A DNA stretch of 64,000 nt, taken from Loripinus fragilis. Lineage: Eukaryota; Mollusca; Bivalvia; Lucinida; Lucinidae. The notes below the pieces were generated by a model. The model was given only the letters and a program-made list of their open reading frames with translations, searched no databases and was not told the DNA's origin. Of the stretch, positions 1 through 64,000 are shown in pieces (positions within the stretch are counted from its first letter, which is position 1; every line of letters begins with the position of its first letter). The position numbers and the translations under genes were made by a program. The stretch lies in the NCBI GenBank assembly GCA_964019695.1, contig CAXHUL010000494.1, positions 16,707 to 80,706 on the forward strand, given 5' to 3'.

Positions 1-782
1 GTGTGAGGCGACTCTAATGAGTACCAAACAATACTACTGTTTGCGTGGTCGAAATAAGAACAAAATTTGATCTCGGGTGAAGCTGGGGGGGGGGGTGGCT
101 GCAGTTGATTTGTTTAGCTGAAAAAGTTTAAGTTTGTCTTCAAATAAGTACAGCCTCGACCCGGTGAGTTGAACAGCCAAATACAATTGAATTTTATTGG
201 TCTAAGCAATGAGGCCAGGGAACCTGCTTGGGGGAATGGTCCCGACCAGTCCATGCGGATCCTCATCATTATTCCTTTAAGTGTCATCTCTATGAGGCGG
301 TTCTAATGAGTGTAAGTATCCTAAGAGTGTTTTAATAAATACCCATATGCTAAGTCACCATACTTCTACAGTTAAAGTGAGTAAGCACTCATAGCACATT
401 TCAGTAGAAAAGGGAATACAATCACAAAAATCAACTTGCACAGCAGTGCTAGCCAGTCTGCAAAAACGGAGTATCACGGTCAGCCTGCTCGGATTGATTA
501 GTCAAATCCTGGTCAAAACTGTTTGTGTATGGCCATTTAACTGCATTTTCTGGTATATAATGCAATTTGAGTCTTTCCTCGAGAGAACCAGGCTTTAAAA
601 ATGATTTTAAGAAAAAATTAAAATTTAAACTAAAATTCAATAAAATTTTAAAATTTAAATTTAAATTTCTTCCAAAAATAATTTCAAATTATTTTTATTT
701 TGGTTCCTGATCTGTGTGCGAAATTTCATCTGAATTCATTGAAAAATGACTGTTTTACAAAGATTTTCGTTTTTTTCGCCTA

Positions 783-784
783 CG
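783..784. other. Segment-loss junction 1 (484 bp missing)
   Basis: CGCCTAC joins directly to GAATCTGC; relative to monomer 1 this removes 2458-2941, with no microhomology. Confidence 0.9.
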
Positions 785-1203
785 AATCTGCAAATTTTCG
801 AATTTTTAAATTTTGTCTCTGTGACATATCAAACTCATATAGTTAAGCAAATAATCGTCCAAAAAGACTAACTCAGGCACCAAAAAGCGATACAAATCTA
901 GGATTTTATATGTGACCCCCCTCACAAGCTGACACAAGCAAATGCTCAATTATTCAAACTAGTCTGATGAAAAAGTTCATAGTTTCAATTATTTCAATGA
1001 ATCTCAATAACCCAAAAGCAAAAAAGAAAGTTTAGGCATCGGTAAGAGTCATTAAAGGATAATCTCATACAAACTTTAGTTACAAAATTTAAAAACTGAA
1101 GCTAAAAAATCAAATTTTAAAGTGATTTTAAGCAAAATCGCGAACAGTTTTGAATCACATTCAAATTTGCTCCCAAAAAACCAAGCTACGTTGCACCCAA
1201 GCA

Positions 1204-1217
1204 TGCTGAAAACAGCA
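1204..1217 (+). other. Small hairpin 17 nt upstream of the hammerhead (one per monomer)
   Basis: TGCTG-AAAA-CAGCA forms a perfect 5-bp stem with an AAAA loop just 5' of the ribozyme, in every monomer. Role unknown; it could be an RNA structural element of the monomer or coincidence. Confidence 0.5.
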
Positions 1218-1234
1218 ATTTATACCACTTACTT

Positions 1235-1289
1235 TGTGTCTGAAGTAGAGCAGCTTCACTGATGAGTGCCTGATGCTGGACGAAACACA
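1235..1289 (+). ncRNA. Hammerhead ribozyme motif, type III, copy 1 (described in full)
   Basis: Seen directly: stem III 3' strand TGTGT 1235-1239; cleavage triplet GTC ending at C1240 (predicted cut 1240/1241); stem I TGAAG 1241-1245 pairing with CTTCA 1254-1258 round an 8-nt loop; core CTGATGA 1259-1265; stem II GT(G)CC 1266-1270 pairing with GGAC 1278-1281, with G1268 bulged; core GAA 1282-1284; stem III 5' strand ACACA 1285-1289, all five pairing with 1235-1239. Every core position required by the family (C3 to A9, G12-A13-A14, A15.1-U16.1, H17=C) is present and in register. Both flanks join stem III, so it is type III. Family knowledge: hammerheads cut tandem transcripts into monomers with 5'-OH and 2',3'-cyclic phosphate ends. 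Weak points: the bulge in stem II and a stem III of only 5 bp. Activity is inferred. Confidence 0.87.
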
Positions 1290-1496
1290 TCATTTTATTC
1301 TAATCATGATCTACACTGCTAGTTCTGAATGTGAAATATTCGGTAATTTACATGCTACCAAAATGGCCAGAGTGGGAAAGATTGGAGACCTAGGTCTAGA
1401 TTTAATGCCCATAGCATAATGGAAATTGCTCATCCTCTTTTTTGATGAAACTATATCCCAAATTTGAAATTTCTGAAAAGACTGTAAGTAAAGATT

Positions 1497-1515
1497 ACTC
1501 ATTAGAACGGCCTCG
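1497..1515 (-). repeat. 19-bp internal motif, copy (iv), inverted
   Basis: Minus-strand CGAGGCCGTTCTAATGAGT, two differences from copy (i). It lies ~210 bp downstream of the ribozyme core. Confidence 0.75.
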
Positions 1516-1634
1516 TCGAACGAGAAATATCACAACCCACTTAAGCATATAATACGAGTATATGTGTGAAAGTGCTTCATTGGGGGTTAGGTAACTAAAT
1601 GAGCTTTAATAACTGTGTTATATCATTATCTATG

Positions 1635-1653
1635 TGAGGCGGTTCTAATGAGT
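1635..1653 (+). repeat. 19-bp internal motif TGAGGCGGTTCTAATGAGT, copy (i)
   Basis: First of three plus-strand copies of this motif in each monomer. A near-complementary copy lies 138 bp earlier at 1497-1515, so the two could pair in RNA over 17 of 19 positions. Confidence 0.8.
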
Positions 1654-1676
1654 AGCTTCTAAAACAATTTTGAGTG

Positions 1677-1695
1677 TGAGGCGACTCTAATGAGT
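1677..1695 (+). repeat. 19-bp internal motif, copy (ii), GACT variant
   Basis: TGAGGCGACTCTAATGAGT: two differences from copy (i), starting 42 bp after it. Present in all monomers. Confidence 0.8.
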
Positions 1696-1757
1696 ACCAA
1701 ACAATACTACTGTTTGCGTGGTCGAAATAAGAACAAAATTTGATCTCGGGTGAAGCT

Positions 1758-1769
1758 GGGGGGGGGGGG
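1758..1769 (+). repeat. Poly-G tract, length-variable (11-16 G) among monomers
   Basis: Shown for monomer 1. Counts for monomers 0 to 25: 11, 12, 13, 12, 14, 14, 13, 11, 15, 14, 13, 12, 13, 13, 12, 13, 16, 12, 13, 12, 11, 13, 12, 15, 11, 13. It is the only routinely length-variable site of the monomer. A minus-strand 88-89-aa ORF crossing it opens only at 13 or 16 G, which marks that ORF as an accident. Slippage in the genome or in sequencing could both cause the variation. Confidence 0.9.
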
Positions 1770-1966
1770 TGGCTGCAGTTGATTTGTTTAGCTGAAAAAG
1801 TTTAAGTTTGTCTTCAAATAAGTACAGCCTCGACCCGGTGAGTTGAACAGCCAAATACAATTGAATTTTATTGGTCTAAGCAATGAGGCCAGGGAACCTG
1901 CTTGGGGGAATGGTCCCGACCAGTCCATGCGGATCCTCATCATTATTCCTTTAAGTGTCATCTCTA

Positions 1967-1985
1967 TGAGGCGGTTCTAATGAGT
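1967..1985 (+). repeat. 19-bp internal motif, copy (iii)
   Basis: Exact match to copy (i), starting 290 bp after copy (ii), preceded by CTCTA. Confidence 0.8.
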
Positions 1986-2285
1986 GTAAGTATCCTAAGA
2001 GTGTTTTAATAAATACCCATATGCTAAGTCACCATACTTCTACAGTTAAAGTGAGTAAGCACTCATAGCACATTTCAGTAGAAAAGGGAATACAATCACA
2101 AAAATCAACTTGCACAGCAGTGCTAGCCAGTCTGCAAAAACGGAGTATCACGGTCAGCCTGCTCGGATTGATTAGTCAAATCCTGGTCAAAACTGTTTGT
2201 GTATGGCCATTTAACTGCATTTTCTGGTATATAATGCAATTTGAGTCTTTCCTCGAGAGAACCAGGCTTTAAAAATGATTTTAAG

Positions 2286-2342
2286 AAAAAATTAAAATTT
2301 AAACTAAAATTCAATAAAATTTTAAAATTTAAATTTAAATTT
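2286..2342. other. AT-only block of the monomer
   Basis: A ~57-bp stretch that is almost entirely A and T, with AAATTT and TTTAAA palindromes, just left of the removable segment in each monomer. Likely easily melted or bent; no function is shown. Confidence 0.6.
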
Positions 2343-2464
2343 CTTCCAAAAATAATTTCAAATTATTTCTATTTTGGTTCCTGATCTGTGTGCGAAATTT
2401 CATCTGAATTCATTGAAAAATGACTGTTTTACAAAGATTTTCGTTTTTTTCGCCTACTCTCTTA

Positions 2465-2936
2465 TAGGGTTCGGTGCACAATTAATCGGTCCCATTCAAC
2501 TCCATGTAAAAAGGCAGAATTCGAGCATCTGCAATTTTTTCCAGGACATTGCTTGGACTTTTTTCTGTCTGTGAGTGGCAAGATCTGTCATTCACCTATC
2601 AAAAAAGTGAAAAGACAACCTACCTTGATAATCTCGTTTTCTCAGCATTCTCCGTTCTTCGGGGAACAGTCAAAAAATCCGGGCTGAAATCCGACCTGCG
2701 TCAGACGTTACCTGGGGAGTGCGCCGGGGAGTCTGTGACAAAATAGTCCACACAAAGATGCATTTTTCTGCATCAGCCTGACAAACATAGACCAATGTTG
2801 AATCACATGTACATTTAAAGTCGAATAAAGCACCCATTTACGCCATAAAGGGCCCAGAAACGGCAAGTGCTAAATTTCTAAAGGTACTATTTTCGTGGGC
2901 TACCAAACCGGAAGACTGTAATTGTGTACTAACACC
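2465..2936. mobile_element. Removable 472-bp segment with imperfect inverted ends (MITE-like), shown for monomer 1
   Basis: Present in 23 monomers, absent from three (monomers 0, 15, 20). Its ends are imperfect inverted repeats: 2461-2484 against the complement of 2919-2942 match at 17 of 24 positions, including a run of eight (CACAATTA). The three losses have different junctions but all lie within ~8 bp at the left and ~6 bp at the right, as expected for excision of one defined unit rather than random deletion. The array itself also stops at this right edge (53805). No convincing target duplication is visible, so the family is unassigned. It contains an AATAAA at 2824-2829. Confidence 0.55.
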
Positions 2937-3392
2937 TTCAAGAATCTGCAAATTTTCGAATTTTTAAATTTTGTCTCTGTGACATATCAAACTCATATAG
3001 TTAAGCAAATAATCGTCCAAAAAGACTAACTCAGGCACCAAAAAGCGATACAAATCTAGGATTTTATATGTGACCCCCCTCACAAGCTGACACAAGCAAA
3101 TGCTCAATTATTCAAACTAGTCTGATGAAAAAGTTCATAGTTTCAATTATTTCAATGAATCTCAATAACCCAAAAGCAAAAAAGAAAGTTTAGGCATCGG
3201 TAAGAGTCATTAAAGGATAATCTCATACAAACTTTAGTTACAAAATTTAAAAACTGAAGCTAAAAAATCAAATTTTAAAGTGATTTTAAGCAAAATCGCG
3301 AACAGTTTTGAATCACATTCAAATTTGCTCCCAAAAAACCAAGCTACGTTGCACCCAAGCATGCTGAAAACAGCAATTTATACCACTTACTT

Positions 3393-3447
3393 TGTGTCTG
3401 AAGTAGAGCAGCTTCACTGATGAGTGCCTGATGCTGGACGAAACACA
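3393..3447 (+). ncRNA. Hammerhead ribozyme motif, copy 2
   Basis: Identical 55-nt motif; predicted cut after C3398. Confidence 0.86.
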
Positions 3448-5557
3448 TCATTTTATTCTAATCATGATCTACACTGCTAGTTCTGAATGTGAAATATTCG
3501 GTAATTTACATGCTACCAAAATGGCCAGAGTGGGAAAGATTGGAGACCTAGGTCTAGATTTAATGCCCATAGCATAATGGAAATTGCTCATCCTCTTTTT
3601 TGATGAAACTATATCCCAAATTTGAAATTTCTGAAAAGACTGTAAGTAAAGATTACTCATTAGAACGGCCTCGTCGAACGAGAAATATCACAACCCACTT
3701 AAGCATATAATACGAGTATATGTGTGAAAGTGCTTCATTGGGGGTTAGGTAACTAAATGAGCTTTAATAACTGTGTTATATCATTATCTATGTGAGGCGG
3801 TTCTAATGAGTAGCTTCTAAAACAATTTTGAGTGTGAGGCGACTCTAATGAGTACCAAACAATACTACTGTTTGCGTGGTCGAAATAAGAACAAAATTTG
3901 ATCTCGGGTGAAGCTGGGGGGGGGGGGGTGGCTGCAGTTGATTTGTTTAGCTGAAAAAGTTTAAGTTTGTCTTCAAATAAGTACAGCCTCGACCCGGTGA
4001 GTTGAACAGCCAAATACAATTGAATTTTATTGGTCTAAGCAATGAGGCCAGGGAACCTGCTTGGGGGAATGGTCCCGACCAGTCCATGCGGATCCTCATC
4101 ATTATTCCTTTAAGTGTCATCTCTATGAGGCGGTTCTAATGAGTGTAAGTATCCTAAGAGTGTTTTAATAAATACCCATATGCTAAGTCACCATACTTCT
4201 ACAGTTAAAGTGAGTAAGCACTCATAGCACATTTCAGTAGAAAAGGGAATACAATCACAAAAATCAACTTGCACAGCAGTGCTAGCCAGTCTGCAAAAAC
4301 GGAGTATCACGGTCAGCCTGCTCGGATTGATTAGTCAAATCCTGGTCAAAACTGTTTGTGTATGGCCATTTAACTGCATTTTCTGGTATATAATGCAATT
4401 TGAGTCTTTCCTCGAGAGAACCAGGCTTTAAAAATGATTTTAAGAAAAAATTAAAATTTAAACTAAAATTCAATAAAATTTTAAAATTTAAATTTAAATT
4501 TCTTCCAAAAATAATTTCAAATTATTTCTATTTTGGTTCCTGATCTGTGTGCGAAATTTCATCTGAATTCATTGAAAAATGACTGTTTTACAAAGATTTT
4601 CGTTTTTTTCGCCTACTCTCTTATAGGGTTCGGTGCACAATTAATCGGTCCCATTCAACTCCATGTAAAAAGGCAGAATTCGAGCATCTGCAATTTTTTC
4701 CAGGACATTGCTTGGACTTTTTTCTGTCTGTGAGTGGCAAGATCTGTCATTCACCTATCAAAAAAGTGAAAAGACAACCTACCTTGATAATCTCGTTTTC
4801 TCAGCATTCTCCGTTCTTCGGGGAACAGTCAAAAAATCCGGGCTGAAATCCGACCTGCGTCAGACGTTACCTGGGGAGTGCGCCGGGGAGTCTGTGACAA
4901 AATAGTCCACACAAAGATGCATTTTTCTGCATCAGCCTGACAAACATAGACCAATGTTGAATCACATGTACATTTAAAGTCGAATAAAGCACCCATTTAC
5001 GCCATAAAGGGCCCAGAAACGGCAAGTGCTAAATTTCTAAAGGTACTATTTTCGTGGGCTACCAAACCGGAAGACTGTAATTGTGTACTAACACCTTCAA
5101 GAATCTGCAAATTTTCGAATTTTTAAATTTTGTCTCTGTGACATATCAAACTCATATAGTTAAGCAAATAATCGTCCAAAAAGACTAACTCAGGCACCAA
5201 AAAGCGATACAAATCTAGGATTTTATATGTGACCCCCCTCACAAGCTGACACAAGCAAATGCTCAATTATTCAAACTAGTCTGATGAAAAAGTTCATAGT
5301 TTCAATTATTTCAATGAATCTCAATAACCCAAAAGCAAAAAAGAAAGTTTAGGCATCGGTAAGAGTCATTAAAGGATAATCTCATACAAACTTTAGTTAC
5401 AAAATTTAAAAACTGAAGCTAAAAAATCAAATTTTAAAGTGATTTTAAGCAAAATCGCGAACAGTTTTGAATCACATTCAAATTTGCTCCCAAAAAACCA
5501 AGCTACGTTGCACCCAAGCATGCTGAAAACAGCAATTTATACCACTTACTTTGTGTC
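3399..5557 (+). repeat. Monomer 2 (2159 bp, G13)
   Basis: Full-length; no variant against the majority seen by eye. Confidence 0.95.
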
Positions 5558-5606
5558 TGAAGTAGAGCAGCTTCACTGATGAGTGCCTGATGCTGGACGA
5601 AACACA
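5552..5606 (+). ncRNA. Hammerhead ribozyme motif, copy 3
   Basis: Identical motif; predicted cut after C5557. Confidence 0.86.
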
Positions 5607-7715
5607 TCATTTTATTCTAATCATGATCTACACTGCTAGTTCTGAATGTGAAATATTCGGTAATTTACATGCTACCAAAATGGCCAGAGTGGGAAAGATT
5701 GGAGACCTAGGTCTAGATTTAATGCCCATAGCATAATGGAAATTGCTCATCCTCTTTTTTGATGAAACTATATCCCAAATTTGAAATTTCTGAAAAGACT
5801 GTAAGTAAAGATTACTCATTAGAATGGCCTCGTCGAACGAGAAATATCACAACCCACTTAAGCATATAATACGAGTATATGTGTGAAAGTGCTTCATTGG
5901 GGGTTAGGTAACTAAATGAGCTTTAATAACTGTGTTATATCATTATCTATGTGAGGCGGTTCTAATGAGTAGCTTCTAAAACAATTTTGAGTGTGAGGCG
6001 ACTCTAATGAGTACCAAACAATACTACTGTTTGCGTGGTCGAAATAAGAACAAAATTTGATCTCGGGTGAAGCTGGGGGGGGGGGGTGGCTGCAGTTGAT
6101 TTGTTTAGCTGAAAAAGTTTAAGTTTGTCTTCAAATAAGTACAGCCTCGACCCGGTGAGTTGAACAGCCAAATACAATTGAATTTTATTGGTCTAAGCAA
6201 TGAGGCCAGGGAACCTGCTTGGGGGAATGGTCCCGACCAGTCCATGCGGATCCTCATCATTATTCCTTTAAGTGTCATCTCTATGAGGCGGTTCTAATGA
6301 GTGTAAGTATCCTAAGAGTGTTTTAATAAATACCCATATGCTAAGTCACCATACTTCTACAGTTAAAGTGAGTAAGCACTCATAGCACATTTCAGTAGAA
6401 AAGGGAATACAATCACAAAAATCAACTTGCACAGCAGTGCTAGCCAGTCTGCAAAAACGGAGTATCACGGTCAGCCTGCTCGGATTGATTAGTCAAATCC
6501 TGGTCAAAACTGTTTGTGTATGGCCATTTAACTGCATTTTCTGGTATATAATGCAATTTGAGTCTTTCCTCGAGAGAACCAGGCTTTAAAAATGATTTTA
6601 AGAAAAAATTAAAATTTAAACTAAAATTCAATAAAATTTTAAAACTTAAATTTAAATTTCTTCCAAAAATAATTTCAAATTATTTCTATTTTGGTTCCTG
6701 ATCTGTGTGCGAAATTTCATCTGAATTCATTGAAAAATGACTGTTTTACAAAGATTTTCGTTTTTTTCGCCTACTCTCTTATAGGGTTCGGTGCACAATT
6801 AATCGGTCCCATTCAACTCCATGTAAAAAGGCAGAATTCGAGCATCTGCAATTTTTTCCAGGACATTGCTTGGACTTTTTTCTGTCTGTGAGTGGCAAGA
6901 TCTGTCATTCACCTATCAAAAAAGTGAAAAGACAACCTACCTTGATAATCTCGTTTTCTCAGCATTCTCCGTTCTTCGGGGAACAGTCAAAAAATCCGGG
7001 CTGAAATCCGACCTGCGTCAGACGTTACCTGGGGAGTGCGCCGGGGAGTCTGTGACAAAATAGTCCACACAAAGATGCATTTTTCTGCATCAGCCTGACA
7101 AACATAGACCAATGTTGAATCACATGTACATTTAAAGTCGAATAAAGCACCCATTTACGCCATAAAGGGCCCAGAAACGGCAAGTGCTAAATTTCTAAAG
7201 GTACTATTTTCGTGGGCTACCAAACCGGAAGACTGTAATTGTGTACTAACACCTTCAAGAATCTGCAAATTTTCGAATTTTTAAATTTTGTCTCTGTGAC
7301 ATATCAAACTCATATAGTTAAGCAAATAATCGTCCAAAAAGACTAACTCAGGCACCAAAAAGCGATACAAATCTAGGATTTTATATGTGACCCCCCTCAC
7401 AAGCTGACACAAGCAAATGCTCAATTATTCAAACTAGTCTGATGAAAAAGTTCATAGTTTCAATTATTTCAATGAATCTCAATAACCCAAAAGCAAAAAA
7501 GAAAGTTTAGGCATCGGTAAGAGTCATTAAAGGATAATCTCATACAAACTTTAGTTACAAAATTTAAAAACTGAAGCTAAAAAATCAAATTTTAAAGTGA
7601 TTTTAAGCAAAATCGCGAACAGTTTTGAATCACATTCAAATTTGCTCCCAAAAAACCAAGCTACGTTGCACCCAAGCATGCTGAAAACAGCAATTTATAC
7701 CACTTACTTTGTGTC
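5558..7715 (+). repeat. Monomer 3 (2158 bp, G12)
   Basis: Full-length. Variants: T at 5825 (majority C) inside the minus-strand 19-bp motif, and C at 6645 (majority T), the latter shared only with monomer 8. Confidence 0.95.
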
Positions 7716-7764
7716 TGAAGTAGAGCAGCTTCACTGATGAGTGCCTGATGCTGGACGAAACACA
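7710..7764 (+). ncRNA. Hammerhead ribozyme motif, copy 4
   Basis: Identical motif; predicted cut after C7715. Confidence 0.86.
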
Positions 7765-9875
7765 TCATTTTATTCTAATCATGATCTACACTGCTAGTTC
7801 TGAATGTGAAATATTCGGTAATTTACATGCTACCAAAATGGCCAGAGTGGGAAAGATTGGAGACCTAGGACTAGATTTAATGCCCATAGCATAATGGAAA
7901 TTGCTCATCCTCTTTTTTGATGAAACTATATCCCAAATTTGAAATTTCTGAAAAGACTGTAAGTAAAGATTACTCATTAGAACGGCCTCGTCGAACGAGA
8001 AATATCACAACCCACTTAAGCATATAATACGAGTATATGTGTGAAAGTGCTTCATTGGGGGTTAGGTAACTAAATGAGCTTTAATAACTGTGTTATATCA
8101 TTATCTATGTGAGGCGGTTCTAATGAGTAGCTTCTAAAACAATTTTGAGTGTGAGGCGACTCTAATGAGTACCAAACAATACTACTGTTTGCGTGGTCGA
8201 AATAAGAACAAAATTTGATCTCGGGTGAAGCTGGGGGGGGGGGGGGTGGCTGCAGTTGATTTGTTTAGCTGAAAAAGTTTAAGTTTGTCTTCAAATAAGT
8301 ACAGCCTCGACCCGGTGAGTTGAACAGCCAAATACAATTGAATGTTATTGGTCTAAGCAATGAGGCCAGGGAACCTGCTTGGGGGAATGGTCCCGACCAG
8401 TCCATGCGGATCCTCATCATTATTCCTTTAAGTGTCATCTCTATGAGGCGGTTCTAATGAGTGTAAGTATCCTAAGAGTGTTTTAATAAATACCCATATG
8501 CTAAGTCACCATACTTCTACAGTTAAAGTGAGTAAGCACTCATAGCACATTTCAGTAGAAAAGGGAATACAATCACAAAAATCAACTTGCACAGCAGTGC
8601 TAGCCAGTCTGCAAAAACGGAGTATCACGGTCAGCCTGCTCGGATTGATTAGTCAAATCCTGGTCAAAACTGTTTGTGTATGGCCATTTAACTGCATTTT
8701 CTGGTATATAATGCAATTTGAGTCTTTCCTCGAGAGAACCAGGCTTTAAAAATGATTTTAAGAAAAAATTAAAATTTAAAATAAAATTCAATAAAATTTT
8801 AAAATTTAAATTTAAATTTCTTCCAAAAATAATTTCAAATTATTTCTATTTTGGTTCCTGATCTGTGTGCGAAATTTCATCTGAATTCATTGAAAAATGA
8901 CTGTTTTACAAAGATTTTCGTTTTTTTCGCCTACTCTCTTATAGGGTTCGGTGCACAATTAATCGGTCCCATTCAACTCCATGTAAAAAGGCAGAATTCG
9001 AGCATCTGCAATTTTTTCCAGGACATTGCTTGGACTTTTTTCTGTCTGTGAGTGGCAAGATCTGTCATTCACCTATCAAAAAAGTGAAAAGACAACCTAC
9101 CTTGATAATCTCGTTTTCTCAGCATTCTCCGTTCTTCGGGGAACAGTCAAAAAATCCGGGCTGAAATCCGACCTGCGTCAGACGTTACCTGGGGAGTGCG
9201 CCGGGGAGTCTGTGACAAAATAGTCCACACAAAGATGCATTTTTCTGCATCAGCCTGACAAACATAGACCAATGTTGAATCACATGTACATTTAAAGTCG
9301 AATAAAGCACCCATTTACGCCATAAAGGGCCCAGAAACGGCAAGTGCTAAATTTCTAAAGGTACTATTTTCGTGGGCTACCAAACCGGAAGACTGTAATT
9401 GTGTACTAACACCTTCAAGAATCTGCAAATTTTCGAATTTTTAAATTTTGTCTCTGTGACATATCAAACTCATATAGTTAAGCAAATAATCGTCCAAAAA
9501 GACTAACTCAGGCACCAAAAAGCGATACAAATCTAGGATTTTATATGTGACCCCCCTCACAAGCTGACACAAGCAAATGCTCAATTATTCAAACTAGTCT
9601 GATGAAAAAGTTCATAGTTTCAATTATTTCAATGAATCTCAATAACCCAAAAGCAAAAAAGAAAGTTTAGGCATCGGTAAGAGTCATTAAAGGATAATCT
9701 CATACAAACTTTAGTTACAAAATTTAAAAACTGAAGCTAAAAAATCAAATTTTAAAGTGATTTTAAGCAAAATCGCGAACAGTTTTGAATCACATTCAAA
9801 TTTGCTCCCAAAAAACCAAGCTACGTTGCACCCAAGCATGCTGAAAACAGCAATTTATACCACTTACTTTGTGTC
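7716..9875 (+). repeat. Monomer 4 (2160 bp, G14)
   Basis: Full-length. A at 7870 (T) and G at 8344 (T) are shared with monomers 5 and 9, as is the G14 tract. A at 8781 (C) is private. Confidence 0.95.
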
Positions 9876-9924
9876 TGAAGTAGAGCAGCTTCACTGATGA
9901 GTGCCTGATGCTGGACGAAACACA
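9870..9924 (+). ncRNA. Hammerhead ribozyme motif, copy 5
   Basis: Identical motif; predicted cut after C9875. Confidence 0.86.
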
Positions 9925-12035
9925 TCATTTTATTCTAATCATGATCTACACTGCTAGTTCTGAATGTGAAATATTCGGTAATTTACATGCTACCAAAATG
10001 GCCAGAGTGGGAAAGATTGGAGACCTAGGACTAGATTTAATGCCCATAGCATAATGGAAATTGCTCATCCTCTTTTTTGATGAAACTATATCCCAAATTT
10101 GAAATTTCTGAAAAGACTGTAAGTAAAGATTACTCATTAGAACGGCCTCGTCGAACGAGAAATATCACAACCCACTTAAGCATATAATACGAGTATATGT
10201 GTGAAAGTGCTTCATTGGGGGTTAGGTAACTAAATGAGCTTTAATAACTGTGTTATATCATTATCTATGTGAGGCGGTTCTAATGAGTAGCTTCTAAAAC
10301 AATTTTGAGTGTGAGGCGACTCTAATGAGTACCAAACAATACTACTGTTTGCGTGGTCGAAATAAGAACAAAATTTGATCTCGGGTGAAGCTGGGGGGGG
10401 GGGGGGTGGCTGCAGTTGATTTGTTTAGCTGAAAAAGTTTAAGTTTGTCTTCAAATAAGTACAGCCTCGACCCGGTGAGTTGAACAGCCAAATACAATTG
10501 AATGTTATTGGTCTAAGCAATGAGGCCAGGGAACCTGCTTGGGGGAATGGTCCCGACCAGTCCATGCGGATCCTCATCATTATTCCTTTAAGTGTCATCT
10601 CTATGAGGCGGTTCTAATGAGTGTAAGTATCCTAAGAGTGTTTTAATAAATACCCATATGCTAAGTCACCATACTTCTACAGTTAAAGTGAGTAAGCACT
10701 CATAGCACATTTCAGTAGAAAAGGGAATACAATCACAAAAATCAACTTGCACAGCAGTGCTAGCCAGTCTGCAAAAACGGAGTATCACGGTCAGCCTGCT
10801 CGGATTGATTAGTCAAATCCTGGTCAAAACTGTTTGTGTATGGCCATTTAACTGCATTTTCTGGTATATAATGCAATTTGAGTCTTTCCTCGAGAGAACC
10901 AGGCTTTAAAAATGATTTTAAGAAAAAATTAAAATTTAAACTAAAATTCAATAAAATTTTAAAATTTAAATTTAAATTTCTTCCAAAAATAATTTCAAAT
11001 TATTTCTATTTTGGTTCCTGATCTGTGTGCGAAATTTCATCTGAATTCATTGAAAAATGACTGTTTTACAAAGATTTTCGTTTTTTTCGCCTACTCTCTT
11101 ATAGGGTTCGGTGCACAATTAATCGGTCCCATTCAACTCCATGTAAAAAGGCAGAATTCGAGCATCTGCAATTTTTTCCAGGACATTGCTTGGACTTTTT
11201 TCTGTCTGTGAGTGGCAAGATCTGTCATTCACCTATCAAAAAAGTGAAAAGACAACCTACCTTGATAATCTCGTTTTCTCAGCATTCTCCGTTCTTCGGG
11301 GAACAGTCAAAAAATCCGGGCTGAAATCCGACCTGCGTCAGACGTTACCTGGGGAGTGCGCCGGGGAGTCTGTGACAAAATAGTCCACACAAAGATGCAT
11401 TTTTCTGCATCAGCCTGACAAACATAGACCAATGTTGAATCACATGTACATTTAAAGTCGAATAAAGCACCCATTTACGCCATAAAGGGCCCAGAAACGG
11501 CAAGTGCTAAATTTCTAAAGGTACTATTTTCGTGGGCTACCAAACCGGAAGACTGTAATTGTGTACTAACACCTTCAAGAATCTGCAAATTTTCGAATTT
11601 TTAAATTTTGTCTCTGTGACATATCAAACTCATATAGTTAAGCAAATAATCGTCCAAAAAGACTAACTCAGGCACCAAAAAGCGATACAAATCTAGGATT
11701 TTATATGTGACCCCCCTCACAAGCTGACACAAGCAAATGCTCAATTATTCAAACTAGTCTGATGAAAAAGTTCATAGTTTCAATTATTTCAATGAATCTC
11801 AACAACCCAAAAGCAAAAAAGAAAGTTTAGGCATCGGTAAGAGTCATTAAAGGATAATCTCATACAAACTTTAGTTACAAAATTTAAAAACTGAAGCTAA
11901 AAAATCAAATTTTAAAGTGATTTTAAGCAAAATCGCGAACAGTTTTGAATCACATTCAAATTTGCTCCCAAAAAACCAAGCTACGTTGCACCCAAGCATG
12001 CTGAAAACAGCAATTTATACCACTTACTTTGTGTC
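9876..12035 (+). repeat. Monomer 5 (2160 bp, G14)
   Basis: Full-length. A at 10030 and G at 10504 are shared with monomers 4 and 9. C at 11803 (T) is shared only with monomer 9. Confidence 0.95.
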
Positions 12036-12084
12036 TGAAGTAGAGCAGCTTCACTGATGAGTGCCTGATGCTGGACGAAACACA
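12030..12084 (+). ncRNA. Hammerhead ribozyme motif, copy 6
   Basis: Identical motif; predicted cut after C12035. Confidence 0.86.
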
Positions 12085-14194
12085 TCATTTTATTCTAATC
12101 ATGATCTACACTGCTAGTTCTGAATGTGAAATATTCGGTAATTTACATGCTACCAAAATGGCCAGAGTGGGAAAGATTGGAGACCTAGGTCTAGATTTAA
12201 TGCCCATAGCATAATGGAAATTGCTCATCCTCTTTTTTGATGAAACTATATCCCAAATTTGAAATTTCTGAAAAGACTGTAAGTAAAGATTACTCATTAG
12301 AACGGCCTCGTCGAACGAGAAATATCACAACCCACTTAAGCATATAATACGAGTATATGTGTGAAAGTGCTTCATTGGGGGTTAGGTAACTAAATGAGCT
12401 TTAATAACTGTGTTATATCATTATCTATGTGAGGCGGTTCTAATGAGTAGCTTCTAAAACAATTTTGAGTGTGAGGCGACTCTAATGAGTACCAAACAAT
12501 ACTACTGTTTGCGTGGTCGAAATAAGAACAAAATTTGATCTCGGGTGAAGCTGGGGGGGGGGGGGTGGCTGCAGTTGATTTGTTTAGCTGAAAAAGTTTA
12601 AGTTTGTCTTCAAATAAGTACAGCCTCGACCCGGTGAGTTGAACAGCCAAATACAATTGAATTTTATTGGTCTAAGCAATGAGGCCAGGGAACCTGCTTG
12701 GGGGAATGGTCCCGACCAGTCCATGCGGATCCTCATCATTATTCCTTTAAGTGTCATCTCTATGAGGCGGTTCTAATGAGTGTAAGTATCCTAAGAGTGT
12801 TTTAATAAATACCCATATGCTAAGTCACCATACTTCTACAGTTAAAGTGAGTAAGCACTCATAGCACATTTCAGTAGAAAAGGGAATACAATCACAAAAA
12901 TCAACTTGCACAGCAGTGCTAGCCAGTCTGCAAAAACGGAGTATCACGGTCAGCCTGCTCGGATTGATTAGTCAAATCCTGGTCAAAACTGTTTGTGTAT
13001 GGCCATTTAACTGCATTTTCTGGTATATAATGCAATTTGAGTCTTTCCTCGAGAGAACCAGGCTTTAAAAATGATTTTAAGAAAAAATTAAAATTTAAAC
13101 TAAAATTCAATAAAATTTTAAAATTTAAATTTAAATTTCTTCCAAAAATAATTTCAAATTATTTCTATTTTGGTTCCTGATCTGTGTGCGAAATTTCATC
13201 TGAATTCATTGAAAAATGACTGTTTTACAAAGATTTTCGTTTTTTTCGCCTACTCTCTTATAGGGTTCGGTGCACAATTAATCGGTCCCATTCAACTCCA
13301 TGTAAAAAGGCAGAATTCGAGCATCTGCAATTTTTTCCAGGACATTGCTTGGACTTTTTTCTGTCTGTGAGTGGCAAGATCTGTCATTCACCTATCAAAA
13401 AAGTGAAAAGACAACCTACCTTGATAATCTCGTTTTCTCAGCATTCTCCGTTCTTCGGGGAACAGTCAAAAAATCCGGGCTGAAATCCGACCTGCGTCAG
13501 ACGTTACCTGGGGAGTGCGCCGGGGAGTCTGTGACAAAATAGTCCACACAAAGATGCATTTTTCGGCATCAGCCTGACAAACATAGACCAATGTTGAATC
13601 ACATGTACATTTAAAGTCGAATAAAGCACCCATTTACGCCATAAAGGGCCCAGAAACGGCAAGTGCTAAATTTCTAAAGGTACTATTTTCGTGGGCTACC
13701 AAACCGGAAGACTGTAATTGTGTACTAACACCTTCAAGAATCTGCAAATTTTCGAATTTTTAAATTTTGTCTCTGTGACATATCAAACTCATATAGTTAA
13801 GCAAATAATCGTCCAAAAAGACTAACTCAGGCACCAAAAAGCGATACAAATCTAGGATTTTATATGTGACCCCCCTCACAAGCTGACACAAGCAAATGCT
13901 CAATTATTCAAACTAGTCTGATGAAAAAGTTCATAGTTTCAATTATTTCAATGAATCTCAATAACCCAAAAGCAAAAAAGAAAGTTTAGGCATCGGTAAG
14001 AGTCATTAAAGGATAATCTCATACAAACTTTAGTTACAAAATTTAAAAACTGAAGCTAAAAAATCAAATTTTAAAGTGATTTTAAGCAAAATCGCGAACA
14101 GTTTTGAATCACATTCAAATTTGCTCCCAAAAAACCAAGCTACGTTGCACCCAAGCATGCTGAAAACAGCAATTTATACCACTTACTTTGTGTC
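12036..14194 (+). repeat. Monomer 6 (2159 bp, G13)
   Basis: Full-length. G at 13565 (T), inside the removable segment, is shared only with the next monomer. Confidence 0.95.
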
Positions 14195-14243
14195 TGAAGT
14201 AGAGCAGCTTCACTGATGAGTGCCTGATGCTGGACGAAACACA
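14189..14243 (+). ncRNA. Hammerhead ribozyme motif, copy 7
   Basis: Identical motif; predicted cut after C14194. Confidence 0.86.
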
Positions 14244-16351
14244 TCATTTTATTCTAATCATGATCTACACTGCTAGTTCTGAATGTGAAATATTCGGTAA
14301 TTTACATGCTACCAAAATGGCCAGAGTGGGAAAGATTGGAGACCTAGGTCTAGATTTAATGCCCATAGCATAATGGAAATTGCTCATCCTCTTTTTTGAT
14401 GAAACTATATCCCAAATTTGAAATTTCTGAAAAGACTGTAAGTAAAGATTACTCATTAGAACGGCCTCGTCGAACGAGAAATATCACAACCCACTTAAGC
14501 ATATAATACGAGTATATGTGTGAAAGTGCTTCATTGGGGGTTAGGTAACTAAATGAGCTTTAATAACTGTGTTATATCATTATCTATGTGAGGCGGTTCT
14601 AATGAGTAGCTTCTAAAACAATTTTGAGTGTGAGGCGACTCTAATGAGTACCAAACAATACTACTGTTTGCGTGGTCGAAATAAGAACAAAATTTGATCT
14701 CGGGTGAAGCTGGGGGGGGGGGTGGCTGCAGTTGATTTGTTTAGCTGAAAAAGTTTAAGTTTGTCTTCAAATAAGTACAGCCTCGACCCGGTGAGTTGAA
14801 CAGCCAAATACAATTGAATTTTATTGGTCTAAGCAATGAGGCCAGGGAACCTGCTTGGGGGAATGGTCCCGACCAGTCCATGCGGATCCTCATCATTATT
14901 CCTTTAAGTGTCATCTCTATGAGGCGGTTCTAATGAGTGTAAGTATCCTAAGAGTGTTTTAATAAATACCCATATGCTAAGTCACCATACTTCTACAGTT
15001 AAAGTGAGTAAGCACTCATAGCACATTTCAGTAGAAAAGGGAATACAATCACAAAAATCAACTTGCACAGCAGTGCTAGCCAGTCTGCAAAAACGGAGTA
15101 TCACGGTCAGCCTGCTCGGATTGATTAGTCAAATCCTGGTCAAAACTGTTTGTGTATGGCCATTTAACTGCATTTTCTGGTATATAATGCAATTTGAGTC
15201 TTTCCTCGAGAGAACCAGGCTTTAAAAATGATTTTAAGAAAAAATTAAAATTTAAACTAAAATTCAATAAAATTTTAAAATTTAAATTTAAATTTCTTCC
15301 AAAAATAATTTCAAATTATTTCTATTTTGGTTCCTGATCTGTGTGCGAAATTTCATCTGAATTCATTGAAAAATGACTGTTTTACAAAGATTTTCGTTTT
15401 TTTCGCCTACTCTCTTATAGGGTTCGGTGCACAATTAATCGGTCCCATTCAACTCCATGTAAAAAGGCAGAATTCGAGCATCTGCAATTTTTTCCAGGAC
15501 ATTGCTTGGACTTTTTTCTGTCTGTGAGTGGCAAGATCTGTCATTCACCTATCAAAAAAGTGAAAAGACAACCTACCTTGATAATCTCGTTTTCTCAGCA
15601 TTCTCCGTTCTTCGGGGAACAGTCAAAAAATCCGGGCTGAAATCCGACCTGCGTCAGACGTTACCTGGGGAGTGCGCCGGGGAGTCTGTGACAAAATAGT
15701 CCACACAAAGATGCATTTTTCGGCATCAGCCTGACAAACATAGACCAATGTTGAATCACATGTACATTTAAAGTCGAATAAAGCACCCATTTACGCCATA
15801 AAGGGCCCAGAAACGGCAAGTGCTAAATTTCTAAAGGTACTATTTTCGTGGGCTACCAAACCGGAAGACTGTAATTGTGTACTAACACCTTCAAGAATCT
15901 GCAAATTTTCGAATTTTTAAATTTTGTCTCTGTGACATATCAAACTCATATAGTTAAGCAAATAATCGTCCAAAAAGACTAACTCAGGCACCAAAAAGCG
16001 ATACAAATCTAGGATTTTATATGTGACCCCCCTCACAAGCTGACACAAGCAAATGCTCAATTATTCAAACTAGTCTGATGAAAAAGTTCATAGTTTCAAT
16101 TATTTCAATGAATCTCAATAACCCAAAAGCAAAAAAGAAAGTTTAGGCATCGGTAAGAGTCATTAAAGGATAATCTCATACAAACTTTAGTTACAAAATT
16201 TAAAAACTGAAGCTAAAAAATCAAATTTTAAAGTGATTTTAAGCAAAATCGCGAACAGTTTTGAATCACATTCAAATTTGCTCCCAAAAAACCAAGCTAC
16301 GTTGCACCCAAGCATGCTGAAAACAGCAATTTATACCACTTACTTTGTGTC
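14195..16351 (+). repeat. Monomer 7 (2157 bp, G11)
   Basis: Full-length. Carries the G at 15722 shared with monomer 6 and one of the shortest G tracts. Confidence 0.95.
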
Positions 16352-16400
16352 TGAAGTAGAGCAGCTTCACTGATGAGTGCCTGATGCTGGACGAAACACA
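16346..16400 (+). ncRNA. Hammerhead ribozyme motif, copy 8
   Basis: Identical motif; predicted cut after C16351. Confidence 0.86.
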
Positions 16401-18512
16401 TCATTTTATTCTAATCATGATCTACACTGCTAGTTCTGAATGTGAAATATTCGGTAATTTACATGCTACCAAAATGGCCAGAGTGGGAAAGATTGGAGAC
16501 CTAGGTCTAGATTTAATGCCCATAGCATAATGGAAATTGCTCATCCTCTTTTTTGATGAAACTATATCCCAAATTTGAAATTTCTGAAAAGACTGTAAGT
16601 AAAGATTACTCATTAGAACGGCCTCGTCGAACGAGAAATATCACAACCCACTTAAGCATATAATACGAGTATATGTGTGAAAGTGCTTCATTGGGGGTTA
16701 GGTAACTAAATGAGCTTTAATAACTGTGTTATATCATTATCTATGTGAGGCGGTTCTAATGAGTAGCTTCTAAAACAATTTTGAGTGTGAGGCGACTCTA
16801 ATGAGTACCAAACAATACTACTGTTTGCATGGTCGAAATAAGAACAAAATTTGATCTCGGGTGAAGCTGGGGGGGGGGGGGGGTGGCTGCAGTTGATTTG
16901 TTTAGCTGAAAAAGTTTAAGTTTGTCTTCAAATAAGTACAGCCTCGACCCGGTGAGTTGAACAGCCAAATACAATTGAATTTTATTGGTCTAAGCAATGA
17001 GGCCAGGGAACCTGCTTGGGGGAATGGTCCCGACCAGTCCATGCGGATCCTCATCATTATTCCTTTAAGTGTCATCTCTATGAGGCGGTTCTAATGAGTG
17101 TAAGTATCCTAAGAGTGTTTTAATAAATACCCATATGCTAAGTCACCATACTTCTACAGTTAAAGTGAGTAAGCACTCATAGCACATTTCAGTAGAAAAG
17201 GGAATACAATCACAAAAATCAACTTGCACAGCAGTGCTAGCCAGTCTGCAAAAACGGAGTATCACGGTCAGCCTGCTCGGATTGATTAGTCAAATCCTGG
17301 TCAAAACTGTTTGTGTATGGCCATTTAACTGCATTTTCTGGTATATAATGCAATTTGAGTCTTTCCTCGAGAGAACCAGGCTTTAAAAATGATTTTAAGA
17401 AAAAATTAAAATTTAAACTAAAATTCAATAAAATTTTAAAACTTAAATTTAAATTTCTTCCAAAAATAATTTCAAATTATTTCTATTTTGGTTCCTGATC
17501 TGTGTGCGAAATTTCATCTGAATTCATTGAAAAATGACTGTTTTACAAAGATTTTCGTTTTTTTCGCCTACTCTCTTATAGGGTTCGGTGCACAATTAAT
17601 CGGTCCCATTCAACTCCATGTAAAAAGGCAGAATTCGAGCATCTGCAATTTTTTCCAGGACATTGCTTGGACTTTTTTCTGTCTGTGAGTGGCAAGATCT
17701 GTCATTCACCTATCAAAAAAGTGAAAAGACAACCTACCTTGATAATCTCGTTTTCTCAGCATTCTCCGTTCTTCGGGGAACAGTCAAAAAATCCGGGCTG
17801 AAATCCGACCTGCGTCAGACGTTACCTGGGGAGTGCGCCGGGGAGTCTGTGACAAAATAGTCCACACAAAGATGCATTTTTCTGCATCAGCCTGACAAAC
17901 ATAGACCAATGTTGAATCACATGTACATTTAAAGTCGAATAAAGCACCCATTTACGCCATAAAGGGCCCAGAAACGGCAAGTGCTAAATTTCTAAAGGTA
18001 CTATTTTCGTGGGCTACCAAACCGGAAGACTGTAATTGTGTACTAACACCTTCAAGAATCTGCAAATTTTCGAATTTTTAAATTTTGTCTCTGTGACATA
18101 TCAAACTCATATAGTTAAGCAAATAATCGTCCAAAAAGACTAACTCAGGCACCAAAAAGCGATACAAATCTAGGATTTTATATGTGACCCCCCTCACAAG
18201 CTGACACAAGCAAATGCTCAATTATTCAAACTAGTCTGATGAAAAAGTTCATAGTTTCAATTATTTCAATGAATCTCAATAACCCAAAAGCAAAAAAGAA
18301 AGTTTAGGCATCGGTAAGAGTCATTAAAGGATAATCTCATACAAACTTTAGTTACAAAATTTAAAAACTGAAGCTAAAAAATCAAATTTTAAAGTGATTT
18401 TAAGCAAAATCGCGAACAGTTTTGAATCACATTCAAATTTGCTCCCAAAAAACCAAGCTACGTTGCACCCAAGCATGCTGAAAACAGCAATTTATACCAC
18501 TTACTTTGTGTC
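16352..18512 (+). repeat. Monomer 8 (2161 bp, G15)
   Basis: Full-length. A at 16829 (G) is private; C at 17442 is shared with monomer 3. Confidence 0.95.
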
Positions 18513-18561
18513 TGAAGTAGAGCAGCTTCACTGATGAGTGCCTGATGCTGGACGAAACACA
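18507..18561 (+). ncRNA. Hammerhead ribozyme motif, copy 9
   Basis: Identical motif; predicted cut after C18512. Confidence 0.86.
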
Positions 18562-20672
18562 TCATTTTATTCTAATCATGATCTACACTGCTAGTTCTGA
18601 ATGTGAAATATTCGGTAATTTACATGCTACCAAAATGGCCAGAGTGGGAAAGATTGGAGACCTAGGACTAGATTTAATGCCCATAGCATAATGGAAATTG
18701 CTCATCCTCTTTTTTGATGAAACTATATCCCAAATTTGAAATTTCTGAAAAGACTGTAAGTAAAGATTACTCATTAGAACGGCCTCGTCGAACGAGAAAT
18801 ATCACAACCCACTTAAGCATATAATACGAGTATATGTGTGAAAGTGCTTCATTGGGGGTTAGGTAACTAAATGAGCTTTAATAACTGTGTTATATCATTA
18901 TCTATGTGAGGCGGTTCTAATGAGTAGCTTCTAAAACAATTTTGAGTGTGAGGCGACTCTAATGAGTACCAAACAATACTACTGTTTGCGTGGTCGAAAT
19001 AAGAACAAAATTTGATCTCGGGTGAAGCTGGGGGGGGGGGGGGTGGCTGCAGTTGATTTGTTTAGCTGAAAAAGTTTAAGTTTGTCTTCAAATAAGTACA
19101 GCCTCGACCCGGTGAGTTGAACAGCCAAATACAATTGAATGTTATTGGTCTAAGCAATGAGGCCAGGGAACCTGCTTGGGGGAATGGTCCCGACCAGTCC
19201 ATGCGGATCCTCATCATTATTCCTTTAAGTGTCATCTCTATGAGGCGGTTCTAATGAGTGTAAGTATCCTAAGAGTGTTTTAATAAATACCCATATGCTA
19301 AGTCACCATACTTCTACAGTTAAAGTGAGTAAGCACTCATAGCACATTTCAGTAGAAAAGGGAATACAATCACAAAAATCAACTTGCACAGCAGTGCTAG
19401 CCAGTCTGCAAAAACGGAGTATCACGGTCAGCCTGCTCGGATTGATTAGTCAAATCCTGGTCAAAACTGTTTGTGTATGGCCATTTAACTGCATTTTCTG
19501 GTATATAATGCAATTTGAGTCTTTCCTCGAGAGAACCAGGCTTTAAAAATGATTTTAAGAAAAAATTAAAATTTAAACTAAAATTCAATAAAATTTTAAA
19601 ATTTAAATTTAAATTTCTTCCAAAAATAATTTCAAATTATTTCTATTTTGGTTCCTGATCTGTGTGCGAAATTTCATCTGAATTCATTGAAAAATGACTG
19701 TTTTACAAAGATTTTCGTTTTTTTCGCCTACTCTCTTATAGGGTTCGGTGCACAATTAATCGGTCCCATTCAACTCCATGTAAAAAGGCAGAATTCGAGC
19801 ATCTGCAATTTTTTCCAGGACATTGCTTGGACTTTTTTCTGTCTGTGAGTGGCAAGATCTGTCATTCACCTATCAAAAAAGTGAAAAGACAACCTACCTT
19901 GATAATCTCGTTTTCTCAGCATTCTCCGTTCTTCGGGGAACAGTCAAAAAATCCGGGCTGAAATCCGACCTGCGTCAGACGTTACCTGGGGAGTGCGCCG
20001 GGGAGTCTGTGACAAAATAGTCCACACAAAGATGCATTTTTCTGCATCAGCCTGACAAACATAGACCAATGTTGAATCACATGTACATTTAAAGTCGAAT
20101 AAAGCACCCATTTACGCCATAAAGGGCCCAGAAACGGCAAGTGCTAAATTTCTAAAGGTACTATTTTCGTGGGCTACCAAACCGGAAGACTGTAATTGTG
20201 TACTAACACCTTCAAGAATCTGCAAATTTTCGAATTTTTAAATTTTGTCTCTGTGACATATCAAACTCATATAGTTAAGCAAATAATCGTCCAAAAAGAC
20301 TAACTCAGGCACCAAAAAGCGATACAAATCTAGGATTTTATATGTGACCCCCCTCACAAGCTGACACAAGCAAATGCTCAATTATTCAAACTAGTCTGAT
20401 GAAAAAGTTCATAGTTTCAATTATTTCAATGAATCTCAACAACCCAAAAGCAAAAAAGAAAGTTTAGGCATCGGTAAGAGTCATTAAAGGATAATCTCAT
20501 ACAAACTTTAGTTACAAAATTTAAAAACTGAAGCTAAAAAATCAAATTTTAAAGTGATTTTAAGCAAAATCGCGAACAGTTTTGAATCACATTCAAATTT
20601 GCTCCCAAAAAACCAAGCTACGTTGCACCCAAGCATGCTGAAAACAGCAATTTATACCACTTACTTTGTGTC
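18513..20672 (+). repeat. Monomer 9 (2160 bp, G14)
   Basis: Full-length. A at 18667, G at 19141 and C at 20440, plus G14, reproduce the haplotype of monomer 5. Confidence 0.95.
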
Positions 20673-20721
20673 TGAAGTAGAGCAGCTTCACTGATGAGTG
20701 CCTGATGCTGGACGAAACACA
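20667..20721 (+). ncRNA. Hammerhead ribozyme motif, copy 10
   Basis: Identical motif; predicted cut after C20672. Confidence 0.86.
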
Positions 20722-22831
20722 TCATTTTATTCTAATCATGATCTACACTGCTAGTTCTGAATGTGAAATATTCGGTAATTTACATGCTACCAAAATGGCC
20801 AGAGTGGGAAAGATTGGAGACCTAGGTCTAGATTTAATGCCCATAGCATAATGGAAATTGCTCATCCTCTTTTTTGATGAAACTATATCCCAAATTTGAA
20901 ATTTCTGAAAAGACTGTAAGTAAAGATTACTCATTAGAACGGCCTCGTCGAACGAGAAATATCACAACCCACTTAAGCATATAATACGAGTATATGTGTG
21001 AAAGTGCTTCATTGGGGGTTAGGTAACTAAATGAGCTTTAATAACTGTGTTATATCATTATCTATGTGAGGCGGTTCTAATGAGTAGCTTCTAAAACAAT
21101 TTTGAGTGTGAGGCGACTCTAATGAGTACCAAACAATACTACTGTTTGCGTGGTCGAAATAAGAACAAAATTTGATCTCGGGTGAAGCTGGGGGGGGGGG
21201 GGTGGCTGCAGTTGATTTGTTTAGCTGAAAAAGTTTAAGTTTGTCTTCAAATAAGTACAGCCTCGACCCGGTGAGTTGAACAGCCAAATACAATTGAATT
21301 TTATTGGTCTAAGCAATGAGGCCAGGGAACCTGCTTGGGGGAATGGTCCCGACCAGTCCATGCGGATCCTCATCATTATTCCTTTAAGTGTCATCTCTAT
21401 GAGGCGGTTCTAATGAGTGTAAGTATCCTAAGAGTGTTTTAATAAATACCCATATGCTAAGTCACCATACTTCTACAGTTAAAGTGAGTAAGCACTCATA
21501 GCACATTTCAGTAGAAAAGGGAATACAATCACAAAAATCAACTTGCACAGCAGTGCTAGCCAGTCTGCAAAAACGGAGTATCACGGTCAGCCTGCTCGGA
21601 TTGATTAGTCAAATCCTGGTCAAAACTGTTTGTGTATGGCCATTTAACTGCATTTTCTGGTATATAATGCAATTTGAGTCTTTCCTCGAGAGAACCAGGC
21701 TTTAAAAATGATTTTAAGAAAAAATTAAAATTTAAACTAAAATTCAATAAAATTTTAAAATTTAAATTTAAATTTCTTCCAAAAATAATTTCAAATTATT
21801 TCTATTTTGGTTCCTGATCTGTGTGCGAAATTTCATCTGAATTCATTGAAAAATGACTGTTTTACAAAGATTTTCGTTTTTTTCGCCTACTCTCTTATAG
21901 GGTTCGGTGCACAATTAATCGGTCCCATTCAACTCCATGTAAAAAGGCAGAATTCGAGCATCTGCAATTTTTTCCAGGACATTGCTTGGACTTTTTTCTG
22001 TCTGTGAGTGGCAAGATCTGTCATTCACCTATCAAAAAAGTGAAAAGACAACCTACCTTGATAATCTCGTTTTCTCAGCATTCTCCGTTCTTCGGGGAAC
22101 AGTCAAAAAATCCGGGCTGAAATCCGACCTGCGTCAGACGTTACCTGGGGAGTGCGCCGGGGAGTCTGTGACAAAATAGTCCACACAAAGATGCATTTTT
22201 CTGCATCAGCCTGACAAACATAGACCAATGTTGAATCACATGTACATTTAAAGTCGAATAAAGCACCCATTTACGCCATAAAGGGCCCAGAAACGGCAAG
22301 TGCTAAATTTCTAAAGGTACTATTTTCGTGGGCTACCAAACCGGAAGACTGTAATTGTGTACTAACACCTTCAAGAATCTGCAAATTTTCGAATTTTTAA
22401 ATTTTGTCTCTGTGACATATCAAACTCATATAGTTAAGCAAATAATCGTCCAAAAAGACTAACTCAGGCACCAAAAAGCGATACAAATCTAGGATTTTAT
22501 ATGTGACCCCCCTCACAAGCTGACACAAGCAAATGCTCAATTATTCAAACTAGTCTGATGAAAAAGTTCATAGTTTCAATTATTTCAATGAATCTCAATA
22601 ACCCAAAAGCAAAAAAGAAAGTTTAGGCATCGGTAAGAGTCATTAAAGGATAATCTCATACAAACTTTAGTTACAAAATTTAAAAACTGAAGCTAAAAAA
22701 TCAAATTTTAAAGTGATTTTAAGCAAAATCGCGAACAGTTTTGAATCACATTCAAATTTGCTCCCAAAAAACCAAGCTACGTTGCACCCAAGCATGCTGA
22801 AAACAGCAATTTATACCACTTACTTTGTGTC
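20673..22831 (+). repeat. Monomer 10 (2159 bp, G13)
   Basis: Full-length; no variant seen by eye. Confidence 0.95.
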
Positions 22832-22880
22832 TGAAGTAGAGCAGCTTCACTGATGAGTGCCTGATGCTGGACGAAACACA
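22826..22880 (+). ncRNA. Hammerhead ribozyme motif, copy 11
   Basis: Identical motif; predicted cut after C22831. Confidence 0.86.
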
Positions 22881-24989
22881 TCATTTTATTCTAATCATGA
22901 TCTACACTGCTAGTTCTGAATGTGAAATATTCGGTAATTTACATGCTACCAAAATGGCCAGAGTGGGAAAGATTGGAGACCTAGGTCTAGATTTAATGCC
23001 CATAGCATAATGGAAATTGCTCATCCTCTTTTTTGATGAAACTATATCCCAAATTTGAAATTTCTGAAAAGACTGTAAGTAAAGATTACTCATTAGAACG
23101 GCCTCGTCGAACGAGAAATATCACAACCCACTTAAGCATATAATACGAGTATATGTGTGAAAGTGCTTCATTGGGGGTTAGGTAACTAAATGAGCTTTAA
23201 TAACTGTGTTATATCATTATCTATGTGAGGCGGTTCTAATGAGTAGCTTCTAAAACAATTTTGAGTGTGAGGCGACTCTAATGAGTACCAAACAATACTA
23301 CTGTTTGCGTGGTCGAAATAAGAACAAAATTTGATCTCGGGTGAAGCTGGGGGGGGGGGGTGGCTGCAGTTGATTTGTTTAGCTGAAAAAGTTTAAGTTT
23401 GTCTTCAAATAAGTACAGCCTCGACCCGGTGAGTTGAACAGCCAAATACAATTGAATTTTATTGGTCTAAGCAATGAGGCCAGGGAACCTGCTTGGGGGA
23501 ATGGTCCCGACCAGTCCATGCGGATCCTCATCATTATTCCTTTAAGTGTCATCTCTATGAGGCGGTTCTAATGAGTGTAAGTATCCTAAGAGTGTTTTAA
23601 TAAATACCCATATGCTAAGTCACCATACTTCTACAGTTAAAGTGAGTAAGCACTCATAGCACATTTCAGTAGAAAAGGGAATACAATCACAAAAATCAAC
23701 TTGCACAGCAGTGCTAGCCAGTCTGCAAAAACGGAGTATCACGGTCAGCCTGCTCGGATTGATTAGTCAAATCCTGGTCAAAACTGTTTGTGTATGGCCA
23801 TTTAACTGCATTTTCTGGTATATAATGCAATTTGAGTCTTTCCTCGAGAGAACCAGGCTTTAAAAATGATTTTAAGAAAAAATTAAAATTTAAACTAAAA
23901 TTCAATAAAATTTTAAAATTTAAATTTAAATTTCTTCCAAAAATAATTTCAAATTATTTCTATTTTGGTTCCTGATCTGTGTGCGAAATTTCATCTGAAT
24001 TCATTGAAAAATGACTGTTTTACAAAGATTTTCGTTTTTTTCGCCTACTCTCTTATAGGGTTCGGTGCACAATTAATCGGTCCCATTCAACTCCATGTAA
24101 AAAGGCAGAATTCGAGCATCTGCAATTTTTTCCAGGACATTGCTTGGACTTTTTTCTGTCTGTGAGTGGCAAGATCTGTCATTCACCTATCAAAAAAGTG
24201 AAAAGACAACCTACCTTGATAATCTCGTTTTCTCAGCATTCTCCGTTCTTCGGGGAACAGTCAAAAAATCCGGGCTGAAATCCGACCTGCGTCAGACGTT
24301 ACCTGGGGAGTGCGCCGGGGAGTCTGTGACAAAATAGTCCACACAAAGATGCATTTTTCTGCATCAGCCTGACAAACATAGACCAATGTTGAATCACATG
24401 TACATTTAAAGTCGAATAAAGCACCCATTTACGCCATAAAGGGCCCAGAAACGGCAAGTGCTAAATTTCTAAAGGTACTATTTTCGTGGGCTACCAAACC
24501 GGAAGACTGTAATTGTGTACTAACACCTTCAAGAATCTGCAAATTTTCGAATTTTTAAATTTTGTCTCTGTGACATATCAAACTCATATAGTTAAGCAAA
24601 TAATCGTCCAAAAAGACTAACTCAGGCACCAAAAAGCGATACAAATCTAGGATTTTATATGTGACCCCCCTCACAAGCTGACACAAGCAAATGCTCAATT
24701 ATTCAAACTAGTCTGATGAAAAAGTTCATAGTTTCAATTATTTCAATGAATCTCAATAACCCAAAAGCAAAAAAGAAAGTTTAGGCATCGGTAAGAGTCA
24801 TTAAAGGATAATCTCATACAAACTTTAGTTACAAAATTTAAAAACTGAAGCTAAAAAATCAAATTTTAAAGTGATTTTAAGCAAAATCGCGAACAGTTTT
24901 GAATCACATTCAAATTTGCTCCCAAAAAACCAAGCTACGTTGCACCCAAGCATGCTGAAAACAGCAATTTATACCACTTACTTTGTGTC
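22832..24989 (+). repeat. Monomer 11 (2158 bp, G12)
   Basis: Full-length; no variant seen by eye. Confidence 0.95.
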
Positions 24990-25038
24990 TGAAGTAGAGC
25001 AGCTTCACTGATGAGTGCCTGATGCTGGACGAAACACA
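24984..25038 (+). ncRNA. Hammerhead ribozyme motif, copy 12
   Basis: Identical motif; predicted cut after C24989. Confidence 0.86.
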
Positions 25039-27148
25039 TCATTTTATTCTAATCATGATCTACACTGCTAGTTCTGAATGTGAAATATTCGGTAATTTAC
25101 ATGCTACCAAAATGGCCAGAGTGGGAAAGATTGGAGACCTAGGTCTAGATTTAATGCCCATAGCATAATGGAAATTGCTCATCCTCTTTTTTGATGAAAC
25201 TATATCCCAAATTTGAAATTTCTGAAAAGACTGTAAGTAAAGATTACTCATTAGAACGGCCTCGTCGAACGAGAAATATCACAACCCACTTAAGCATATA
25301 ATACGAGTATATGTGTGAAAGTGCTTCATTGGGGGTTAGGTAACTAAATGAGCTTTAATAACTGTGTTATATCATTATCTATGTGAGGCGGTTCTAATGA
25401 GTAGCTTCTAAAACAATTTTGAGTGTGAGGCGACTCTAATGAGTACCAAACAATACTACTGTTTGCGTGGTCGAAATAAGAACAAAATTTGATCTCGGGT
25501 GAAGCTGGGGGGGGGGGGGTGGCTGCAGTTGATTTGTTTAGCTGAAAAAGTTTAAGTTTGTCTTCAAATAAGTACAGCCTCGACCCGGTGAGTTGAACAG
25601 CCAAATACAATTGAATTTTATTGGTCTAAGCAATGAGGCCAGGGAACCTGCTTGGGGGAATGGTCCCGACCAGTCCATGCGGATCCTCATCATTATTCCT
25701 TTAAGTGTCATCTCTATGAGGCGGTTCTAATGAGTGTAAGTATCCTAAGAGTGTTTTAATAAATACCCATATGCTAAGTCACCATACTTCTACAGTTAAA
25801 GTGAGTAAGCACTCATAGCACATTTCAGTAGAAAAGGGAATACAATCACAAAAATCAACTTGCACAGCAGTGCTAGCCAGTCTGCAAAAACGGAGTATCA
25901 CGGTCAGCCTGCTCGGATTGATTAGTCAAATCCTGGTCAAAACTGTTTGTGTATGGCCATTTAACTGCATTTTCTGGTATATAATGCAATTTGAGTCTTT
26001 CCTCGAGAGAACCAGGCTTTAAAAATGATTTTAAGAAAAAATTAAAATTTAAACTAAAATTCAATAAAATTTTAAAATTTAAATTTAAATTTCTTCCAAA
26101 AATAATTTCAAATTATTTCTATTTTGGTTCCTGATCTGTGTGCGAAATTTCATCTGAATTCATTGAAAAATGACTGTTTTACAAAGATTTTCGTTTTTTT
26201 CGCCTACTCTCTTATAGGGTTCGGTGCACAATTAATCGGTCCCATTCAACTCCATGTAAAAAGGCAGAATTCGAGCATCTGCAATTTTTTCCAGGACATT
26301 GCTTGGACTTTTTTCTGTCTGTGAGTGGCAAGATCTGTCATTCACCTATCAAAAAAGTGAAAAGACAACCTACCTTGATAATCTCGTTTTCTCAGCATTC
26401 TCCGTTCTTCGGGGAACAGTCAAAAAATCCGGGCTGAAATCCGACCTGCGTCAGACGTTACCTGGGGAGTGCGCCGGGGAGTCTGTGACAAAATAGTCCA
26501 CACAAAGATGCATTTTTCTGCATCAGCCTGACAAACATAGACCAATGTTGAATCACATGTACTTTTAAAGTCGAATAAAGCACCCATTTACGCCATAAAG
26601 GGCCCAGAAACGGCAAGTGCTAAATTTCTAAAGGTACTATTTTCGTGGGCTACCAAACCGGAAGACTGTAATTGTGTACTAACACCTTCAAGAATCTGCA
26701 AATTTTCGAATTTTTAAATTTTGTCTCTGTGACATATCAAACTCATATAGTTAAGCAAATAATCGTCCAAAAAGACTAACTCAGGCACCAAAAAGCGATA
26801 CAAATCTAGGATTTTATATGTGACCCCCCTCACAAGCTGACACAAGCAAATGCTCAATTATTCAAACTAGTCTGATGAAAAAGTTCATAGTTTCAATTAT
26901 TTCAATGAATCTCAATAACCCAAAAGCAAAAAAGAAAGTTTAGGCATCGGTAAGAGTCATTAAAGGATAATCTCATACAAACTTTAGTTACAAAATTTAA
27001 AAACTGAAGCTAAAAAATCAAATTTTAAAGTGATTTTAAGCAAAATCGCGAACAGTTTTGAATCACATTCAAATTTGCTCCCAAAAAACCAAGCTACGTT
27101 GCACCCAAGCATGCTGAAAACAGCAATTTATACCACTTACTTTGTGTC
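24990..27148 (+). repeat. Monomer 12 (2159 bp, G13)
   Basis: Full-length; private T at 26563 (majority A) in the removable segment. Confidence 0.95.
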
Positions 27149-27197
27149 TGAAGTAGAGCAGCTTCACTGATGAGTGCCTGATGCTGGACGAAACACA
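27143..27197 (+). ncRNA. Hammerhead ribozyme motif, copy 13
   Basis: Identical motif; predicted cut after C27148. Confidence 0.86.
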
Positions 27198-29307
27198 TCA
27201 TTTTATTCTAATCATGATCTACACTGCTAGTTCTGAATGTGAAATATTCGGTAATTTACATGCTACCAAAATGGCCAGAGTGGGAAAGATTGGAGACCTA
27301 GGTCTAGATTTAATGCCCATAGCATAATGGAAATTGCTCATCCTCTTTTTTGATGAAACTATATCCCAAATTTGAAATTTCTGAAAAGACTGTAAGTAAA
27401 GATTACTCATTAGAACGGCCTCGTCGAACGAGAAATATCACAACCCACTTAAGCATATAATACGAGTATATGTGTGAAAGTGCTTCATTGGGGGTTAGGT
27501 AACTAAATGAGCTTTAATAACTGTGTTATATCATTATCTATGTGAGGCGGTTCTAATGAGTAGCTTCTAAAACAATTTTGAGTGTGAGGCGACTCTAATG
27601 AGTACCAAACAATACTACTGTTTGCGTGGTCGAAATAAGAACAAAATTTGATCTCGGGTGAAGCTGGGGGGGGGGGGGTGGCTGCAGTTGATTTGTTTAG
27701 CTGAAAAAGTTTAAGTTTGTCTTCAAATAAGTACAGCCTCGACCCGGTGAGTTGAACAGCCAAATACAATTGAATTTTATTGGTCTAAGCAATGAGGCCA
27801 GGGAACCTGCTTGGGGGAATGGTCCCGACCAGTCCATGCGGATCCTCATCATTATTCCTTTAAGTGTCATCTCTATGAGGCGGTTCTAATGAGTGTAAGT
27901 ATCCTAAGAGTGTTTTAATAAATACCCATATGCTAAGTCACCATACTTCTACAGTTAAAGTGAGTAAGCACTCATAGCACATTTCAGTAGAAAAGGGAAT
28001 ACAATCACAAAAATCAACTTGCACAGCAGTGCTAGCCAGTCTGCAAAAACGGAGTATCACGGTCAGCCTGCTCGGATTGATTAGTCAAATCCTGGTCAAA
28101 ACTGTTTGTGTATGGCCATTTAACTGCATTTTCTGGTATATAATGCAATTTGAGTCTTTCCTCGAGAGAACCAGGCTTTAAAAATGATTTTAAGAAAAAA
28201 TTAAAATTTAAACTAAAATTCAATAAAATTTTAAAATTTAAATTTAAATTTCTTCCAAAAATGATTTCAAATTATTTCTATTTTGGTTCCTGATCTGTGT
28301 GCGAAATTTCATCTGAATTCATTGAAAAATGACTGTTTTACAAAGATTTTCGTTTTTTTCGCCTACTCTCTTATAGGGTTCGGTGCACAATTAATCGGTC
28401 CCATTCAACTCCATGTAAAAAGGCAGAATTCGAGCATCTGCAATTTTTTCCAGGACATTGCTTGGACTTTTTTCTGTCTGTGAGTGGCAAGATCTGTCAT
28501 TCACCTATCAAAAAAGTGAAAAGACAACCTACCTTGATAATCTCGTTTTCTCAGCATTCTCCGTTCTTCGGGGAACAGTCAAAAAATCCGGGCTGAAATC
28601 CGACCTGCGTCAGACGTTACCTGGGGAGTGCGCCGGGGAGTCTGTGACAAAATAGTCCACACAAAGATGCATTTTTCTGCATCAGCCTGACAAACATAGA
28701 CCAATGTTGAATCACATGTACATTTAAAGTCGAATAAAGCACCCATTTACGCCATAAAGGGCCCAGAAACGGCAAGTGCTAAATTTCTAAAGGTACTATT
28801 TTCGTGGGCTACCAAACCGGAAGACTGTAATTGTGTACTAACACCTTCAAGAATCTGCAAATTTTCGAATTTTTAAATTTTGTCTCTGTGACATATCAAA
28901 CTCATATAGTTAAGCAAATAATCGTCCAAAAAGACTAACTCAGGCACCAAAAAGCGATACAAATCTAGGATTTTATATGTGACCCCCCTCACAAGCTGAC
29001 ACAAGCAAATGCTCAATTATTCAAACTAGTCTGATGAAAAAGTTCATAGTTTCAATTATTTCAATGAATCTCAATAACCCAAAAGCAAAAAAGAAAGTTT
29101 AGGCATCGGTAAGAGTCATTAAAGGATAATCTCATACAAACTTTAGTTACAAAATTTAAAAACTGAAGCTAAAAAATCAAATTTTAAAGTGATTTTAAGC
29201 AAAATCGCGAACAGTTTTGAATCACATTCAAATTTGCTCCCAAAAAACCAAGCTACGTTGCACCCAAGCATGCTGAAAACAGCAATTTATACCACTTACT
29301 TTGTGTC
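27149..29307 (+). repeat. Monomer 13 (2159 bp, G13)
   Basis: Full-length; G at 28263 (A) is shared with the following monomer. Confidence 0.95.
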
Positions 29308-29356
29308 TGAAGTAGAGCAGCTTCACTGATGAGTGCCTGATGCTGGACGAAACACA
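29302..29356 (+). ncRNA. Hammerhead ribozyme motif, copy 14
   Basis: Identical motif; predicted cut after C29307. Confidence 0.86.
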
Positions 29357-31465
29357 TCATTTTATTCTAATCATGATCTACACTGCTAGTTCTGAATGTG
29401 AAATATTCGGTAATTTACATGCTACCAAAATGGCCAGAGTGGGAAAGATTGGAGACCTAGGTCTAGATTTAATGCCCATAGCATAATGGAAATTGCTCAT
29501 CCTCTTTTTTGATGAAACTATATCCCAAATTTGAAATTTCTGAAAAGACTGTAAGTAAAGATTACTCATTAGAACGGCCTCGTCGAACGAGAAATATCAC
29601 AACCCACTTAAGCATATAATACGAGTATATGTGTGAAAGTGCTTCATTGGGGGTTAGGTAACTAAATGAGCTTTAATAACTGTGTTATATCATTATCTAT
29701 GTGAGGCGGTTCTAATGAGTAGCTTCTAAAACAATTTTGAGTGTGAGGCGACTCTAATGAGTACCAAACAATACTACTGTTTGCGTGGTCGAAATAAGAA
29801 CAAAATTTGATCTCGGGTGAAGCTGGGGGGGGGGGGTGGCTGCAGTTGATTTGTTTAGCTGAAAAAGTTTAAGTTTGTCTTCAAATAAGTACAGCCTCGA
29901 CCCGGTGAGTTGAACAGCCAAATACAATTGAATTTTATTGGTCTAAGCAATGAGGCCAGGGAACCTGCTTGGGGGAATGGTCCCGACCAGTCCATGCGGA
30001 TCCTCATCATTATTCCTTTAAGTGTCATCTCTATGAGGCGGTTCTAATGAGTGTAAGTATCCTAAGAGTGTTTTAATAAATACCCATATGCTAAGTCACC
30101 ATACTTCTACAGTTAAAGTGAGTAAGCACTCATAGCACATTTCAGTAGAAAAGGGAATACAATCACAAAAATCAACTTGCACAGCAGTGCTAGCCAGTCT
30201 GCAAAAACGGAGTATCACGGTCAGCCTGCTCGGATTGATTAGTCAAATCCTGGTCAAAACTGTTTGTGTATGGCCATTTAACTGCATTTTCTGGTATATA
30301 ATGCAATTTGAGTCTTTCCTCGAGAGAACCAGGCTTTAAAAATGATTTTAAGAAAAAATTAAAATTTAAACTAAAATTCAATAAAATTTTAAAATTTAAA
30401 TTTAAATTTCTTCCAAAAATGATTTCAAATTATTTCTATTTTGGTTCCTGATCTGTGTGCGAAATTTCATCTGAATTCATTGAAAAATGACTGTTTTACA
30501 AAGATTTTCGTTTTTTTCGCCTACTCTCTTATAGGGTTCGGTGCACAATTAATCGGTCCCATTCAACTCCATGTAAAAAGGCAGAATTCGAGCATCTGCA
30601 ATTTTTTCCAGGACATTGCTTGGACTTTTTTCTGTCTGTGAGTGGCAAGATCTGTCATTCACCTATCAAAAAAGTGAAAAGACAACCTACCTTGATAATC
30701 TCGTTTTCTCAGCATTCTCCGTTCTTCGGGGAACAGTCAAAAAATCCGGGCTGAAATCCGACCTGCGTCAGACGTTACCTGGGGAGTGCGCCAGGGAGTC
30801 TGTGACAAAATAGTCCACACAAAGATGCATTTTTCTGCATCAGCCTGACAAACATAGACCAATGTTGAATCACATGTACATTTAAAGTCGAATAAAGCAC
30901 CCATTTACGCCATAAAGGGCCCAGAAACGGCAAGTGCTAAATTTCTAAAGGTACTATTTTCGTGGGCTACCAAACCGGAAGACTGTAATTGTGTACTAAC
31001 ACCTTCAAGAATCTGCAAATTTTCGAATTTTTAAATTTTGTCTCTGTGACATATCAAACTCATATAGTTAAGCAAATAATCGTCCAAAAAGACTAACTCA
31101 GGCACCAAAAAGCGATACAAATCTAGGATTTTATATGTGACCCCCCTCACAAGCTGACACAAGCAAATGCTCAATTATTCAAACTAGTCTGATGAAAAAG
31201 TTCATAGTTTCAATTATTTCAATGAATCTCAATAACCCAAAAGCAAAAAAGAAAGTTTAGGCATCGGTAAGAGTCATTAAAGGATAATCTCATACAAACT
31301 TTAGTTACAAAATTTAAAAACTGAAGCTAAAAAATCAAATTTTAAAGTGATTTTAAGCAAGATCGCGAACAGTTTTGAATCACATTCAAATTTGCTCCCA
31401 AAAAACCAAGCTACGTTGCACCCAAGCATGCTGAAAACAGCAATTTATACCACTTACTTTGTGTC
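29308..31465 (+). repeat. Monomer 14 (2158 bp, G12)
   Basis: Full-length. G at 30421 is shared with monomer 13; A at 30793 (G) and G at 31361 (A) are private. Confidence 0.95.
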
Positions 31466-31514
31466 TGAAGTAGAGCAGCTTCACTGATGAGTGCCTGATG
31501 CTGGACGAAACACA
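31460..31514 (+). ncRNA. Hammerhead ribozyme motif, copy 15
   Basis: Identical motif; predicted cut after C31465. Confidence 0.86.
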
Positions 31515-33152
31515 TCATTTTATTCTAATCATGATCTACACTGCTAGTTCTGAATGTGAAATATTCGGTAATTTACATGCTACCAAAATGGCCAGAGTGG
31601 GAAAGATTGGAGACCTAGGTCTAGATTTAATGCCCATAGCATAATGGAAATTGCTCATCCTCTTTTTTGATGAAACTATATCCCAAATTTGAAATTTCTG
31701 AAAAGACTGTAAGTAAAGATTACTCATTAGAACGGCCTCGTCGAACGAGAAATATCACAACCCACTTAAGCATATAATACGAGTATATGTGTGAAAGTGC
31801 TTCATTGGGGGTTAGGTAACTAAATGAGCTTTAATAACTGTGTTATATCATTATCTATGTGAGGCGGTTCTAATGAGTAGCTTCTAAAACAATTTTGAGT
31901 GTGAGGCGACTCTAATGAGTACCAAACAATACTACTGTTTGCGTGGTCGAAATAAGAACAAAATTTGATCTCGGGTGAAGCTGGGGGGGGGGGGGTGGCT
32001 GCAGTTGATTTGTTTTGCTGAAAAAGTTTAAGTTTGTCTTCAAATAAGTACAGCCTCGACCCGGTGAGTTGAACAGCCAAATACAATTGAATTTTATTGG
32101 TCTAAGCAATGAGGCCAGGGAACCTGCTTGGGGGAATGGTCCCGACCAGTCCATGCGGATCCTCATCATTATTCCTTTAAGTGTCATCTCTATGAGGCGG
32201 TTCTAATGAGTGTAAGTATCCTAAGAGTGTTTTAATAAATACCCATATGCTAAGTCACCATACTTCTACAGTTAAAGTGAGTAAGCACTCATAGCACATT
32301 TCAGTAGAAAAGGGAATACAATCACAAAAATCAACTTGCACAGCAGTGCTAGCCAGTCTGCAAAAACGGAGTATCACGGTCAGCCTGCTCGGATTGATTA
32401 GTCAAATCCTGGTCAAAACTGTTTGTGTATGGCCATTTAACTGCATTTTCTGGTATATAATGCAATTTGAGTCTTTCCTCGAGAGAACCAGGCTTTAAAA
32501 ATGATTTTAAGAAAAAATTAAAATTTAAACTAAAATTCAATAAAATTTTAAAATTTAAATTTAAATTTCTTCCAAAAATAATTTCAAATTATTTCTATTT
32601 TGGTTCCTGATCTGTGTGCGAAATTTCATCTGAATTCATTGAAAAATGACTGTTTTACAAAGATTTTCGTTTTTTTCGCCTACTCTCTTATTCAAGAATC
32701 TGCAAATTTTCGAATTTTTAAATTTTGTCTCTGTGACATATCAAACTCATATAGTTAAGCAAATAATCGTCCAAAAAGACTAACTCAGGCACCAAAAAGC
32801 GATACAAATCTAGGATTTTATATGTGACCCCCCTCACAAGCTGACACAAGCAAATGCTAAATTATTCAAACTAGTCTGATGAAAAAGTTCATAGTTTCAA
32901 TTATTTCAATGAATCTCAATAACCCAAAAGCAAAAAAGAAAGTTTAGGCATCGGTAAGAGTCATTAAAGGATAATCTCATACAAACTTTAGTTACAAAAT
33001 TTAAAAACTGAAGCTAAAAAATCAAATTTTAAAGTGATTTTAAGCAAAATCGCGAACAGTTTTGAATCACCTTCAAATTTGCTCCCAAAAAACCAAGCTA
33101 CGTTGCACCCAAGCATGCTGAAAACAGCAATTTATACCACTTACTTTGTGTC
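31466..33152 (+). repeat. Monomer 15 (1687 bp, G13, segment-deleted)
   Basis: Lacks 472 bp of the removable segment (junction at 32690-32692). Private T at 32016, A at 32859 and C at 33071 make it one of the most diverged copies. Confidence 0.95.
32690..32692. other. Segment-loss junction 2 (472 bp missing)
   Basis: CTCTTA joins TTCAAG, equivalent to removing 2465-2936 or 2466-2937 of monomer 1 (1 bp of microhomology). This is the cleanest loss and is used to set the segment edges. Confidence 0.9.
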
Positions 33153-33201
33153 TGAAGTAGAGCAGCTTCACTGATGAGTGCCTGATGCTGGACGAAACAC
33201 A
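33147..33201 (+). ncRNA. Hammerhead ribozyme motif, copy 16
   Basis: Identical motif at the 3' end of segment-deleted monomer 15; predicted cut after C33152. Confidence 0.86.
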
Positions 33202-35314
33202 TCATTTTATTCTAATCATGATCTACACTGCTAGTTCTGAATGTGAAATATTCGGTAATTTACATGCTACCAAAATGGCCAGAGTGGGAAAGATTGGAGA
33301 CCTAGGTCTAGATTTAATGCCCATAGCATAATGGAAATTGCTCATCCTCTTTTTTGATGAAACTATATCCCAAATTTGAAATTTCTGAAAAGACTGTAAG
33401 TAAAGATTACTCATTAGAACGGCCTCGTCGAACGAGAAATATCACAACCCACTTAAGCATATAATACGAGTATATGTGTGAAAGTGCTTCATTGGGGGTT
33501 AGGTAACTAAATGAGCTTTAATAACTGTGTTATATCATTATCTATGTGAGGCGGTTCTAATGAGTAGCTTCTAAAACAATTTTGAGTGTGAGGCGACTCT
33601 AATGAGTACCAAACAATACTACTGTTTGCGTGGTCGAAATAAGAACAAAATTTGATCTCGGGTGAAGCTGGGGGGGGGGGGGGGGTGGCTGCAGTTGATT
33701 TGTTTAGCTGAAAAAGTTTAAGTTTGTCTTCAAATAAGTACAGCCTCGACCCGGTGAGTTGAACAGCCAAATACAATTGAATTTTATTGGTCTAAGCAAT
33801 GAGGCCAGGGAACCTGCTTGGGGGAATGGTCCCGACCAGTCCATGCGGATCCTCATCATTATTCCTTTAAGTGTCATCTCTATGAGGCGGTTCTAATGAG
33901 TGTAAGTATCCTAAGAGTGTTTTAATAAATACCCATATGCTAAGTCACCATACTTCTACAGTTAAAGTGAGTAAGCACTCATAGCACATTTCAGTAGAAA
34001 AGGGAATACAATCACAAAAATCAACTTGCACAGCAGTGCTAGCCAGTCTGCAAAAACGGAGTATCACGGTCAGCCTGCTCGGATTGATTAGTCAAATCCT
34101 GGTCAAAACTGTTTGTGTATGGCCATTTAACTGCATTTTCTGGTATATAATGCAATTTGAGTCTTTCCTCGAGAGAACCAGGCTTTAAAAATGATTTTAA
34201 GAAAAAATTAAAATTTAAACTAAAATTCAATAAAATTTTAAAATTTAAATTTAAATTTCTTCCAAAAATAATTTCAAATTATTTCTATTTTGGTTCCTGA
34301 TCTGTGTGCGAAATTTCATCTGAATTCATTGAAAAATGACTGTTTTACAAAGATTTTCGTTTTTTTCGCCTACTCTCTTATAGGGTTCGGTGCACAATTA
34401 ATCGGTCCCATTCAACTCCATGTAAAAAGGCAGAATTCGAGCATCTGCAATTTTTTCCAGGACATTGCTTGGACTTTTTTCTGTCTGTGAGTGGCAAGAT
34501 CTGTCATTCACCTATCAAAAAAGTGAAAAGACAACCTACCTTGATAATCTCGTTTTCTCAGCATTCTCCGTTCTTCGGGGAACAGTCAAAAAATCCGGGC
34601 TGAAATCCGACCTGCGTCAGACGTTACCTGGGGAGTGCGCCGGGGAGTCTGTGACAAAATAGTCCACACAAAGATGCATTTTTCTGCATCAGCCTGACAA
34701 ACATAGACCAATGTTGAATCACATGTACATTTAAAGTCGAATAAAGCACCCATTTACGCCATAAAGGGCCCAGAAACGGCAAGTGCTAAATTTCTAAAGG
34801 TACTATTTTCGTGGGCTACCAAACCGGAAGACTGTAATTGTGTACTAACACCTTCAAGAATCTGCAAATTTTCGAATTTTTAAATTTTGTCTCTGTGACA
34901 TATCAAACTCATATAGTTAAGCAAATAATCGTCCAAAAAGACTAACTCAGGCACCAAAAAGCGATACAAATCTAGGATTTTATATGTGACCCCCCTCACA
35001 AGCTGACACAAGCAAATGCTCAATTATTCAAACTAGTCTGATGAAAAAGTTCATAGTTTCAATTATTTCAATGAATCTCAATAACCCAAAAGCAAAAAAG
35101 AAAGTTTAGGCATCGGTAAGAGTCATTAAAGGATAATCTCATACAAACTTTAGTTACAAAATTTAAAAACTGAAGCTAAAAAATCAAATTTTAAAGTGAT
35201 TTTAAGCAAAATCGCGAACAGTTTTGAATCACATTCAAATTTGCTCCCAAAAAACCAAGCTACGTTGCACCCAAGCATGCTGAAAACAGCAATTTATACC
35301 ACTTACTTTGTGTC
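33153..35314 (+). repeat. Monomer 16 (2162 bp, G16)
   Basis: Full-length; has the longest G tract in the window, otherwise majority sequence. Confidence 0.95.
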
Positions 35315-35363
35315 TGAAGTAGAGCAGCTTCACTGATGAGTGCCTGATGCTGGACGAAACACA
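35309..35363 (+). ncRNA. Hammerhead ribozyme motif, copy 17
   Basis: Identical motif; predicted cut after C35314. Confidence 0.86.
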
Positions 35364-37472
35364 TCATTTTATTCTAATCATGATCTACACTGCTAGTTCT
35401 GAATGTGAAATATTCGGTAATTTACATGCTACCAAAATGGCCAGAGTGGGAAAGATTGGAGACCTAGGTCTAGATTTAATGCCCATAGCATAATGGAAAT
35501 TGCTCATCCTCTTTTTTGATGAAACTATATCCCAAATTTGAAATTTCTGAAAAGACTGTAAGTAAAGATTACTCATTAGAACGGCCTCGTCGAACGAGAA
35601 ATATCACAACCCACTTAAGCATATAATACGAGTATATGTGTGAAAGTGCTTCATTGGGGGTTAGGTAACTAAATGAGCTTTAATAACTGTGTTATATCAT
35701 TATCTATGTGAGGCGGTTCTAATGAGTAGCTTCTAAAACAATTTTGAGTGTGAGGCGACTCTAATGAGTACCAAACAATACTACTGTTTGCGTGGTCGAA
35801 ATAAGAACAAAATTTGATCTCGGGTGAAGCTGGGGGGGGGGGGTGGCTGCAGTTGATTTGTTTAGCTGAAAAAGTTTAAGTTTGTCTTCAAATAAGTACA
35901 GCCTCGACCCGGTGAGTTGAACAGCCAAATACAATTGAATTTTATTGGTCTAAGCAATGAGGCCAGGGAACCTGCTTGGGGGAATGGTCCCGACCAGTCC
36001 ATGCGGATCCTCATCATTATTCCTTTAAGTGTCATCTCTATGAGGCGGTTCTAATGAGTGTAAGTATCCTAAGAGTGTTTTAATAAATACCCATATGCTA
36101 AGTCACCATACTTCTACAGTTAAAGTGAGTAAGCACTCATAGCACATTTCAGTAGAAAAGGGAATACAATCACAAAAATCAACTTGCACAGCAGTGCTAG
36201 CCAGTCTGCAAAAACGGAGTATCACGGTCAGCCTGCTCGGATTGATTAGTCAAATCCTGGTCAAAACTGTTTGTGTATGGCCATTTAACTGCATTTTCTG
36301 GTATATAATGCAATTTGAGTCTTTCCTCGAGAGAACCAGGCTTTAAAAATGATTTTAAGAAAAAATTAAAATTTAAACTAAAATTCAATAAAATTTTAAA
36401 ATTTAAATTTAAATTTCTTCCAAAAATAATTTCAAATTATTTCTATTTTGGTTCCTGATCTGTGTGCGAAATTTCATCTGAATTCATTGAAAAATGACTG
36501 TTTTACAAAGATTTTCGTTTTTTTCGCCTACTCTCTTATAGGGTTCGGTGCACAATTAATCGGTCCCATTCAACTCCATGTAAAAAGGCAGAATTCGAGC
36601 ATCTGCAATTTTTTCCAGGACATTGCTTGGACTTTTTTCTGTCTGTGAGTGGCAAGATCTGTCATTCACCTATCAAAAAAGTGAAAAGACAACCTACCTT
36701 GATAATCTCGTTTTCTCAGCATTCTCCGTTCTTCGGGGAACAGTCAAAAAATCCGGGCTGAAATCCGACCTGCGTCAGACGTTACCTGGGGAGTGCGCCG
36801 GGGAGTCTGTGACAAAATAGTCCACACAAAGATGCATTTTTCTGCATCAGCCTGACAAACATAGACCAATGTTGAATCACATGTACATTTAAAGTCGAAT
36901 AAAGCACCCATTTACGCCATAAAGGGCCCAGAAACGGCAAGTGCTAAATTTCTAAAGGTACTATTTTCGTGGGCTACCAAACCGGAAGACTGTAATTGTG
37001 TACTAACACCTTCAAGAATCTGCAAATTTTCGAATTTTTAAATTTTGTCTCTGTGACATATCAAACTCATATAGTTAAGCAAATAATCGTCCAAAAAGAC
37101 TAACTCAGGCACCAAAAAGCGATACAAATCTAGGATTTTATATGTGACCCCCCTCACAAGCTGACACAAGCAAATGCTCAATTATTCAAACTAGTCTGAT
37201 GAAAAAGTTCATAGTTTCAATTATTTCAATGAATCTCAATAACCCAAAAGCAAAAAAGAAAGTTTAGGCATCGGTAAGAGTCATTAAAGGATAATCTCAT
37301 ACAAACTTTAGTTACAAAATTTAAAAACTGAAGCTAAAAAATCAAATTTTAAAGTGATTTTAAGCAAAATCGCGAACAGTTTTGAATCACATTCAAATTT
37401 GCTCCCAAAAAACCAAGCTACGTTGCACCCAAGCATGCTGAAAACAGCAATTTATACCACTTACTTTGTGTC
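35315..37472 (+). repeat. Monomer 17 (2158 bp, G12)
   Basis: Full-length; no variant seen by eye. Confidence 0.95.
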
Positions 37473-37521
37473 TGAAGTAGAGCAGCTTCACTGATGAGTG
37501 CCTGATGCTGGACGAAACACA
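37467..37521 (+). ncRNA. Hammerhead ribozyme motif, copy 18
   Basis: Identical motif; predicted cut after C37472. Confidence 0.86.
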
Positions 37522-39631
37522 TCATTTTATTCTAATCATGATCTACACTGCTAGTTCTGAATGTGAAATATTCGGTAATTTACATGCTACCAAAATGGCC
37601 AGAGTGGGAAAGATTGGAGACCTAGGTCTAGATTTAATGCCCATAGCATAATGGAAATTGCTCATCCTCTTTTTTGATGAAACTATATCCCAAATTTGAA
37701 ATTTCTGAAAAGACTGTAAGTAAAGATTACTCATTAGAACGGCCTCGTCGAACGAGAAATATCACAACCCACTTAAGCATATAATACGAGTATATGTGTG
37801 AAAGTGCTTCATTGGGGGTTAGGTAACTAAATGAGCTTTAATAACTGTGTTATATCATTATCTATGTGAGGCGGTTCTAATGAGTAGCTTCTAAAACAAT
37901 TTTGAGTGTGAGGCGACTCTAATGAGTACCAAACAATACTACTGTTTGCGTGGTCGAAATAAGAACAAAATTTGATCTCGGGTGAAGCTGGGGGGGGGGG
38001 GGTGGCTGCAGTTGATTTGTTTAGCTGAAAAAGTTTAAGTTTGTCTTCAAATAAGTACAGCCTCGACCCGGTGAGTTGAACAGCCAAATACAATATAATT
38101 TTATTGGTCTAAGCAATGAGGCCAGGGAACCTGCTTGGGGGAATGGTCCCGACCAGTCCATGCGGATCCTCATCATTATTCCTTTAAGTGTCATCTCTAT
38201 GAGGCGGTTCTAATGAGTGTAAGTATCCTAAGAGTGTTTTAATAAATACCCATATGCTAAGTCACCATACTTCTACAGTTAAAGTGAGTAAGCACTCATA
38301 GCACATTTCAGTAGAAAAGGGAATACAATCACAAAAATCAACTTGCACAGCAGTGCTAGCCAGTCTGCAAAAACGGAGTATCACGGTCAGCCTGCTCGGA
38401 TTGATTAGTCAAATCCTGGTCAAAACTGTTTGTGTATGGCCATTTAACTGCATTTTCTGGTATATAATGCAATTTGAGTCTTTCCTCGAGAGAACCAGGC
38501 TTTAAAAATGATTTTAAGAAAAAATTAAAATTTAAACTAAAATTCAATAAAATTTTAAAATTTAAATTTAAATTTCTTCCAAAAATAATTTCAAATTATT
38601 TCTATTTTGGTTCCTGATCTGTGTGCGAAATTTCATCTGAATTCATTGAAAAATGACTGTTTTACAAAGATTTTCGTTTTTTTCGCCTACTCTCTTATAG
38701 GGTTCGGTGCACAATTAATCGGTCCCATTCAACTCCATGTAAAAAGGCAGAATTCGAGCATCTGCAATTTTTTCCAGGACATTGCTTGGACTTTTTTCTG
38801 TCTGTGAGTGGCAAGATCTGTCATTCACCTATCAAAAAAGTGAAAAGACAACCTACCTTGATAATCTCGTTTTCTCAGCATTCTCCGTTCTTCGGGGAAC
38901 AGTCAAAAAATCCGGGCTGAAATCCGACCTGCGTCAGACGTTACCTGGGGAGTGCGCCGGGGAGTCTGTGACAAAATAGTCCACACAAAGATGCATTTTT
39001 CTGCATCAGCCTGACAAACATAGACCAATGTTGAATCACATGTACATTTAAAGTCGAATAAAGCACCCATTTACGCCATAAAGGGCCCAGAAACGGCAAG
39101 TGCTAAATTTCTAAAGGTACTATTTTCGTGGGCTACCAAACCGGAAGACTGTAATTGTGTACTAACACCTTCAAGAATCTGCAAATTTTCGAATTTTTAA
39201 ATTTTGTCTCTGTGACATATCAAACTCATATAGTTAAGCAAATAATCGTCCAAAAAGACTAACTCAGGCACCAAAAAGCGATACAAATCTAGGATTTTAT
39301 ATGTGACCCCCCTCACAAGCTGACACAAGCAAATGCTCAATTATTCAAACTAGTCTGATGAAAAAGTTCATAGTTTCAATTATTTCAATGAATCTCAATA
39401 ACCCAAAAGCAAAAAAGAAAGTTTAGGCATCGGTAAGAGTCATTAAAGGATAATCTCATACAAACTTTAGTTACAAAATTTAAAAACTGAAGCTAAAAAA
39501 TCAAATTTTAAAGTGATTTTAAGCAAAATCGCGAACAGTTTTGAATCACATTCAAATTTGCTCCCAAAAAACCAAGCTACGTTGCACCCAAGCATGCTGA
39601 AAACAGCAATTTATACCACTTACTTTGTGTC
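37473..39631 (+). repeat. Monomer 18 (2159 bp, G13)
   Basis: Full-length. The dinucleotide AT at 38095-38096 (majority TG) is shared only with monomer 20. Confidence 0.95.
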
Positions 39632-39680
39632 TGAAGTAGAGCAGCTTCACTGATGAGTGCCTGATGCTGGACGAAACACA
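39626..39680 (+). ncRNA. Hammerhead ribozyme motif, copy 19
   Basis: Identical motif; predicted cut after C39631. Confidence 0.86.
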
Positions 39681-41789
39681 TCATTTTATTCTAATCATGA
39701 TCTACACTGCTAGTTCTGAATGTGAAATATTCGGTAATTTACATGCTACCAAAATGGCCAGAGTGGGAAAGATTGGAGACCTAGGTCTAGATTTAATGCC
39801 CATAGCATAATGGAAATTGCTCATCCTCTTTTTTGATGAAACTATATCCCAAATTTGAAATTTCTGAAAAGACTGTAAGTAAAGATTACTCATTAGAACG
39901 GCCTCGTCGAACGAGAAATATCACAACCCACTTAAGCATATAATACGAGTATATGTGTGAAAGTGCTTCATTGGGGGTTAGGTAACTAAATGAGCTTTAA
40001 TAACTGTGTTATATCATTATCTATGTGAGGCGGTTCTAATGAGTAGCTTCTAAAACAATTTTTAATGTGAGGCGACTCTAATGAGTACCAAACAATACTA
40101 CTGTTTGCGTGGTCGAAATAAGAACAAAATTTGATCTCGGGTGAAGCTGGGGGGGGGGGGTGGCTGCAGTTGATTTGTTTAGCTGAAAAAGTTTAAGTTT
40201 GTCTTCAAATAAGTACAGCCTCGACCCGGTGAGTTGAACAGCCAAATACAATTGAATTTTATTGGTCTAAGCAATGAGGCCAGGGAACCTGCTTGGGGGA
40301 ATGGTCCCGACCAGTCCATGCGGATCCTCATCATTATTCCTTTAAGTGTCATCTCTATGAGGCGGTTCTAATGAGTGTAAGTATCCTAAGAGTGTTTTAA
40401 TAAATACCCATATGCTAAGTCACCATACTTCTACAGTTAAAGTGAGTAAGCACTCATAGCACATTTCAGTAGAAAAGGGAATACAATCACAAAAATCAAC
40501 TTGCACAGCAGTGCTAGCCAGTCTGCAAAAACGGAGTATCACGGTCAGCCTGCTCGGATTGATTAGTCAAATCCTGGTCAAAACTGTTTGTGTATGGCCA
40601 TTTAACTGCATTTTCTGGTATATAATGCAATTTGAGTCTTTCCTCGAGAGAACCAGGCTTTAAAAATGATTTTAAGAAAAAATTAAAATTTAAACTAAAA
40701 TTCAATAAAATTTTAAAATTTAAATTTAAATTTCTTCCAAAAATAATTTCAAATTATTTCTATTTTGGTTCCTGATCTGTGTGCGAAATTTCATCTGAAT
40801 TCATTGAAAAAAGACTGTTTTACAAAGATTTTCGTTTTTTTCGCCTACTCTCTTATAGAGTTCGGTGCACAATTAATCGGTCCCATTCAACTCCATGTAA
40901 AAAGGCAGAATTCGAGCATCTGCAATTTTTTCCAGGACATTGCTTGGACTTTTTTCTGTCTGTGAGTGGCAAGATCTGTCATTCACCTATCAAAAAAGTG
41001 AAAAGACAACCTACCTTGATAATCTCGTTTTCTCAGCATTCTCCGTTCTTCGGGGAACAGTCAAAAAATCCGGGCTGAAATCCGACCTGCGTCAGACGTT
41101 ACCTGGGGAGTGCGCCGGGGAGTCTGTGACAAAATAGTCCACACAAAGATGCATTTTTCTGCATCAGCCTGACAAACATAGACCAATGTTGAATCACATG
41201 TACATTTAAAGTCGAATAAAGCACCCATTTACACCATAAAGGGCCCAGAAACGGCAAGTGCTAAATTTCTAAAGGTACTATTTTCGTGGGCTACCAAACC
41301 GGAAGACTGTAATTGTGTACTAACACCTTCAAGAATCTGCAAATTTTCGAATTTTTAAATTTTGTCTCTGTGACATATCAAACTCATATAGTTAAGCAAA
41401 TAATCGTCCAAAAAGACTAACTCAGGCACCAAAAAGCGATACAAATCTAGGATTTTATATGTGACCCCCCTCACAAGCTGACACAAGCAAATGCTCAATT
41501 ATTCAAACTAGTCTGATGAAAAAGTTCATAGTTTCAATTATTTCAATGAATCTCAATAACCCAAAAGCAAAAAAGAAAGTTTAGGCATCGGTAAGAGTCA
41601 TTAAAGGATAATCTCATACAAACTTTAGTTACAAAATTTAAAAACTGAAGCTAAAAAATCAAATTTTAAAGTGATTTTAAGCAAAATCGCGAACAGTTTT
41701 GAATCACATTCAAATTTGCTCCCAAAAAACCAAGCTACGTTGCACCCAAGCATGCTGAAAACAGCAATTTATACCACTTACTTTGTGTC
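39632..41789 (+). repeat. Monomer 19 (2158 bp, G12)
   Basis: Full-length. T at 40063 and A at 40065 (both G in the majority) are shared with monomer 20. Private: A at 40812, A at 40859, A at 41233. Confidence 0.95.
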
Positions 41790-41838
41790 TGAAGTAGAGC
41801 AGCTTCACTGATGAGTGCCTGATGCTGGACGAAACACA
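41784..41838 (+). ncRNA. Hammerhead ribozyme motif, copy 20
   Basis: Identical motif; predicted cut after C41789. Confidence 0.86.
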
Positions 41839-43469
41839 TCATTTTATTCTAATCATGATCTACACTGCTAGTTCTGAATGTGAAATATTCGGTAATTTAC
41901 ATGCTACCAAAATGGCCAGAGTGGGAAAGATTGGAGACCTAGGTCTAGATTTAATGCCCATAGCATAATGGAAATTGCTCATCCTCTTTTTTGATGAAAC
42001 TATATCCCAAATTTGAAATTTCTGAAAAGACTGTAAGTAAAGATTACTCATTAGAACGGCCTCGTCGAACGAGAAATATCACAACCCACTTAAGCATATA
42101 ATACGAGTATATGTGTGAAAGTGCTTCATTGGGGGTTAGGTAACTAAATGAGCTTTAATAACTGTGTTATATCATTATCTATGTGAGGCGGTTCTAATGA
42201 GTAGCTTCTAAAACAATTTTTAATGTGAGGCGACTCTAATGAGTACCAAACAATACTACTGTTTGCGTGGTCGAAATAAGAACAAAATTTGATCTCGGGT
42301 GAAGCTGGGGGGGGGGGTGGCTGCAGTTGATTTGTTTAGCTGAAAAAGTTTAAGTTTGTCTTCAAATAAGTACAGCCTCGACCCGGTGAGTTGAACAGCC
42401 AAATACAATATAATTTTATTGGTCTAAGCAATGAGGCCAGGGAACCTGCTTGGGGGAATGGTCCCGACCAGTCCATGCGGATCCTCATCATTATTCCTTT
42501 AAGTGTCATCTCTATGAGGCGGTTCTAATGAGTGTAAGTATCCTAAGAGTGTTTTAATAAATACCCATATGCTAAGTCACCATACTTCTACAGTTAAAGT
42601 GAGTAAGCACTCATAGCACATTTCAGTAGAAAAGGGAATACAATCACAAAAATCAACTTGCACAGCAGTGCTAGCCAGTCTGCAAAAACGGAGTATCACG
42701 GTCAGCCTGCTCGGATTGATTAGTCAAATCCTGGTCAAAACTGTTTGTGTATGGCCATTTAACTGCATTTTCTGGTATATAATGCAATTTGAGTCTTTCC
42801 TCGAGAGAACCAGGCTTTAAAAATGATTTTAAGAAAAAATTAAAATTTAAACTAAAATTCAATAAAATTTTAAAATTTAAATTTAAATTTCTTCCAAAAA
42901 TAATTTCAAATTATTTCTATTTTGGTTCCTGATCTGTGTGCGAAATTTCATCTGAATTCATTGAAAAATGACTGTTTTACAAAGATTTTCGTTTTTTTCG
43001 CCTACTCTTCAAGAATCTGCAAATTTTCGAATTTTTAAATTTTGTCTCTGTGACATATCAAACTCATATAGTTAAGCAAATAATCGTCCAAAAAGACTAA
43101 CTCAGGCACCAAAAAGCGATACAAATCTAGGATTTTATATGTGACCCCCCTCACAAGCTGACACAAGCAAATGCTCAATTATTCAAACTAGTCTGATGAA
43201 AAAGTTCATAGTTTCAATTATTTCAATGAATCTCAATAACCCAAAAGCAAAAAAGAAAGTTTAGGCATCGGTAAGAGTCATTAAAGGATAATCTCATACA
43301 AACTTTAGTTACAAAATTTAAAAACTGAAGCTAAAAAATCAAATTTTAAAGTGATTTTAAGCAAAATCGCGAACAGTTTTGAATCACATTCAAATTTGCT
43401 CCCAAAAAACCAAGCTACGTTGCACCCAAGCATGCTGAAAACAGCAATTTATACCACTTACTTTGTGTC
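41790..43469 (+). repeat. Monomer 20 (1680 bp, G11, segment-deleted)
   Basis: Lacks 477 bp of the removable segment (junction about 43008/43009). T 42221 and A 42223 match monomer 19; AT at 42410-42411 matches monomer 18, so this copy looks like a mosaic. Confidence 0.95.
43006..43009. other. Segment-loss junction 3 (477 bp missing)
   Basis: CCTACTCT joins TCAAG, with 2 bp (CT) of microhomology. Left edge is ~5 bp further out than in junction 2. Confidence 0.9.
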
Positions 43470-43518
43470 TGAAGTAGAGCAGCTTCACTGATGAGTGCCT
43501 GATGCTGGACGAAACACA
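43464..43518 (+). ncRNA. Hammerhead ribozyme motif, copy 21
   Basis: Identical motif at the 3' end of segment-deleted monomer 20; predicted cut after C43469. Confidence 0.86.
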
Positions 43519-45632
43519 TCATTTTATTCTAATCATGATCTACACTGCTAGTTCTGAATGTGAAATATTCGGTAATTTACATGCTACCAAAATGGCCAGA
43601 GTGGGAAAGATTGGAGACCTAGGTCTAGATTTAATGCCCATAGCATAATGGAAATTGCTCATCCTCTTTTTTGATGAAACTATATCCCAAATTTGAAATT
43701 TCTGAAAAGACTGTAAGTAAAGATTACTCATTAGAACGGCCTCGTCGAACGAGAAATATCACAACCCACTTAAGCATATAATACGAGTATATGTGTGAAA
43801 GTGCTTCATTGGGGGTTAGGTAACTAAATGAGCTTTAATAACTGTGTTATATCATTATCTATGTGAGGCGGTTCTAATGAGTAGCTTCTAAAACAATTTT
43901 GAGTGTGAGGCGACTCTAATGAGTACCAAACAATACTACTGTTTGCGTGGTCGAAATAAGAACAAAATTTGATCTCGGGTGAAGCTGGGGGGGGGGGGGT
44001 GGCTGCAGTTGATTTGTTTAGCTGAAAAAGTTTAAGTTTGTCTTCAAATAAGTACAGCCTCGACCCGGTGAGTTGAACAGCCAAATACAATTGAATTTTA
44101 TTGGTCTAAGCAATGAGGCCAGGGAACCTGCTTGGGGGAATGGTCCCGACCAGTCCATGCGGATCCTCATCATTATTCCTTTAAGTGTCATCTCTATGAG
44201 GCGGTTCTAATGAGTGTAAGTATCCTAAGAGTGTTTTAATAAATACCCATATGCTAAGTCACCATACTTCTACAGTTAAAGTGAGTAAGCACTCATAGCA
44301 CATTTCAGTAGAAAAGGGAATACAATCACAAAAATCAACTTGCACAGCAGTGCTAGCCAGTCTGCAAAAACGGAGTATCACGGTCAGCCTGCTCGGATTG
44401 ATTAGTCAAATCCTGGTCAAAACTGTTTGTGTATGGCCATTTAACTGCATTTTCTGGTATATAATGCAATTTGAGTCTTTCCTCGAGAGAACCAGGCTTT
44501 AAAAATGATTTTAAGAAAAAATTAAAATTTAAACTAAAATTCAATAAAATTTTAAAATTTAAATTTAAATTTCTTCCAAAAATAATTTCAAATTATTTCT
44601 ATTTTGGTTCCTGATCTGTGTGCGAAATTTCATCTGAATTCATTGAAAAATGACTGTTTTACAAAGATTTTCGTTTTTTTCGCCTACTCTCTTATAGGGT
44701 TCGGTGCACAATTAATCGGTCCCATTCAACTCCATGTAAAAAGGCAGAATTCGAGCATCTGCAATTTTTTCCAGGACATTGCTTGGACTTTTTTCTGTCT
44801 GTGAGTGGCAAGATCTGTCATTCACCTATCAAAAAAGTGAAAAGACAACCTACCTTGATAATCTCGTTTTCTCAGCATTCTCCGTTCTTCGGGGAACAGT
44901 CAAAAAATCCGGGCTGAAATCCGACCTGCGTCAGACGTTACCTGGGGAGTGCGCCGGGGAGTCTGTGACAAAATAGTCCACACAAAGATGCATTTTTCTG
45001 CATCAGCCTGACAAACATAGACCAATGTTGAATCACATGTACATTTAAAGTCGAATAAAGCACCCATTTACGCCATAAAGGGCCCAGAAACGGCAAGTGC
45101 TAAATTTCTAAAGGTACTATTTTCGTGGGCTACCAAACCGGAAGACTGTAATTGTGTACTAACACCTTCAAGAATCTGCAAATTTTCGAATTTTTAAATT
45201 TTGTCTCTGTGACATATCAAACTCATATAGTTAAGCAAATAATCGTCCAAAAAGACTAACTAACTCAGGCACCAAAAAGCGATACAAATCTAGGATTTTA
45301 TATGTGACCCCCCTCACAAGCTGACACAAGCAAATGCTCAATTATTCAAACTAGTCTGATGAAAAAGTTCATAGTTTCAATTATTTCAATGAATCTCAAT
45401 AACCCAAAAGCAAAAAAGAAAGTTTAGGCATCGGTAAGAGTCATTAAAGGATAATCTCATACAAACTTTAGTTACAAAATTTAAAAACTGAAGCTAAAAA
45501 ATCAAATTTTAAAGTGATTTTAAGCAAAATCGCGAACAGTTTTGAATCACATTCAAATTTGCTCCCAAAAAATAAAGCTACGTTGCACCCAAGCATGCTG
45601 AAAACAGCAATTTATACCACTTACTTTGTGTC
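43470..45632 (+). repeat. Monomer 21 (2163 bp, G13, CTAA duplication)
   Basis: Full-length with the only non-poly-G small indel seen: a tandem CTAA duplication within 45256-45263. Also TA at 45573-45574 (majority CC). Confidence 0.95.
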
Positions 45633-45681
45633 TGAAGTAGAGCAGCTTCACTGATGAGTGCCTGATGCTGGACGAAACACA
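45627..45681 (+). ncRNA. Hammerhead ribozyme motif, copy 22
   Basis: Identical motif although its monomer has a CC-to-TA change 53 nt upstream; predicted cut after C45632. Confidence 0.86.
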
Positions 45682-47790
45682 TCATTTTATTCTAATCATG
45701 ATCTACACTGCTAGTTCTGAATGTGAAATATTCGGTAATTTACATGCTACCAAAATGGCCAGAGTGGGAAAGATTGGAGACCTAGGTCTAGATTTAATGC
45801 CCATAGCATAATGGAAATTGCTCATCCTCTTTTTTGATGAAACTATATCCCAAATTTGAAATTTCTGAAAAGACTGTAAGTAAAGATTACTCATTAGAAC
45901 GGCCTCGTCGAACGAGAAATATCACAACCCACTTAAGCATATAATACGAGTATATGTGTGAAAGTGCTTCATTGGGGGTTAGGTAACTAAATGAGCTTTA
46001 ATAACTGTGTTATATCATTATCTATGTGAGGCGGTTCTAATGAGTAGCTTCTAAAACAATTTTGAGTGTGAGGCGACTCTAATGAGTACCAAACAATACT
46101 ACTGTTTGCGTGGTCGAAATAAGAACAAAATTTGATCTCGGGTGAAGCTGGGGGGGGGGGGTGGCTGCAGTTGATTTGTTTAGCTGAAAAAGTTTAAGTT
46201 TGTCTTCAAATAAGTACAGCCTCGACCCGGTGAGTTGAACAGCCAAATACAATTGAATTTTATTGGTCTAAGCAATGAGGCCAGGGAACCTGCTTGGGGG
46301 AATGGTCCCGACCAGTCCATGCGGATCCTCATCATTATTCCTTTAAGTGTCATCTCTATGAGGCGGTTCTAATGAGTGTAAGTATCCTAAGAGTGTTTTA
46401 ATAAATACCCATATGCTAAGTCACCATACTTCTACAGTTAAAGTGAGTAAGCACTCATAGCACATTTCAGTAGAAAAGGGAATACAATCACAAAAATCAA
46501 CTTGCACTGCAGTGCTAGCCAGTCTGCAAAAACGGAGTATCACGGTCAGCCTGCTCGGATTGATTAGTCAAATCCTGGTCAAAACTGTTTGTGTATGGCC
46601 ATTTAACTGCATTTTCTGGTATATAATGCAATTTGAGTCTTTCCTCGAGAGAACCAGGCTTTAAAAATGATTTTAAGAAAAAATTAAAATTTAAACTAAA
46701 ATTCAATAAAATTTTAAAATTTAAATTTAAATTTCTTCCAAAAATAATTTCAAATTATTTCTATTTTGGTTCCTGATCTGTGTGCGAAATTTCATCTGAA
46801 TTCATTGAAAAATGACTGTTTTACAAAGATTTTCGTTTTTTTCGCCTACTCTCTTATAGGGTTCGGTGCACAATTAATCGGTCCCATTCAACTCCATGTA
46901 AAAAGGCAGAATTCGAGCATCTGCAATTTTTTCCAGGACATTGCTTGGACTTTTTTCTGTCTGTGAGTGGCAAGATCTGTCATTCACCTATCAAAAAAGT
47001 GAAAAGACAACCTACCTTGATAATCTCGTTTTCTCAGCATTCTCCGTTCTTCGGGGAACAGTCAAAAAATCCGGGCTGAAATCCGACCTGCGTCAGACGT
47101 TACCTGGGGAGTGCGCCGGGGAGTCTGTGACAAAATAGTCCACACAAAGATGCATTTTTCTGCATCAGCCTGACAAACATAGACCAATGTTGAATCACAT
47201 GTACATTTAAAGTCGAATAAAGCACCCATTTACGCCATAAAGGGCCCAGAAACGGCAAGTGCTAAATTTCTAAAGGTACTATTTTCGTGGGCTACCAAAC
47301 CGGAAGACTGTAATTGTGTACTAACACCTTCAAGAATCTGCAAATTTTCGAATTTTTAAATTTTGTCTCTGTGACATATCAAACTCATATAGTTAAGCAA
47401 ATAATCGTCCAAAAAGACTAACTCAGGCACCAAAAAGCGATACAAATCTAGGATTTTATATGTGACCCCCCTCACAAGCTGACACAAGCAAATGCTCAAT
47501 TATTCAAACTAGTCTGATGAAAAAGTTCATAGTTTCAATTATTTCAATGAATCTCAATAACCCAAAAGCAAAAAAGAAAGTTTAGGCATCGGTAAGAGTC
47601 ATTAAAGGATAATCTCATACAAACTTTAGTTACAAAATTTAAAAACTGAAGCTAAAAAATCAAATTTTAAAGTGATTTTAAGCAAAATCGCGAACAGTTT
47701 TGAATCACATTCAAATTTGCTCCCAAAAAACCAAGCTACGTTGCACCCAAGCATGCTGAAAACAGCAATTTATACCACTTACTTTGTGTC
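45633..47790 (+). repeat. Monomer 22 (2158 bp, G12)
   Basis: Full-length; private T at 46508 (A). Confidence 0.95.
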
Positions 47791-47839
47791 TGAAGTAGAG
47801 CAGCTTCACTGATGAGTGCCTGATGCTGGACGAAACACA
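47785..47839 (+). ncRNA. Hammerhead ribozyme motif, copy 23
   Basis: Identical motif; predicted cut after C47790. Confidence 0.86.
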
Positions 47840-49951
47840 TCATTTTATTCTAATCATGATCTACACTGCTAGTTCTGAATGTGAAATATTCGGTAATTTA
47901 CATGCTACCAAAATGGCCAGAGTGGGAAAGATTGGAGACCTAGGTCTAGATTTAATGCCCATAGCATAATGGAAATTGCTCATCCTCTTTTTTGATGAAA
48001 CTATATCCCAAATTTGAAATTTCTGAAAAGACTGTAAGTAAAGATTACTCATTAGAACGGCCTCGTCGAACGAGAAATATCACAACCCACTTAAGCATAT
48101 AATACGAGTATATGTGTGAAAGTGCTTCATTGGGGGTTAGGTAACTAAATGAGCTTTAATAACTGTGTTATATCATTATCTATGTGAGGCGGTTCTAATG
48201 AGTAGCTTCTAAAACAATTTTGAGTGTGAGGCGACTCTAATGAGTACCAAACAATACTACTGTTTGCGTGGTCGAAATAAGAACAAAATTTGATCTCGGG
48301 TGAAGCTGGGGGGGGGGGGGGGTGGCTGCAGTTGATTTGTTTAGCTGAAAAAGTTTAAGTTTGTCTTCAAATAAGTACAGCCTCGACCCGGTGAGTTGAA
48401 CAGCCAAATACAATTGAATTTTATTGGTCTAAGCAATGAGGCCAGGGAACCTGCTTGGGGGAATGGTCCCGACCAGTCCATGCGGATCCTCATCATTATT
48501 CCTTTAAGTGTCATCTCTATGAGGCGGTTCTAATGAGTGTAAGTATCCTAAGAGTGTTTTAATAAATACCCATATGCTAAGTCACCATACTTCTACAGTT
48601 AAAGTGAGTAAGCACTCATAGCACATTTCAGTAGAAAAGGGAATACAATCACAAAAATCAACTTGCACAGCAGTGCTAGCCAGTCTGCAAAAACGGAGTA
48701 TCACGGTCAGCCTGCTCGGATTGATTAGTCAAATCCTGGTCAAAACTGTTTGTGTATGGCCATTTAACTGCATTTTCTGGTATATAATGCAATTTGAGTC
48801 TTTCCTCGAGAGAACCAGGCTTTAAAAATGATTTTAAGAAAAAATTAAAATTTAAACTAAAATTCAATAAAATTTTAAAATTTAAATTTAAATTTCTTCC
48901 AAAAATAATTTCAAATTATTTCTATTTTGGTTCCTGATCTGTGTGCGAAATTTCATCTGAATTCATTGAAAAATGACTGTTTTACAAAGATTTTCGTTTT
49001 TTTCGCCTACTCTCTTATAGGGTTCGGTGCACAATTAATCGGTCCCATTCAACTCCATGTAAAAAGGCAGAATTCGAGCATCTGCAATTTTTTCCAGGAC
49101 ATTGCTTGGACTTTTTTCTGTCTGTGAGTGGCAAGATCTGTCATTCACCTATCAAAAAAGTGAAAAGACAACCTACCTTGATAATCTCGTTTTCTCAGCA
49201 TTCTCCGTTCTTCGGGGAACAGTCAAAAAATCCGGGCTGAAATCCGACCTGCGTCAGACGTTACCTGGGGAGTGCGCCGGGGAGTCTGTGACAAAATAGT
49301 CCACACAAAGATGCATTTTTCTGCATCAGCCTGACAAACATAGACCAATGTTGAATCACATGTACATTTAAAGTCGAATAAAGCACCCATTTACGCCATA
49401 AAGGGCCCAGAAACGGCAAGTGCTAAATTTCTAAAGGTACTATTTTCGTGGGCTACCAAACCGGAAGACTGTAATTGTGTACTAACACCTTCAAGAATCT
49501 GCAAATTTTCGAATTTTTAAATTTTGTCTCTGTGACATATCAAACTCATATAGTTAAGCAAATAATCGTCCAAAAAGACTAACTCAGGCACCAAAAAGCG
49601 ATACAAATCTAGGATTTTATATGTGACCCCCCTCACAAGCTGACACAAGCAAATGCTCAATTATTCAAACTAGTCTGATGAAAAAGTTCATAGTTTCAAT
49701 TATTTCAATGAATCTCAATAACCCAAAAGCAAAAAAGAAAGTTTAGGCATCGGTAAGAGTCATTAAAGGATAATCTCATACAAACTTTAGTTACAAAATT
49801 TAAAAACTGAAGCTAAAAAATCAAATTTTAAAGTGATTTTAAGCAAAATCGCGAACAGTTTTGAATCACATTCAAATTTGCTCCCAAAAAACCAAGCTAC
49901 GTTGCACCCAAGCATGCTGAAAACAGCAATTTATACCACTTACTTTGTGTC
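47791..49951 (+). repeat. Monomer 23 (2161 bp, G15)
   Basis: Full-length; long G tract, otherwise majority sequence by eye. Confidence 0.95.
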
Positions 49952-50000
49952 TGAAGTAGAGCAGCTTCACTGATGAGTGCCTGATGCTGGACGAAACACA
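49946..50000 (+). ncRNA. Hammerhead ribozyme motif, copy 24
   Basis: Identical motif; predicted cut after C49951. Confidence 0.86.
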
Positions 50001-52108
50001 TCATTTTATTCTAATCATGATCTACACTGCTAGTTCTGAATGTGAAATATTCGGTAATTTACATGCTACCAAAATGGCCAGAGTGGGAAAGATTGGAGAC
50101 CTAGGTCTAGATTTAATGCCCATAGCATAATGGAAATTGCTCATCCTCTTTTTTGATGAAACTATATCCCAAATTTGAAATTTCTGAAAAGACTGTAAGT
50201 AAAGATTACTCATTAGAACGGCCTCGTCGAACGAGAAATATCACAACCCACTTAAGCATATAATACGAGTATATGTGTGAAAGTGCTTCATTGGGGGTTA
50301 GGTAACTAAATGAGCTTTAATAACTGTGTTATATCATTATCTATGTGAGGCGGTTCTAATGAGTAGCTTCTAAAACAATTTTGAGTGTGAGGCGACTCTA
50401 ATGAGTACCAAACAATACTACTGTTTGCGTGGTCGAAATAAGAACAAAATTTGATCTCGGGTGAAGCTGGGGGGGGGGGTGGCTGCAGTTGATTTGTTTA
50501 GCTGAAAAAGTTTAAGTTTGTCTTCAAATAAGTACAGCCTCGACCCGGTGAGTTGAACAGCCAAATACAATTGAATTTTATTGGTCTAAGCAATGAGGCC
50601 AGGGAACCTGCTTGGGGGAATGGTCCCGACCAGTCCATGCGGATCCTCATCATTATTCCTTTAAGTGTCATCTCTATGAGGCGGTTCTAATGAGTGTAAG
50701 TATCCTAAGAGTGTTTTAATAAATACCCATATGCTAAGTCACCATACTTCTACAGTTAAAGTGAGTAAGCACTCATAGCACATTTCAGTAGAAAAGGGAA
50801 TACAATCACAAAAATCAACTTGCACAGCAGTGCTAGCCAGTCTGCAAAAACGGAGTATCACGGTCAGCCTGCTCGGATTGATTAGTCAAATCCTGGTCAA
50901 AACTGTTTGTGTATGGCCATTTAACTGCATTTTCTGGTATATAATGCAATTTGAGTCTTTCCTCGAGAGAACCAGGCTTTAAAAATGATTTTAAGAAAAA
51001 ATTAAAATTTAAACTAAAATTCAATAAAATTTTAAAATTTAAATTTAAATTTCTTCCAAAAATAATTTCAAATTATTTCTATTTTGGTTCCTGATCTGTG
51101 TGCGAAATTTCATCTGAATTCATTGAAAAATGACTGTTTTACAAAGATTTTCGTTTTTTTCGCCTACTCTCTTATAGGGTTCGGTGCACAATTAATCGGT
51201 CCCATTCAACTCCATGTAAAAAGGCAGAATTCGAGCATCTGCAATTTTTTCCAGGACATTGCTTGGACTTTTTTCTGTCTGTGAGTGGCAAGATCTGTCA
51301 TTCACCTATCAAAAAAGTGAAAAGACAACCTACCTTGATAATCTCGTTTTCTCAGCATTCTCCGTTCTTCGGGGAACAGTCAAAAAATCCGGGCTGAAAT
51401 CCGACCTGCGTCAGACGTTACCTGGGGAGTGCGCCGGGGAGTCTGTGACAAAATAGTCCACACAAAGATGCATTTTTCTGCATCAGCCTGACAAACATAG
51501 ACCAATGTTGAATCACATGTACATTTAAAGTCGAATAAAGCACCCATTTACGCCATAAAGGGCCCAGAAACGGCAAGTGCTAAATTTCTAAAGGTACTAT
51601 TTTCGTGGGCTACCAAACCGGAAGACTGTAATTGTGTACTAACACCTTCAAGAATCTGCAAATTTTCGAATTTTTAAATTTTGTCTCTGTGACATATCAA
51701 ACTCATATAGTTAAGCAAATAATCGTCCAAAAAGACTAACTCAGGCACCAAAAAGCGATACAAATCTAGGATTTTATATGTGACCCCCCTCACAAGCTGA
51801 CACAAGCAAATGCTCAATTATTCAAACTAGTCTGATGAAAAAGTTCATAGTTTCAATTATTTCAATGAATCTCAATAACCCAAAAGCAAAAAAGAAAGTT
51901 TAGGCATCGGTAAGAGTCATTAAAGGATAATCTCATACAAACTTTAGTTACAAAATTTAAAAACTGAAGCTAAAAAATCAAATTTTAAAGTGATTTTAAG
52001 CAAAATCGCGAACAGTTTTGAATCACATTCAAATTTGCTCCCAAAAAACCAAGCTACGTTGCACCCAAGCATGCTGAAAACAGCAATTTATACCACTTAC
52101 TTTGTGTC
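49952..52108 (+). repeat. Monomer 24 (2157 bp, G11)
   Basis: Full-length; short G tract, otherwise majority sequence by eye. Confidence 0.95.
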
Positions 52109-52157
52109 TGAAGTAGAGCAGCTTCACTGATGAGTGCCTGATGCTGGACGAAACACA
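52103..52157 (+). ncRNA. Hammerhead ribozyme motif, copy 25 (last)
   Basis: Identical motif; predicted cut after C52108. It is the last ribozyme before the array breaks off, so everything 3' of it would stay attached to any read-through into the foldback element. Confidence 0.86.
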
Positions 52158-53805
52158 TCATTTTATTCTAATCATGATCTACACTGCTAGTTCTGAATGT
52201 GAAATATTCGGTAATTTACATGCTACCAAAATGGCCAGAGTGGGAAAGATTGGAGACCTAGGTCTAGATTTAATGCCCATAGCATAATGGAAATTGCTCA
52301 TCCTCTTTTTTGATGAAACTATATCCCAAATTTGAAATTTCTGAAAAGACTGTAAGTAAAGATTACTCATTAGAACGGCCTCGTCGAACGAGAAATATCA
52401 CAACCCACTTAAGCATATAATACGAGTATATGTGTGAAAGTGCTTCATTGGGGGTTAGGTAACTAAATGAGCTTTAATAACTGTGTTATATCATTATCTA
52501 TGTGAGGCGGTTCTAATGAGTAGCTTCTAAAACAATTTTGAGTGTGAGGCGACTCTAATGAGTACCAAACAATACTACTGTTTGCGTGGTCGAAATAAGA
52601 ACAAAATTTGATCTCGGGTGAAGCTGGGGGGGGGGGGGTGGCTGCAGTTGATTTGTTTAGCTGAAAAAGTTTAAGTTTGTCTTCAAATAAGTACAGCCTC
52701 GACCCGGTGAGTTGAACAGCCAAATACAATTGAATTTTATTGGTCTAAGCAATGAGGCCAGGGAACCTGCTTGGGGGAATGGTCCCGACCAGTCCATGCG
52801 GATCCTCATCATTATTCCTTTAAGTGTCATCTCTATGAGGCGGTTCTAATGAGTGTAAGTATCCTAAGAGTGTTTTAATAAATACCCATATGCTAAGTCA
52901 CCATACTTCTACAGTTAAAGTGAGTAAGCACTCATAGCACATTTCAGTAGAAAAGGGAATACAATCACAAAAATCAACTTGCACAGCAGTGCTAGCCAGT
53001 CTGCAAAAACGGAGTATCACGGTCAGCCTGCTCGGATTGATTAGTCAAATCCTGGTCAAAACTGTTTGTGTATGGCCATTTAACTGCATTTTCTGGTATA
53101 TAATGCAATTTGAGTCTTTCCTCGAGAGAACCAGGCTTTAAAAATGATTTTAAGAAAAAATTAAAATTTAAACTAAAATTCAATAAAATTTTAAAATTTA
53201 AATTTAAATTTCTTCCAAAAATAATTTCAAATTATTTCTATTTTGGTTCCTGATCTGTGTGCGAAATTTCATCTGAATTCATTGAAAAATGACTGTTTTA
53301 CAAAGATTTTCGTTTTTTTCGCCTACTCTCTTATAGGGTTCGGTGCACAATTAATCGGTCCCATTCAACTCCATGTAAAAAGGCAGAATTCGAGCATCTG
53401 CAATTTTTTCCAGGACATTGCTTGGACTTTTTTCTGTCTGTGAGTGGCAAGATCTGTCATTCACCTATCAAAAAAGTGAAAAGACAACCTACCTTGATAA
53501 TCTCGTTTTCTCAGCATTCTCCGTTCTTCGGGGAACAGTCAAAAAATCCGGGCTGAAATCCGACCTGCGTCAGACGTTACCTGGGGAGTGCGCCGGGGAG
53601 TCTGTGACAAAATAGTCCACACAAAGATGCATTTTTCTGCATCAGCCTGACAAACATAGACCAATGTTGAATCACATGTACATTTAAAGTCGAATAAAGC
53701 ACCCATTTACGCCATAAAGGGCCCAGAAACGGCAAGTGCTAAATTTCTAAAGGTACTATTTTCGTGGGCTACCAAACCGGAAGACTGTAATTGTGTACTA
53801 ACACC
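52109..53805 (+). repeat. Monomer 25 (partial, right end of array, G13)
   Basis: The array stops here at the sequence CTAACACC, which is the right edge of the removable segment, so this copy never reaches its own downstream hammerhead. The next bases (CGAAAG, then the foldback element) are unrelated to the satellite. Confidence 0.95.
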
Positions 53806-53810
53806 GAAAG
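53805..53810. repeat. Candidate target-site duplication CGAAAG, left
   Basis: Matches 55651-55656 exactly; the first base could also be the last base of the satellite. Confidence 0.45.
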
Positions 53811-55650
53811 GGGTACTGGTCAACTCGTACCTAAGTCAACTCGTACCTTAGTCAACTCGTACCCATTTTTGGTCAACTCGTACCTTAGTTAACTCGTACC
53901 TAAGTCAACTCGTACCTTAGTTTATTTATAATAGAATATGAAAGAGTTTTATGCCGTTGTCTAAGTGCGTTACCCATGACAAAAACAAAATGATAAGTTT
54001 TGTTACTTTTTAGGCGAATTCTACACTCAAAAGGAGCGTTCAATTACAAATGGGTAATACAGTATACTGCCCATGTGTTTTCCTCGCTCTTACAAATTAC
54101 AGTAGATGAAGAAATAGCTAGGCTCTACATTGTAAAAAAAATAAGTCACAAAACGCCCATTTTGGTGGCAGCTGGACTGCCACTGGTCTTGACGTATTTA
54201 ACGTATGAGCTGTTTTGTAATGACAGGGATAACTGTTAAACAACTATCACTGGTTAAATGTTAGCCTCTGGTAGCGTCGTCTTAGTATGAAAGTGTAGCT
54301 AAATGGACATCAAAAATGGGTGGCAACTATGCAGCCACCTCTTTTAGTGTTAACTGACAAGGATAGCACATTGCACACTAATCATTGCAAATAGCACTGG
54401 TCCCATCGAAATCATAAAATCTGGTCTTGTTGCCTGCAAACAATAAAGGTACAGACTCGATGAGATAGACCGATCAGAGCATCCAAGCAGTCTGATCAGC
54501 GCATTTGTTATTCAATCCCAAAAACTTTAATAGCTGAACTTGCTATGCGCATTATTCAAATTGAACCTAGCCTTTGTAACTTAGCATGCTGGCTGTGTCC
54601 TTATAGGGTAGCTAACCCCTGAATATATGTTTTCTCGTGGCGCGGGTTTTGTGTACATAAAGCCGCTTTACAGACACGTGCTGGTGATTGGTAGGGTGTG
54701 AAAAACAGTACAATGATTGTATGTGATTGTATTAATTAAATTGTAACTAGAAATTAACATTGTCTGACAGTGTAAAACTTGAATAATAAAAAAATAGTAC
54801 AATCTTATTAAAGAAAATTCGGAATAGCAATGTTAAACATGAAATCTTTTTGGCTTATAACTGATTAAACCATTTTAAAAATAAACCCAGCTCACGTCAG
54901 AGGGTTTGGTTCTTTCATTTAGAAAGTCCAAGTGAGTCTCTTATCATGCAGTCTCATCTGAACCTTCGCTACTTGCCACTTAAATGACTCCAAATTTGCT
55001 TTTTGTTTTGTCGTCTGCTGACTTATTTTGAAATGAGTAATTCAAAATATCTTCTAATATTTTAGTGCTAGTTGAAAAAAAAAACACTGCATGCTATCAT
55101 AACAGATCTATGTCCGAAATTCAAATCTGTGTGTACACGAGCAGCGAAGACCCTGCGGAGCCGTCATTATATAATGGGCTAGGATATTGGAACAGGCAGA
55201 TCCGAAACCCCCCTAATCGCAGCCTCACAGGTCGTAATTTATAGTGTTTTTTTAATATTTGAACAGGCTGGCCCGAATCTTTCCTTATTGCAGATGGCAA
55301 AACTGCGTTGATTTGGTCGTTTAAGCAGGCTATTCCGAACATCGACCCATAGGGAAAAGGAAAGGGAACTTGCCACAGCTGGCTTGAACCTCGTCCGATC
55401 GCAAATACTAAATTGTAATGAATATGTATGATTGAACAAGCTCCCAGAACGCCGCCCCATAGGCATAAAAGTTGGGATCTTACCAAACTCTCCGTCTATC
55501 ATGCTCTACCCTGCCCCGTTTTTTTACTCAGGTACGAGTTGACTTGGGGTAGGTACGAGTTGACCAAAGGTTAGGTACGAGTTGACCAAAAATGGGTACG
55601 AGTTGACTTAGGTACGAGTTGACTAAGGTACGAGTTGACTAGAAACCAGT
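53811..55650. mobile_element. Foldback-like element with tandem-repeat inverted ends
   Basis: Left end (to ~53920) holds six copies of TCAACTCGTACC spaced 16-23 bp; right end (55531-55650) holds six copies of its complement. Both ends include a matching ACCCATTTTTGG spacer. Flanks carry CGAAAG at 53805-53810 and 55651-55656, a candidate 6-bp target duplication. The interior (~53940-55500) encodes no recognisable transposase, so it is probably non-autonomous. Known foldback elements have this design: inverted ends made of short direct repeats. It separates the satellite array from the reverse transcriptase remnant. Confidence 0.75.
53921..55530. other. Interior of foldback-like element, no recognisable gene
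   Basis: Scanned on both strands: only short ORFs without recognisable domains (79 aa at 54000-54239; 121 aa on the minus strand at 55121-55486). A degenerate ~65-bp repetition centred on CAGGCT...CCGAA is visible around 55190-55470, which explains the longer minus-strand ORF better than coding does. Confidence 0.6.
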
Positions 55651-55656
55651 CGAAAG
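55651..55656. repeat. Candidate target-site duplication CGAAAG, right
   Basis: Right partner; the LINE reading frame resumes inside it. Confidence 0.45.
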
Positions 55657-57010
55657 TATTGGTACGGTATATATTGGATGCCCGACATGTGCCGATGATA
55701 TCGCCCTGCTAGCGCTTTCACCAGATGAACTCCAACTTATGTTATATGAGGCCCTTAATTACTCTAAGAAAAACAGATACCAAATTCATCCAACAAAATC
55801 CTGTGTGATTGACATTTCCATATACAAACTTGATGAAAATTTAGAGTGGTCTCTTGGAGACAACCAACTGAAACTTTCTGACAGTGCCGTACATCTTGGA
55901 ATAACTAGAGCAGGCAAAAAGGAATCCTCAATAAATGTTAACGACAGAGTGAAATTGGCTAGAAGAACTTCATATTCCCTCATGAATACTGGACTACATG
56001 GTGCAAATGGCCTTAGCCCGGAGACCTCCTATGTCATCTATAGAGCATACGTGTTACCGCGTCTACTTTACGGTCTTGACGTATTAAGCCTCACGCAGGG
56101 TCAGGTGGACCAATTATCCAGATACCACATACAAACATTACGTAATATACAGTCTTTACCGCAACGTACAGCATGTGCTGCAGTGTATATGCTCCTCGGA
56201 GCTCTACCTTTGGAGGCGGAACTACATAAGAGGCGTTTGAGCTTACTAAACAGTGTTATAACCAGTGACAACGAGTGTCTCAAGGGTCTAGTTCAGAGAC
56301 AACTTGCCTGTTCATTTAATGTTAAAAGCAGCTTCTTCAACATTACAAGTAAAATTCTGGAAAAATATGAACTCCCATCCTTAAGTCAGCTCCTATGTAG
56401 CTCATATAGTAAACTACAGTGGAAACATACATATGTGAAAGCAGTTAACAAATTTTGGTCAAAGCAACTTGTTAGTGAAATTAAAACCAAGAAAAGTCTT
56501 AAATATCTCCCAGTTGAAAACTTAAGGATCGGTTCAACACATCTAGTGTGGCGCAGTCTCGACTCGACAGTATCGGACGTGAGAAAAGGGATCACAAAGG
56601 CCAGAATTCTAACAGGGACCTACTTACTGCAAAAAACCAGGAATTCATTCAGTGGTGGAACAGTAGATCCAGTATGCCGCAATTGTCGATTGGAGGATGA
56701 AGACCTGCTGCATGTGTTGGCTCGATGCCCAGCCTATTTCGAAATTAGAAAATACACAGTACAGTTATTAAAGGACATTGTTGTCAGAAAAACAAATTTA
56801 GAAACCTGGTATAGTTACGCAAAAGACTGGTCAGTTATCCTTAAAGTCCTGGTGTGTTCTGAAACATTGGTTAAGGCGTTGCCTGCTCTTCAAGGAACAG
56901 AAGATGAAATAGAACGATTATCAAGAAACTGTTTTCACAAAATCCATGTTAGAAAACTACAACTGAAAAATATAGAACGGTCGGTGAAAATGGCTGCCCA
57001 CAAAGGCTAA
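55652..57010 (+). pseudogene. LINE (non-LTR retrotransposon) ORF2 fragment: end of reverse transcriptase and C-terminal zinc motif
   Basis: An open frame of 452 codons to a TAA at 57008-57010; the first ATG (55739) is internal and not a true start. The 5' end is cut by the foldback element at codon level. Residues 14-16 are the A-D-D of RT box C (CADDIALL, 55688-55711), so the fingers/palm N-terminal half and any endonuclease are missing. After the RT thumb comes a C-terminal C-x2-C-x8-H-x4-C motif (56675-56728), usual in APE-type LINEs (Jockey/CR1/I-like groups); exact clade not assignable by eye. No stops or frameshifts in the remaining part, so the insertion is fairly young. Function in the full element: target-primed reverse transcription. 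As it stands it cannot encode an active enzyme. Confidence 0.88.
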
Positions 57011-57170
57011 TCCAATGTACATAGACTTTTATCTAGTTTGAAGTTAGTTTTAAAACGAAGTTTTTACAAGACTTTTAACCATACATTATTTTAAACTCCT
57101 GTTAACGCAAGAGGTGCTTCTGTACAGAAGGAAAATACATTCGAAAGAAAAAAAGAAAGAAAGGGTTAGC
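57011..57170 (+). other. LINE 3' untranslated region and A-rich tail
   Basis: Non-coding stretch after the ORF stop ending in GAAAG-type A-rich repeats at 57141-57165, a plausible LINE 3' end. Confidence 0.5.
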
Positions 57171-57176
57171 CTATGT

Positions 57177-57271
57177 GCGAAAAGCGAACTTTTATAGGAG
57201 ACAAATTTCGCGACACCAGATGTCGCGAAAAGCGAACTTTTATAGGAGACAAATTTCGCGACACCAGATGT
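57177..57271. repeat. 48-bp direct tandem duplication
   Basis: 57177-57224 and 57225-57271 are the same sequence (GCGAAAAGCGAAC ... ACCAGATGT). Each copy also contains TTTCGCGA, with TCGCGAAA across the junction. Confidence 0.9.
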
Positions 57272-57327
57272 AAAAATTCTTCACCACAGATCCTAAGGTA
57301 CCAATATAGGGTCCGTGTCTAAGCGCA

Positions 57328-57400
57328 CGTCGCAGCGGCTCAGTCGGCTTTAGTTAATAGCGCTAGACTGACTGGTTCGAGTCTCAACGCAACGCCAACA
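57328..57400 (+). repeat. tRNA-derived SINE head (Pol III A and B boxes)
   Basis: A box-like GCGGCTCAGTCGG at 57335-57347 and B box GGTTCGAGTCT at 57374-57384 lie at normal tRNA spacing. There is no clean acceptor stem or cloverleaf, so this is a SINE promoter and not a functional tRNA. Confidence 0.6.
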
Positions 57401-57610
57401 TCAGCTTTTCTTTGTGTTTTTTATTTGAGTTGATGCTTTACCGCCACAGACAAACTTTTTGTCTGGGTTGTACCAGTACTGAGCAGTGAGGATAAGTGTC
57501 TTGCCCAAGGACACAACACGTAGTACATCCTGTAACGTTCGAAGAAGGGACTCCTTGATCTCAAGTCGAGCACATTGCCCTCCATACTTCGTTGTTCGCT
57601 GCGTTATATA
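57401..57610. repeat. SINE body or second SINE, with conserved TTGCCCAAGGACAC hairpin
   Basis: GTGTCTTGCCCAAGGACAC at 57497-57515 is a self-complementary block met in many animal SINEs. Downstream (57537-57600), TTCGAA and CTCAAGTCGAGCAC resemble a degenerate tRNA head on the minus strand, so a second SINE in opposite orientation may abut the first. Confidence 0.45.
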
Positions 57611-57737
57611 TGTGGCATAAACAGAATTCCTCATGGTGTGACTCATGCAAATAAAGCTGTAAATCAGGAAAATTACCAACGTCCAGACATAGTTCCATTA
57701 ACCCATATAAGCCCAGCGTCCTTTTTGTGGGACACAG

Positions 57738-57795
57738 GCAAACAGTGCAAACCCAGATCAGAACGCGGCGTCTGATCAGGGTCTCCACTGTTTGC
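57738..57795. repeat. 58-bp palindrome with GCAAACAGTG ends
   Basis: GCAAACAGTG ... CACTGTTTGC arms of ~25 nt around ACGCGGCG. Same termini as the 67-bp palindromes at 61167, 61960 and 62205, but with a different centre. Confidence 0.85.
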
Positions 57796-58018
57796 TTACA
57801 GGATTTTCTATTAAAATTTTGATAAAAGTGAAAAATACCACCCAACAGCCCTTAAAACGGAAATGGACTGTTCCCATTGATAACGGTGGGAAATTCCATA
57901 AGACATAAATGGGTTCATGGAATCGACATTTTTCTGCAACGAGCTATAGCAGAATACAGTTTCAACCGGAAGTGTGTTAGGTACGGTGTGTCTCATGGGT
58001 TTTGGCTTAATTACCTTA

Positions 58019-59071
58019 AGGCCCTGTCACACTATAACGTTTTAGCCAACGTATGCCGACGTATGAAATATATATCTAGTACGCTCGCATACGCTGAAAT
58101 CTAAATAAAAATCTGAGGAAGCATCTCTGTGGACGTATGCAAAGCGTACGCGAAACGAACATAGAACGTATGTCTAACTTAATAGTAACTTATTAATAAC
58201 TTATTTCTAACGTAACATAACTTATACTTGTATCAGCGTATAAAAGCGTGTGCCTAGCGTATCACTAGCGTTTTTGACTTATGAGAAACTTATGCACAAC
58301 GAACGTTTAACGCATGCTGAATTGTACATATATATAACGTACGTTAACGTATGCATAACTTACATGTAGCGTACATCTAACTTATGTCAAACGTATAAAA
58401 CAGTACACAATTTTGGGACCACTTTGTCATATGTCAGCGTATACCAACATACTGCAGCGTGTTCGTAACGTATTGAAAACGTATCTAACTTATTCAGCGT
58501 ACACCATCATACTTGTTGAATTTTTATACGTCCTCATACGTTGGTGCTAACGTACCTTAACGTATGCATAACTTACCCGTTGCGTACATCTAACTTATGC
58601 CTAACGTATAAGCAATACGTCAGCATACGCTGAAGATTTTTTATGCAAGCACAAAATTTTGGGATCTATTTGCCGTATGACAACGTATACCAACGTACAG
58701 TATCGTGTTCGTAACGTGTTTAAAACTTATCTCAAACGTATTCAGCGTACAACAACGTACTTGTTCAAATTCTCATACGTCCGCATACGTTGGTGCTAAC
58801 GTACCTGAACGTATGCATAACTTACCTGCTGTGTACATTTAGCGTATGTCTAACGTATAGAAGCAGTACGTTCGCATACGCTGTAATTTTTTTATGGATG
58901 TACAAAATGTTGGACCTCTTGGCCGTATGTCAACGTATACCACCGTACTATAGCGTATTCGTAACGTGTTTAAAACTTATTTCTAACGTACTCAGCGTAT
59001 ACCAACGTACTTGCTGAATTTTTCATACGTCGGCATACGTTGGTGCTATACGTCGTAGTGTGCCAGGGCCT
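58019..59071. mobile_element. Non-autonomous DNA transposon, 1053 bp, TIR starting AGGCCCTGTCACACTA
   Basis: The outer ~50 bp at each end are inverted copies (left AGGCCCTGTCACACTATAAC; right complement matches with few changes). Flanks are TTA at 58016-58018 and 59072-59074, a 3-bp duplication compatible with PIF/Harbinger; TTAA targeting (Kolobok or piggyBac) is the alternative because the flanks can be read as TTAA with a 1-bp shift. There is no transposase gene. The interior is built of ACGTA-rich units. Confidence 0.75.
58346..59060. repeat. Three internal tandem units (~213, 249, ~250 bp) inside the 1053-bp element
   Basis: Units begin with AACGTATGCATAACTTAC at 58346, 58559 and 58808. 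The first is shorter because it lacks ~35 bp found in the others. All are packed with AACGTA/AACTTAT hexamer-like words. Confidence 0.8.
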
Positions 59072-59074
59072 TTA

Positions 59075-59342
59075 ACTGCGTGTTCTGGGTCTCGCTTGTT
59101 TGGAATTCAGAATGAGCCAGTTCATGAGGTTTTGGTACTTATCGCATATTCACAAACATCTACTAGTTTAAACCGGGGCACGTGTTGGCGCATGAGGTAG
59201 AAAACTAGTCTAGATCTTAATTTACATATACTTTGTGTATGCGAGCAGCAGTAGCGAAGACTCTAGCGAGTATGTGCATTTGCACAGGCTCTCCTTAGCA
59301 TTATTTTCTAGACAATGTGATAAATGCCAAAATCTCATATCA
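59075..59342. other. Unassigned spacer
   Basis: No ORF or RNA recognised. A piece around 59236-59263 (GTGTATGCGAGCAGC ... GAAGACTCT) resembles 55131-55156 in the foldback element, suggesting a shared old repeat. Confidence 0.4.
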
Positions 59343-59520
59343 ACTGAGTGTTGTGGATTTCGCTTGTTTGGAGCTTTGATTTTTTTTTAAAAACTGAATG
59401 CTCTGGATTTCTTTGTTTAGGGTTCCGATTTTAACAGGGTTCTCTGGATTGCGTGATTTGGAGCTCTGATATATTTGATCTGGGTGCTCTGAGTTTCGGC
59501 TGTTTGGAGCTCTGACATTT
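59343..59520. repeat. Minisatellite, ~42-45-bp unit, left block
   Basis: Degenerate units reading CTGGGTGCTCTG then GGATTTCGGTTGTTTGGAGC, starting near 59343, 59394, 59435 and 59480. Confidence 0.7.
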
Positions 59521-59526
59521 CTTATA

Positions 59527-60330
59527 TACATGTGTAGTCCGGAAGGGGTACAGCAACCACACCATCTATTACCTTGTAAAACAAGCAAAGACGGGCGTCT
59601 GCCCTTCTTTGCTCCAAAGAACGCCATCCAAGTTGTTGAACCATCTCAGTTACACTTTCCCGCCTATCGAAATTACTGACTGTCCAGCGAGCAGCTCTTC
59701 GCTGGACTTGTTCGATTTGGGATATTCACACTTTCGTGTGCGGTTCCCAGACAGCCGAAACGTATTCCAGCTGTGTTCTTACAAGGGAATTATAAGGCGC
59801 TTCACGTACTTTTGGCATCTTTGATTTGTTATTGCGTCGGATAAATCCAAGAGTCAGATTTACCGTGATTAGCAGTTACACGGTCAACAAATGGCCCCCA
59901 AGACTCCAAAACCTGTCGATGTAATACGTAGTCAGTCTTCACAGTTTTTTGGAGCCCGTCAGGTGTACCACTTGACATTTTGAGGGATTGAACTCCATAT
60001 CCCACTTGGTCTCCCATGCCGACAGTGTATCTAGATCATTTCAGAGTGCTGAACTGTCATCCTCACTTCCCACGGAAAGGTATAGAGCTGTATCGTCAGC
60101 AAATAGTCTCACCCGGGAGCGGACCTCATCGGGTAGACCATTTATATAGACAAGGAACATACTCGGACCCAGGATGAGCCCTGTGGGGCACCAGATATCT
60201 GAACTGGTATGGATTCCGACTCCTTCCTGTCTATCACCACCCGCTGGGATCTACTCCCAAGAAAGCTCGGATCCAGTCCAGCTTGTGTCCGCGGATGCCA
60301 TATGCATCATAGTGCACTTTCCACTTAGCC
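59527..60330 (-). pseudogene. Decayed LINE reverse transcriptase, minus strand
   Basis: Read from 60330 down to 59527: YGIRGHKLDWIRAFLG (RT domain), [11 protein letters not shown] after a one-base frameshift, GAPQGS, a second frameshift, LFADDTALY (catalytic box at 60091-60103), WDMEFNPSKCQVVHLTGS, VREAPYNSLVRTQLEY, and finally LGWRSLEQRRADARLCLFYK. The order and motifs fit the C-terminal two thirds of an animal Jockey/CR1-like RT. At least two frameshifts, in-frame stops and a missing 5' end make it dead. It is a different family from the fragment at 55652-57010 and much older. Confidence 0.85.
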
Positions 60331-60332
60331 GC

Positions 60333-60530
60333 ATGTGTGCTCTGGACTAGACGGTTGTTTGGAACACTTTTCTTAACTGGGTGCCCTGAATTTCGGTTGT
60401 TTGGGACTCCTTTCTTATCTGGGTGCTCTGATTTTCGGTTGTTTGGAGCTCTATTCTTAACTGGGTGTCCTGGATTAGGGTTGATTGGAACTGTGCTTTG
60501 CTTATCTGGACGCTCAGTGACAATACGTTC
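60333..60530. repeat. Minisatellite, 42-bp unit, right block
   Basis: Units start near 60333, 60377, 60419, 60461 and 60506. Same unit as at 59343-59520, so the minisatellite lies on both sides of the dead RT. The 42-bp period is a multiple of three, which explains the 109-aa minus-strand ORF here. Confidence 0.75.
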
Positions 60531-60537
60531 TAGGTGT

Positions 60538-60609
60538 TCTAATCGCGTATAATGCACATACAAAACACTAAATAGTGTTTTGTATGTGCATCAATGTTTA
60601 CGCGATTAG
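60538..60609. repeat. Hairpin/palindrome, 19-bp perfect arms with outer CTAATCGCGTA arms
   Basis: 60552-60570 and 60573-60591 are exact inverted copies separated by AA. Further out CTAATCGCGTA pairs with TACGCGATTAG. It marks the left edge of the duplicated region that follows. Confidence 0.85.
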
Positions 60610-60696
60610 ACTTCACTTTTTAATGAGGGATGATTGAGAGATACGCGGAAAAGTCTCATTTTTTGACCATTGATTAAAAGCGATAACATTTTAATA

Positions 60697-60745
60697 TACA
60701 GTCGAATCTCGTTAATTCGAATCTCGTTAATTTGAAGTCCATGGG
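60697..60745 (+). mobile_element. pogo/Tigger-like terminal sequence, copy 1
   Basis: TA followed by CAGTCGAATCTCGTTAATTC and a second TCGTTAATT, resembling Tc1/mariner-pogo ends (CAG start, TA target). No matching opposite end found in the window, so it is an orphan or solo end. Confidence 0.45.
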
Positions 60746-61067
60746 ACCAGATTTCAGGCTTCGAGTTATTTTAAACAATTCCGGGCGAATTAAAAGGAGA
60801 TAGTAATAAGCCAACCGTGATTATTTGTAGTATTTCCTGGCATCTAACCGATATATTCTTGGTACTTAAAATAAACGCCTGGGCGAGACTGTTTACCGCC
60901 CGTGTTTCATACTAAAACAGCTCTAGGCCGACATTTCTCCAGTGATAAATGGTAATATTTCTACCTGTTATTATAGTAGCTATTCTCCGGATCAATACAA
61001 CCGAACAGACATAGCGCTTAATGCAGTTGAAAGGTAACATTATATCAGCGGCAGTTCAGCTGCGCAC

Positions 61068-61247
61068 TAGGGTAAAGTCAGGTAACGTCGGACATCAGGT
61101 AAATTCGGACAGCGACCTTGTTTGCTTCATATTTTAATTACTGGGATGAAAGAATAAATTAACTAAGCAAACAGTGAAAATCCAGATGAGACGGCTCATA
61201 AGGAGCCGTCTCATCTGGATTTCCACTGTTTGCAAACGTATGTCCGA
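61068..61247 (+). mobile_element. MITE copy A (right end missing)
   Basis: Starts TAGGGTAAAGTCAGGTAACG with GGACA-rich inverted-repeat end. The right end is cut where the 140-bp inverted piece begins. Confidence 0.65.
61167..61233. repeat. 67-bp palindrome (GCAAACAGTG ends), in MITE A
   Basis: 31-nt perfect-to-near-perfect arms and a 5-nt loop ATAAG; arms contain ATCCAGATGAGACGGCTC. Confidence 0.9.
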
Positions 61248-61250
61248 ATA

Positions 61251-61390
61251 TGATATAATGTTACCTTTCAACTGCATTAAGCGCTATGTTTGTTCGGTTG
61301 TATTGATCCGGAGAATAGCTACTATAATAACAGGTAGAAATATTACCATTTATCACTGGAGAAATGTCGGCCTAGAGCTGTTTTAGTATG
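61251..61390 (-). repeat. 140-bp inverted copy of 60908-61047 (and of 61701-61840)
   Basis: Sits exactly between the two large direct repeats and is their reverse complement (starts TGATATAATGTTACC, ends TTTTAGTATG). It gives the locus a foldback architecture. Confidence 0.9.
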
Positions 61391-61489
61391 TTTACGCGAT
61401 TAGACTTCTTTTTTTAATGAGGGATGATTGAAAGATACGCGGAAAAGTCCATTTTTTGACCATTGATTAAAAGCGATAACATTTTAATA

Positions 61490-61538
61490 TACAGTCGAAT
61501 CTCGTTAATTCGAATCTCGTTAATTTGAAGTCCTTGGG
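61490..61538 (+). mobile_element. pogo/Tigger-like terminal sequence, copy 2
   Basis: Same end carried in the second large direct repeat, 793 bp later. Confidence 0.45.
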
Positions 61539-61860
61539 ACCAGATTTCAGGCTTCGAGTTATTTTAAACAATTCCGGGCGAATTAAAAGGAGATAGTAAT
61601 AAGCCAACCGTGATTATTTGTAGTATTTCCTGGCATCTAACCGATATATTCTTGGTACTGAAAATAAACGCCTGGGCGAGACTGTTTACCGCCCGTGTTT
61701 CATACTAAAACAGCTCTAGGCCGACATTTCTCCAGTGATAAATGGTAATATTTCTACCTGTTATTATAGTAGCTATTCTCCGGATCAATACAACCGAACA
61801 GACATAGCGCTTAATGCAGTTGAAAGGTAACATTATATCAGCGGCAGTTCAGCTGCGCAC

Positions 61861-62080
61861 TAGGGTAAAGTCAGGTAACGTCGGACATCAGGTAAATTCG
61901 GACAGCGACCTTGTTTGCTTCATATTTTAATTACTGGGATGAAAGAATAAATTAACTAAGCAAACAGTGAAAATCCAGATGAGACGGCTCATAAGGAGCC
62001 GTCTCACCTGGATTTCCACTGTTTGCAAACGTATGTCCTAATTTACCCTATGTCCGAAGTTACCCGACTTTTCGTACCTA
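61861..62080 (+). mobile_element. MITE copy B (complete, ~220 bp)
   Basis: Ends are ~45-bp inverted repeats (TAGGGTAAAGTCAGGTAACG against the complement of 62035-62080) around a central palindrome. No coding capacity. TA may be the target. Confidence 0.7.
61960..62026. repeat. 67-bp palindrome in MITE B
   Basis: As the one at 61167, with one T-to-C change in the right arm. Confidence 0.9.
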
Positions 62081-62153
62081 CCAAATTCGGTGTAAATTTA
62101 CACCAATCTTTACAGTGTATTTTAGCATACGAGGAAATTTTCTGTATGAAGTC

Positions 62154-62371
62154 TAGGGTTAAGTCAGGTAACTTCGGACAGTGGGCAATTTCGGACATAC
62201 ATTTGCAAACAGTGGAAATCCAGATGAGACGGCTATTAATGAGCCGTCTCATCAGTATTTTCACTGTTTGCTTATTTAATTTATTCTTATTCTAATAATT
62301 AAAATATGAAATGAACAAGGTCAATGTCCGAATTTAACCGATTGTCCAAATTTACCCGACTTTACCTTATA
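62154..62371 (-). mobile_element. MITE copy C (complete, inverted)
   Basis: Same element as copy B in the opposite orientation, more diverged, 73 bp further on. Also carries the central palindrome. Confidence 0.7.
62205..62271. repeat. 67-bp palindrome in MITE C
   Basis: Same ends and length; right arm has changed (CATCAGTATTTTC), so one arm carries mismatches. Confidence 0.85.
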
Positions 62372-63220
62372 GAACTGAGAAAGTCAGGGTCATCTGCAAG
62401 TGTGTGTAATCTCTAACTTGACAATTGTATCACGTTACTTAAATTAGTGAATATAGTGTGACAAATCTTTGACACAAACAACAAAATAATAAAACAATGG
62501 AACCAGCAGAGCTATTAACTGACAAGAACTGTCATGACAAGAGAAAATTTTGAAAAAAAAATGTTGTTGTTGTTCTCCGTTCCTTGCTGAGATTCAAATA
62601 AATTGAACAGGTGTGAACTTCATCTTTGAAATAATAATGAGCGCGTTAATAAGTAAACAATTACCTTAATTCTTAAAATGTAGCTTTGAAGCACAATATA
62701 TTCGAATATCAAAAATAAAATTTAAATCGACTTTGATGACTGCTTTTCGCTTATCACACACACCATCCCTGTAAGCTCGCAAAAGCGGGGCATAAACGGC
62801 CCACCAGCGAAACGCGATACTGGCCCTAGTTTGCATGCTAGCTGGGATGTGCATAATTCTCTTATACCGTTTGAATTTCTGTCATGTTTTAGAGTCTATC
62901 TATGATTGTATTTTGGAATTATTTATACGATATTTGTACGTGATCATAAAAGATGTACGCCTAAGTTTGGCTGGAGATGGGTTTTGAACAACCGTTCAGG
63001 TGCAAGTGAGCTGAAAAGAGCCTTGCTGAAATGGCCTCTAAACACTTTCCTTCATGAATATTCATGCTAGGCTCCACCCACTATGAATAATTATATAAAT
63101 AAACTTTCATGTTGGTGCATAGAACAAAGAAATTATGTGTCAGGTCCACTCGTTATGAGGTAAAGGGTTAATGTATCATTGAGTCTGGACAGTGGTCCAG
63201 CTTGTTTCTTGTTTCGATGC
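62372..63220. other. Unassigned spacer
   Basis: No recognisable gene, RNA or element on either strand; only short AT-rich ORFs. Confidence 0.5.
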
Positions 63221-63268
63221 ACTCACTCGTGCACGCACGCACAAATTGACACACCTATTTATACTAAC

Positions 63269-63316
63269 AACAACAAAAACAACTACAACAACAACAACAA
63301 CAACAACAACAACACC
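63269..63316. repeat. (AAC)n microsatellite
   Basis: Interrupted ACAACAACA run with two changes near 63275-63285. Confidence 0.9.
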
Positions 63317-63339
63317 ACAAAAAAAACAAGCAAACAACA

Positions 63340-63342
<3 letters not shown>

Positions 63343-63391
<49 letters not shown>
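63343..63391. repeat. (CA)n microsatellite, ~24 repeats
   Basis: Uninterrupted CA run following CG. ORFs crossing it on both strands are products of the repeat. Confidence 0.95.
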
Positions 63392-63393
<2 letters not shown>

Positions 63394-63850
63394 CGTTGTG
63401 GCTATGAACCAAACGTTGTTAATTTGCTGGGTGTGTAAATTCTGGAATATCCGAGTACATATCTCTTCTTATGCGGAAAAAATAATTTTTATAATCAAAA
63501 GATCAGTCGGTTTTCAGTTGATCCAAACAGAAGAAAATTGAGAAGGGTATGCCTATAAATCAAATTACAATTGTTTTGCTAGTGTAACGATCGATAAATA
63601 ACAAAATGTTTGTCACAAAGTCAAATTAAGATTTAATAATTCAAAAATAAATTAAAGTAAATAATAGGATTCTTTGATTTACGTTTATCAATGGACTATT
63701 TAGTTTTCAGGCCAGCTGTGCTCTACGAGCAGCTGTGGATTAAATATACAGTTTCGTACTGGCACAAATAATTACTAGTGCATTTAATATCTTTATCATA
63801 ATTTTGGTCTTCGCCAATATTTAATCATATCGTACATAAATTCTTAGTAT
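63392..63850. other. Unassigned AT-rich spacer
   Basis: Nothing recognisable on either strand. Confidence 0.5.
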
Positions 63851-63920
63851 CAGTGACTGATCCAGAGGGGGTTCAGTAGTGGATTCGCTACCCCTTCCCT
63901 GCCCGCCCCCGTTTTTTTAA
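63851..63920 (+). mobile_element. Degenerate hAT-like terminus
   Basis: CAGTGACTGATCCAGAGGGG followed by a C-rich stretch and T7 resembles the CAGTGGCGGATCCAG-type ends of animal hAT elements. The rest would lie beyond the window. Confidence 0.35.
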
Positions 63921-63927
63921 ATGTTCT

Positions 63928-63978
63928 ATGAAAATTAAATAATTTGGTCTCAGTGAGACCAAATTATTTCATTTTCAT
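63928..63978. repeat. Hairpin with 24-bp arms, loop AGT
   Basis: 63928-63951 and 63955-63978 are inverted copies with one mismatch (ATGAAAAT ... TTGGTCTC). Possibly an end of the element starting at 63851. Confidence 0.85.
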
Positions 63979-64000
63979 GGGGTATTTAAGAAAAATGAAA

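Follow-up and report, generated by a model that had tools for sequence, protein, structure and literature searches.

Animal repeats that bear ribozymes have been interpreted as retroelements relying on RNA circles (PMC7229834, PMC7761336). Metazoan non-LTR retrozymes, such as those of the bivalve Mytilus, are described as tandem, non-coding hammerhead repeats of low G+C content, with type I hammerheads, RNAs of ~170-400 nt and no terminal repeats (PMC7229834). Plant LTR retrozymes are described as non-coding elements with type III hammerheads within their LTRs (~700 nt apart), terminal direct repeats, a primer site, a polypurine tract and 4-bp target duplications, and with multimers that have been proposed to arise from RNA circles (PMC4918200). 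Animal type III hammerheads are reported in HDV-like circular RNAs of toad and termite (1500-1700 nt), which encode a delta antigen, have a predicted rod fold and carry ribozymes on both strands (PMC7936874). A further precedent comes from maize Ac macrotransposons, in which linked ends of an Ac-type transposon mobilise the DNA between them, with an 8-bp duplication and an excision footprint (PMC9910405). In the openly licensed PMC literature, no description of type III hammerheads in bivalve repeats was found.

The window analysed here (64,000 nucleotides of a contig of the bivalve Loripinus fragilis) holds a tandem array with a monomer of 2159 bp, consisting of a 470-bp segment, BLOCK, and a 1689-bp segment, INT, which contains a hammerhead motif. 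Its main features are the following.

1..53805, + strand: tandem BLOCK(470)-INT(1689) array, of which the window holds 25 hammerheads and 23 BLOCKs, extending left beyond the window to the contig start
757..800, + strand: BLOCK-less junction 1, scar TAC/GAAT
1233..1291, + strand: first of 25 type III hammerhead motifs, predicted cleavage after C1240
2467..2936, + strand: first complete BLOCK, 470 bp, GGGTTCGG...CTAACACC, with imperfect terminal inverted repeats (13/19 in register)
2937..4625, + strand: first complete INT, non-coding and 1689 bp long, with the hammerhead motif at its positions 455-513
3391..3449, + strand: second hammerhead copy, scored with Rfam (RF00008 36.7 bits, E 1e-5)
32657..32715, + strand: BLOCK-less junction 2, scar TACTCTCTTA/TTCAAGAAT
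42979..43030, + strand: BLOCK-less junction 3, scar TACTC/TTCAAGAAT
52101..52159, + strand: last of 25 hammerhead copies
53336..53805, + strand: terminal BLOCK, closing the array on the right
53806..53809, + strand: right-hand GAAA of the 4-bp duplication on either side of the array (left-hand copy: contig C496, locus L060)

An earlier note had described this region as a 2.16-kb satellite at 1235..52157. The motifs do lie there, but the array reaches 53805 and runs left past the window; likewise, the unit length holds for 22 of the 24 motif spacings (2157-2163 bp), the other two being 1680 and 1687 bp, but three units in the window are without the 470-bp BLOCK. The remark that such a unit is unusually long was borne out against the ribozyme repeats in the published descriptions compared. 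The element shares with plant LTR retrozymes a type III hammerhead, terminal direct repeats, 4-bp target duplications and lack of coding capacity, and differs in its interior hammerhead, its 2159-nt unit and its animal host, neither a primer site nor a polypurine tract being seen. With metazoan non-LTR retrozymes such as those of Mytilus it has in common a bivalve host, low G+C content and a tandem, non-coding repeat bearing a hammerhead; the hammerhead type, the repeat length and the terminal repeats set it apart from them. Although of a size order similar to the HDV-like RNAs, it has no long ORF, the longest stop-to-stop frame being 93 aa, and Rfam and descriptor searches found no hammerhead on the monomer − strand.

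The 59-nt motif occurs 25 times in the window, in identical copies restricted to the + strand (first start 1233, last start 52101), so that the complete hammerhead core reported for every monomer is confirmed. Re-reading of the sequence also upheld the base assignments, which in the first copy are stem III at 1235-1239/1285-1289, stem I at 1241-1245/1254-1258, CTGATGA at 1259-1265, GAA at 1282-1284 and stem II at 1266-1267 plus 1269-1270/1278-1281, with G1268 bulged and the predicted cleavage site after C1240. The core CUGANGA...GAAA, the UH cleavage site and the stem-III-open order are those of type III. In the proposed check with Rfam models, RF00008 (type III) matches the monomer at 36.7 bits (E 1e-5) but under its gathering score of 48.5, and no match at or above gathering score was returned by an Rfam search of the whole window. 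A strict descriptor (5/5/4 bp) gave one match on the + strand of the monomer, none on the − strand and none in 3000 dinucleotide shuffles of the monomer on both strands, and a relaxed descriptor (4/4/3 bp) likewise found nothing in those shuffles. Judged by its sequence, the type III motif is real.

BLOCK occurs singly, paired and arrayed. Among the first 100 exact BLOCK places, 52 clusters were distinguished: 22 lone BLOCKs, 18 pairs, 8 arrays of at least three and 4 lone BLOCKs beside an exact INT. Complete dispersed copies have fixed outer ends (GGGTTCGGTGCACAATTA / TAATTGTGTACTAACACC), and exact 4-bp duplications flank 14 of the 17 loci with both ends read, with a chance probability of ~7e-29; of the three other loci, two match at 3/4 bases. 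The 14 comprise eight dispersed elements (one a two-unit tandem), three arrays including this one and three lone BLOCKs; split by kind, exact duplications were found at 3/3 lone BLOCKs and at 11/14 elements and arrays. GAAA adjoins both the right end in the window and the probable left end on C496; if, as is likely, contigs C496 and C462 carry the two ends of one array, that array closes in BLOCKs with GAAA on either side. The designation as a satellite stands as far as tandem arrangement goes, yet it is incomplete: what is arranged in tandem here is a mobile element that is dispersed in the genome, with fixed ends and target duplications of 4 bp. The insert in locus L038 is an inverted-repeat transposon.

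As in a composite (macro)transposon, BLOCK ends thus occur on their own and also at the outside of a larger unit, with target duplications. The reading that we prefer, and hold to be somewhat better than an even bet, is that of a non-coding composite mobile element in which BLOCK is a DNA transposon and pairs of BLOCKs move the INT between them. Compared with maize Ac macrotransposons, the duplications here are of 4 bp and the cargo is a tandem repeat at many loci. BLOCK's inverted ends, compared at the same offset, exceed expectation (P ~2e-4); by local alignment they score 18, not above shuffles (95th percentile 25), which counts against this composite reading, as do the flanks of BLOCK within INT (TTCTA/TTCAA in older copies, or TTATA/TTCAA), without a clean 4-bp duplication. 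A further point against it is that BLOCK, as single-stranded DNA, folds no better than shuffles (z -1.05).

The main rival, plausible though rather unlikely in our judgement, takes BLOCK for the long terminal repeat of a non-autonomous, hammerhead-carrying LTR retroelement like the plant LTR retrozymes, with lone BLOCKs as solo LTRs and with tandems arising either when LTRs recombine unequally with each other or when a circular RNA made by the hammerhead is reverse-transcribed in rolling fashion. Direct BLOCK pairs, lone BLOCKs with duplications and 4-bp duplications are equally expected of such an element and weigh against the composite reading to that extent; multimers also agree with it, the 4-bp duplications and proposed circle-derived multimers of plant retrozymes are a precedent (PMC4918200), and identity between the 5' and 3' BLOCKs of a copy is 92.2-99.8% in the six copies compared (at best 469/470). 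Several features speak against this explanation. BLOCK ends in GG..CC rather than in the TG..CA usual for LTRs, and the primer site for a tRNA 3' end begins with TGG, which is absent from the first 498 nt of INT on the + strand and the first 118 nt on the − strand; by eye, no purine tract precedes BLOCK. Nor is there a hammerhead in both terminal repeats as in LTR retrozymes: it lies in INT (INT 455), outside BLOCK, and a single insertion therefore holds only one.

Loss of BLOCK bears on the same choice. In an array whose units are otherwise nearly identical, the three BLOCK-less junctions each carry a scar of their own, reaching no further than 9 bp to the left of BLOCK and 5 bp to its right; a fourth scar type occurs elsewhere. 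As a sequence pattern, three different scars resemble the small footprints that excision of a composite transposon would leave, and they argue against LTRs, for which we know of no loss that leaves different scars. That BLOCK might be a spliced intron was rejected, since the scars differ.

A 30-mer of the motif occurs ~1500 times in the 2-Gb genome, on many contigs, and of 32 copies selected through a pattern in INT, blind to the motif, 28 keep the core. These copies, the presence of a type III motif in each unit of the array in the window and the multimers with target duplications would suit a large animal retrozyme, in which array transcripts cut by the hammerhead would form 2159-nt circles as the transposition intermediate. 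We regard this as quite improbable: the multimers are explicable without RNA, purifying selection on the motif is not clear from the sequences, and the minimum-energy folds are not hammerheads (-12.7 vs -6.6 kcal/mol for the motif), unlike that of the Rfam consensus, which does fold as a hammerhead. Under an energy model that omits core and loop-loop contacts, the predicted folds speak against efficient hammerhead folding.

The caution that identity among copies is weak evidence for selection was well placed: in copies beyond this array, too, conservation of the motif does not clearly exceed that of the flanking sequence. Genome-wide, motif and flank patterns gave 1530 and 1503 matches, with no clear difference, the window's array having no mismatch to the motif pattern and one to the flank pattern, both within the limit; variable sites number 15/55 in the motif and 46/136 in the flank (p 0.40). 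In the motif-blind copies divergence is 1.25% in the motif vs 2.2% (p 0.017, uncorrected for kinship). Conservation at about the level of the flank counts against ribozyme function. It would also be expected of an ordinary, immobile local satellite in which the hammerhead-like motif is a chance fossil. This explanation we hold to be very improbable because duplications occur at independent loci; the fixed ends, the many contigs carrying the 30-mer and the absence of the motif from 3000 shuffles speak against it as well.

Stem II in the window has 4 bp with one bulged G. Copies ranked by RF00008 have GTTCC in stem II, a first impression that stems from their ascertainment by that ranking; among the 32 motif-blind copies the bulge site is G in 28 and T in 4, T being able to give an unbulged stem, and the idea that the motif in the window has decayed from a better ribozyme of the family was rejected. 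By reason of the same ascertainment, the low divergence of the motif (2.3%, rank 2 of 73 windows) was dismissed as evidence of selection. An RF00008 search of the genome gave 22 matches, the best at 46.6 bits; at E up to 10, matches were also obtained in 7 of 14 control genomes, none above the cut-off, so that the weakest RF00008 matches mean little. The motif pattern had no matches in collections of genome contigs and viral contigs. A tRNA scan of the window gave no hits.

Under the composite reading, BLOCK, a DNA transposon of 470 bp that encodes nothing itself, would have come to lie in the 1.69-kb tandem repeat INT, which carries the type III motif. A putative transposase supplied from elsewhere would act on the outward-facing ends of a BLOCK pair in direct orientation, whereby BLOCK-INT-BLOCK and longer BLOCK-to-BLOCK stretches would move as one piece, leaving 4-bp target duplications; single BLOCKs would also move or drop out. 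The GAAA-flanked insertion at this locus may then have expanded in place to ~117 kb or more, probably by unequal exchange. The hammerhead would be cargo, and a single cut per unit in transcripts of the array could yield RNAs of 2159 nt. The fuller proposal, in which the plant-type (type III) hammerhead of a bivalve is spread as the freight of a composite DNA transposon, with dispersal by transposase, amplification in local arrays and self-cleavage of array transcripts to 2159-nt RNAs that may circularise, is offered as an unlikely one.

With its target duplications and BLOCK-loss scars, and with signals of reverse transcription not in evidence, such a family would exemplify a DNA route for the spread of a ribozyme; the fuller proposal, if true, would mean a ribozyme repeat mobilised as DNA instead of by reverse transcription. 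The family also places a plant-like type III hammerhead in an apparent mollusc and illustrates how a satellite of ~100 kb can develop from a mobile element.

All 25 copies of the 59-nt motif in the window are identical and share the layout of a type III hammerhead, with an open stem III of 5 bp, the cleavage triplet GTC followed by CTGATGA and GAA, a stem I of 5 bp (8-nt loop) and a stem II of 4 bp plus one bulged G (7-nt loop), bearing out the claim of the earlier note that each repeat contains this ribozyme motif. The Infernal/Rfam check on one monomer (the 2159-bp repeat unit) succeeded in part: RF00008, the type III model, aligned over its full length (36.7 bits, E 1e-5), yet below the gathering score of 48.5, which nothing in the window reached in the Rfam search. 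A descriptor built on the motif's own helices matched once in the monomer and never in 3000 dinucleotide shuffles of it, nor did its relaxed form match these, which together with the model match shows that the hammerhead sequence match is not due to chance. Neither RF00008 nor the descriptor found a hammerhead on the opposite strand of the monomer. Since substitutions occur at just 25 of 2166 columns among 24 aligned monomers, the array is uninformative on selection, as the same note had cautioned of identical motifs.

RF00008 also gave 22 further matches in the window's own genome (loci L009-L030). Compared with the monomer, many of the matching copies start at one identical base, which divides the monomer into a 470-bp part (BLOCK) and a 1689-bp part (INT), with the hammerhead at INT position 455. 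Complete copies read BLOCK-INT-BLOCK (e.g. L036, L042 and L048) and tandem copies (BLOCK-INT)n-BLOCK (L037, L049), while several are truncated or interrupted. The unit is taken as non-coding because its longest stop-to-stop frame is only 93 aa. INT contains a box like TGAGGCGGTTCTAATGAGT in three direct copies (3786-3811, 3828-3853, 4119-4144) and one inverted (3655-3677).

Judged from its insertion borders, the BLOCK-INT element is mobile. The four flanking bases are identical at 14 of the 17 loci with both outer ends read (chance expectation ~7e-29), a non-random sample of 12 loci found with RF00008, the window's array and four loci picked from the exact BLOCK list. Flanks agree at three of four bases in L045 and L049 and do not match in L034.

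Target duplications of 4 bp
L036: ATAA
L037: ACAC
L038: ATTA
L039: ATAC
L040: AGGC (right end beyond an insertion in BLOCK, checked against the BLOCK end)
L041: AGTT (right end as in L040, likewise checked)
L042: ATCT
L048: AGGG
Window's array: GAAA
Array, C1 at 136.5 Mb: TTCA
Array, C1 at 42.0 Mb: ACCT
Lone BLOCK, L031: AGTT
Lone BLOCK, C1 at 50.68 Mb: GTAT
Lone BLOCK, C1 at 75.86 Mb: GCAT

In L038 a 1.1-kb inverted-repeat transposon (CAGGGTTTTACA...TGTAAAACCCTG) lies within INT (~5271-6371 of the reversed locus), with 6 INT bases repeated at its ends. Outside the element in L036 (1237-1401), weak mir-250 and MIR8742 matches fall under the gathering score.

The window's array ends on the right (53805) at a BLOCK end followed by GAAA, and on contig C496 the left limit of an array of the same unit is a BLOCK start with GAAA just before it. 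This common duplication suggests that the arrays of contigs C462 and C496 are two ends of one array, in which case the window's array would be a single BLOCK-ended insertion. If both contigs join, its minimum length would be 70.5 kb (C462:1-70511) and 47.0 kb (C496:1-46978, a contig read in part) taken together, or ~54 units. The "giant 2.16-kb satellite" reported earlier is a tandem array, but one that closes on the right with a BLOCK followed by GAAA, probably one copy of a 4-bp duplication, and whose unit is evidently mobile elsewhere. Other features lie to its right.

Features right of the array
53806-55650: resembles a fold-back element, with clusters of a tandem 16-mer (GTCAACTCGTACCTTA / complement) in inverted orientation at its two sides
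55643-57010: 455-aa frame, a 5'-truncated reverse transcriptase
58402-59053: 250-bp tandem unit, 2.6 copies, rich in AACGTA words
60690-62050: apparent direct duplication ~793 bp apart, with the same tandem-repeat rows at 60702/61495 and 61078/61871 and hairpins GATGAGACGGCTC...GAGCCGTCTCATC

The reverse transcriptase frame has a 99% identical relative of 794 aa, of which only residues 345-794 match the window. Most of the 120 relatives listed are nameless; among the names are the bivalves Mytilus and Pinctada, which point to a bivalve source, and bins of the bacteria Thiodiazotropha and Sedimenticola, where host contamination is the presumed reason.

Genome-wide, patterns allowed up to one mismatch gave 1373 matches for INT (excluding the window's array, which has two mismatches), 1530 for the hammerhead, 1503 for its adjoining 3' flank and 1761 for BLOCK, with none for each reversed-pattern control. 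The first 100 exact BLOCK places (contigs C1-C3) form 52 same-strand clusters at a gap limit of 6.5 kb, namely 22 lone BLOCKs, 18 pairs, eight arrays of at least three and four lone BLOCKs adjoining an exact INT; some lone BLOCKs may have a partner, as the exact list omits BLOCKs with a pattern mismatch. At C1:62250219-62357147, 35 exact INT matches recur every ~3142 bp, a period ~1 kb longer than that of most units, and the exact BLOCK matches listed include none from this stretch; at least 51 hammerhead matches lie on C1 at 122.56-122.67 Mb. Units of ~2.15 and ~1.68 kb alternate at C2:50382494-50396128 with BLOCK in every second one, forming a higher-order repeat BLOCK-INT-INT.

BLOCK-bearing units read TACTCTCTTATA[BLOCK]TTCAAGAAT, and BLOCK is absent from three units of the window's array, each with a different join.

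Joins in BLOCK-less units (slash, point of joining)
Join 1, window's array: TAC/GAAT
Join 2, window's array and C496 (L053): TACTCTCTTA/TTCAAGAAT
Join 3, window's array: TACTC/TTCAAGAAT
Join 4, common to L017/L018/L039 (one locus) and L047: TTCTCTCTTCTA/GAAT

Independent deletions whose two borders all fall so close to those of BLOCK, only a few bases away, resemble transposase footprints; the fourth join could instead be the site before BLOCK arrived. These varied scars, the inverted ends of BLOCK (in register at 13/19 positions, imperfect, and scoring no higher than shuffles under local alignment), its GG..CC termini and the absence of TGG near either INT end favor BLOCK as a DNA transposon that probably moves INT between BLOCK pairs as a composite. 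Any two BLOCKs of an array could then serve as transposition ends, a single scheme that would account for one-unit elements, for multimers and for lone BLOCKs flanked by duplications. All three forms are also covered if BLOCK is the long terminal repeat of an LTR element, a possible but less probable reading that leaves the scars and missing signals unaccounted for. The composite transposon reading, for its part, does not account for the lack of a clean 4-bp duplication around BLOCK within INT.

Conservation of the motif was assessed in copies picked by the INT pattern regardless of the motif (33 stretches on C1-C3, one dropped because the element was absent). The core is kept in 28 of 32, and core plus all pairs in 24 of 32. 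Divergence is 22/1760 in the motif versus 92/4196 in flanking sequence (p 0.017 without correction for kinship), variable sites number 15/55 versus 46/136 (p 0.40), and genome-wide matches are about equal for the motif and its 3' flank. The minimum-energy fold of the window's motif is not the hammerhead (-6.6 for the hammerhead versus -12.7 kcal/mol, in nearest-neighbour energies that leave out core and loop-loop contacts); the Rfam consensus is predicted to fold into a hammerhead. From these energies and comparisons hammerhead catalysis is plausible only, and the motif/flank comparisons do not show selection for it.

Animal hammerhead repeats as described in PMC7229834 are of type I with RNAs of ~170-400 nt, whereas the motif here is of type III in a 2159-nt unit. 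Plant LTR retrozymes, with ~700 nt between ribozymes, carry their type III ribozyme in the LTRs (PMC4918200), unlike the internal motif in INT, and type III motifs in animals are described from termite and fly genomes and from HDV-like agents of 1500-1700 nt (PMC7936874). None of the kinds described in these papers matches the bivalve-like mobile element here, whose 2159-nt unit holds its type III motif internally.
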